Source: Paludibacteraceae bacterium (GTDB lineage: Bacteria > Bacteroidota > Bacteroidia > Bacteroidales > Paludibacteraceae). From it: a stretch of DNA of 37,482 nucleotides. The stretch spans positions 1 to 37,482 of the forward strand of contig JAFYWK010000048.1 in NCBI GenBank assembly GCA_017558065.1. Reading direction: 5' to 3'. The notes under the pieces were generated by a model. The model searched no databases. It was not told the DNA's origin and worked only from the letters and a program-made list of their open reading frames with translations. A program made the position numbers and the translations under genes. Within the stretch, counting starts at the first letter, position 1, and each line of letters starts with the position of its first letter. This document shows positions 1 to 37,482 of this stretch, one piece after another.

Positions 1-4
1 AAAG

Positions 5-24
5 AAACTTTTTGCAAAAAGTTT
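5..24 (-). terminator. Possible terminator of the unknown lipoprotein gene
   Basis: A perfect 20-base palindrome (AAACTTTTTG followed by its reverse complement) lies about 27 bases beyond the stop codon of the minus-strand lipoprotein gene. It is AT-rich and has only a short T run after it on the minus strand, so it is a weak intrinsic terminator candidate. Confidence 0.4.
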
Positions 25-50
25 TTGCCCTTTCCCTTGCAAAATCAAAC

Positions 51-788
51 TCAATCGACAACTTCAGCGTCAACTACGCCGTCGTCGTTTTTTTTGTTGG
101 CGTTGTTGTAGCGGTCAATAATGAGCGAGTAGAGAATCTGTGCGTGGTCGTCAAAACGGGTGAGCTGGGCTACATCGTTAACCACCTTGCCGTCTTGCAT
201 AGGAATGAGCAAGTCGTTGAGGTGTTTGCCATCGGCGTATGCATAAACGCGGATAAACGAACGACCTTTGCTCTCGCGCCATGCTGGTTCGATGCTGATG
301 GTTGCTTCGGAGCCGTATTGCTCGTACTCTACATATTCTTTCGCGCGTGTGTCTTGCCAGAGTACGCGGAATTGCAGGTGCTCATACTGGTTGAGAACAC
401 TGATGGTGAGGGTAGAGTCAGAGAATGATTTGGTAGCCAAGCCCACCTCATATTGCGATTGTGGTACGATAGGAATATCGTAGTGCAATCCTTTGGCAGG
501 TACATCCACGCTGAGAACAGAGAGGGTGTGGTCACCATTGAGAGTAATGCTTTCAGCAGTTACATTGCTCACTTGGTAGGATGGCTCGGTGGAGAATAGT
601 ACTTCATCTTCTGCGGTGAGTGCAGGCAAGTAATCGGTGATGATAACTTCGGTGTTTTCGCCTACGAATACGATAGGCATGATAGGGTTTTGTGTGTTCG
701 CATTCGCTTCATTCTGAGCGTTTTGCGCCTTGTTGCCACAGGAGATAAGTCCGATAGTGGCAAGCAGAATCAAAAAGATGTGTTTCAT
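51..788 (-). CDS. Hypothetical SPII lipoprotein
   Basis: This 245-residue protein has an N-terminal lysine, a hydrophobic stretch, and a lipobox ending LISC with the lipidated cysteine at residue 17. A Gly-Asn-Lys and Asn/Gln-rich linker follows, so it is predicted to be exported and anchored to a membrane, probably the outer membrane. The rest (about residues 35-225) has no motif I recognise. It alternates hydrophobic and polar residues, which suggests a beta-rich soluble domain. The C-terminus is Asn/Lys/Asp-rich. The gene stands alone: a promoter lies about 40 bases upstream and a palindrome follows the stop. I do not assign a function. The start is firm because the signal peptide begins at this Met. 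Confidence 0.85.
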   Translation of the reverse strand: MKHIFLILLATIGLISCGNKAQNAQNEANANTQNPIMPIVFVGENTEVIITDYLPALTAEDEVLFSTEPSYQVSNVTAESITLNGDHTLSVLSVDVPAKGLHYDIPIVPQSQYEVGLATKSFSDSTLTISVLNQYEHLQFRVLWQDTRAKEYVEYEQYGSEATISIEPAWRESKGRSFIRVYAYADGKHLNDLLIPMQDGKVVNDVAQLTRFDDHAQILYSLIIDRYNNANKKNDDGVVDAEVVD

Positions 789-828
789 ATTTTATGTATT
801 AATGATGATATATTTCGCAAAAAGCGTA

Positions 829-859
829 CAAAGGTACTGAAAATCTTTGAATTGTGCAA
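829..859 (-). promoter_or_regulatory. Bacteroidota-type promoter for the lipoprotein gene
   Basis: On the minus strand TACCTTTG (complement of 829-836) is preceded by TTG (857-859) with a 20-base spacer. This is the Bacteroidota sigma-ABfr pattern and is repeated in front of many genes in this window. Confidence 0.7.
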
Positions 860-955
860 ATGTTTTTTTGCAAAATGTTGTGTATGCCGACAATTCTTGT
901 GTAATCAAGCCTCAAATCACTCACTTTCTACGCGACCATTTCGCGACCACTATAG

Positions 956-995
956 CCTATCTATATCTTTTTCGTATCCTATGTATATCTTTTTC
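956..995. repeat. Pair of 18-base direct repeats in a gene-free stretch
   Basis: CCTATCTATATCTTTTTC (956-973) recurs with one mismatch at 978-995, a period of 22 bases. Just before it, CGCGACCA occurs at 931-938 and 942-949, a period of 11 bases. The gap from 789 to 1213 otherwise holds only the lipoprotein promoter and the terminator of the next gene. I see no convincing coding sequence in it. Confidence 0.5.
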
Positions 996-1170
996 ATGGG
1001 GAGGGAGATAGGCATGCAGAATCTTTCGAAACCACTCGGTTACCACTCTGATGTTCACGGGTGGCGGTGGGATGAAAGTCTGCTTGCTGTTTTCAGCAGT
1101 TTTCAAAGGGATACCGAATCCTTGCCGAGAGAGCGATTGAATACGAGCAAGAAGAATAACAATATAAAAA

Positions 1171-1205
1171 CTCACCCCGCAACCAAATAAGAGTAGCGGG
1201 GTGAG
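1171..1205 (-). terminator. Intrinsic terminator after the HEPN-like gene
   Basis: A perfect 10-base stem (CTCACCCCGC at 1171-1180, its complement at 1196-1205) has a 15-base loop. On the minus strand it is followed by GTTTTTATA-like T-rich sequence. It lies about 10 bases past the stop of the 1214-1621 gene and closes the two-gene unit that starts with the collagen-like lipoprotein. Confidence 0.8.
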
Positions 1206-1213
1206 GAGAATGT

Positions 1214-1621
1214 TTAATGATAGGTATTTTCTAATTCAGTGAGAAAATTCCAAAACACTTCAGTTTTAATTTTAGCATCTAATGTCTTTGTCCCTTTGGT
1301 TGTATAATCTGTCAACCAAAAGTATCCGTCTTTTTTAGTGATATTTCCATGTGCGATTGCATTTCTTATGTGTCGCATTAGGTCATATGCTTTATCCATA
1401 CTTTTATACCTGTATTCGTATTGGAAGTATGCATCATGCTCCTTTGTGTCTATTCCTTTGGCTGTGTGAGAACAAAACGCAATATCATTGTCATTTATAA
1501 ATACTTGTAACTGATTGTTGCTTAAGTCGTAACGCTCGCGATTCTTTTTTATTTCATGTTCAAAATGAGTTAAGTAATTAAATAGCTTTACTTTTTCATT
1601 ATTATTAAGAGCCATAGTCAA
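1214..1621 (-). CDS. Small HEPN-motif protein, function unknown
   Basis: A 135-residue soluble, mostly helical-looking protein. Residues 86-91 read RNAIAH, a match to the RX4H motif that defines HEPN domains. In many HEPN proteins this is the catalytic RNase site, and they are often toxins or phage-defence effectors. The surrounding LMRHIRNAIAHGNI is typical of the second HEPN helix. No partner antitoxin (MNT nucleotidyltransferase) is adjacent. The gene begins 37 bases after the stop of the collagen-like lipoprotein and probably shares its transcript. The start could be Met1 or Met3 (1615). The HEPN call rests on the motif alone; RNase activity is inference. Confidence 0.65.
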   Translation of the reverse strand: MTMALNNNEKVKLFNYLTHFEHEIKKNRERYDLSNNQLQVFINDNDIAFCSHTAKGIDTKEHDAYFQYEYRYKSMDKAYDLMRHIRNAIAHGNITKKDGYFWLTDYTTKGTKTLDAKIKTEVFWNFLTELENTYH

Positions 1622-1658
1622 TTTACTTTATAGATTTATACATATATTTTTTATGATT

Positions 1659-3302
1659 TTATGGACAAACGGGGCGTACTGGTAACCCTATATAACGGCT
1701 CAGAAGGTACGTAGGAGTTTGGTCCTTTTTTGTCATTTTCATACAGTACGCTTGATAAGGTCTACCATCAGACTCTAGTGAATTTGAATTAATGCTGATT
1801 GAATTTAACCAGAAGTACCCATTGTCTCCCTCGTAAGAATACTCCTCATTCCAATAACGTCCTGCTAAGGGAAGAAAGATACTATTGCTATTTTTCTTAC
1901 TTGTAACTTCATAACCTTCTACTCCATTTCGAGATGTTAATACCCAAGTGCAATTTTTTGTCAATTCATCTGCTTCGCTACGAGTTGGAATACGCCAATT
2001 ACCACCCCAATTCATGGTGGCAGCATCATCTGCTGCCTCAAGAGTTGTTTTACCATCTGTAGTGCCATAATAATCGCGATAATTATATTTTGTTAAGTTG
2101 TCAGTTACAGAACTTATACACCATTTATAAGTAAATTCAGAGAAAATGCATTTTGGTTCAATTTCACCCCAAGCAAAAAAGAAACCATAGTCTTCGGGAG
2201 ATTCTGCACCAATATTCATAGAAGCCCATTTAACACTTAGACCTAAATCAACTGCTTCCCATGTACTTTCTTTCCATTGAGCATAGAGAGTAATATTTCT
2301 ATCAATAGTTAATTCGAACCCTTGCAGATATTTAGCTCCTGACCCATTGGGATTTGTATTCCAAGATTTACAAAAATATCCTTCTTTTGTATAGGCACAT
2401 GACTTTATCGTTATAGGATAACCATAATAAAAAGTATCTTTCTTCATTATTCCATCTCCACCATTCGCATCGTAGGTGATAGTGAAAATAAAGTCATCAT
2501 TGGATTGGTCATTACCATTACCCTTTGCAATCTTAATTACAGTGCCATCTGCGAGCGTGAAATAGACATAGTTATCATCTTGGGTTACGGATTGGAACAT
2601 AGAGTCACCGTCTTGTCCGTCCTTTCCATCAGCACCATTTTGACCATCTTTGCCATCTTCACCATCAACACCATCTTTTCCGTCTTCGCCTGTAGCTTTG
2701 CCCAATTGTGTCCAAGTAGCGCCATTATCATAAGAGATATACCAATAGCCATTTTCTATTTTTAATAGAGGAGTTATACCGTCTTTGCCATCGGCACCGT
2801 CTTGACCATCTTTGCCGTCAGTGCCGTTTGCTCCGTCCTTTCCATCTTTTCCAGAAACAGGAAGTTTGTTGCCATTGTCATCCAATAGCCACTCGCCGTT
2901 CAATGTCCAATAATATACACCGTCGGTGTCTTGTGCTACACCAATCACAGGAGTAGAGCCGTCTTTGCCGTCAGCACCATCCTGTCCATCTTTACCGTCG
3001 GCTCCATCCTTTCCGTCTTGTCCGTGGTAAATGGTGATTGGGGCGTGTTTGCCGAAAGTGATAGTATAACCCACTACTTTGCCGTCTTTTTTGATTTCTA
3101 CAATGCTTGTAATAAAGTCATTGGATTGCAGTACATCCACAATCGTTTGGAGTGATGTGATGTTAGTGTTCATCTCTTTGCAGAGTTCTTCGAGTTTGGT
3201 GACACGACCATCCAGTCCGTCAATGGCATCCCAAATGTCATTGTGACACGCTGAGAACAAACACAGCGTAAGGCTCAAAAGGAGCAAATGAAGTTTCTTC
3301 AT
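1659..3302 (-). CDS. Surface lipoprotein: DUF4988, collagen-like, InlB repeat and paralogous C-terminal domain
   Basis: This 547-residue protein has an SPII signal with lipobox cysteine at residue 19. A short helical segment (about 24-60, heptad-like) and a domain resembling DUF4988 (to about 93) follow. Three collagen-like Gly-x-Asp blocks (about 94-115, 151-175 and 205-233) are separated by two modules rich in aromatic residues. An InlB/Listeria-Bacteroides-type repeat spans about 273-353 (ITYDANGG ... LYAQW). The rest, from VDLGLSVKWA near 351 to the end, resembles the Fibrobacter-type major paralogous domain common on Bacteroides surface proteins and ends GLPVRPVCP. It is probably an exposed adhesin-like protein, although no ligand can be named. 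A long leader lies upstream, and a HEPN-motif gene follows 37 bases downstream. Confidence 0.85.
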   Translation of the reverse strand: MKKLHLLLLSLTLCLFSACHNDIWDAIDGLDGRVTKLEELCKEMNTNITSLQTIVDVLQSNDFITSIVEIKKDGKVVGYTITFGKHAPITIYHGQDGKDGADGKDGQDGADGKDGSTPVIGVAQDTDGVYYWTLNGEWLLDDNGNKLPVSGKDGKDGANGTDGKDGQDGADGKDGITPLLKIENGYWYISYDNGATWTQLGKATGEDGKDGVDGEDGKDGQNGADGKDGQDGDSMFQSVTQDDNYVYFTLADGTVIKIAKGNGNDQSNDDFIFTITYDANGGDGIMKKDTFYYGYPITIKSCAYTKEGYFCKSWNTNPNGSGAKYLQGFELTIDRNITLYAQWKESTWEAVDLGLSVKWASMNIGAESPEDYGFFFAWGEIEPKCIFSEFTYKWCISSVTDNLTKYNYRDYYGTTDGKTTLEAADDAATMNWGGNWRIPTRSEADELTKNCTWVLTSRNGVEGYEVTSKKNSNSIFLPLAGRYWNEEYSYEGDNGYFWLNSISINSNSLESDGRPYQAYCMKMTKKDQTPTYLLSRYIGLPVRPVCP

Positions 3303-3707
3303 TGTTGTTGAATGTTTTGTGGGAAGTTGGCTCCAAACGCCCCGTTGGTATAAATATAGAAAAAGCGTGGAACCTCTTTTTGCTTATTCTCCACTTCTAG
3401 GTTCTAGCAAAACCTCTAACCAAGAATAAACAATGAATGCCCACGCCGATATGTTCATCGTTGTGAGATACAACGAATTAAACACACCAAGGGGCATTTA
3501 CCGCTCTCTTGTTTCGGGGTTATAAATTTGCTAGATTTAGAAGTGCCAAAACAAGCGCCAATAAACGCCTTTTAATTATGTCTGCTACCCTTCGCCAGTT
3601 GCATTGTTTAGGATGGTGTAGCGTTGTGTAGAATGGTGTAGCATTGTAGCAGCCAACTCACGAACTCTACTATACAACCCTAACGCAGACATCCCCAGCG
3701 CAGGTTC
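3303..3707 (-). promoter_or_regulatory. Long structured 5' leader of the collagen-like lipoprotein mRNA
   Basis: The predicted transcription start (about 3707) is some 400 bases before the start codon, and this gap has no convincing ORF. Seen on either strand are a perfect 7-base-pair hairpin at 3458-3476 (loop GAGAT), an AGGTT/AACCT stem at 3399-3414, and a distant CTTGTTT/AAACAAG pair (about 3508-3560). A 10-base tandem array (3604-3643) lies near the 5' end. I do not recognise it as a named riboswitch. Confidence 0.5.
3604..3643 (-). repeat. 10-base tandem array, four units, in a leader
   Basis: Plus-strand units are TTGTTTAGGA, TGGTGTAGCG, TTGTGTAGAA and TGGTGTAGCA. They belong to the same family as the arrays in the lpdA leader (8100-8148) and the lon leader (35515-35554). 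The orientation relative to the downstream gene is the same in all three. Confidence 0.75.
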
Positions 3708-3713
3708 ACGGTG

Positions 3714-3744
3714 CAAAGGTACTACATTTTTTTTGATTGAGCAA
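3714..3744 (-). promoter_or_regulatory. Promoter for the collagen-like lipoprotein unit
   Basis: Minus-strand TACCTTTG (complement of 3714-3721) has TTG (3742-3744) 20 bases upstream. It sits directly after the antiporter terminator, so it starts a new transcription unit. Confidence 0.75.
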
Positions 3745-3762
3745 GAGTAGTGCAAATAAAAA

Positions 3763-3793
3763 TGCCATTTATGCGAATTTTGCATAAATGGCA
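3763..3793 (-). terminator. Terminator after the NhaC-type antiporter gene
   Basis: A perfect 12-base-pair stem (3763-3774 with 3782-3793, 7-base loop) is followed on the minus strand by a T-rich run (ATTTTTATTT). It lies about 107 bases past the antiporter stop. The intervening 3794-3899 shows nothing else. Confidence 0.75.
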
Positions 3794-3899
3794 GGGGAGT
3801 CTGGGCTTATAACGCTATATTAAATATGTCGGGCAACGGACTATGCGTTGCGGATTAACTATAAACTATGAGTGATATGTAATTTAGTGGGTTAGTTAT

Positions 3900-5162
3900 T
3901 TAACTATACTTGCGGGGGTAATGGAGTAGGATGCCCAGCAATGCTACAATGCCTAATGCCATGGGGTAGTAGAGGTATGCCATGATCTCAAATGGCGTGA
4001 TAGCTGCCAGACCTGCTGCCATCAGCAGTTGCGCTCCGTAGGGAATCATACCCTGTGCAAAGCAACTGAACGTGTCCAGCAATGAGGCACTCAGCCGTCT
4101 GTCAATACCGTATTTATCAGCAATCTCACGTGCCATCGGACCTACAGTCACCAACGCAATCGTATTGTTAGCTGTACACAAGTCTGCCAGTATGACCAAC
4201 AAGGCAATCGTCAGCTTGGCGCCGCGTTTGCCGCGAATGCGCATGGTCAGTGCGCGAATAAGGTATTCGATGCCTCCGTTGTGCCGAATCAATGCCAACA
4301 TGCCACCTGCCAACAGGGTGACAATAATCAGTTCGCTCATCCCCATGATGCCTTCGCCCATCGCACCCATACAGCCGATAAGCGTGAAACAGCCCGTGAG
4401 GATACCTATGCCACAGGCTAAGAGGATACCAATAAGCAGAACCACCAACACATTGACGCCTGCAATAGCCAAAATCAAAACGGACAGGTATGGAATGACT
4501 TTGTACCATGCTACCGATGGCAGATAATCAGGCACTTGTACGCCTTGCCCAATGAAAATATAGGCAATCAGTACCAAAAGAGCAGCAGGGAGTGCTAACC
4601 ATATATTGGCCTTGAACTTATCATTCATCTTGCACCCCTGTGTTTGTGTAGCAACAATAGTCGTGTCTGAGATAAACGACAAGTTGTCGCCAAAAAACGC
4701 ACCACCCACCACCAATGCTACTATCAAGGGTAGGGAAGTGCCCGTCTGCTCGGCAATGCCCACAGCCACTGGCGTGAGCGCGACCACCGTGCCCACCGAA
4801 GTGCCGATAGATAGCGAGATGAAACATGCAGCCAAGAATAACCCAGGCAACAACATTCCCGCAGGCAGAAGACGCAGCGTGAGATTGACCGTCGCATCAA
4901 TCGCACCCATCTTGCTGGCTGTAGTGGCAAAAGCACCTGCCAGCACAAAAATCCATATCATCAGCATGATATTCTCATCGCCAGCCCCGCGAGAGAAGAT
5001 ATTGATGCGTTCGCGAAGTTTGAGCTTAGGGGTGATGCTAATGGCGTATGCAGAGGCTATGAGAAAGGCTACAGTCAGAGGCAACTCATAGAAGTCGCCC
5101 GCAATGAGCGACCCTATGAGGTATATCACCATGAAGACTATAAACGGAGATAATGCGAGCAT
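3900..5162 (-). CDS. NhaC-type Na+/H+ antiporter family protein
   Basis: A 420-residue inner-membrane protein with about 11 strongly hydrophobic segments. It matches the Na+/H+ antiporter NhaC family known in Bacteroides. Recognisable conserved stretches are SLSIGTSVGTVVALTPVAVG, GGAFFGDNLSFISDTT, CTANNTIALVTVGP and DTFSCFAQGMIPYGAQ. NhaC proteins exchange Na+ (some family members exchange organic acids) for protons, so the exact substrate is uncertain. I place the start at 5162, 13 bases after the ettA stop. An upstream Met at 5216 would overlap ettA and give an N-terminus not expected for the family. The short gap suggests co-transcription with ettA. Confidence 0.85.
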   Translation of the reverse strand: MLALSPFIVFMVIYLIGSLIAGDFYELPLTVAFLIASAYAISITPKLKLRERINIFSRGAGDENIMLMIWIFVLAGAFATTASKMGAIDATVNLTLRLLPAGMLLPGLFLAACFISLSIGTSVGTVVALTPVAVGIAEQTGTSLPLIVALVVGGAFFGDNLSFISDTTIVATQTQGCKMNDKFKANIWLALPAALLVLIAYIFIGQGVQVPDYLPSVAWYKVIPYLSVLILAIAGVNVLVVLLIGILLACGIGILTGCFTLIGCMGAMGEGIMGMSELIIVTLLAGGMLALIRHNGGIEYLIRALTMRIRGKRGAKLTIALLVILADLCTANNTIALVTVGPMAREIADKYGIDRRLSASLLDTFSCFAQGMIPYGAQLLMAAGLAAITPFEIMAYLYYPMALGIVALLGILLHYPRKYS

Positions 5163-5175
5163 GGCCGTTGGCAAG

Positions 5176-6846
5176 TTAGGTGAGGCTGCGATAGCGGACA
5201 CGCTTGGGTTCTGCATCTTCGCCAAGACGCATCTTCTTGTGTGCCTCGTATTCCGAGTAGCTACCCTCGTACCAATATAGTTTGCTATCGCCCTCAAAAG
5301 CCAAGATGTGTGTACAGATACGGTCGAGGAACCAACGATCGTGGCTAATCACCACGGCACAACCTGCGAAGTTCTCCAGACCTTCTTCCAATGCACGCAA
5401 GGTGTTCACATCGATATCGTTGGTAGGCTCGTCCAGAAGCAGTACGTTCGCCTCGGATTTCAATGTCAATGCCAGGTGCAAGCGGTTACGCTCACCACCA
5501 GAGAGAACGCCGCACTTCTTCTCTTGGTCAGCACCGGTGAAGTTGAATCTACTAAGGTACGCGCGCGCGTTCACCTCGCGTCCGCCCACGCGAATATATT
5601 CGGTGCCTTCAGCGATGGTCTCATACACACTCTTGTTGGGATCGATATTGGAGTGCACTTGGTCCACATAGCCCACTTTCACAGTCTCGCCCACAGTGAA
5701 CGTACCTTTGTCGGCTTGCTCCATGCCCATGATCATACGGAAGAGTGTAGTCTTACCCGCACCGTTAGGACCAATGATACCCACAATGCCGTTGGGTGGC
5801 AACATAAAGTCCAAATCCTCAAATAGCAACTTCTCGCCAAAAGCCTTGCTCACGCCCTCAGCATTGATGACCTTGTTACCCAAACGGGGACCGTTAGGGA
5901 TAAAGATCTCCAGCTTCTCCTCGCGCTCTTTCTGCTCCTCGTTCAACATGCGGTCGTAAGCAGCGAGACGCGCTTTACCTTTCGCTTGGCGGGCTTTAGG
6001 TGCCATACGCACCCATTCCAACTCGCGCTCCAAGGTCTTGCGACGCTTGCTGGCTTGCTTCTCTTCCATTGCCATACGAGCCGTCTTTTGCTCCAACCAC
6101 GAAGAGTAGTTGCCCTTCCATGGAATACCTTCGCCGCGATCCAGCTCCAGGATCCAACCTGCTACATTATCCAAGAAATAGCGGTCGTGGGTGATACAGA
6201 TGACCGTACCAGCGTATTGATGCAAGTGTTGCTCCAGCCAGTCGATTGACTCGGCATCAAGGTGGTTGGTAGGCTCGTCAAGGAGCAGAATGTCAGGTTG
6301 TTGCAACAGCAGACGACACAATGCTACACGGCGGCGCTCGCCTCCAGAGAGGTGTTTGACCAACGCATCATCCGCAGGACAACGCAGCGCGTCCATAGCG
6401 CGGTCGAGGCGTGTGTCGATATTCCATGCGTCCACGCTGTCGAGCTTATCTTGAAGCTCAGCTTGGCGCGCCAAGAGTTTATCGAAATCTGCATCTGGTT
6501 CTGCGAAAGCCATATTGATTGCATCGTATTCGGCGAGCATATCCATGATGGGTTGCACACCCTCTTGCACGCACTCGCGTACGGTCTTTTCAGGGTCTAA
6601 CTGTGGATCTTGCTCCAAGTAACCTACGCTGTATCCAGGTGAGAAAACCACCTCGCCTTCGTAGTTCTTTTCGATGCCTGCGATGATCTTGAGTAGGGTG
6701 GACTTACCCGCACCATTGAGACCAATGATACCAATCTTGGCTCCGTAGAAGAAACTGAGGTAAATGTTGTTGAGTACTCGTTTTTGTGGGGCAAAAGTCT
6801 TGCTTACACCCACCATAGAGAAAATAATCTTTTTATCGTCTGCCAT
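5176..6846 (-). CDS. ettA: Energy-dependent translational throttle protein EttA (ABC-F ATPase)
   Basis: This 556-residue cytoplasmic ABC-F protein has the usual EttA length. Two ATPase domains are visible: Walker A GLNGAGKST and signature LSGGERRR in the first, GPNGAGKTT and LSGGERNR in the second. Both have LLLDEPTN Walker B regions. The EttA-type stretch ELDRGEGIPWKGNYSSWLEQ precedes the basic linker between the domains. EttA binds the ribosomal E site and gates the first elongation steps according to ATP/ADP level. I start at 6846 (MADDKK); more upstream Met codons in frame would run through the promoter. The antiporter gene follows 13 bases after the stop. Confidence 0.95.
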   Translation of the reverse strand: MADDKKIIFSMVGVSKTFAPQKRVLNNIYLSFFYGAKIGIIGLNGAGKSTLLKIIAGIEKNYEGEVVFSPGYSVGYLEQDPQLDPEKTVRECVQEGVQPIMDMLAEYDAINMAFAEPDADFDKLLARQAELQDKLDSVDAWNIDTRLDRAMDALRCPADDALVKHLSGGERRRVALCRLLLQQPDILLLDEPTNHLDAESIDWLEQHLHQYAGTVICITHDRYFLDNVAGWILELDRGEGIPWKGNYSSWLEQKTARMAMEEKQASKRRKTLERELEWVRMAPKARQAKGKARLAAYDRMLNEEQKEREEKLEIFIPNGPRLGNKVINAEGVSKAFGEKLLFEDLDFMLPPNGIVGIIGPNGAGKTTLFRMIMGMEQADKGTFTVGETVKVGYVDQVHSNIDPNKSVYETIAEGTEYIRVGGREVNARAYLSRFNFTGADQEKKCGVLSGGERNRLHLALTLKSEANVLLLDEPTNDIDVNTLRALEEGLENFAGCAVVISHDRWFLDRICTHILAFEGDSKLYWYEGSYSEYEAHKKMRLGEDAEPKRVRYRSLT

Positions 6847-6869
6847 AGTTATCCAATTAAAATTCGCTG

Positions 6870-6900
6870 CAAAGGTACGGATTTTTTTTGAATTATGCAA
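6870..6900 (-). promoter_or_regulatory. Promoter for ettA
   Basis: Minus-strand TACCTTTG (complement of 6870-6877) with TTG (6898-6900) and a 20-base spacer lies about 24 bases before the ettA start. It is arranged back to back with the promoter of the 6956 gene. Confidence 0.8.
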
Positions 6901-6907
6901 GATATGT

Positions 6908-6938
6908 TTGCGTATATGCGAAAAATTTTGTACCTTTG
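6908..6938 (+). promoter_or_regulatory. Promoter for the flavoprotein gene
   Basis: TTG (6908-6910), a 20-base spacer and TACCTTTG (6931-6938) precede the start codon by 17 bases. The leader is therefore only about 10 bases. Confidence 0.8.
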
Positions 6939-6955
6939 CAGAATAAATACGCAAA

Positions 6956-7585
6956 ATGATGAAAGTACTACTCATTAATGGCAGTCCACGTGCGAATGGC
7001 AATACCAGTATTGCGCTGGCAGAGGTGGCAAAAACTTTAGAGTCAGAAGGGATAGAGACAATTACCATAGGCATTGGTAATCAGCCCGTTCGCGGTTGTG
7101 TGGCTTGTGGCGCATGCCATACCAAGAAAGGGCAATGTGCCTTCTCGGACCTGCTCTATGACCAGTTGCACGCTATTCTGACCGAAGGTGTAGATGGCTT
7201 GGTGGTGGGTTCGCCTGTGTATTATGCAGGACCCAACGGCTCGCTGTGTGCGTTGCTTGACCGCTTGTTCTATTCGGCGGGTATGCTACTCTCCTACAAA
7301 CCCGCTGCAGCTGTGGCGGTATGCCGAAGAGGTGGGGCGAGTGCCTGCTTTGATAGACTGAATAAGTACTTTACTATCAATAATATGCCCGTGGTGTCAT
7401 CGCAGTACTGGAATAGCGTACACGGTTGGGAGAAAGGCGAAGCCGAGCACGATGCCGAAGGACTACAAACCATGCGCACGCTGGCGCGCAATATGGCATG
7501 GATGATGCGTAATCTCGCCAAAGAGCAACGCCCCGAGAGCGAGAAACCGAAGATGAGAACGAATTTTATTGAGGTTAAAGGTTAG
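6956..7585 (+). CDS. Flavodoxin-fold NAD(P)H-dependent FMN reductase / iron-sulfur flavoprotein-like
   Basis: A 209-residue protein with a flavodoxin-like fold: FMN phosphate-loop LLINGSPRANGNTS at residues 5-18 and GSPVYYAGPNGSLCALLDR near 85-103. Cysteines at 48, 51, 54 and 61 give a compact CX2CX2CX6C motif. This resembles the [4Fe-4S] motif of Isf-type iron-sulfur flavoproteins, which transfer electrons to quinones, oxygen or peroxide. The physiological partner is unknown. Start Met1 or Met2 (6959) cannot be separated. The last residues (EVKG) and the stop codon are encoded by the first two units of a 7-base tandem array. The gene is divergent from ettA and probably leads the genes that follow. 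Confidence 0.85.
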   Translation: MMKVLLINGSPRANGNTSIALAEVAKTLESEGIETITIGIGNQPVRGCVACGACHTKKGQCAFSDLLYDQLHAILTEGVDGLVVGSPVYYAGPNGSLCALLDRLFYSAGMLLSYKPAAAVAVCRRGGASACFDRLNKYFTINNMPVVSSQYWNSVHGWEKGEAEHDAEGLQTMRTLARNMAWMMRNLAKEQRPESEKPKMRTNFIEVKG

Positions 7586-7620
7586 AGGTTAAAGGTTAAA
7601 GGCGAAAGGTTAAAGGCAAG
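7572..7620 (+). repeat. 7-base tandem array, seven units (49 bases)
   Basis: Units are AGGTTAA, AGGTTAG, AGGTTAA, AGGTTAA, AGGCGAA, AGGTTAA and AGGCAAG. The array overlaps the end of the flavoprotein gene, whose stop TAG is in unit 2, and ends 5 bases before the next ATG. A second array of exactly the same size, also ending AGGCAAG, lies at 12297-12345 on the other strand. Confidence 0.9.
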
Positions 7621-7625
7621 GATAT

Positions 7626-8126
7626 ATGACAAAAGAAGATATAGAGGTACGCGTAGCGCGCGCGAAGGAACTTTTTCATCAGGGATTCAATTGTAGCCAA
7701 TCGGTGTTTGCTGCTTGTGCAGACCTATACGGCATAGAGGACGAAGCATTAGCTTTGCGCCTGTCTGCTTCATTTGGCGGCGGTATAGGACGTATGCGAC
7801 AGACTTGTGGCGCTGCGTGTGGTATGTTTATGTTGGCAGGATTGGAGAATGGTAGTGCTACGCCTCATGATGCAGAAGGCAAGAAGCAAAACTATGCCCT
7901 CGTGCAGGAGCTGGCGGAGCAGTTTAAGCAAGAGAATGGCAGTCTGATTTGTTCGGAATTGCTGGGTCTGGCCTCTCCTAAATCCTCCCCTAAAGGGAAG
8001 GACTTTACAAACCCTACGCCCGCTCCCCGTACAGAGGAATACTATCAAAAACGCCCCTGTGCAGAGATGGTAGCCAGCGCCGTACGCATCTTCCTAACCA
8101 CTCTAAACAATTCTATACAACTCTAA
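7626..8126 (+). CDS. C_GCAxxG_C_C family putative redox protein with in-frame insertions
   Basis: A 166-residue protein of the C_GCAxxG_C_C family: FNCSQSVFAA at 21-30, GGGIGRM at 51-57, CGAACG at 61-66, and further cysteines at 109 and 145. The family is predicted to be redox-active or metal-binding, but its reaction is not established. Two parts look foreign. Residues about 116-137 (Pro/Ser/Lys-rich) are encoded by a dispersed-repeat-like sequence. The last eight residues and the stop codon come from the 10-base array at 8100-8148. Without these the protein would have the family's usual size of about 140 residues. It lies between the flavoprotein and lpdA genes, consistent with a redox role. 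Confidence 0.8.
   Translation: MTKEDIEVRVARAKELFHQGFNCSQSVFAACADLYGIEDEALALRLSASFGGGIGRMRQTCGAACGMFMLAGLENGSATPHDAEGKKQNYALVQELAEQFKQENGSLICSELLGLASPKSSPKGKDFTNPTPAPRTEEYYQKRPCAEMVASAVRIFLTTLNNSIQL
7973..8010 (+). repeat. Dispersed-repeat-like sequence inside a coding region
   Basis: The stretch CCTCTCCTAAATCCTCCCCT, followed by AAAGGGAAGGACTTT, resembles short CCTCCCC/GGGGAGG interspersed elements seen in Bacteroidota genomes (from memory, not searched). It is in frame and encodes a Ser/Pro/Lys-rich insertion between two conserved cysteines. Confidence 0.45.
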
Positions 8127-8148
8127 CAACTCTAAACAACTCTACACA
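8100..8148 (+). repeat. 10-base tandem array in the lpdA leader
   Basis: Units are ACTCTAAACA, ATTCTATACA, ACTCTAACA (nine bases), ACTCTAAACA and ACTCTACACA. The array begins inside the preceding gene, supplies its stop codon (8124-8126), and ends 8 bases before the lpdA ATG. It is related to the arrays at 3604-3643 and 35515-35554. Confidence 0.85.
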
Positions 8149-8156
8149 ACATACTT

Positions 8157-9545
8157 ATGAAATACTTTCTTGCAATTATTGGTGGTGGTCCAGCAGGATA
8201 TACTGCCGCAGAATTAGCCTCAAAGGCAGGCAAAGATGTGGTTATCTTTGAGCAAAATGCATTGGGTGGAACGTGTCTGAATGTAGGATGTATTCCCACT
8301 AAGACATTGCTATACAGTGCAAAACAATATTATAATGCCAAAAATGCTGCGAAATATGGTGTTTCAGCGGAGAATGTGGCGTTCGACTATACCAAGATTG
8401 TGCAACGCAAAACGAAAGTGGTTCGCAAACTGGTGGCGGGTATTAAGCAGAAGCTTAATAACGAGCATTGTAGCGTAGTTATGGGGGCTGCATCCGTTAT
8501 TAGTCGAACGGATGACAATGTGGTGATTGCTTGTGGAGAAGAACAGTACGAGGCTGAGAATCTGCTGATCTGTACAGGTTCTACCAACTTTGTACCACCT
8601 ATCCCAGGCATACAAGATAACCCAGCCGTATGGGATTCTACGGATGCGCTAGATACCAAAGAATTGCCAGCATCGATGATTATCGTAGGCGGTGGTGTGA
8701 TTGGTATGGAATTCGCTACCTTATACCACGAGTTGGGCGTGCCTGTGACAGTGATAGAGGCGATGCCAACGATATTGCCTAACCTCGATCAGGAGGTGGT
8801 GGGTATTCTTTTGGAGAAATATCGCAAGGCGGGTATTCAGATATTGACCGATACCAAAGTAACTGAACTGCAAGGCAATAAGGTGCTGACAACGAATGGC
8901 GAATACGAGGCGGAGCATATATTGGTCTCTGTAGGTCGTCGTGCGAACATGCAGGGATTGGAGGCGCTGAACGATATAGAGATTTATCGAGGTGGTATTG
9001 TGGTGGATGAGTTTATGAAGACCAATCTCAAGAATGTCTATGCTGCAGGTGATGTGACAGGTAAAATCATGTTGGCGCATGTGGCAAGTCGCCAAGCTGA
9101 AGTGGCTGTAGGACGTATGCTCAAGCAGTTGCCATTGCAACGCATTGCTTACAACGCGATACCAAGTGTGGTATATACTAATCCTGAGATCGCATGTATC
9201 GGACTGACCGAGAAAGACCTCAACGATATTCGTGAAGGCGACTTTGCACCTACCATGTCGCTCGACAAACCTTTCGTAGAATACGAGGTACACAAACTGC
9301 CAATGACCTATTCAGGACGCTTTGTGGCTGAGAATGAGGGAGAAACAGGGTTGTGCAAGGTGATTGTGGACAAGAAGAACAAGACCATCATTGGCGTGCA
9401 CATGATTGGCAACCCATGTTCGGAGTTCGTGGCAGCTGCCAGCTTTGCCGTACGTATGGGATATACGGTAGGCGAGTTTAAACAAGTGGTCTTCCCGCAT
9501 CCAACGGTGGGCGAAGTACTACGCGAAGTCATCGCAGAGTTATAA
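8157..9545 (+). CDS. lpdA: Dihydrolipoamide dehydrogenase (E3)
   Basis: A 462-residue flavoprotein disulfide reductase of normal E3 length. It shows the FAD-binding GGGPAGYTAA at 9-18, the redox-active pair C40/C45 in GGTCLNVGCIPTK, and the NAD-binding VGGGVIGMEFATLY near 178. Also present are the second FAD motif NVYAAGDVTG and the C-terminal His-Glu dyad H448/E453 in FPHPTVGE. It reoxidises dihydrolipoamide of 2-oxoacid dehydrogenase complexes or the glycine cleavage system with NAD+. No E1, E2 or gcv gene is adjacent, so the complex it serves is not shown. A 10-base repeat array lies immediately upstream and a 9-base array immediately downstream. Confidence 0.95.
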   Translation: MKYFLAIIGGGPAGYTAAELASKAGKDVVIFEQNALGGTCLNVGCIPTKTLLYSAKQYYNAKNAAKYGVSAENVAFDYTKIVQRKTKVVRKLVAGIKQKLNNEHCSVVMGAASVISRTDDNVVIACGEEQYEAENLLICTGSTNFVPPIPGIQDNPAVWDSTDALDTKELPASMIIVGGGVIGMEFATLYHELGVPVTVIEAMPTILPNLDQEVVGILLEKYRKAGIQILTDTKVTELQGNKVLTTNGEYEAEHILVSVGRRANMQGLEALNDIEIYRGGIVVDEFMKTNLKNVYAAGDVTGKIMLAHVASRQAEVAVGRMLKQLPLQRIAYNAIPSVVYTNPEIACIGLTEKDLNDIREGDFAPTMSLDKPFVEYEVHKLPMTYSGRFVAENEGETGLCKVIVDKKNKTIIGVHMIGNPCSEFVAAASFAVRMGYTVGEFKQVVFPHPTVGEVLREVIAEL

Positions 9546-9549
9546 AATA

Positions 9550-9594
9550 ACTAGCATAACTAGTAAAACTAGTACTACTAGCATAACTAGTTCT
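9550..9594 (+). repeat. 9-base tandem array, five ACTAGNNNN units
   Basis: Units are ACTAGCATA, ACTAGTAAA, ACTAGTACT, ACTAGCATA and ACTAGTTCT. The array ends 6 bases before the ATG of the tRNA-editing gene. A four-unit relative is in the dnaK leader (32300-32335). Confidence 0.9.
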
Positions 9595-9600
9595 AGAAAT

Positions 9601-10122
9601 ATGGAAAGACAAGAGAAAGTATTGGCGTATTTGGAGGAGCATGGCATTGCGTATGAGTGCTACAACCACCCTGAGGGTAAGACCATAGAGGAAGCCAAAC
9701 GTTGGTGGAAGGACGATGGCAGTGTGCACTGCAAGAATATCTTCATGCGCAACCACAAGGGTACGCAGCATTATCTCATCTGCTTTGACTGCGAGCACGA
9801 CTTGGCGATACACGACTTGGAGCAACGCCTCAAGGCTTCATTACTGGCAGCAGGAAAGAACTCACCAGGCAAACTCTCTTTTGCTAGTCCCGAACGCATG
9901 ATGCGCTATTTGGGTTTGGAACCGGGCAGTGTGAGTCCCTTTGGACTCATCAATGATGAGGAACATCATGTGATATTGTTCTTGGATAAGAACCTGCAAG
10001 AGGCGGATAGCCTGAGTTTTCACCCCAATGACTGTCGTGGCACGGTAGTTATCAAACGTGAGGACTTCCTAACCTATCTGCAGTGCGTAGGCAATACGGT
10101 GGAGTGGATAGAGTTGTATTAG
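9601..10122 (+). CDS. Prolyl-tRNA editing protein, ProX/YbaK-like (PrdX family)
   Basis: A 173-residue single-domain protein of the YbaK/ProX trans-editing superfamily, of usual length. Visible family features are an N-terminal helix, the Lys-containing CKNIFMRN, KLSFASPERM, SPFGLINDEEHHV with the conserved substrate-pocket residues, and FHPNDCRGTVVI. Relatives hydrolyse mischarged tRNA(Pro), in particular Ala-tRNA(Pro). Which aminoacyl-tRNA this protein edits is inference. The start is fixed by the array that ends 6 bases upstream. Confidence 0.85.
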   Translation: MERQEKVLAYLEEHGIAYECYNHPEGKTIEEAKRWWKDDGSVHCKNIFMRNHKGTQHYLICFDCEHDLAIHDLEQRLKASLLAAGKNSPGKLSFASPERMMRYLGLEPGSVSPFGLINDEEHHVILFLDKNLQEADSLSFHPNDCRGTVVIKREDFLTYLQCVGNTVEWIELY

Positions 10123-10127
10123 TGGAT

Positions 10128-10183
10128 AGGTTTAAGGTTGAAGGAATTAAGGTTAAAGGTGAAGCTGAAGGAATTAAGGAATT
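10128..10183 (+). repeat. 7/8-base AGGTTAA-type array before gtrA-like gene
   Basis: Units are AGGTTTA, AGGTTGA, AGGAATTA, AGGTTAA, AGGTGAA, GCTGA, AGGAATTA and AGGAATT. The array fills the whole space between the editing gene stop and the next ATG (10184). It is a looser member of the family at 7572-7620. Confidence 0.75.
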
Positions 10184-10591
10184 ATGGAAAAGAAGAATAC
10201 GAAAGAGTGGGTAAGGGTGCTGAAGTTTGTGCTGTTTTCTGCCAGTGCAGGCATTATTCAGATTGGCTCCTTTACGCTGCTCAATGAGTGTACAGGATGG
10301 CGATACTGGCCATGTTATTTGATTTCGCTGCTGTTGAGTATCCTTTGGAACTTCACATTCAATCGCCGATTTACCTTCAAGTCCAACGCAAATATCACCC
10401 GTGCCATGCTGTTGGTATTGGCGTTTTATGCCGTATTTACGCCTGTGACTACGGTATTGGGCGACTGGTTAGCAGAAGATTTGCTTTGGAATGAATACTT
10501 GGTAACGGGTATAAATATGCTACTCAACCTCTCGTTGGAGTACTTATACCAACGTTATGTGGTATATCGAAATAAGGTCGATGATAGATAA
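10184..10591 (+). CDS. GtrA family membrane protein
   Basis: A 135-residue protein with four predicted transmembrane helices. It has GtrA-family features: KFVLFSASAGIIQIGSF in helix 1, WNFTFNRRFTF between helices 2 and 3, and a C-terminal YLYQRYVVYR. GtrA proteins are proposed to flip polyprenyl-phosphate-linked sugars or support cell-surface glycan modification. No glycosyltransferase is adjacent, so the substrate is unknown. The S1/P1 nuclease gene follows after 25 bases. Confidence 0.85.
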   Translation: MEKKNTKEWVRVLKFVLFSASAGIIQIGSFTLLNECTGWRYWPCYLISLLLSILWNFTFNRRFTFKSNANITRAMLLVLAFYAVFTPVTTVLGDWLAEDLLWNEYLVTGINMLLNLSLEYLYQRYVVYRNKVDDR

Positions 10592-10616
10592 TATTAACTA
10601 ATTGAATAATAATAAT

Positions 10617-11402
10617 ATGAAACGATTACTTGCAGTTTACTTTATGCTCGTGGCTATCGTGCCAAGTATGCACCATCTCTATGCTTGGGGGCAAAAAGGT
10701 CATCGTATTGTGGCACAAGTGGCATACGATAATCTGACCAATAAAGCGCGCAAACAGATTGATGCCGTATTGGGCAAACATGGTATGATTTACTTATCCA
10801 CATGGCCCGATGAAATAAAGAGTGATACGATTTATCCTACCAGTTTCACTTGCCATTACCAAGATTTGGATGGCGGACTGACCGATGCTGAGGTAGTGGC
10901 AATGCTGACGGATTATCCTGAGGTGGGTGGTGACTTGTTTATGGCGTTGGATAGTTTGGAAGTGGTGCTTACAGGTAACAAGCAGTCTCACGATGCATTG
11001 GTGTTCTATGTGCACCTGTATGCCGATCGTTTTTGCCCTATGCATGTGGCGCATTTGGATGACAAAGGTGGCAATGCGGTTAAGATGAAGTGGTTTGGTC
11101 AAAACACCAACCTGCACTCCATATGGGACGGTAAGATTATCGATAGCAAGGGCTTTAGCTATAGCGAATATGCCATATATCTCCATGATGTATATGGTGG
11201 CAAAAAGCGTGAGGTGATGAAACTCACGGATGAGGAAACCATTTTGCAAACCTATCATATCACCGATGCTATTTATCAATATCACGCCACTTGGAATGGC
11301 AATGCCTACCACTATACCTACCATTGGACTAAGCCAATGGAGTGGCAAATGTATGTGGCTGGCGTGAAGTTAGCACAAAGTCTGAATATGATATACAAGT
11401 AA
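10617..11402 (+). CDS. Secreted S1/P1 family nuclease
   Basis: A 261-residue protein with an N-terminal signal peptide probably cleaved after Ala23, leaving Trp24 as the new N-terminus. In S1/P1 nucleases the N-terminal Trp is a zinc ligand. Other family zinc residues are visible: H29 in WGQKGHR, D65 in WPDEIKSD, H80 in TCHYQDLDGG, and the later MHVAHLDDKGGN and NLHSIWDGK motifs. Such three-zinc enzymes cut single-stranded nucleic acids and remove 3'-phosphates. It is probably periplasmic or extracellular and used in nucleic-acid scavenging. I use the ATG at 10617; a TTG five codons upstream is less likely. Confidence 0.9.
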   Translation: MKRLLAVYFMLVAIVPSMHHLYAWGQKGHRIVAQVAYDNLTNKARKQIDAVLGKHGMIYLSTWPDEIKSDTIYPTSFTCHYQDLDGGLTDAEVVAMLTDYPEVGGDLFMALDSLEVVLTGNKQSHDALVFYVHLYADRFCPMHVAHLDDKGGNAVKMKWFGQNTNLHSIWDGKIIDSKGFSYSEYAIYLHDVYGGKKREVMKLTDEETILQTYHITDAIYQYHATWNGNAYHYTYHWTKPMEWQMYVAGVKLAQSLNMIYK

Positions 11403-11457
11403 TCGCGAATATATGTTCTGGATTTTATTGACTATATTCTTCGCAACACGTAACCGC

Positions 11458-12270
11458 ATGATAGACTTTACATTACGCAAATATCGTGAATTGCTCGTAG
11501 CTTTGCAGAAAAAGGGGTATAAATTCATTACTTTTGAGCAGTATTGCGAGCAAAAAATAGCCTCATCACCTAATAGCCTCATCGCCTCATCGCCTTACAT
11601 TATCCTCCGTCACGATGTAGATCTCAAGGCAGCGAATAGTTTGGCGACTGCTAAGATTGAGCATGAGTTAGGAATAGCGGCGAGTTACTATTTTCGGGTA
11701 GTGCCAGAGAGCAATCAGCCCGAGATGATTCGTGCGATAGCGGATTTGGGACACGAGATAGGGTATCACTATGAGGATATGGCTATCGCACATGGCGATG
11801 CAGAGAAAGCGTACGCGCATTTCCAAGAGCAGTTGGCATATTTCAGGACATATTATCCAGTGCGTACTATTTGTATGCATGGTGCACCTACCAGCCAATG
11901 GGACGGAAAGGAACTATGGAAAAAGTATAATTACCGCGATTTGGGTATTATAGGCGAGCCGTATTTTGATGTGGATTTTGGTCAGGTGTTTTATTTGACA
12001 GATACGGGGCGTTGTTGGGATGGGTATAAGGTGTCGGTTAGGGATAAGATTCCTGTATATCAAGACCAATGGAATGCGCAAGGGTTGGTGTATCATGCCA
12101 CGGATGATATAATAAAATCGGCAGAGCAGGGCAGTCTGCCACCTCGTATCATGATTACTACGCATCCGCAACGCTGGACGGACAATCGCCGAGCATGGGT
12201 GAAGGAGATTATGATTCAAAATGCGAAGAACGTTATCAAACGATTGATAATCAAAATAAAAGGTCACTAA
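11458..12270 (+). CDS. Polysaccharide deacetylase-like (NodB-fold) protein
   Basis: A 270-residue protein starting MIDFTLRKYRELL. The motif LRHDVD near residue 47 matches the NodB metal-binding Asp-Asp strand, and DLGHEIGYHYED matches the second metal-binding region. The family fold is a distorted TIM barrel acting on N- or O-acetyl groups of glycans, but this branch has no known substrate. No signal peptide is seen when starting at 11458; the earlier in-frame ATG at 11413 would add a short hydrophobic N-terminus. Residues about 34-46 (Ala/Ser/Pro-rich) are encoded by an 8-base repeat array (11558-11597) placed just before the catalytic motif. The stop codon overlaps the terminator stem. Confidence 0.75.
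   Translation: MIDFTLRKYRELLVALQKKGYKFITFEQYCEQKIASSPNSLIASSPYIILRHDVDLKAANSLATAKIEHELGIAASYYFRVVPESNQPEMIRAIADLGHEIGYHYEDMAIAHGDAEKAYAHFQEQLAYFRTYYPVRTICMHGAPTSQWDGKELWKKYNYRDLGIIGEPYFDVDFGQVFYLTDTGRCWDGYKVSVRDKIPVYQDQWNAQGLVYHATDDIIKSAEQGSLPPRIMITTHPQRWTDNRRAWVKEIMIQNAKNVIKRLIIKIKGH
11558..11597 (-). repeat. 8-base tandem array inside the deacetylase-like gene
   Basis: Plus-strand units are TAGCCTCA, TCACCTAA, TAGCCTCA, TCGCCTCA and TCGCCTTA. On the minus strand they read TGAGGCGA-like, sharing the AGGCGA core of the 7-base arrays. The reading frame stays open through the array. Confidence 0.7.
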
Positions 12271-12285
12271 GTTTAGTGACCTTTT
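12258..12285. terminator. Terminator after the deacetylase-like gene
   Basis: A perfect 13-base stem (12258-12270 and 12273-12285) has a 2-base centre and flanking A and T tracts on both sides. It could therefore stop transcription from both directions. It overlaps the last codons of the deacetylase-like gene. Confidence 0.85.
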
Positions 12286-12296
12286 ATTGTTTTCTA

Positions 12297-12345
12297 CTTG
12301 CCTTTAGCCTCTCACCTCTAACCTCTCACCTCTCACCTTTAACCT
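12297..12345 (-). repeat. 7-base tandem array, seven units (49 bases)
   Basis: Minus-strand units are AGGTTAA, AGGTGAG, AGGTGAG, AGGTTAG, AGGTGAG, AGGCTAA and AGGCAAG. It matches the 7572-7620 array in length, unit count and final unit. It lies 4 bases past the stop of the small acidic protein gene. Confidence 0.9.
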
Positions 12346-12349
12346 CTCA

Positions 12350-12703
12350 TTATTCCTCTTCTTGGTAGTAGCCCTGCTCGATGCCGTATTGCAATTCGGC
12401 ATCCATGATGAGCTGGATTTGGGTACTGCTGAGGGCATGGCCTTGCTCCTTGGTAGCGGTGATGAGGTAGTTGAGTTGCTCTGTCTCATCAATCTCGCCA
12501 TCAAGATAGGTCATTTCGCCTGCTTGCTCATCCTCTTCCAACAGGCCGTTCTCTACAAGATAATCGTCTATGAGGTCAAGCACGAGCAGCACATCGGTCT
12601 GTGTCATGCCTTGGCGGTCTTCCGCTGGGATGTGGTTCCAAATGTAGTTCAAAAGCTCTTTCTCCTCTGCATCGAGAAGGCTTAATTCGATGTTTGTGTT
12701 CAT
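12350..12703 (-). CDS. Small acidic hypothetical protein
   Basis: A 117-residue, strongly acidic, soluble protein without signal peptide or membrane segment. It appears all-helical, with Leu/Ile heptad-like spacing around residues 9-55 and 73-110, and ends YYQEEE. I do not recognise a family. It is supported as a real gene by its own promoter (12733-12763) and consistent composition. It is divergent from cdsA, and the promoters of the two genes overlap. A 7-base repeat array follows its stop. Confidence 0.75.
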   Translation of the reverse strand: MNTNIELSLLDAEEKELLNYIWNHIPAEDRQGMTQTDVLLVLDLIDDYLVENGLLEEDEQAGEMTYLDGEIDETEQLNYLITATKEQGHALSSTQIQLIMDAELQYGIEQGYYQEEE

Positions 12704-12729
12704 AATTTCTAATATTTTGGTGAATTTGC

Positions 12730-12760
12730 TTGCAAAATTACAAAATTATTCTTACCTTTG
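12730..12760 (+). promoter_or_regulatory. Promoter for cdsA
   Basis: TTG (12730-12732), a 20-base spacer and TACCTTTG (12753-12760), 38 bases before the cdsA start. It overlaps the opposing promoter over almost its whole length. Confidence 0.75.
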
Positions 12761-12763
12761 CAA
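12733..12763 (-). promoter_or_regulatory. Promoter for the small acidic protein gene
   Basis: Minus-strand TAATTTTG (complement of 12733-12740), a 20-base spacer, and TTG (complement of 12761-12763). The two opposed promoters occupy the same 34 bases, so simultaneous polymerase binding seems excluded. Confidence 0.6.
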
Positions 12764-12798
12764 ATTATTTAGGAAATAATTATCAAAAATAGTATTTT

Positions 12799-13641
12799 AT
12801 GAAGGAGTTGTTAACACGAACCCTGTTCGGAGCCATATATGCAGGAGTTGTTATTGGGTCTATCTTGGTAGATGCGTGCTTGTTTGGTATCGTATTTATG
12901 GTTGTCACGGCATTGGCTGTGAAAGAGTATCATAAATTAGTGCAAAGTTCTGTAAAGCAAACAGCATATGCCATGGCAGCAAGCGTGTTGCTATTTGCGT
13001 TTGTGTTCTTCTCTTATAATGGGGTAAGTTGGAGTTATCCGTTGCTGTTTGGCTATGTGGTAGTGATGATTCTAGCCATGCTACAAGAGGTAATTCGTCC
13101 AAATAATCAGACACTTAGCCATTGGGGGCATTTGTGCAGCAGTCAATTGATGATTGCATTACCCTTCTCGTTGATGACAGCCGTATTGATGGAAGACAAG
13201 TACTTGTTGTTGGCTTTGTTTATTCTGGTATGGGCAAATGATTCGGGTGCTTATTTGCTTGGATCGCTCACAGCTCGTAGCAAGAATGGAAACCATAAGA
13301 TGTGTCCAGCAATCAGTCCAAAGAAGTCTTGGGAAGGATTGGTAGGAGGTATCATTCTCTCTGTAGCAGCCGTTTGCGTGTTCCAGGTAGTGGGATGGAC
13401 ATCATCGATAACACTTACGGTTTATCCATGGTTGAATAGTATTTTGTTGGCCTTGGTCGTTTCTATCTTTAGTACATTAGGCGATCTGATGGAAAGTCAA
13501 ATGAAACGCACGTTGGGTGTGAAAGATTCGGGCAAGTTCATGCCTGGTCACGGCGGTGTGTTGGACCGTTTTGATAGTCTGATGTTGGCAACACCAGTGG
13601 TGTATTTCTTGTTTGTATATCTGGCAAATTACGTGTATTAA
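12799..13641 (+). CDS. cdsA: Phosphatidate cytidylyltransferase
   Basis: A 280-residue inner-membrane enzyme with about eight hydrophobic segments. It makes CDP-diacylglycerol from phosphatidate and CTP, the precursor of phosphatidylethanolamine and phosphatidylglycerol. The CDP-diglyceride synthase signature is complete near the C-terminus: SQMKRTLGVKDSGKFMPGHG followed by GVLDRFDS. WANDSGAYLLG and SPKKSWEGLVGG are the other conserved loops. The length is normal. The acyltransferase gene follows 22 bases after the stop, giving a phospholipid/lipid A pair. Confidence 0.95.
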   Translation: MKELLTRTLFGAIYAGVVIGSILVDACLFGIVFMVVTALAVKEYHKLVQSSVKQTAYAMAASVLLFAFVFFSYNGVSWSYPLLFGYVVVMILAMLQEVIRPNNQTLSHWGHLCSSQLMIALPFSLMTAVLMEDKYLLLALFILVWANDSGAYLLGSLTARSKNGNHKMCPAISPKKSWEGLVGGIILSVAAVCVFQVVGWTSSITLTVYPWLNSILLALVVSIFSTLGDLMESQMKRTLGVKDSGKFMPGHGGVLDRFDSLMLATPVVYFLFVYLANYVY

Positions 13642-13663
13642 AAGCGAACAGCGTTTTTGCGTG

Positions 13664-14539
13664 ATGCTATTTCTTATTCGCATATTGAGCCGATTGCCAT
13701 TGCCTCTGCTGTATTTCGTAGCGGACGTATTGGTGTATCCCGTGATGTACTATGTAGTGCGTTATCGCAGAGCGATTGTGGCTAAGAATTTGCGTATGTC
13801 TTTCCCTGAGAAAAGCGACAAGCAACGTCAGGAACTAGAGCGGCAGTTCTATCGCCGTTTTGCGAGTACGATAGTGGAGATTATCTATGGCTATCGTATC
13901 AGCGATGAAGAGATGCGTGAGCGTTTTGTATTTGAGAATGTGGAGGTTGTAGAGGAGTTAGCGCATCGGAATAAGGGCGTATTTTTCATGTTGGGACATT
14001 TAGGCAATTGGGAATGGATAGCCGATATAGGTAAGCGTTATACGGATTCCAGTATTAAGGAGTATAATGTGTATCGCCAACAGAAAAGTGCTTCTGCAGA
14101 CAAGGCAATGTTGGCATTGCGCCATAAGCGCGGTGGTGGCGGATGTATAGAGAAGAAGCAGTTGTTGCGCCAGCTTGTGGCAATGAGGCGTGCAGATAAT
14201 CCTATTACTATAGGGCTCATCTCGGATCAGAAACCGTCTCCGCGCAATGCGCATGTTTGGACCACTTTCCTTCATCAGGAAACCGCTTTTTTAGATGGCG
14301 GAGAGGTTTTGGCGCGCAAGTTTGGTTATGCTGTCACTTATGTGCATGTAGAATCACCCAAAAGGGGATACTATCGTGCCCGTTTTGAGGTGATCACGGA
14401 TAATCCAGCAGCGACTAATCCGACTGATATCACATTGGCGTATGCTCGGCTCTTAGAGCAGAATATCTTAGAATCGCCTGAATTGTGGCTCTGGACTCAC
14501 AACCGATGGAAATGGAGTAGAAAAGAATTAGAGGGGTAA
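13664..14539 (+). CDS. Lysophospholipid/lipid A acyltransferase (LpxL/HtrB family)
   Basis: A 291-residue protein with an N-terminal hydrophobic anchor (about residues 1-35). The catalytic GHLGNWEW of the LpxL/LpxM acyltransferase family (His/Asp-type HX4D/E box) is near 107-114, followed by ISDQKPSPRN and a C-terminal PELWLWTHNRWK. The family adds secondary acyl chains to lipid A at the inner membrane; the acyl donor and position are not evident. I start at 13664 because an earlier in-frame Met lies within cdsA. The stop overlaps the terminator. Confidence 0.9.
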   Translation: MLFLIRILSRLPLPLLYFVADVLVYPVMYYVVRYRRAIVAKNLRMSFPEKSDKQRQELERQFYRRFASTIVEIIYGYRISDEEMRERFVFENVEVVEELAHRNKGVFFMLGHLGNWEWIADIGKRYTDSSIKEYNVYRQQKSASADKAMLALRHKRGGGGCIEKKQLLRQLVAMRRADNPITIGLISDQKPSPRNAHVWTTFLHQETAFLDGGEVLARKFGYAVTYVHVESPKRGYYRARFEVITDNPAATNPTDITLAYARLLEQNILESPELWLWTHNRWKWSRKELEG

Positions 14540-14554
14540 AATCCCTCTTTTTTT
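14530..14554 (+). terminator. Terminator of the cdsA-acyltransferase unit
   Basis: AGAGGG (14530-14535) pairs with CCCTCT (14543-14548), followed by a run of Ts. The stop codon lies in the loop. Confidence 0.85.
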
Positions 14555-14557
14555 GTC

Positions 14558-14608
14558 CTTCTATTTATCACTTCTATTTATTTCTTCAATTATCTCTTCT
14601 ATTTGTCC
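14558..14608 (+). repeat. 13-base tandem array, four units
   Basis: Units are CTTCTATTTATCA, CTTCTATTTATTT, CTTCAATTATCT (12 bases) and CTTCTATTTGTCC. The array starts just past the terminator. It opens an 800-base AT-rich stretch (14540-15362) with no convincing gene. Confidence 0.75.
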
Positions 14609-14663
14609 CTTATTTTAGCTAAAGTTAGGAGAGTGTGATTCCTTTTATGGTTATTTATCATCT

Positions 14664-14727
14664 TTCACGAGAATTGAATATTCTGTGCAAATGTACAAGT
14701 TTGTGAAAAATATTCAATTCTCGTGAA
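14664..14727. repeat. Perfect 19-base inverted repeat, 26-base spacer
   Basis: Arms are 14664-14682 (TTCACGAGAATTGAATATT) and 14709-14727, with no mismatch. The spacer holds a minus-strand TACATTTG (complement of 14688-14695) with TTG about 19 bases away in the right arm, a possible promoter. There is no T tract, so it is not a standard terminator. Confidence 0.8.
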
Positions 14728-14967
14728 TTTGCTATAAAAGACTAAATTTCTATGAAAAAGGGTAGGGATGTGAATTTTCTTAAAAAATATTTCGCTATTG
14801 CAGATATGTAAATTTCTAAATAAATCACACATAACGGAGCATGTAATTCACAAATATATACTATCTGTGCTATATGTTAATTCAGTAATGAAAATCATAT
14901 GTACTGATGAGTAAACGCCGCTAAATAGCACTTATAGTAGCATTGTTTTTAATGTTATAATATAAAT

Positions 14968-15088
14968 AAAATCAATCATTTATAACGTTTATATAAACTA
15001 ATAAATATGGATAATAAGTGCACCGTTGGCTGTGCCTTGAGTAAATACGCGATTATTTGTTGGTTAAATAATATAAATGATTGATTTT
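14968..15088. repeat. Perfect 17-base inverted repeat enclosing about 87 bases
   Basis: Arms AAAATCAATCATTTATA (14968-14984) and its exact complement (15072-15088). Inside are a 12-base palindrome GTTTATATAAAC (14987-14998) and a GC-richer hairpin around GCACCGTTGGCTGTGC (about 15019-15034). No flanking target-site duplication is visible, and there is no ORF. Confidence 0.75.
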
Positions 15089-15239
15089 CAATAAAAGTAC
15101 ACAGATTACTTAAATTAACTATAGATATTAGTATCTGCTTGTAAATCAAGTTATGTGTATTGTGTATGTTGATTATGCATAATTGGATATTATTTGCAAA
15201 TGTGAATTGTATTTATTTTTGAAAAGTGAATTGTTGGAT

Positions 15240-15270
15240 TTGCATATGTGAAATATTTTTCATATCTTTG
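15240..15270 (+). promoter_or_regulatory. Promoter for the XRE regulator
   Basis: TTG (15240-15242), a 20-base spacer and TATCTTTG (15263-15270). It implies a leader of about 85 bases. Confidence 0.7.
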
Positions 15271-15290
15271 CACCCGATTTTGATGGTAAG

Positions 15291-15357
15291 TTGTAAATAG
15301 TGCAAGTTATAGAATAAATCGTAGTTTGTAAATTGTAAATAGTCAATTGTCAAATAG
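15291..15357 (+). repeat. A/T-rich repeats in the XRE regulator leader
   Basis: TTGTAAATAG occurs at 15291-15300 and 15333-15342, with TTTGTAAA and TCAATTGTCAAATAG filling the space up to the ATG. It is degenerate, but in the same leader position as the other arrays. Confidence 0.5.
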
Positions 15358-15362
15358 TAAAT

Positions 15363-15758
15363 ATGAATGAGCGTGATCGTGTATTGCAGGTAATGCAATC
15401 GGAAGGCATGAATGCCAAGCAGTTTTGTCAGGAAGTGGGTATTAGTCAGGGAACGTTGTCTAATATCATGGGTGGAAGGAATAAGCCCAGTTTGGATGTG
15501 ATGCAAGCAATATTGCGTCGTTTTCGTGCGGTGAGTTGTGATTGGTTGATTATGGGTGTGGGCACGATGTATGTGGCTGGTGCGAGAGAGGAAGGTATGT
15601 TGCCGCTATTTGATAGTGATACAAAGGCGGAGGAAGCTGTTGTGCCAGTGGCGAACGTTATGGTTGAGGAAAAGAAGACGACGATGGCTGTTGTGGCATC
15701 CCGAACGGTGTCAAAGATTATGGTCTTTTACTCCGATGGTACGTTTGAGGAGCGGTAG
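15363..15758 (+). CDS. XRE/Cro-C1-type transcriptional regulator
   Basis: A 131-residue protein. Residues 1-60 form a helix-turn-helix of the Cro/C1 type: MNAKQFCQEVGISQGTLSNI is the recognition region, followed by GRNKPSLDVMQAILRRF. A linker follows, and a less conserved C-terminus ends with a short beta-like segment (SKIMVFYSDGTFEER), perhaps for dimerisation or ligand binding. Targets are unknown. Inverted repeats in the 800 bases upstream are natural candidates for autoregulatory sites, but this is inference. A terminator follows about 50 bases past the stop. Confidence 0.85.
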   Translation: MNERDRVLQVMQSEGMNAKQFCQEVGISQGTLSNIMGGRNKPSLDVMQAILRRFRAVSCDWLIMGVGTMYVAGAREEGMLPLFDSDTKAEEAVVPVANVMVEEKKTTMAVVASRTVSKIMVFYSDGTFEER

Positions 15759-15809
15759 ATAATTGTCGTGTTGTAACGAATATTTGTGTTTTTCAACATT
15801 TTATTTCGT

Positions 15810-15848
15810 AAAATCGCGCTATGTATTTGCATAGTTGCGATTTTTTTT
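15810..15848 (+). terminator. Terminator overlapping the next promoter
   Basis: AAAATCGC (15810-15817) pairs with GCGATTTT (15837-15844), extended by CTATG/CATAG, with loop TATTTG and then a T8 run. The loop carries the -33 TTTG, and the T run is the spacer of the aminotransferase promoter. Confidence 0.75.
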
Positions 15849-15857
15849 GTACTTTTG
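15827..15857 (+). promoter_or_regulatory. Promoter for the aminotransferase gene
   Basis: TTG (15827-15829), a 20-base spacer and TACTTTTG (15850-15857), 25 bases before the ATG at 15883. Confidence 0.75.
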
Positions 15858-15882
15858 CACGAAATTTCTAATCTTTTGCGTT

Positions 15883-17082
15883 ATGGAAATCTCTAATCGA
15901 GCACAGAGCATGCCGCAGTCGCCAATTCGTAAGTTGGCTAAGTATGCAGAAGCGGCGCACCGAAATGGTATTCATATTTATTCTCTCAACATTGGTCAGC
16001 CAGACATACAAACACCTGATTGTGCTAAGGATGCCATTGCACATTTTCATAAGGATATACTTGATTATTCGCCTTCTCAGGGTGTTCTTTCTTTGCGTGC
16101 GAAGATGGTGGGGTATTATGCGGAATATGGTATAGACATTTCGCCCGATGAGATTATTATCACTTCGGGCGGTTCGGAGGCGATTATGTTTGCCTATATG
16201 GCGTGTCTTAATCCTGGTGATGAGATTCTCATTACGGACCCCAGTTATGCCAATTATATGGCTTTTGCGGTGTCTTGTGGTGCGGTTATCAAACCTATCA
16301 AGACTAATATAGAAGATGGATTTAAACTGCCATCGGTAGAGGAGTTTGAGAAGCAGATTACAGATAAGACGCGCGCTATTCTGATATGCAATCCTAATAA
16401 TCCTACAGGATATTTGTACACCAAGCAGGAGATGTTGCAAATACGTGATTTGGTAAAGAAATACAATTTGTATCTCTTTTCTGACGAGGTGTATCGTGAG
16501 TTTATTTACACGAAGCGTCCTTATATCTCAGCTTTTCATCTGGAGGGGATAGAGGATCATGTGATATTGATTGATTCGGTGAGCAAGCGTTATTCGTTGT
16601 GTGGTGTGCGTATTGGTGCGTTGATTACGAAGAACAAAGAGGTTCATCAAGCGGTGATGAAGTTCTGTCAGGCGCGCCTCTCACCCCCTTTGATGGGGCA
16701 GGTGATTGCAGAGTCAGCCTTGGCTACGCCTCATGAGTATATGGAGGAAGTGTATGATGAGTACTTGTCGCGTCGTAATTTCTTGATTGACCAACTGAAT
16801 CAGATTCCAGGTGTGTTTGCTCCTACGCCTATGGGTGCGTTTTATGTGATGGTGCAATTGCCTGTGGACGATACGGATAAGTTCTGCCAGTGGTGTCTAA
16901 CGGATTTTCAGTATGAGGGTCAGACGGTGATGATGGCGCCAGGTAGTGGCTTCTACACGAATCCTGAAGATGGTCGTCAGCAGGTGCGAATAGCGTATAT
17001 CCTCAACAAGGAGGACTTGGTTAAGGCGGTCTTGGTGCTTCGTAAGGCACTGGAGGCGTATAATGCGCAAGATGGCAATTAG
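15883..17082 (+). CDS. PLP-dependent class I/II aminotransferase
   Basis: A 399-residue fold-type I aminotransferase of the aspartate aminotransferase subfamily. Visible are the substrate-side SLNIGQPDIQTPD near 34-46, TSGGSEA at 94-100, CNPNNPTG at 169-176, the cofactor-ring Asp201 in SDEVY, catalytic Lys235 in SVSKRYSLCGVRIGA, and a C-terminal Arg in VRIAY for the substrate carboxylate. It transfers amino groups to 2-oxoacids; the amino acid substrate cannot be deduced. The start at 15883 lies downstream of the promoter; an in-frame TTG at 15835 would lie within it. The stop overlaps the umuC stop on the other strand. Confidence 0.9.
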   Translation: MEISNRAQSMPQSPIRKLAKYAEAAHRNGIHIYSLNIGQPDIQTPDCAKDAIAHFHKDILDYSPSQGVLSLRAKMVGYYAEYGIDISPDEIIITSGGSEAIMFAYMACLNPGDEILITDPSYANYMAFAVSCGAVIKPIKTNIEDGFKLPSVEEFEKQITDKTRAILICNPNNPTGYLYTKQEMLQIRDLVKKYNLYLFSDEVYREFIYTKRPYISAFHLEGIEDHVILIDSVSKRYSLCGVRIGALITKNKEVHQAVMKFCQARLSPPLMGQVIAESALATPHEYMEEVYDEYLSRRNFLIDQLNQIPGVFAPTPMGAFYVMVQLPVDDTDKFCQWCLTDFQYEGQTVMMAPGSGFYTNPEDGRQQVRIAYILNKEDLVKAVLVLRKALEAYNAQDGN

Positions 17083-18347
17083 CATTTCAGCACGAGTATA
17101 TCACGCAGATTGGTGGTGTAGCAAGGAGAAAGTTTCTCGCGTTTGGTAAGCGGTTCGTTCGTGTTGAGCACTTGCGTGGCTACCTTGAGTGCTGTTTTTC
17201 CATATTGGCTATTGATACGATCGATGGCTTTTTGTAGTCGTTCGTCACGCTCTTTGGGTCGCTCATCAAACAGCATTTGCTGGGCATTGTCGGCTGATGT
17301 AAGGTTCATCAGCACTACACCTGCTTTCTTGTATGGATAGGGCTTCCATTGCTTGCGCAGGGCGGTCAGCATGTAGCCAATCAGTTCGGTGGTGATAGCC
17401 GTAGGGAAAGGGAGAGTCACTACCTGATGGATTACCTGCATTTCCCCTTCCGCAAAGCGCGAGGTGTGTGCATATACGATAAACTGGCGGCACAGACTGT
17501 GCTGTCGGCGTAGTTTCTCGGCGCAGTAACTCATAAAGTCCACCAGGGCTTTTTCCAATGTGTGGCGATCACTTATTCCGTGTTCAAAGGTGCGCGATTG
17601 CGAAATGCTTTGTCGCTCGGCACGATCGGAGATGTCGATGCAGTCGTAGCCGTTGAGTTCTTGCCAAGTCTGTAGTCCTGGTTTGTGCAGCAGGTTTCGC
17701 GCGAACTCAGGCAGCCGTTGGCTGAAGTCCCATGCGGTGACTACACCTGCGGGTAGGAGTTTTTTTCGTGCTTGCCTACCAATTCCCCATACATCTTCGA
17801 TGTCAAAGCCTTGCAGGGCTTTCTGCCGTTTCTCGTCGGTGTCGATGATACATACGCCGTTGTAGGCAGGGTATTGCTTGGCGTACTTGCTGGCAATCTT
17901 GGCGAGTGTGCGAGTAGGTGCTAATCCGATGGACACAGGTATGCCCACCCATTTGCGGATTTGCAGGACCACTTGCTCGTAATAGGGTTTGAGTTCGTGT
18001 ACGGGCATGTGGTCGCAATGCAAAAAGGCCTCGTCGATGGAGTACTGATCCAGTCGTGGCGTGTGTTTGGCAAGTATGCTCATTACTCTGCTGCTCAGGT
18101 CGCCGTATAAACTGAAGTTCGATGAGAATGCAGTTACTATGGTCTCTTGCCTTTCGCCTAATCGCCTTTTCGCCTCAAACCACGGTTCTCCCATCTTGAT
18201 GCCGAGTTTTTTAGCTTCGTTGCAACGCGATACTACGCAACCATCATTGCCCGATAGTACAACTACGGGTTTTCCTTCGAGGTCGGGGCGAAACACTCGC
18301 TCACACGATACGAAGAAATTGTTGCAATCGCATAATGCGTACATCAT
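17079..18347 (-). CDS. umuC: Translesion DNA polymerase V subunit UmuC
   Basis: A 422-residue Y-family polymerase of normal UmuC length. It begins ALCDCNNFFVSCERVF, which includes the first metal-binding Asp. GKPVVVLSGNDGCVVSRCNEAK and the catalytic YSIDEAFL follow, then the helix-hairpin-helix DVWGIGRQARKKL near 190 and the little-finger domain. With processed UmuD it copies past DNA damage in the SOS response. ATGATG at the start overlaps the umuD TGA, so the two genes are translationally coupled; either Met may be used. Residues about 63-75 (KRRLGERQETIV) are encoded by an AGGCGAA-type repeat array that slightly lengthens this loop. Confidence 0.95.
   Translation of the reverse strand: MMYALCDCNNFFVSCERVFRPDLEGKPVVVLSGNDGCVVSRCNEAKKLGIKMGEPWFEAKRRLGERQETIVTAFSSNFSLYGDLSSRVMSILAKHTPRLDQYSIDEAFLHCDHMPVHELKPYYEQVVLQIRKWVGIPVSIGLAPTRTLAKIASKYAKQYPAYNGVCIIDTDEKRQKALQGFDIEDVWGIGRQARKKLLPAGVVTAWDFSQRLPEFARNLLHKPGLQTWQELNGYDCIDISDRAERQSISQSRTFEHGISDRHTLEKALVDFMSYCAEKLRRQHSLCRQFIVYAHTSRFAEGEMQVIHQVVTLPFPTAITTELIGYMLTALRKQWKPYPYKKAGVVLMNLTSADNAQQMLFDERPKERDERLQKAIDRINSQYGKTALKVATQVLNTNEPLTKREKLSPCYTTNLRDILVLKC
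18146..18175 (-). repeat. AGGCGAA-type array inside umuC
   Basis: Minus-strand units are AGGCGAAA, AGGCGATT, AGGCGAA and AGGCAAG. The final unit is the same as in the two 49-base arrays. The reading frame is kept. Confidence 0.65.
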
Positions 18348-18769
18348 AGTTTATGCACGCAATGGGTGATGACACCCCAAATGCAGAACTGGTTGTCTGC
18401 GGTTACTCTGAGCTTCTGAAAATCCTTGTTGTGTGGTATGAGCCACGCACATTGGTTTTTGGCGTCGAATTGATACTCTTTGATGGTAAATTCGCCGTCG
18501 ATGCAAGCAGCTACATAATTGCCGTTCTGTGCTTCTAATGAGCGGTCAATCACCACGATGTCGCCATCGTGTATGCCTGCTTCTATCATGCTGTTGCCCG
18601 AGATGCGGGCGTAGAAGGTGCTTTCGGGGTGGCGCACCATCTCACGGGCGAGATCGATGGTCTCTCCCGCATGGTCTTGTGCTGGGCTAGGAAATCCAGC
18701 TTGTAAGCCATCAGCAATCTCTAGTTCGATGCCCATGTCGTGGGCAGTGGATATGTCGGTTAGTTTCAT
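18344..18769 (-). CDS. umuD: UmuD, LexA-like self-cleaving subunit of DNA polymerase V
   Basis: A 141-residue S24 peptidase-type protein. The numbering coincides with E. coli UmuD: cleavage site Ala24-Gly25 before FPSPA, nucleophile Ser60 in SGNSM, and Lys97 in EFTIKEY. After RecA-stimulated self-cleavage, UmuD' joins UmuC to form polymerase V. The start at 18769 (MKLTDI) lies downstream of a promoter; longer in-frame starts would run through the promoter and hairpin. The last codon and TGA overlap the umuC ATG by four bases. Confidence 0.93.
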   Translation of the reverse strand: MKLTDISTAHDMGIELEIADGLQAGFPSPAQDHAGETIDLAREMVRHPESTFYARISGNSMIEAGIHDGDIVVIDRSLEAQNGNYVAACIDGEFTIKEYQFDAKNQCAWLIPHNKDFQKLRVTADNQFCIWGVITHCVHKL

Positions 18770-18791
18770 AAATGTTTTGCGATTTTCAGTG

Positions 18792-18822
18792 CAAAGATAG
18801 TACTTTTTTTTGAAGTGTACAA
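18792..18822 (-). promoter_or_regulatory. Promoter for umuDC
   Basis: Minus-strand TATCTTTG (complement of 18792-18799), a 20-base spacer and TTG (18820-18822). The spacer region contains GTAC at both ends around an A/T run (18801-18819), a possible but unproven operator for SOS control. Confidence 0.7.
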
Positions 18823-18851
18823 GAAAAATCGCTTCGGAGGGCGATTTTTCT
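18822..18851. terminator. Perfect hairpin upstream of the umuDC promoter
   Basis: AGAAAAATCGC (18822-18832) pairs perfectly with 18841-18851 across an 8-base loop (TTCGGAGG), and T tracts follow on both strands. It has terminator form. But it lies upstream of umuDC, where no gene reads into it from the right on the minus strand, so it may insulate or regulate instead. Confidence 0.5.
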
Positions 18852-18923
18852 GGTGGATTGTGTAGGGTGTAGAGTGTAAAGGCAGGTGATAGCTGCTTGA
18901 TTATATGCTCATCACTCGGCGAG

Positions 18924-18967
18924 GTCACGATAAAGTCACGATGAAGTCACGATGAGATCACGATGGA
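18924..18967. repeat. 11-base tandem array, four units
   Basis: Units are GTCACGATAAA, GTCACGATGAA, GTCACGATGAG and ATCACGATGGA. It lies in the gap between umuD and the divergent phosphoesterase gene. The 11-base period puts each unit on the same face of the helix. The rest of the 418-base gap holds the two promoters and the hairpin. Confidence 0.85.
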
Positions 18968-19120
18968 GATAGGTGGCAAATGGGTGGCATACAAAGGGGG
19001 AAAGAAGGGGGATCAAGAATTATGAGAATTTGCGGAAGCGAAGCGAATAATAGTTTGAGGTGTTTTTTTGATACTTACAAGTGGCAAAAGGAAAGAAAAA
19101 CAATAATTTTTAATTATTAT

Positions 19121-19151
19121 TTGCGTATGTCGAAAAAAAGCAGTACCTTTG
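19121..19151 (+). promoter_or_regulatory. Promoter for the phosphoesterase gene and probably the V-ATPase operon
   Basis: TTG (19121-19123), a 20-base spacer and TACCTTTG (19144-19151). I see no further TAnnTTTG promoter between here and the start of the subunit E gene (20810). Confidence 0.75.
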
Positions 19152-19187
19152 CAAAGTTTGTGGAAAATCGAAATGATTCAACTAGAA

Positions 19188-20801
19188 ATGAAGCTTTTAT
19201 TAAAAATAAAACAATTTGCTGCAGAGAAGATGGTTCTCTGTGTGTTTTTGGTGTTATTCGCATCAGTTGCTGTAGCGCAAGAGCGTGTGATGTTGATTGC
19301 CGATCCACACGTATTGGCCAGTTCGCTTGTGGAGCAAGGTGCTGCTATGGATGAGATGATGGCTGGACAGCGTAAGATGCTCGATATAAGCGAAGAGGTG
19401 TTTATGGCACTGATAGATACAGCATTGGCGCACAAGCCAGCCTTGGTGCTTATTCCTGGTGACTTGACCAAGGATGGCGAGATTGAGAGCCATGATGTGG
19501 TGGTGGCACAAATTGACAAATTGCAGGCAGCAGGTATCAACGTATTGCTTATTCCTGGAAATCACGATATTGGTGGCAAAGCATACGCATACCAAGGTAG
19601 CGAGAAGGTGACTGTGGATGTGTTGGCTGATACAGAATGGGAGAGCCAATATGCTATGGTGTATGAGCGAGTCATAGCTAAAGATCCTAATTCGCATAGC
19701 TATGTGGCTGAACCATTGCGCGGTGTGACCGTGTTGGGTATTGATGCTTCGCATAACGATGGCGAGGGCTATTTGTCAGAAGAGAGTTTGGTGTGGGTAC
19801 TTGCACAGGCGGATGCCGCCAGCGAAAAAGGTAATATGGTATTGGCAATGTGCCATTGGCAAATCTTGGAGCATGTGGATGGTGGCGGTTTGGATGCGGA
19901 TGTTACTGCGCGATTGCAAAATGCAGATGCGGTGCGTGACCAACTCATGGCTCACGGTGTGCGCATGCTGTTCACAGGACACGTACACGTGAACAGTATA
20001 TCAACCTACCGCGATACGCTACAGATGAGTAGTGATAGTATCATGGAGATTAGCACAGGTTCGCCTATTACCTATCCATGTCCATATCGCTGGTTGACCA
20101 TGTCGCAAGACAGAAGCACCATAGCTGTAGAAACAGACTACTTGACTGCACTGACGGATTATGCCGATTTAACTGCGTATAGTCGTGAGTGGATGAGAGA
20201 GCATGCTAAGGTGATGATTCCAGCCCTGTCTGTTCGTATCTTTGACCAAGCAATGGGCGTGATAGAAGACTATATAGTGAAAAATGTGCCTATGGGTAGC
20301 ATGATTTTCCAAATGTTGAAGATGTCTCTTCCTCAAACGGATGCCGAGAAGACTAAGTTGGTAGAAAAGCATATCGGATTAACAATCATTGAACTGTATC
20401 TGCTCCATAGCGAAGCCAATGAGCCAGAATGTGCGCATGCCGATTCGTTGGCACAAGCATTATACGATGGGGTAGGCAATATGATGCATGAACTGACAGA
20501 CGCTACCTTGCAGAAGTACGGAAGCATACAACAGGCGATGATAGACATGGTCAACGAAACGATGCAACCATCGGTGCAGTCCTTGGTGGAAGATCGTACG
20601 CATTGGGCTTCGCCATATAGCGACCTTACAGACGACTTGAGTGGCGCATGGGTAATCAATGAACCAATGACATACACTCCAGTGGAGGATGTAACGGATA
20701 GCGAGGAGGGCGGAACGATATACGACCTGCTTGGACGTCGCGTAGCTGAAACCCATTATCGTGGCGTATATATACAAAATGGAAAGAAATTTATAAAATA
20801 A
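19188..20801 (+). CDS. Secreted calcineurin-like metallophosphoesterase with Por-type C-terminal tail
   Basis: A 537-residue protein with a signal peptide (to about Ala30). The calcineurin-like metal motifs occur in order: D39xH41, GD at 91-92, GNHD at 124-127, a CHW histidine near 224, and GHVH near 265. The last 27 residues (IYDLLGRRVAETHYRGVYIQ and a NGKKFIK end) resemble type A C-terminal sorting signals of the Por (type IX) secretion system, suggesting outward delivery or surface attachment. The substrate is unknown. The start could also be Met at 19173 or 19230; 19188 gives a signal peptide with a basic n-region. Only 8 bases separate its stop from the subunit E gene of the V-ATPase, so it appears to head that operon. 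Confidence 0.85.
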   Translation: MKLLLKIKQFAAEKMVLCVFLVLFASVAVAQERVMLIADPHVLASSLVEQGAAMDEMMAGQRKMLDISEEVFMALIDTALAHKPALVLIPGDLTKDGEIESHDVVVAQIDKLQAAGINVLLIPGNHDIGGKAYAYQGSEKVTVDVLADTEWESQYAMVYERVIAKDPNSHSYVAEPLRGVTVLGIDASHNDGEGYLSEESLVWVLAQADAASEKGNMVLAMCHWQILEHVDGGGLDADVTARLQNADAVRDQLMAHGVRMLFTGHVHVNSISTYRDTLQMSSDSIMEISTGSPITYPCPYRWLTMSQDRSTIAVETDYLTALTDYADLTAYSREWMREHAKVMIPALSVRIFDQAMGVIEDYIVKNVPMGSMIFQMLKMSLPQTDAEKTKLVEKHIGLTIIELYLLHSEANEPECAHADSLAQALYDGVGNMMHELTDATLQKYGSIQQAMIDMVNETMQPSVQSLVEDRTHWASPYSDLTDDLSGAWVINEPMTYTPVEDVTDSEEGGTIYDLLGRRVAETHYRGVYIQNGKKFIK

Positions 20802-20809
20802 TATACACA

Positions 20810-21394
20810 ATGAATTTATCAGAATTGACCAACAAAATCTACGCGGAAGGCGTAGAGAAAGGTAATGCCGAGGCAGCAGCGATTGTAGCGAAAGCACAAG
20901 AGCAAGCAGCTGCTATCGTGGCTAAGGCCGAGAAAGAGGCAGCTGAGAAATTGGCTGCTGCAGAAGCAAAATTGGCAGAGATGGACAAGAACACTCGTGC
21001 CGAGTTGAAACTCTTTGCTGAGCAAAGCGTAAGCGCACTCAAGACAGAGGTAACCAACCTCTTGACCGAGCAAGTGGCTGCTGATAGCGTGAAAGCTGCT
21101 ACCGCTGACGCAAAATTCATGCAAGGCGTGATCGCTAAGCTCGCAGAGCAAATGGCGAAAGATGGCGATGTAACTATTGAGGCAAAAGACGCAGAGGCAC
21201 TGAAGAAATACTTTGCTGCTAACGCAAAAGGTTTGCTCGAGAAAGGCGTGAAGATCAACGAGGTGAAGGGTATCAAGACCGACTTCGCTATCGTACCTGA
21301 GAAAGGTGGCTACAAGTTGAACTTCGGCGAGAAGGAGTTTGTAGAGTACTTCAAAGAGTTCTTGCGTCCACAATTGATCGAATTGCTTTTCTAA
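20810..21394 (+). CDS. atpE: V-type ATPase subunit E
   Basis: A 194-residue protein. Residues 1-80 are an Ala/Glu/Lys-rich helix with coiled-coil character, as in the E peripheral stalk. The C-terminal domain is globular and ends EYFKEFLRPQLIELLF. Subunit E connects the catalytic A3B3 head to the membrane subunit I and resists torque. It is the first gene of the ATPase set and overlaps the next by one base (TAATG). The identity relies on composition, the C-terminal pattern and the operon position. Confidence 0.88.
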   Translation: MNLSELTNKIYAEGVEKGNAEAAAIVAKAQEQAAAIVAKAEKEAAEKLAAAEAKLAEMDKNTRAELKLFAEQSVSALKTEVTNLLTEQVAADSVKAATADAKFMQGVIAKLAEQMAKDGDVTIEAKDAEALKKYFAANAKGLLEKGVKINEVKGIKTDFAIVPEKGGYKLNFGEKEFVEYFKEFLRPQLIELLF

Positions 21395-22113
21395 TGGGAT
21401 ACGAATGTTTACTGGCTGGTTTGCCTGATTTGAAAGCGGGAGGAGAGGCACCGATGAGTATCGATGCTCTCATGGAACTTTTTGGTGAGACACTCGCCGA
21501 GAAGGACCTGCAACTGCTTTCAGTATTGCGTATGCCATCTGATGCGCAGGAAGTGCTGGATAAGATTGCCGAGTATGACGAGACAATCTTGAATCAGCCA
21601 AGCTGGTGGGAAGACGCACGCGAAGTGTTGTCTGAAACTGACTTGCGCACGCAGGTGCTATACGAAATGGGTCTTGCGAGCAAAAACGCGTTCGTTCGCA
21701 AATGGTTTGCATTCAACCAAGACATGAACAATGTGTTGGCAGCAACTATTTGTCGTCGTCACGGTTTTGATGTGCGTAAGGCAATCGTTGGGCATAACCC
21801 TGTGGCTGAGATCTTGCGTAAGGACTTGCCACAAAAGGATTTTGGCTTGGCAGGCGTGATGGATAATCTGTCGGAAGTGATGGCGCTCGTGGAGATTGAT
21901 AACCTCATGGAGCGTGAGAAACAGATGGACGCCATTCGCTTTGCATGGTTGGAAGAGAAGACACTGTTCGTGAACTTCTCCATTGAGAATGTATTGGCTT
22001 ACTACTTGCAAGCAGAGATGCTGAATCGCTGGGCGGTATTGACCGTAGAACAAGGCGAGCAAGTGTTCCGCGAACTGGTAGCAGGCATGAAAAAAGGAAT
22101 AAAATTAGATTAA
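21394..22113 (+). CDS. DUF2764 family protein of the V-ATPase operon
   Basis: A 239-residue soluble, helical protein beginning MGYECLLAGLPDL, characteristic of DUF2764. Genes of this family lie between subunits E and A in Bacteroidota, Chlamydiae and spirochaetes. In archaeal operons this slot holds subunit C, the socket between the rotor and the central axle. The position and absence of another C gene suggest that this is a highly diverged C-type subunit. That role is inference. Confidence 0.85.
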   Translation: MGYECLLAGLPDLKAGGEAPMSIDALMELFGETLAEKDLQLLSVLRMPSDAQEVLDKIAEYDETILNQPSWWEDAREVLSETDLRTQVLYEMGLASKNAFVRKWFAFNQDMNNVLAATICRRHGFDVRKAIVGHNPVAEILRKDLPQKDFGLAGVMDNLSEVMALVEIDNLMEREKQMDAIRFAWLEEKTLFVNFSIENVLAYYLQAEMLNRWAVLTVEQGEQVFRELVAGMKKGIKLD

Positions 22114-22116
22114 GAT

Positions 22117-23874
22117 ATGACAACAGGAAAAGTAAAAGGTATCATCGCCAACCTGGTGACTGTGGTGGTAGATGGACCTGTATCACAAAACGAAATCTGC
22201 TACATCAAGCTCGGTGAGACCCGATTGATGGCAGAGGTCATTAAGGTGATTGGCGACAATGTGTATGTTCAGGTGTTCGAGAGTACACGTGGATTGAAAG
22301 TCGGCAATACCGTAGAGTTTACAGGACACATGCTCGAGGTGACATTGGGTCCTGGTCTTTTGAGCCGTAACTACGATGGTCTGCAAAACGACCTCGATAA
22401 GTTGACCGGCGTTTTCCTCCAACGTGGTGAGTACAACTTCCCACTCGACGAGGAGAAGCTATGGAAGTTCGAGCCAATCGCTAAGGTAGGCGATAAGGTA
22501 GAAGCAGCTGCATGGTTGGGTGAGGTAGATGAGAACTACCAACCACACAAGATCATGGTGCCATTCGTGTTCGAAGGCACATACACCGTGAAGAGCATTG
22601 TGGCTGCTGGCGAGTACAAGATCAACGACACAATCGCTGTCTTGACCGACGCTGAGGGCAATGACCACAATGTGACCATGGTACAAAAGTGGCCAGTGAA
22701 GAAGCCAGTATTGGCATACAAGAGCAAACCACGTCCATTCAAATTGTTGGAAACAGGTGTGCGTACAATCGACACCGCTAACCCAATCTGCGAGGGCGGT
22801 ACAGGATTCATCCCTGGTCCTTTCGGTACTGGTAAGACCGTGCTCCAACACGCTATTTCTAAGCAAGCAGAGGCAGATATCGTGATTATCGCTGCCTGCG
22901 GTGAGCGTGCAAACGAGGTGGTGGAGACCTTTACCGAGTTCCCAGAGTTGGAAGACCCACATACAGGTCGTAAGTTGATGGAGCGTACCATCATTATCGC
23001 TAACACATCTAACATGCCTGTGGCATCTCGTGAGGCATCTGTATATACCTCAATGGCTATTGCAGAGTACTATCGCTCAATGGGATTGCGCGTATTGTTG
23101 ATGGCTGACTCTACTTCACGTTGGGCACAAGCGTTGCGCGAGATGTCAAACCGTTTGGAGGAGTTGCCAGGTCAAGATGCGTTCCCAATGGACTTGTCTG
23201 CTATCATCGGTGCGTTCTATGCGCGCGCGGGTTACGTGTACCTTAATAATGGTGCTACTGGTTCAGTAACCTTCCTCGGTACTGTATCTCCTGCGGGTGG
23301 TAACTTGAAGGAGCCTGTGACTGAGGGAACGAAGAAAGTAGCTCGCTGCTTCTACGCTTTGGAGCAAGCTCGTGCTGACCGCAAGCGTTACCCAGCTGTG
23401 AACCCAATCGACTCTTATTCAAAATATATCGAATATCCTGAGTTTGAGGAGTATATCACTAACCTCATCGATGGCGAGTGGCTTGGTAAGGTGAACGATA
23501 TGAAGACTTACCTCCAACGCGGTAAGGAGATCCAAGAGCAAATCAACATTCTTGGTGACGACGGTGTACCAGTAAACTACCACGAGGAGTTCTGGAAAGC
23601 TGAGGTGATCGATTTCGTTGTTCTCCAACAAGATGCATTTGATAAGATCGATGCTGTCTGCCCAATGGAGCGTCAACAATACATCCTCAACCTCGTGATG
23701 GATATCTGCAAGCACGATTACGACTTTGTAGACTTCAACGACGTAAGTACCTACTTCAAGCGCGTGATCAACCTCTGCAAGCAGATGAACTACGCTGAGT
23801 TCAAGAGCGAGGCATTCAACCAATATCAACAACAACTCAACGACCTTCTCGCTGAGAAACAAATCAAAGCATAA
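22117..23874 (+). CDS. atpA: V-type ATPase catalytic subunit A
   Basis: A 585-residue protein, normal for a bacterial V-type A subunit. It has the N-terminal beta barrel (GKVKGIIANLVTVVVDGPVS), the V-type-specific insertion at about 115-190, Walker A GPFGTGKTV near 236, catalytic Glu in ACGERANEV, and the Walker B region LLMADSTSRWAQALRE with the ATP-sensing SxSRWAxAxRE pattern. It hydrolyses or makes ATP in alternation with subunit B. The codon choice is strongly biased to a few codons across the ATPase genes, as in highly expressed genes. Confidence 0.97.
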   Translation: MTTGKVKGIIANLVTVVVDGPVSQNEICYIKLGETRLMAEVIKVIGDNVYVQVFESTRGLKVGNTVEFTGHMLEVTLGPGLLSRNYDGLQNDLDKLTGVFLQRGEYNFPLDEEKLWKFEPIAKVGDKVEAAAWLGEVDENYQPHKIMVPFVFEGTYTVKSIVAAGEYKINDTIAVLTDAEGNDHNVTMVQKWPVKKPVLAYKSKPRPFKLLETGVRTIDTANPICEGGTGFIPGPFGTGKTVLQHAISKQAEADIVIIAACGERANEVVETFTEFPELEDPHTGRKLMERTIIIANTSNMPVASREASVYTSMAIAEYYRSMGLRVLLMADSTSRWAQALREMSNRLEELPGQDAFPMDLSAIIGAFYARAGYVYLNNGATGSVTFLGTVSPAGGNLKEPVTEGTKKVARCFYALEQARADRKRYPAVNPIDSYSKYIEYPEFEEYITNLIDGEWLGKVNDMKTYLQRGKEIQEQINILGDDGVPVNYHEEFWKAEVIDFVVLQQDAFDKIDAVCPMERQQYILNLVMDICKHDYDFVDFNDVSTYFKRVINLCKQMNYAEFKSEAFNQYQQQLNDLLAEKQIKA

Positions 23875-23879
23875 CGACT

Positions 23880-25208
23880 ATGGCAAAAGCATTTCAAAAG
23901 ATTTATACACAAATCACAGCTATCACCAAGGCTACTTGCTCACTCAAAGCTGAAGGTGTAGGTAACGACGAGCTCGCTACCGTGAATGGCAAACTCGCAC
24001 AGGTCGTTAAGATCATGGGCGATGATGTGACTCTCCAAGTGTTCGAGGGTACCGAGGGTATCCCAACCAACGCGGAAGTAGTGTTCTTGGGCAAAGCTCC
24101 ATCACTGAAGGTGAGCGAGCAACTCGCTGGTCGCTTCTTCAACGCGTATGGCGATCCTATCGATGGCGGACCTGCTATCGAGGGTACAGAAGTAGAGATC
24201 GGTGGTCCTAGTGTGAACCCAGTTCGCCGTAAACAACCATCTGAGCTCATCGCTACTGGTATCGCAGGTATCGACTTGAACAATACATTGGTGTCTGGAC
24301 AAAAGATTCCATTCTTCGCTGACCCTGACCAACCATACAACCAAGTGATGGCTAACGTAGCTCTCCGCGCCGAGGCAGATAAGATCATCTTGGGTGGTAT
24401 GGGTTTGACTAACGACGACTATTTGTACTTCAAGAATGTGTTCTCTAACGCAGGTGTATTGGACCGCATCGTGTCTTTCGTTAACACCACCGAGAACCCA
24501 CCAGTAGAGCGTCTGTTGATTCCAGATATGGCATTGTGCGCCGCTGAGTACTTCGCTGTGCAAAAGCACGAGAAAGTGTTGGTGCTCTTGACCGATATGA
24601 CCTTGTACGCCGATGCTCTCGCGATTGTGTCAAACCGTATGGACCAAATTCCTTCTAAGGACTCTATGCCTGGTTCACTCTATTCTGACTTGGCTAAGAT
24701 CTACGAGAAGGCGGTGCAATTCCCAGAGGAAGCAGGTGGTGGTTCTATCACTATCATCGCGGTGACAACCCTTTCTGGTGGTGATATTACTCACGCTATT
24801 CCAGATAACACCGGTTATATCACCGAGGGTCAGTTGTACCTGCGTCGTGACTCAGATATTGGTAAGGTTATTGTCGATCCATTCCGTTCACTCTCTCGTT
24901 TGAAACAGTTGGTGGCAGGTAAGAAGACCCGCGAAGATCACCCACAAGTGATGAACGCTGCCGTTCGCCTCTATGCCGACGCTGCAAACGCTAAAACCAA
25001 GCAAGAGAACGGTTTCGACCTTACTGACTACGATGAGCGCTGTCTCGAGTTCGCTAAGGCATATTCTACACAGATCTTGGCTATTGACGTGAATATCAAT
25101 ACCACACAGATGTTGGATGTGGCTTGGAACTTGTTCGGCAACTACTTCAAACCAGAAGAGGCAAATATCAAACAAGAACTTGTAAATAAGTATTGGCCAA
25201 AAGCATAA
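23880..25208 (+). CDS. atpB: V-type ATPase regulatory subunit B
   Basis: A 442-residue non-catalytic partner of subunit A. It lacks a Walker A motif; the corresponding place reads LVSGQKIPFFADPDQPYNQV. Conserved B-subunit stretches are visible: PVRRKQPSELIATGIAGIDL, VLLTDMTLYADALAIVSNRM and PSKDSMPGSLYSDLAKIYEK. Its position 5 bases after atpA is as usual. Together three A and three B subunits form the head. Confidence 0.97.
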   Translation: MAKAFQKIYTQITAITKATCSLKAEGVGNDELATVNGKLAQVVKIMGDDVTLQVFEGTEGIPTNAEVVFLGKAPSLKVSEQLAGRFFNAYGDPIDGGPAIEGTEVEIGGPSVNPVRRKQPSELIATGIAGIDLNNTLVSGQKIPFFADPDQPYNQVMANVALRAEADKIILGGMGLTNDDYLYFKNVFSNAGVLDRIVSFVNTTENPPVERLLIPDMALCAAEYFAVQKHEKVLVLLTDMTLYADALAIVSNRMDQIPSKDSMPGSLYSDLAKIYEKAVQFPEEAGGGSITIIAVTTLSGGDITHAIPDNTGYITEGQLYLRRDSDIGKVIVDPFRSLSRLKQLVAGKKTREDHPQVMNAAVRLYADAANAKTKQENGFDLTDYDERCLEFAKAYSTQILAIDVNINTTQMLDVAWNLFGNYFKPEEANIKQELVNKYWPKA

Positions 25209-25214
25209 TAGATT

Positions 25215-25856
25215 ATGGCTATTAATTATCAATTTAATAAAACATCGTTGCAGGCTTTGGAGAAAGACCTCAAGATGCGCCAACGTACTTTGCCTACGCT
25301 GCAGAGCAAAGAGTCGGCTCTCCGACTCGAAGTGAAGCGAGCTAAGGACGAGATTAAGGCGCTGGACGAAGAGGTGGATCGCCGTATCAAAGACTACGAT
25401 CAGATGTTAGCACTCTGGGGCGAGTTTGACACGAGTCTCATCCATGTGGACGAGGTGCGCATGACGATCAAGAAGATCGCCGGCGTACGCGTACCCGTAT
25501 TGGAAGAGGTGGTGTACTCAACCAAGGAGTTTAGCATCTTCTCTTCTCCTAAATGGTTTGCAGACGGTTTCAACCAACTCAAAGCCATTGCCGACGTAGG
25601 TATTCGTCAGGAGTTTGTGCGCCGCAAGGTGGAACTGCTGGACTATGCTCGCAAGAAAACTACCCAAAAGGTAAACCTTTTCGAGAAAGTGCAAATACCT
25701 GGTTTCCAAGATGCTATCCGTAAGATCAAACGTTTTATGGAAGACGAGGAGAACCTGAGCAAGTCATCGCAAAAGATTGTTAAGTCTAAGCGCGAGGCAG
25801 AGGCACGTATGGCAGAGGAGTTGGCTAAGAAAGAAGGAAAGGGGGCACAAGTATGA
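25215..25856 (+). CDS. atpD: V-type ATPase central-axle subunit D
   Basis: A 213-residue protein, mostly long helices. The N-terminal (about 10-60) and C-terminal (about 130-200) coiled-coil arms, with a loop region between them, form the rotor axle as in other D subunits. NKTSLQALEKDLKMRQRTLP near the start is typical. The C-terminal end is Lys/Glu-rich. The stop overlaps the subunit I start (ATGA), so translation is coupled. Confidence 0.92.
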   Translation: MAINYQFNKTSLQALEKDLKMRQRTLPTLQSKESALRLEVKRAKDEIKALDEEVDRRIKDYDQMLALWGEFDTSLIHVDEVRMTIKKIAGVRVPVLEEVVYSTKEFSIFSSPKWFADGFNQLKAIADVGIRQEFVRRKVELLDYARKKTTQKVNLFEKVQIPGFQDAIRKIKRFMEDEENLSKSSQKIVKSKREAEARMAEELAKKEGKGAQV

Positions 25857-27616
25857 TTACGCAAATGAAGAAATACACCTTCTTGGTGTTCCATCGTGAG
25901 TATGAGGCCTTCCTCGAACAACTGCGCGACTTGGGTGTAGTGCATGTGACTGAGAAAGCCGCTGGCATGGCAGATGATGCACACTTGCAAGAACTGCTCG
26001 CTAAGGCAGATAATGCTCGCAAACTCATTGCACAAGGTGCTCCTGATCAATTGCTCAACGAGAAAGCTGCGCTCGAACAACGCATCGCAGCCACCCAAAA
26101 AGAGGCCGACAAGATGGCTATCTGGGGCGACTTCTCTGCTGAGCGCATGGAGCAACTCAAAGCAGCTGGTTACACCCTGCGCTACTTCACTTGCCCTAAG
26201 AAACTCTTCCAAGAGGAGTGGGGTATTGTGGTAGCAGAGCAAGGCGCTACTGTGTACTTCGTACAGGTGACTTCCTCAGGCGAAGAGGCGAAAGGCGAAA
26301 GTTTAGAGGCTGGAGTACAAGAGCAATATCTCAATCAGAAGTCTGCTGCTGACCTGCTGAAGGATGTAGAGGGTTTGAATGGTCTTCTCGTAGCGCAAAA
26401 CGCACGCATCGAGCTCTGGGCAAAGGAGAATATCCCTGCTTTGGAGGACGAACTCAAACAATTGCAAGAGCAGATTGACTGGAAGCGTGTTACACTCAAT
26501 ACCGACTCTGAGGCGGACGGCAGTCTGAAGATTCTTGAGGGCTTCTGCCCAATCGACCAAGTGGCTGCATTAGATGCTGTATTGGAAAAACAAGAGGTTT
26601 ACTACCAAGCCGAAGACCCAACAGCAGAGGACAATACACCTATCAAACTGCGCAATAACAAGTTTACCCAACTCTTTGAAAGTCTGACTGGTATGTATGG
26701 TTGGCCAAACTATGGTGAGTTTGATCCTACACCTATCTTGGCACCATTCTTCCTCTTGTTCTTCGCGATGTGTATGGGCGACTGCGGTTATGGTATCTTG
26801 CTCATTATCATCGGATTGCTCATCGCTAAGAAGAAGCTCAATATCGAGATGTTTGACGGTCTTGGCCCTATCATCACCGTATTGGGTGTAGGTACTACGG
26901 TGGTAGGTTTCTTCCTGGGAACCTTCATGGGTATTGACCTCTACGCTGCTGAGTGGATGCCACAGGCATTGAAGTCAGTCATGATCAAAGGCGAGGTGAT
27001 GGGCTACGATATCCAAATGGTATTGGCACTCTGCATTGGTGTGTTCCATATTTGTTTGGCGATGGTGGTGAAAGCTATCTGCTACACCAAGCAATTTGGC
27101 TTCAAGGAGAATATCGCTACTTGGGGCTGGACTTTGCTCATCGTAGGCGGATTGTTGGTGGCTATCCTCGGCATGACCGTATTGCCAGCTGCAGTATTCA
27201 AAGGAGCGATTATCGCTGTGGGTACCATATCTGCTTTGGCAATCTATATCTTCAATACACCTGGTCGCAACCCATTGATTAACATTGGTGCTGGTTTGTG
27301 GGAAACCTATAACATGGCAACTGGTATCTTGGGTGATGTGCTCTCCTATATCCGTCTGTATGCCCTCGGTTTGGCAGGTGGTATGTTGGGTGCAGCGTTC
27401 AACAACTTGGGTTTGATGGTGATGGGCGGCAGTACCGAAGGTGCAACCTGGCAATGGTTGCCATTCGTGCTGATCCTCGTGTTGGGCCACGTATTGAACT
27501 TGGCGATGTCTGCGCTGGGTGCGTTTGTTCACCCATTGCGTTTGAGCTTCGTGGAGTACTTCAAGAACGCTGGTTACGAAGGTAAAGGTACCTTGTATAA
27601 ACCATTTAAAAAGTAA
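25853..27616 (+). CDS. atpI: V-type ATPase membrane subunit I (a-type)
   Basis: A 587-residue protein with a soluble N-terminal half (about 1-290, coiled-coil arms) and a C-terminal half with seven or eight transmembrane helices. The essential half-channel arginine lies in LSYIRLYALGLAGG near 494-507, followed by LNLAMSALGAFVHPLRLSFV. It carries ions past the K ring. The protein is somewhat shorter than the roughly 650 residues common elsewhere. A repeat array (26278-26313) in the N-terminal half encodes a Gly/Glu/Ala/Lys-rich loop (about 142-154). The start is ATG at 25853 in ATGA overlap; Met at 25865 is possible. Confidence 0.95.
   Translation: MITQMKKYTFLVFHREYEAFLEQLRDLGVVHVTEKAAGMADDAHLQELLAKADNARKLIAQGAPDQLLNEKAALEQRIAATQKEADKMAIWGDFSAERMEQLKAAGYTLRYFTCPKKLFQEEWGIVVAEQGATVYFVQVTSSGEEAKGESLEAGVQEQYLNQKSAADLLKDVEGLNGLLVAQNARIELWAKENIPALEDELKQLQEQIDWKRVTLNTDSEADGSLKILEGFCPIDQVAALDAVLEKQEVYYQAEDPTAEDNTPIKLRNNKFTQLFESLTGMYGWPNYGEFDPTPILAPFFLLFFAMCMGDCGYGILLIIIGLLIAKKKLNIEMFDGLGPIITVLGVGTTVVGFFLGTFMGIDLYAAEWMPQALKSVMIKGEVMGYDIQMVLALCIGVFHICLAMVVKAICYTKQFGFKENIATWGWTLLIVGGLLVAILGMTVLPAAVFKGAIIAVGTISALAIYIFNTPGRNPLINIGAGLWETYNMATGILGDVLSYIRLYALGLAGGMLGAAFNNLGLMVMGGSTEGATWQWLPFVLILVLGHVLNLAMSALGAFVHPLRLSFVEYFKNAGYEGKGTLYKPFKK
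26278..26313 (+). repeat. AGGCGAA-type array inside atpI
   Basis: Units are AGGCGAAG, AGGCGAA, AGGCGAA, AGTTTAG and AGGCTGG on the sense strand, in frame. The surrounding gene uses highly biased codons; this patch does not fit them. Confidence 0.7.
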
Positions 27617-27630
27617 ATAAAATAAATTAA

Positions 27631-28071
<441 letters not shown>

Positions 28072-28092
28072 TATCGAGGTATTATCCAGATG

Positions 28093-28122
28093 AAAATGGA
28101 AGGGCTTGGGCTCTTCCATTTT
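28093..28122 (+). terminator. Terminator of the V-ATPase operon
   Basis: AAAATGGAAG (28093-28102) pairs with CTTCCATTTT (28113-28122), followed by a T-rich run. It lies 21 bases past the atpK stop. Confidence 0.9.
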
Positions 28123-28148
28123 TATTTTGTATATTTTGTTCTGTAGTT

Positions 28149-28179
28149 TTGCACAATTCAAAAAAAAGCAGTACCTTTG
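28149..28179 (+). promoter_or_regulatory. Promoter for the TerB-like gene
   Basis: TTG (28149-28151), a 20-base spacer and TACCTTTG (28172-28179), 42 bases before the ATG at 28222. Confidence 0.75.
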
Positions 28180-28221
28180 CGCCCGCAAATAGTAATACTA
28201 ACCATAAATCGTACACACACA

Positions 28222-28479
28222 ATGCGACACAAGCAGCGAATAGCTATTTCGCGATTGATTTCGGATCTCATCAAGTCGGATGAAGTGATATGCCGTGATG
28301 AGATTGCGGCATATAACAAGATTATTCGTACCTTTGATATATCTTCCGATGAATTATTTGAAGCGCAGCAGTTGACTTTGGAAGATGCGATTGCATATCT
28401 CAGGCATATGTCTGCTGAAGAGCAGTCGCACCTATATAAGATTATGCAATCGGCTGCTCATCGGGCTACGGTTGTGTAG
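28222..28479 (+). CDS. TerB-like domain protein, N-terminal fragment before a frameshift
   Basis: An 85-residue helical fragment. The pattern LISDLIKSDEVICRDEIAAYNKIIRTF, with acidic residues two turns apart, and the following helices resemble the first half of TerB-like (tellurite-resistance associated) domains. TerB-like domains often occur in stress or phage-related proteins and may bind metal. The frame closes at 28477-28479, just where the next frame (-1) continues with a fitting TerB-like helix. I therefore take this and the next entry as one broken or frameshifted gene. The start ATG follows the promoter; an in-frame TTG at 28177 lies inside it. Confidence 0.65.
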   Translation: MRHKQRIAISRLISDLIKSDEVICRDEIAAYNKIIRTFDISSDELFEAQQLTLEDAIAYLRHMSAEEQSHLYKIMQSAAHRATVV

Positions 28480-29630
28480 CCCGCGAGGCGTTGTTGCTAT
28501 ATGCTACTTCTGTTTGTCTGAACGACAAGGAGAATAAGTATGCGCTTTTCACCGCCGAAGCCAAAGGTTATCGCACTGATGACAAGTATGTTATCTATTT
28601 GGAGAGCGACTATATGCCTCTTATCAATGAGGAGATCTTGGCTAATTATGATATGATAGCTAACCTGCTGCAATTGTGGAACTTTGAGTTTATCTATATC
28701 CCCAAGTTGTCGCAGACTTTCCGCGAAATGGACCCGTCGTATCTCTTTGATATATTGCGATATATGAATCCGCGCCTGTCTGCCGATATGTTGGATAGTT
28801 TGTATGCACGGTTGACGCTTTTTACCACAGAGAGTTATACGCGCGATTATGTAGCAACAACGAGCAAAAAGGATTTCTTCTATACGATAGAGCCATCTTT
28901 GCTCATCAATGTGGGTGTGTCGCTCTTGCCTCCTGCTACGCCTTCGCAACGTGAGCGATGCTGTGTGAATATGCTGACTATTCGTTTGGACGACGAACCG
29001 AATAGTGTCTTTAATGAGGTGCGTCGGTTTGTGGATTGCTATGAGAATTTGATTACCGAGCCCGAGTATCATCGTCCTAAAAGGGGAAAGAAGTTGTTTC
29101 GTTATCACGGCTTCTACAAACAGTTGTTTGATTTTCTTGTTCGTCATCACACCAATGGTGAGGACAATCAAATCATCATCGATATTCCTGCACGTCGCAT
29201 TTGGTTGCGTGGGGTGGAGATGGCCATGAGTGCTACCCAGTTGGCGACCTATGTATTTATTTTGCATCAGACCTGTTGCACCCATCATGGCGGATTGATC
29301 AAAGCAGGTCAGCATCATCCGCTCTCGGAGAAGGATATCCAGCGTCTGGGTCAGGCGTATCGAGCGATATGTAATTTATTTCGTGATACGCCAATCGTGT
29401 GCGAACGCTCGTATATAGATGATGTTCCTAATATTCGCGGGTACATCGCCAGAATACGAACAATGATTGAGAATCAGATAGATACACAAGATATGGACTA
29501 TTATTATCCCAAAGATTCTGTGGATAAGAGTATGTATCGAATAGCTATCAATCCGTGTTTTGTGAAGATCCGCCATGCAGGAGGCGAATGTCTGTTCACA
29601 GATTTCCCATTGTGGAAACAATTGAAATAG
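28440..29630 (+). CDS. C-terminal part of the TerB-like protein (other frame)
   Basis: This frame opens after a stop at 28437-28439 and has no ATG before 28614, yet codes for a well-formed protein from the overlap onward. It begins GYGCVAREALLLYATSVCL, which continues the TerB-like helix of the fragment before it. About 380 residues follow: a mixed alpha/beta region, then basic, Tyr- and His-rich helical segments. I recognise no family in the remainder and no catalytic motif. The lack of a usable start next to the conserved part is the main sign that it depends on the upstream fragment. A long terminator follows. Confidence 0.6.
   Translation, partial: DYAIGCSSGYGCVAREALLLYATSVCLNDKENKYALFTAEAKGYRTDDKYVIYLESDYMPLINEEILANYDMIANLLQLWNFEFIYIPKLSQTFREMDPSYLFDILRYMNPRLSADMLDSLYARLTLFTTESYTRDYVATTSKKDFFYTIEPSLLINVGVSLLPPATPSQRERCCVNMLTIRLDDEPNSVFNEVRRFVDCYENLITEPEYHRPKRGKKLFRYHGFYKQLFDFLVRHHTNGEDNQIIIDIPARRIWLRGVEMAMSATQLATYVFILHQTCCTHHGGLIKAGQHHPLSEKDIQRLGQAYRAICNLFRDTPIVCERSYIDDVPNIRGYIARIRTMIENQIDTQDMDYYYPKDSVDKSMYRIAINPCFVKIRHAGGECLFTDFPLWKQLK
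28462..28483 (+). promoter_or_regulatory. Hairpin at the frameshift junction
   Basis: CGGGCTAC (28462-28469) pairs perfectly with GTAGCCCG (28476-28483) around a 6-base loop. The stop codon of the first frame is in the right arm. It could be a frameshift-stimulating stem, a place where an indel arose, or a sequencing artefact site. Confidence 0.6.
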
Positions 29631-29651
29631 CATCGTAGTATAGAGTGGTGT

Positions 29652-29707
29652 AACAATATTGCTATTTTTGTGCATTGGATAGATGCTCGGAAAATAGCAA
29701 TATTGTT
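29652..29707 (+). terminator. Terminator after the TerB-like gene
   Basis: A perfect 17-base stem (29652-29668 with 29691-29707) has a 22-base loop and is followed by a T-rich run. The loop is larger than usual. Confidence 0.75.
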
Positions 29708-29712
29708 GTTTT

Positions 29713-29743
29713 TTGTGTACGTGTGTTAATTGCAGTACTTTTG
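29713..29743 (+). promoter_or_regulatory. Promoter for the small membrane protein gene
   Basis: TTG (29713-29715), a 20-base spacer and TACTTTTG (29736-29743), 66 bases before the start codon at 29810. Confidence 0.7.
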
Positions 29744-29809
29744 CAGCGAATTTTTAACAACGGCTCGTGCCATTAAACCACCTAACTTATTTTAACAAGA
29801 ACAACCAAT

Positions 29810-30250
29810 ATGTCGCACTATTATTTTCACCATCCTACCAGACTTTCGCTGGAGGAACAAGTGCACCGAATCGCAACCTGCAAAATGGTCAAGGGTATGC
29901 TATGGATGAACATCGGGATATTATTTCTGATACCCATTCTGGATCTGATACTTGATAACATGCCTTATCGGGTAGGGATATTGTTGTTGATTTTCACGGG
30001 AATGTTTTTGTATGTGTGCCTTCTGACATGGCTCACGGGGCATTGGAATCGGCGCAAGCAGCGTATGGAACTCAGTTTTGGCATCAATGTGCTGATTATG
30101 ATTGTGTCAGTTTTGTGGGTTGTGTCATTCTTTCTGCATGTGTTTGGTGGAGTAGGCGGATGGGTGCTATATGCTGTTCCTGTGGGCATGTCATTATTCG
30201 TTTTGTTGATTGCCATCATTGCATCGGTGATGGGACAGTTACATAGATAA
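29810..30250 (+). CDS. Hypothetical four-helix membrane protein
   Basis: A 146-residue protein. A hydrophilic N-terminus (about 1-28, His- and Tyr-rich) is followed by four strongly hydrophobic helices, roughly 30-50, 53-75, 88-110 and 115-140. A basic WNRRKQR loop between helices 2 and 3 should face the cytoplasm. No family was recognised. It is a single-gene unit with its own promoter and a terminator shared with dnaK on the other strand. Confidence 0.75.
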   Translation: MSHYYFHHPTRLSLEEQVHRIATCKMVKGMLWMNIGILFLIPILDLILDNMPYRVGILLLIFTGMFLYVCLLTWLTGHWNRRKQRMELSFGINVLIMIVSVLWVVSFFLHVFGGVGGWVLYAVPVGMSLFVLLIAIIASVMGQLHR

Positions 30251-30270
30251 TGATGAGCGATTGGAAATAT

Positions 30271-30305
30271 AAAAAGGACTATCCATTGGTGGGATAGTCC
30301 TTTTT
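30271..30305. terminator. Bidirectional terminator between convergent genes
   Basis: A perfect 14-base stem (30271-30284 with 30292-30305) has an A tract on the left and a T tract on the right, so it works in both directions. It serves the membrane protein gene and dnaK. Confidence 0.9.
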
Positions 30306-30353
30306 TTGTTTAGTGGACGGCGATGCCGCCTACTGTTTAGCGTTTAGAGGGGA

Positions 30354-32264
30354 TTACTTCACTTCCTCGAAGTCCACATCCTCGGCTGCGCTTTGGTTGT
30401 TGTTGCCTGATTGTGCACCGCCTGTGAAGTCAGCACCTGATTGAGGACCAGCTTGACCTTGAGTAGCGTTGTACATCTCAGCGCTTGCTGCTTGGAAAGC
30501 AGTCATGAGGGCTTGGTTAGCTGCCTCGCATGCGTCTGCATCCTTTTTCTCGTAAGCAGCTTTGAGGTTCTTGAGTGCCTCTTCAATAGGAGCCTTCTTG
30601 TCAGCAGGAATCTTGTCGCCGAGCTCAGCGAGTTGCTTCTCGGTTTGGAAGATAGTAGCGTCTGCTTGGTTGAGCTTAGCAATACGCTCAGCCTCTTTCT
30701 TATCTGCCTCAGCATTAGCCTCTGCTTCAGCCTTCATGCGCTTGATCTCAGCGTCGCTCAAGCCGCTTGATGCCTCGATGCGGATCTTTTGCTCCTTGCC
30801 TGTAGCTTTGTCCTTAGCGGTTACGTTGAGGATACCGTTGGCGTCGATATCGAAGGTCACTTCGATCTGTGGCTCACCACGGCGTGCTGGCATGATACCA
30901 TCGAGGTGGAAGCTACCGATGAGTTTGTTTTGTTGCGCCATTGGACGCTCGCCTTGATATACCTTGATCTCTACAGATGGTTGGTTATCCACGGCTGTGG
31001 TGAAGGTCTCAGCTTTCTTGGTAGGGATAGTGGTGTTGGCCTCAATCATCTTGGTCATCACGCCACCCATGGTCTCGATACCGAGAGAGAGTGGGGTTAC
31101 GTCGAGGAGGAGGACATCCTTCACATCGCCTGTCAAGACACCACCTTGGATAGCTGCACCGAGAGCTACTACCTCGTCTGGGTTAACGCCCTTAGATGGA
31201 GCTTTGCCGAAGAATTTCTCTACTGCTGCTTGGATAGCAGGGATACGGGTTGAACCACCTACGAGGATGATCTCGTCGATATCGCCTACAGAGAGACCTG
31301 CGTTTTGCAATGCGGTACGGCATGGAGCGATAGTACGTTGTACAAGGTCGTCCACCAATTGCTCAAACTTAGCACGTGTGAGGGTCTTCACCAAGTGTGC
31401 TGGCACACCGTCCACAGGCATGATGTAAGGCAAGTTGATCTCAGAAGAAGTGGTGTTAGAGAGTTCGATCTTAGCTTTCTCAGCAGCCTCTTTGAGGCGT
31501 TGCATAGCCATAGGGTCTTTGCTAAGGTCTGCACCTGCATTGTCGTTCTTGAACTCTTGTACGAGCCAGTCGATAATGCGGTGATCGAAGTCGTCACCAC
31601 CAAGGTGGGTATCACCGTCGGTAGATTTTACCTCGAATACGCCGTCGCCGAGTTCGAGCACAGATACGTCGTGTGTACCACCACCGCAGTCGAATACTAC
31701 GATCTTCATATCCTTGTCGCTCTTGTCGAGACCATAAGCGAGAGCAGCAGCTGTTGGCTCGTTCACGATACGGCGAACATTAAGACCAGCGATCTCGCCT
31801 GCCTCTTTGGTAGCTTGGCGTTGGCTGTCGTTGAAGTATGCAGGTACGGTGATAACTGCTTCTGTCACCTCTTGACCAAGATAATCCTCAGCGGTCTTCT
31901 TCATCTTTTGGAGAATGATAGCTGAGATCTCTTGTGGGGTGTAGAGACGGCCGTCGATGTCCACGCGTGGGGTGTTGTTGTCGCCCTTTACTACCTTATA
32001 AGGTACGCGCGCTACTTCATTAGCAAGACGGTCATAAGTCTCACCCATGAAACGCTTGATTGAATATACGGTACGGGTAGGGTTGGTGATTGCTTGACGC
32101 TTAGCAGGGTCGCCCACTTTGCGCTCGCCACCATCTACGAAGCCAATCACTGATGGGGTAGTACGTTTACCCTCAGAGTTGGTGATAACTACAGGCTCAT
32201 TGCCTTCCATAACTGCGACGCAGGAGTTAGTTGTTCCTAAGTCGATACCAATAATTTTTCCCAT
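30354..32264 (-). CDS. dnaK: Chaperone DnaK (Hsp70)
   Basis: A 636-residue Hsp70 of full length. It has the ATPase motifs [11 protein letters not shown] at 6-16, [20 protein letters not shown] near 195, and [10 protein letters not shown] near 338. The linker [19 protein letters not shown] leads to the substrate-binding domain, and the C-terminal tail is rich in Gly, Asn and Gln and ends DVDFEEVK. It refolds client proteins with DnaJ and GrpE, neither of which is in the window. The leader contains a 9-base ACTAG array, so the distance from promoter to start is about 90 bases. Confidence 0.98.
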
Positions 32265-32299
32265 TTTATTTAAGTTTTTTTAGTTTATACTTGTTGATT

Positions 32300-32335
32300 C
32301 TTACTAGTTGGGCTAGTTGAACTAGGCGAACTAGT
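32300..32335 (-). repeat. 9-base tandem array in the dnaK leader
   Basis: On the sense (minus) strand the units are ACTAGTTCG, CCTAGTTCA, ACTAGCCCA and ACTAGTAAG. They have the same period and core as the array before the tRNA-editing gene at 9550-9594. Confidence 0.8.
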
Positions 32336-32362
32336 TTGCTATAGTATAATCAAATGCCGTGC

Positions 32363-32392
32363 CAAAGTGATTTTTGCACAAAAAACTGACAA
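32363..32392 (-). promoter_or_regulatory. Candidate promoter for dnaK
   Basis: Minus-strand TCACTTTG (complement of 32363-32370) with TTG (complement of 32390-32392), spacer 19. The -7 element lacks the usual TA, so this is weaker than the others. No CIRCE-like inverted repeat was seen. Confidence 0.45.
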
Positions 32393-32417
32393 GTAACTGA
32401 CAAAATGGCAGAACTTT

Positions 32418-32448
32418 TTGCATATGTCATAAAAAAGTACTACCTTTG
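32418..32448 (+). promoter_or_regulatory. Promoter for the phosphopantetheinyl transferase gene
   Basis: TTG (32418-32420), a 20-base spacer and TACCTTTG (32441-32448), only 8 bases before the ATG. The mRNA would be nearly leaderless. Confidence 0.75.
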
Positions 32449-32456
32449 CAGTCGTT

Positions 32457-33044
32457 ATGACTTATTGCCTGTTTGATGATATGACGCAATGCACTGAGCA
32501 AGAAGTGGCTCGGCTGTTGCCATTGGTGAGCGACCAACGTCGCCAGCAGGCATTGGCGTACAAACATCTGTTTGGGCAGTTCTGTTGCCTGAAGTCATAC
32601 GAGTTGCTTGTGCAACTGCTTGCCTCTACTGGCTACCAGACACCAGATGCCTGCCTTCCTCTCTTCTTCTACAACGAACACGGCGCCCCATGCCTTGAGC
32701 ATGGTCCATATTTCTCTATCTCGCATTGTAAGCATGGAATAGCAGTGGCTGTTAGCGAAAAGCCGATAGGTATTGATATAGAGCATATTCGCACCGCTAA
32801 ACCCGAATTAGTAGCACGCACCATGAATGAAAAGGAGCAAAATGTGATATGCTCAGCTCCCTCGCCCGATGTGGCATTCACGCGCCTTTGGACACAGAAA
32901 GAGGCGGTTCTGAAAATGCAAGGCACAGGCATCCTCAGTATAGATGGCATGAAAAATACCTTGGTCGCAATCGAACATGTCGATTTGCAAACCAAGGTAA
33001 ATATCGCTAAGCAGTATGCTTATACCCTTGCTGTTCTGCGATAA
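32457..33044 (+). CDS. 4'-phosphopantetheinyl transferase (Sfp superfamily)
   Basis: A 195-residue protein. It contains FSISHCKHG at 86-94, the Mg2+-binding GIDIEHIR with Asp107 and Glu109, and the catalytic WTQKEAVLK with Trp145, Lys148 and Glu149. Such enzymes attach the phosphopantetheine arm of CoA to a Ser of carrier proteins (ACP or secondary metabolism carriers). The length of about 195 residues is short of the 220-240 of Sfp and typical for the Bacteroidota form. Its native carrier is not shown. The 3' end converges with lon. Confidence 0.88.
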   Translation: MTYCLFDDMTQCTEQEVARLLPLVSDQRRQQALAYKHLFGQFCCLKSYELLVQLLASTGYQTPDACLPLFFYNEHGAPCLEHGPYFSISHCKHGIAVAVSEKPIGIDIEHIRTAKPELVARTMNEKEQNVICSAPSPDVAFTRLWTQKEAVLKMQGTGILSIDGMKNTLVAIEHVDLQTKVNIAKQYAYTLAVLR

Positions 33045-33046
33045 TG

Positions 33047-33074
33047 GGACGCCGGACTCCGGCTCCCGGACGCC
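33047..33074. repeat. GC-rich 7-base tandem array between convergent genes
   Basis: Units are GGACGCC, GGACTCC, GGCTCCC and GGACGCC. It fills most of the 36-base gap between the phosphopantetheinyl transferase and lon stop codons. It can also fold (GCCGG/CCGGC). Confidence 0.7.
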
Positions 33075-33080
33075 TAAATA

Positions 33081-35507
33081 TTACAGCAACGCGAAATCTA
33101 TCACCTCCTGAATATCCTTCACATAGTGGAAGGACAGCCCTTTGAGGTATTTAGGGGCTATATCCTCTACATCCTTGCGGTTGTCTTGGCAGAGTACCAA
33201 ATCGGTGATTCCAGCACGTTTGGCAGCCAAAATCTTCTCTTTCACACCACCGATTGGTAGTACTTTACCGCGGAGTGTCATCTCGCCTGTCATAGCAATG
33301 CGTGGACGCACTTTGCGGCGTGTAAACGCACTCACGAGTGCTGTTGTCATAGTAATACCAGCACTTGGACCATCCTTAGGTATAGCACCTTCTGGCACAT
33401 GCACATGCACGGATGTAGTGTCCAGTTTCTTGCGGGCAATACCAAACTGCTCCGCATGGGCTTTGATATATCCAAGTGCGATGGTGGCAGACTCCTTCAT
33501 CACATCGCCCAAGTTACCTGTGAGCGTGAGAGTAGGGGTCTTCGATGGCGAGAGCGAGGTCTCGATGAAGAGTATCTCACCGCCCACTTGCGTCCATGCC
33601 AGACCTGTCACTACACCTATATATTTATTAGTCTCCCACTCATCGCGTGAGTAACGTTGCTTGCCGAGATATGCCACGAGGTCTTCGCTCGTCACGGACA
33701 CATTGTATTCCTCCTCCAGAGAGATACGTGTTACCACTTTGCGGCAGATAGCCGCAATCTGGCGCTCCAGATTACGCACACCAGACTCGCGGGTGTACTT
33801 GTCTATGATTTCTCCTACAATAGCTTTCTTGAGCTTGAGTTGGCTGGCCTTCAGACCATGGTTGTGCAACTCTTTTGGCAATAGGTGACGCTTAGCAATC
33901 TCCTCTTTCTCCTCTTGCAGATAGCCCGTCATCTCAATGAGCTCCATACGGTCGAGGAGCGGACGAGGGATAGTGTCCAAGGAGTTGGCAGTAGCAATAA
34001 AGAGCACTTTGCTCAGGTCATAATCCACGTCCAAGTAGTTATCGTGGAAAGTGCCATTCTGCTCAGGATCAAGCACTTCGAGCAATGCGCTTGTTGGGTC
34101 GCCTTTGTAGTCAGAACCGATCTTGTCTATCTCATCCAGTACAAACACGGGATTGCTGGTCTTCACTTTTCTCAGGTTCTCAATGATACGACCGGGCATA
34201 GCGCCAATATAGGTGCGACGGTGACCACGAATCTCTGACTCGTCGTGCAATCCGCCAAGACTAATACGCGCATACTTGCGGCCGAGGGCTTCGGCGATAG
34301 AGCGACCAAGACTGGTTTTACCCACACCCGGAGGGCCATAAAGGCAGAGGATAGGGGCTTTCATGTCATCAGCCTTGCTGTTGGCTTTCATCTTCAGCAC
34401 CGCCAAGTATTCAATGATACGCTCTTTGACTTTCTCCATACCATAGTGGTCATGGTCAAGCACCGCTTGTGCGTTACGAATATCGTAATTGTCTTCGGAG
34501 TATTCGTTCCAAGGCAGATCAAGCAGGATCTCCAAGTAGTTCTGTAGGGTAGAGTACTCGGGCGAGTGGGTAGGGATACGACGCAGTTTTTTCAGATCGT
34601 TCTCAAAGGTCGCCTGCATCTTCGCGCTCCACTTCTTTTGTTTAGCGCGTTCGAGCATAGCGTTGGCCATTTGCTCGTCGGTGTTACCCAACTCACGCTG
34701 AATGGTCTCCATCTGGCGTTGCAGATAGTATTCGCGTTGCTCTTTGTCAATATCCTCTTTGGTTTTGCTCTTGATAACCTCCTTCATATCAAGCATTTGC
34801 AATTCGCTTGTGATGATTTCGAGCAGGTTGATAGCACGCTCTTTGAGCGAGGACATCTCCAGCAGACGTTGTTTGTCTGCAATGCGAACGCCAAAGTTAC
34901 CGCAGATATAGTTCACCAGAGTAGGTGGGTTATCAATGCTACGCAGGGTCATACTTGCTTCAGCGGGTATGTTCTCCATGCGTTTGAGAATCTTGTCGGC
35001 TTGGTTCTTTAGACTGCTGACCAGAGCAATAAACTCTTTGTCGTTGCGTTTGGGAAACTCTTCTTCAAAGACATGCACTTTGGCTTTCATGTATGGCTTT
35101 TGTGCGACAATTTCCTGTATCGCAATGCGTTGAATACCTTCCATGATTACCATCAGACTGCCGTCAGGCATGTCGAGGGTACGCATAACGCGTCCAGCGG
35201 TACCTATGGTGTAGAGGTCATCGGATGATGGTTCTTGCACGTCTTGTACGCGTTGGCAGCAAACGGCAAGCAGTTCGTCGTTCTTGAAGGCATTGGTAAC
35301 GAGTTTCTTGGATTTGGGTCGAGCCACAGTCACAGGCAGCAACACACCAGGAAAGAGCACCATATTGCGCAACGGCAACACGCCGAGCACATCGCCGTCT
35401 TGCAGGTTTGGTTCTTTGGTGTCATCGTCAGCAGTCAGTGGAATATATTCTACTTTTACGTTCTGATTCTCGTCGTCGTTGAATAATAATTCATCAAGGT
35501 AGGTCAT
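33081..35507 (-). CDS. lon: ATP-dependent protease Lon
   Basis: An 808-residue LonA-type protease of full length. The N-terminal substrate-binding domain begins near LGVLPLRNMVLFPGVLLPV. Walker A GPPGVGKTS is near 392 and Walker B VFVLDEIDKI follows. The proteolytic domain has Ser near 712 in DGPSAGITM and Lys near 755 in GGVKEKILAAKRAG. It degrades misfolded and regulatory proteins in the cytoplasm. The ATG is preceded within 8 bases by a 10-base repeat array; no TAnnTTTG promoter was found in the 200 bases upstream. Confidence 0.98.
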   Translation of the reverse strand: MTYLDELLFNDDENQNVKVEYIPLTADDDTKEPNLQDGDVLGVLPLRNMVLFPGVLLPVTVARPKSKKLVTNAFKNDELLAVCCQRVQDVQEPSSDDLYTIGTAGRVMRTLDMPDGSLMVIMEGIQRIAIQEIVAQKPYMKAKVHVFEEEFPKRNDKEFIALVSSLKNQADKILKRMENIPAEASMTLRSIDNPPTLVNYICGNFGVRIADKQRLLEMSSLKERAINLLEIITSELQMLDMKEVIKSKTKEDIDKEQREYYLQRQMETIQRELGNTDEQMANAMLERAKQKKWSAKMQATFENDLKKLRRIPTHSPEYSTLQNYLEILLDLPWNEYSEDNYDIRNAQAVLDHDHYGMEKVKERIIEYLAVLKMKANSKADDMKAPILCLYGPPGVGKTSLGRSIAEALGRKYARISLGGLHDESEIRGHRRTYIGAMPGRIIENLRKVKTSNPVFVLDEIDKIGSDYKGDPTSALLEVLDPEQNGTFHDNYLDVDYDLSKVLFIATANSLDTIPRPLLDRMELIEMTGYLQEEKEEIAKRHLLPKELHNHGLKASQLKLKKAIVGEIIDKYTRESGVRNLERQIAAICRKVVTRISLEEEYNVSVTSEDLVAYLGKQRYSRDEWETNKYIGVVTGLAWTQVGGEILFIETSLSPSKTPTLTLTGNLGDVMKESATIALGYIKAHAEQFGIARKKLDTTSVHVHVPEGAIPKDGPSAGITMTTALVSAFTRRKVRPRIAMTGEMTLRGKVLPIGGVKEKILAAKRAGITDLVLCQDNRKDVEDIAPKYLKGLSFHYVKDIQEVIDFALL

Positions 35508-35514
35508 AGGTGTA

Positions 35515-35554
35515 TTGTGTAGTATTGTTTAGAGTTGTTTAGAATTGTGTAGAT
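35515..35554 (-). repeat. 10-base tandem array in the lon leader
   Basis: Plus-strand units are TTGTGTAGTA, TTGTTTAGAG, TTGTTTAGAA and TTGTGTAGAT. It has the same family, orientation and distance to the start codon as the array before lpdA. The rest of 35508-35714 shows only the aspS terminator. Confidence 0.85.
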
Positions 35555-35651
35555 TTGTTTTTATAGGGTACTATTCAATAAATTCTATTTTACATAATCG
35601 CAATTAGGAATTATTTATCCTATAGCAATATATTAGATAGTTTTTGTGAAA

Positions 35652-35688
35652 AACCACGCCGCTCGCAATATTGGCGAGCGGAATGGTT
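35652..35688 (-). terminator. Terminator of aspS
   Basis: An inner stem CCGCTCGC/GCGAGCGG (35659-35666, 35674-35681) is extended by AACCA/TGGTT on the outside. On the minus strand it is followed by T residues. It lies about 27 bases past the aspS stop. Confidence 0.85.
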
Positions 35689-35714
35689 GTTTATGTTGTC
35701 TTTTATTTCACGAA

Positions 35715-37482
35715 TCACACCTTAATCTCGCGCAGGTCAATCATCAGCTCATCCAGTTGCTTTTGATCCACCAGACCAGGAGCACCGAGCATCACATCGC
35801 GACCTTGGTTGTTCTTTGGGAATGCGATACAGTCGCGGATGCTGTCGAGACCAGCGAACAAGCTCACGAAGCGATCCAAGCCGTATGCCAAACCGCCGTG
35901 AGGTGGCGCACCGAACTTAAAGGCATTCATGAGGAAACCGAACTTCAGTTGTGCCTCTTCTGGTGTGAAACCAAGAATCTCGAAGGTGCGTTGTTGCAAT
36001 GCAGCATCGTGGATACGGATACTACCGCCACCAACCTCTACACCGTTGATAACCATGTCGTAAGCGTTCGCACGCACAGCAGCTGGATTGGTGTCCATGA
36101 GAGGTATATCCTCTGGTTTTGGAGAGGTGAATGGATGGTGCATAGCCATCAATCGTTGCTCCTCGTCGCTCCACTCGTACATTGGGAAATCCACGATCCA
36201 GAGGCATGAGAACTTCTTAGGATCACGGAGTCCGAGTTGTTTGCCGACCTCGAGACGCAGCTCACACAATTGCTTGCGGGTCTTCATAGCATCGTCACCA
36301 GAGAGTATGAGAATCAAGTCACCTGGCTGAGCGTTCATCGCCTTAGCCACCTCTTGCAATTGCTCTTGGTTGTAGAATTTATCTACGCTTGATTTTACGT
36401 TGCCGTCTGCCTCTACACGGGCATAAACCATACCCTTAGCGCCAATCTGTGGGCGTTTTACGTAGTCGGTGAGCGCATCTATTTGCTTGCGGGTATAACT
36501 TGCACAACCTGTAGCGCAGATACCGCCGATATACGCTGCGTTAGCAAACACGCTGAACTTCTCCTCCTTTTGCTCCTCAATAGCGTGGAAAATATCGTGC
36601 AACTCCACGAACTCCATGCCGAAGCGTGTATCTGGTTTATCGCTACCATAATATTTCATTGCGTCAGCCCATGTCATACGTGGGAAATCTGGCAGGTCGA
36701 TATTGAGAATAGACTTGAACAGGTGTTTTGACATACCTTCGAAGAGTTGGAGCACATCTTCTTGCTCAACGAACGACATCTCGCAGTCGATCTGAGTAAA
36801 CTCTGGTTGGCGGTCAGCGCGTAAGTCCTCATCGCGGAAGCACTTCACGATTTGGAAGTAACGGTCGAAACCGCTGACCATGAGCAGCTGCTTGAGGATT
36901 TGTGGACTTTGTGGCAAGGCGTAGAACTGTCCTGGGTTCATACGGCTTGGCACGATAAAGTCGCGTGCGCCCTCTGGTGTGGAGTTCACGAGTACTGGTG
37001 TCTCTACCTCCAAAAAGCCCTTCTCATCCAGGTAACGGCGCACCTCGAAGGCCATCTTGTGGCGGAGCTCAAGGTTCTTTCTCACGCAGTTACGGCGCAA
37101 GTCTAAGTATCTGTATTTCATACGAATATCGTCTCCACCATCGGTCTCGTCCTCGATAGTGAAAGGAGGAGTAACGGCTGCGTTGAGGATATTCATCTCG
37201 GCTACTTTGATTTCGATTTCGCCAGTAGGAATCTGTGTGTTCTTGCTCTGACGCTCAATCACTTCGCCAGTCACTTGGAGCACGAACTCACGCCCTACCC
37301 CATTGGCTTTCTCCAGCAATGCATCTTGCTCTGCGCTGCCATCTGATTGGAATGCGAGCTGCGTGATACCATAGCGGTCACGAAGGTCAATGAATGTCAT
37401 ACCGCCCATTTTGCGGATTCGTTGTGCCCATCCTGCGAGGGTCACTGTTTTGCCTGCATCGGCGAGGCGAAGCTCGCCACAA
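35715..37482 (-). CDS. aspS: Aspartyl-tRNA synthetase, partial (N-terminus beyond the window)
   Basis: Class II synthetase, at least 589 residues here. It carries the N-terminal anticodon-binding OB fold ([18 protein letters not shown]), class II motif 2 near [20 protein letters not shown], the bacterial-type insertion domain, and motif 3 [13 protein letters not shown] near the end. It charges tRNA(Asp) (or also tRNA(Asn) if non-discriminating, which cannot be told). The open frame continues upstream of the first GTG (37445) as [13 protein letters not shown] up to the window edge. That is the usual AspRS N-terminus, so the true start lies a few codons outside. Confidence 0.97.

Follow-up and report, generated by a model that had tools for sequence, protein, structure and literature searches.

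The window, i.e., the whole stretch of 37,482 nucleotides that was analysed, stems from an uncultured Paludibacteraceae-like (Bacteroidales) gut bacterium (genome code G000). Genes were called with a simple purpose-made caller (starts are approximate, and at least one gene of the window, an FMN reductase-like ORF ending at 7585, was missed), and tandem arrays were located with Tandem Repeats Finder (TRF, score at least 30). Ten of the eleven arrays listed in a first-pass annotation were recovered, with coordinates and periods about as given there. All arrays in the window are ORF-less.

A 10-mer array (TNGTKTAGNN, about 4.7 units) lies at 3601..3647 on the plus strand (TRF period 10/20, family search). 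An AGGTTAA 7-mer array at 7572..7620 (plus strand; TRF 7572–7616, family search) starts within the 3' end of ORF 6956–7585 and stops 5–9 bases before the ATG at 7626; a further array of the 10-mer family, located on the minus strand at 8096..8150 and reading ACAACTCTAA on the plus strand (TRF period 10, sequence inspection), starts within the 3' end of ORF 7626–8126 and stops 6 bases before the ATG at 8157. The gap 9546–9600 is filled by a 9-mer ACTAGTNNA array (9547..9595, plus strand; TRF period 9/18), which was missing from the corresponding gap of the relative L006 upon comparison. An AGGTTAA/AAGGAATT array (10128..10189, plus strand; TRF period 7/8/15) is situated between genes 9601–10122 and 10184–10591, and an 8-mer GCCTCATC array (11556..11595, plus strand; TRF period 8/16) within ORF 11413–12270, for which the Pfam scan gave no match. 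The array of the AGGTTAA family at 12297..12349 runs on the minus strand in a convergent gap (TRF 12308–12349, period 7/21), between a terminator-like hairpin recognised by eye and the stop of a minus-strand gene; it, too, was missing from L006 by comparison. These are followed on the plus strand by a 13-mer CTTCTATTTATCT array (14558..14608; TRF 14558–14604), a 7-mer TAAATTG array that directly abuts the ATG at 15363 (15315..15362; TRF period 7/15), a short 7-mer GTGTAGA array (18860..18878; TRF) and an 11-mer GTCACGATGAA array (18924..18967; TRF 18924–18965), the family of which was found at three other places in the sample, 130–210 b from called genes on the visible sides. An AGGCGAA 7-mer array (26278..26301, plus strand; TRF) lies inside the V-ATPase subunit I-like gene 25853–27616 and corresponds in the alignment to about 6 extra residues relative to L003, L004, and L006; this array and those at 11556, 15315, and 18860 are among those new with respect to the earlier list. 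A 9-mer ACTAGTTGA array (32300..32336, plus strand; TRF 32303–32336, weak, score 40) belongs to the family of 9547–9595, and a last 10-mer array (35514..35560, plus strand; TRF period 10/20) lies upstream of the minus-strand start at 35507, at a distance of about 7 bases. The stretch 33047..33074, previously listed as a tandem array, was not reported as such by TRF and appears by eye as a short, GC-rich, palindrome-like stretch without strand assignment. The proximity to start codons noted previously was borne out: besides the start at 35507, arrays end 0–9 bases before the ATGs at 7626, 8157, 9601, 10184, and 15363, with one TRF row extending beyond the start codon at 10184.

Upon inspection, one 10-mer family covers 3604, 8100 (inverse strand), 35515, and probably 18860, AGGTTAA is common to 7572, 10128, and 12297 (inverse), and ACTAGT to 9550 and 32300. 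The first-pass annotation had described a different array at each junction; the arrays are real, but their families are fewer than this implied. Its statement that families recur at distant loci holds genome-wide, with 172 matches to the 10-mer pattern (reversed control: 1) and 194 to AGGTTAAAGGTTAAAGG (control: 4). Unit families are species-specific, each occurring at dozens of loci; the 10-mer pattern stays at control level in most congeners searched, and the family is borne by G009, G014, G039, G048, and G054. The reversed heptamer pattern is itself strongly amplified elsewhere (175 matches in G161, 75 in G170) and is thus not a clean control outside the genus, which suggests that different heptamers are amplified in different genomes, although TRF found no array in 24,918 b sampled from G161.

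The density of arrays with units of 6–11 bases, per 100 kb, is 11 in this genome, 10 in 80 related loci, 1.4 in the order sample, and 0 in the class/phylum sample; shuffled sets gave 0–1 arrays each. Since some G000 stretches had been picked where the 10-mer was known, density is given only from a blind set (20 stretches of contigs C1–C20, chosen blind, plus the window; 344,654 bases). This set contained 50 intergenic and 18 coding arrays (TRF score at least 50, period 5–22), and five segment-wise dinucleotide shuffles of it contained 0–2 and 0–4, respectively, far fewer, which places the arrays above chance and rules out a chance origin. The mixed G000 set, including the 10-mer-picked stretches, was used for the 11-mer catalogue and for the counts of orientation, in-gene position, unit similarity, and position conservation. 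Among the genus stretches, that of G014 was taken where the 10-mer was known and that of G025 on its lpxB contig. G143 and G161, whose stretches had been picked by pattern counts, were excluded from the order sample; that of G181 in the phylum sample was also picked by pattern count and contained no array.

Units are degenerate rather than identical, as already observed in the first reading of the window. In 21 arrays of the 10-mer family chosen without a motif filter, positions 1, 3, 4, 6, 7, and 8 show one base in 88–94% of units, positions 2, 5, 9, and 10 in only 53–70%. Units are more alike within an array than between arrays (0.79 vs. 0.75; null maximum 0.77), and next-but-one units are most alike (0.82), which indicates that units were duplicated locally, two at a time; some longer repeats, of 19 and 21 b, are perfect. 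Exact strings shared by solo 10-mer arrays at different loci averaged 11.4, against 11.8 for randomly dealt units; whole-array copying between loci is therefore unsupported, the shared strings being no longer than random.

The positions of 271 arrays were classified. Of 95 codirectional intergenic arrays, 45 end at most 20 nt from the downstream start, 17 arrays lie in convergent gaps, and 83 fall wholly within called genes, 45 of these with a period not divisible by three. In codirectional gaps, 15 of 18 elements of the 10-mer family share one orientation (one is opposite, two are foldbacks), and AGGTTAA matches are in the sense direction in five of five cases, ending 4–5 bases before the start. 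Eleven 10-mer arrays were found within called genes, sitting in frame in conserved genes; a Pfam search with seven array-hosting genes returned LpxB, two Mur ligases, MraW methylase, RseC, a 4Fe-4S protein, and an HflX-like GTPase.

Comparison between relatives revealed whole arrays that are present or absent in aligned pieces of 91–96% identity: L004 carries inserts of 97, 638, 215, and 177 b, at the sites of which L006 has −2, 7, 9, and 64 b. These inserts occupy the gaps that separate the stop codon of one V-ATPase gene from the start codon of the next. Many inserts fold back, with an array followed by its inverse; the stability of a 98-b foldback of L004, by folding energy, was not unusual (z −1.6). 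The 638-b insert of L004 carries an S23 gene (Pfam) between arrays and inverted arrays. S23 (PF05635) is the 23S rRNA intervening-sequence protein, a four-helix-bundle protein.

The flanks of S23 genes were scored by the best match between the upstream and the inverted downstream 160 b. Fifty distinct S23 ORFs, of which 47 came from genomes of the genus and 3 from the relatives L003/L004, had a median score of 25.5, compared with 16 for 1322 control genes of all sampled loci (p=3e-18); against 304 control genes from within the genus (median 16), p was 3e-16, and 24 of the 50 exceeded the 99th percentile of these genus controls. With one locus per family across the Bacteroidales, the scores were 31 (n=27) and 17 (n=26; p=3e-6). 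Tandem arrays were found within 160 b of 37/50 S23 genes and 91/304 other genes (p=4e-9), and the difference was marginal in the order sample (21/27 vs. 14/26, p=0.06), where the control genes adjoin S23 and may lie beside the same arrays. S23 proteins that resemble each other but are encoded at different sites have similar arms (Mantel rho 0.26, p=0.001, uncorrected for host kinship), and two-heptamer and S23 match counts correlate across the order (rho 0.56, n=59, uncorrected for composition, genome size, and kinship). In this genome, three of six full-score S23 loci have arms with 7–27 dispersed relatives, and S23 flanks were no richer in such relatives than other flanks (p=0.28, n=6 vs. 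87); for the two large families (10-mer, AGGTTAA), no clear S23 copy of their own was found here. Ten genus genomes with 5–10 S23 matches contained 25 arrays in 157.9 kb (15.8 per 100 kb), and ten without an S23 match 13 arrays in 133.6 kb (9.7 per 100 kb; no array in four of the ten stretches), a difference that was not significant (p=0.19). The 10-mer family is present in G025 and G048, for which no S23 match was obtained at 89–91% completeness.

Outside the phylum, 14 plasmid loci (12 cyanobacterial, one from Gemmatimonadota, one from Alphaproteobacteria) were taken out of 43 records with an S23 match, picked from the 40 listed before their flanks were seen. An array (TRF score at least 40) was found beside S23 in 14/14 loci and beside 22/74 other genes drawn from two of the 14 plasmids (p=6e-7). 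The inverted flank match exceeded the best of 200 shuffles in nine of the 14 loci, one of them within a 23S rRNA gene; the other five showed flanks without an inverted match, those of L339 being direct repeats. By this flank score, S23 ranked first of 31 and first of 45 genes, with 60 and 63 (next best 22). At L349, the S23 gene together with heptamer arrays lies within a match to bacterial LSU rRNA.

In intervening sequences (IVSs) of 23S rRNA that carry an S23 ORF (e.g., in Coxiella), described as selfish, the S23 gene lies in the loop of an inverted-repeat stem, and in one such IVS two to three tandem copies of the heptamer GACAGAT precede its start (PMC4990558). The L349 locus resembles such an IVS. 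The present arrays differ in their hosts, which are intercistronic gaps and protein genes, in the many copies without an ORF, and in stem arms that are degenerate tandem arrays. An S23 ORF within the insert was found in complete copies only, such as the 638-b insert of L004, and inverted arms around the ORF in part of the S23 copies; a site in a 23S rRNA gene was found at L349 only, and neither for the window arrays nor for the V-ATPase inserts. None of the eight S23 matches of this genome is on the contig of the window, so the window arrays lack the S23 ORF of an IVS.

We favour, with roughly even confidence, the reading that the arrays are the arms of foldback elements resembling the 23S rRNA IVSs, and that most of them are solo arms. 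A complete element would consist of a degenerate short tandem array, an S23 gene, and the same array inverted; because the arms are mutually inverted, its RNA or single strand could fold with the S23 gene in the loop. Elements with or without S23 would settle in operons, in the space from one stop codon to the next start codon, and in 23S rRNA as IVSs; gene-less arrays would also seat themselves in frame within protein genes. In a seated array, duplications of a few neighbouring units may then alter the length, with some unit positions remaining fixed, and each species has a small set of unit families of its own, spread over dozens of loci. S23 genes are associated with arrays; the ORF-less arrays, including all of those in the window, would descend from S23-bearing elements as solo arms, the S23 protein or the arms may take part in movement, and the stem may be excised from mRNA as IVSs are from rRNA.

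Bacteroidales, Cyanobacteria, a Gemmatimonadota plasmid, and an Azospirillum rRNA gene all have S23 next to short arrays, often between inverted ones, which points to one type of element. More tentatively, and with less than even confidence, we propose that S23 elements are widespread, overlooked mobile DNA in mRNA gaps and rRNA helices, and that their arms, seeded and lengthened with the aid of the S23 protein, might have given rise to the dispersed heptamer-type repeats in Bacteroidales and Cyanobacteria as well as to array inserts in protein loops. A single element type would be a candidate agent for the repeats and would offer a candidate role for a widespread, functionally uncharacterised protein; both the repeats and S23 can be tested in culturable members of the cyanobacteria and Bacteroidales. 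Arrays can also extend the loops of essential proteins and push operon genes apart over the short evolutionary distance between close relatives, and dispersed repeats known for decades without a cause would, if the proposal is true, obtain a source.

The arrays might instead be cis-acting leader or intercistronic sites, i.e., repeated motifs to which a host factor binds in mRNA or DNA, or unstructured leaders of Bacteroidetes translation starts, near which (or in the hairpin tips of which) S23 elements merely settle. We regard this as possible but rather unlikely. The prevailing single orientation of the 10-mer and AGGTTAA in codirectional gaps, the nearly half of codirectional arrays that end close to a downstream start, the position-specific conservation of the 10-mer, which resembles that of a recognised motif, and the persistence of arrays in genomes without an S23 match all speak for such sites; the arrays within genes, many with periods that are not multiples of three, the arrays in convergent gaps, the tracking of arms with similar S23 proteins at different sites, the inverted arrays around S23 in other phyla, and the loss of whole arrays between close relatives speak against them. 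The translational leader elements suggested in the first-pass annotation agree with orientation and spacing in operon gaps, whereas arrays in coding sequences, in convergent gaps, and around S23 in rRNA do not fit; arrays as pure translation leaders are weakened by the in-gene cases. Its second suggestion, transposition of short seeds, comes closest to the results as regards inserts gained and lost, in-frame arrays in genes, and foldbacks around S23.

Ordinary replication slippage in tolerant spacers with neutral decay, families recurring through similar spacer composition, would account for the similarity of units within arrays, the two-unit duplication, and the perfect longer repeats. It is improbable and already disfavoured: one species has a given unit at dozens of loci, whereas most congeners searched do not exceed the control, conservation varies by unit position, and the foldbacks and the S23 association also speak against it. 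Spreading of units by a REP/RAYT-type transposase (Y1_Tnp) or a reverse transcriptase appears very improbable. REP/BIME sequences and REPINs with RAYT are dispersed, hairpin-forming intergenic repeats in inverted arrangements, a likeness shared by the hairpin-rich gap repeats studied here; the units here are tandem and degenerate, however, and the genome gave no Y1 transposase match. S23, which we take to resemble the Avd protein of diversity-generating retroelements, would also favour such a mechanism, as would the one reverse-transcriptase match of G000; yet a search of the S23 profile against the PDB returned two S23-like structures and no Avd at E at most 1, and kinship of S23 with Avd is thus not shown by sequence. 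The reverse transcriptase that would mark a diversity-generating retroelement was not found in most of the genomes tested: RVT_1 gave no match in 12 of 16 tested genus genomes, including the 10-mer carriers G009, G014, G039, G048, and G054, and Y1_Tnp none in 9 of 16, including this genome and G014. A link to either enzyme is accordingly unsupported, and the template-directed system considered in the first-pass annotation is likewise not supported by the RVT_1 results.

Compared with other known repeats, the claim that no described system covers the pattern was too strong. Heptamer arrays preceding S23 in IVSs have been described (PMC4990558), and work on TAACTGA direct repeats reports heptamer arrays in gaps, frequently directly ahead of a start codon, in Beggiatoaceae, Cyanobacteria, and some Bacteroidetes, sporadically across phyla, with two sets in Paludibacter (MacGregor 2015, PMC4679880). 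Heptamer arrays in gaps near start codons are common to both cases; TAACTGA is one fixed unit, whereas many degenerate, species-specific families occur here. A count of terms for that paper gave neither "s23" nor "four helix bundle protein". No TAACTGA pair with up to one mismatch was found in the window and a pair in only 2/353 loci, which rules out TAACTGA as the unit of the present arrays. A connection of S23 or "four helix bundle protein" with dispersed gap repeats was not found in the titles and abstract openings returned by searches of openly licensed literature, and a search on the combined terms gave no paper; as far as these searches show, dispersed short tandem repeats and S23 IVSs have so far been treated as unrelated oddities. 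Rickettsia palindromic elements are repeats inserted in frame in conserved protein genes, as are the 10-mer arrays within genes; they consist of one conserved palindromic sequence of 100–150 b, whereas the inserts studied here are, by inspection, tandem arrays of short units without one conserved element. The STRR heptamers are dispersed heptamer arrays of filamentous cyanobacteria, and several plasmids of Nostoc, Anabaena, and Calothrix likewise have heptamer arrays as S23 arms.

The contig (37,482 bases, 46% GC) belongs to a genome (G000) of 2.44 Mb in 83 contigs, and the nearest relatives of its V-ATPase subunit A gene are from Paludibacteraceae or Bacteroidales, animal-gut origin being common. 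Ten of the eleven short degenerate tandem arrays listed for the window in the first-pass annotation were recovered by Tandem Repeats Finder (TRF), together with several unlisted ones. Their proposed excess over chance was borne out: in 344,654 bases picked blind to arrays (stretches of contigs C1–C20 of G000 plus the window), intergenic arrays called by TRF numbered 50 and coding ones 18, where five shuffles gave 0–2 and 0–4. With units of 6–11 bases and a score of at least 50, G000 had 38 arrays (11.0 per 100 kb), the 1.37 Mb of 80 related loci had 138 (10.1) and 14 stretches sampled at order level had 3 in 214 kb (1.4); a class/phylum sample of 20 stretches (330 kb) held none, and the shuffled sets gave 0–1 arrays (three shuffles each).

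A catalogue over 687,271 bases contained 271 arrays at a score of at least 40 (175 intergenic), with TNGTKTAGNN (10 bases), AGGTTAA (7), TATTGGA (7), AAAACTTTT (9) and several 11-mers as recurring families. That families recur at distant loci, as had been claimed, was confirmed for the 10-mer pattern by 172 matches in G000 (reversed control, 1). Among 60 further genus genomes searched, this pattern was abundant in G009, G014, G025, G039, G048 and G054 (14–28 matches), less so in G058 (6) and at control level in the remainder (0–2); 58 genomes from other genera of the family gave 0–3 matches. The unit AGGTTAAAGGTTAAAGG was matched 194 times in G000 and 167 times in one genome from a different family, and its reversed control GGAAATTGGAAATTGGA was itself amplified in two genomes of the order search (G161, 175 matches; G170, 75). 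From these counts, each genome therefore seems to amplify units of its own. TRF found no arrays in a 24,918-base sample of G161.

In period-10 units (21 arrays, no motif filter), six positions carried a single base in 88–94% of cases and four in 53–70%, a position-dependent conservation that is not uniform decay. Units were more alike within arrays than between them, most of all next-but-one units (22 arrays, 102 units), which is local duplication in steps of two units; long strings common to arrays at different loci showed no excess over randomly dealt units. Two near-alike 10-mer foldback elements lie 1.1 kb apart in G000 (L119:3136–3223 and 4251–4339) and are the clearest instance of whole-element copying. 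In G143, which belongs to a different family within the order, composite gaps (L143:470–1048 and 7324–7503) carry heptamer arrays in matching order (GTTGATG then CCTTAAA, with two copies having AATCTGA in between), which would fit a copying of composite blocks.

At five V-ATPase junctions, compared in 53–77 relatives, spacer length varied between a few bases and hundreds of bases or more, and arrays of differing kinds filled many of the spacers. Spacers of at least 30 bases were found at E/DUF2764 in 33 of 77 loci (20 of them with TRF arrays), at DUF2764/A in 49 of 77 (22 with arrays), at A/B in 42 of 61 (20), at B/D in 29 of 61 (18) and at I/K in 46 of 53 (13); the D/I overlap was kept in all 55 loci, with no arrays. 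A/B spacers of 2,269–2,442 bases occurred in 11 of 61 loci. Two relatives' operons (L004 and L006), 91–96% identical over the aligned pieces, differed by inserts of 97, 638, 215 and 177 bases versus −2, 7, 9 and 64 bases. By inspection, foldback was common among inserts, either as an array followed by its inverse or as constant-frame units around a variable small hairpin. Folding z was below −2 in 38 of 80 inserts of 60–240 bases (mean −1.86) and in 4 of 28 coding controls (mean −0.87); individual inserts reached −5.7 in one case and only −1.6 in another. Arms with constant-frame units whose small hairpin covaries on both sides (for example GCGATTTATCGC and GCGGTTTACCGC) were seen at L261 (3' of S23, see below), L002:13089–13251 and L003:8611–8775, as if structure were kept rather than sequence.

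The 638-base insert of L004 holds a gene for the 23S rRNA intervening-sequence (IVS) protein (PF05635, S23) flanked by an array and its inverse. S23 was present in 48 of 61 genus genomes (8 matches in G000, 6 above cut-off); the order search found it in 42 of 60 genomes, and 14 control genomes gave no match. In the genus, matching of inverted flanks had a median of 25.5 for S23 (50 distinct ORFs) versus 16 for 304 same-genus genes (p=3e-16; p=3e-18 against 1322 genes of all loci fetched), and in the order 31 (n=27) versus 17 (n=26). Arrays flanked S23 in 37 of 50 cases versus 91 of 304 other genes in the genus, and in 21 of 27 versus 14 of 26 in the order (p=0.06). Similar S23 proteins at different sites had similar arms (50 proteins, minus 17 same-site pairs; rho 0.26, p=0.001, a statistic that ignores host kinship).

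Plasmids yielded 43 S23 records, mostly from Nostoc, Calothrix and other cyanobacteria among the matches listed. Flanks were analysed in 14 fetched loci, where S23 occupies gaps between genes (cas6-S23-cas4 and cas10-S23-cmr3 are examples) and heptamers flank it, as in (AGGGAAC)4-S23-(CTGTTCC)7 in Nostoc sp. C052 and (AGTAGGG)8-S23-(TCCCTAC)5 in N. edaphicum. Inverted matching exceeded all 200 shuffles in nine of these and did not exceed them in five. Arrays (TRF score of at least 40) lay beside S23 in 14 of 14 cases versus 22 of 74 other genes from two of the plasmids (p=6e-7), and S23 ranked first of 31 and first of 45 genes for inverted flanks in the stretches from these two plasmids. On a Pseudanabaena galeata plasmid (L339), S23 stands between direct, not inverted, arrays (AAAAGCT x15.6 and AAAAGCC x14). 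The S23 gene of Azospirillum (L349) falls within an LSU rRNA match and has heptamer-type arrays on either side; one report describes tandem heptamers upstream of S23 in the Coxiella IVS (PMC4990558).

An association of S23 with short, commonly inverted arrays is shown for Bacteroidales and was also observed in three further phyla. S23-bearing IVSs, TAACTGA repeats and STRRs have each been described on their own; searches of openly licensed papers found no report linking them, and the arrays with S23 described here are placed as a variant of IVS elements. We infer that solo arrays, including those of the window, are arms or relatives of S23 elements. Against this reading, arrays persist in genomes without an S23 match (13 in 133.6 kb, versus 25 in 157.9 kb for S23-rich ones; p=0.19), the two largest G000 families have no clear S23 copy in G000, and the S23 flanks of G000 show no excess of dispersed families (p=0.28). 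Alternatively, the arrays may have a motif-binding role in leaders. Arrays often adjoin start codons, as first proposed: 45 of 95 codirectional intergenic arrays end at most 20 nt before the downstream start. In codirectional gaps, 10-mer elements took one orientation in 15 of 18 cases and AGGTTAA matches were sense in five of five, ending 4–5 bases upstream of the start; divergent gaps held 35 arrays and convergent ones 17. Both readings could be true jointly, with the arms of an element family tolerated or used upstream of start codons.

Wholly intragenic arrays numbered 83 of 271 by called genes (period not a multiple of three in 45), 11 of them 10-mer arrays. Pfam assigned seven genes with 10-mer arrays to LpxB, two Mur ligases, an MraW methylase, RseC, a 4Fe-4S protein and an HflX-like GTPase; in the last two the array is close to an end of the protein, so that it may reflect a wrong start or a tail. 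Among LpxB orthologues (30 loci fetched, including G000), the 10-mer insert is common to G000 and G014, and the others carry different loops at that site, a few resembling another repeat family (QRSGLSAERSV...); Mur ligase loops vary in like manner. In the window's V-ATPase I protein, an AGGCGAA array amounts to about six extra residues relative to L003, L004 and L006.

Families with 11-base units occur at 18924–18967 of the window and at L101:5063–5107, L121:15073–15129 and L131:12101–12149. Unlike the 7–10-base families, several occupy central positions in longer gaps, mostly at a distance of 40–400 bases from called genes; a unit of about one helical turn suggests a role at the DNA level, and these arrays are perhaps a separate phenomenon.
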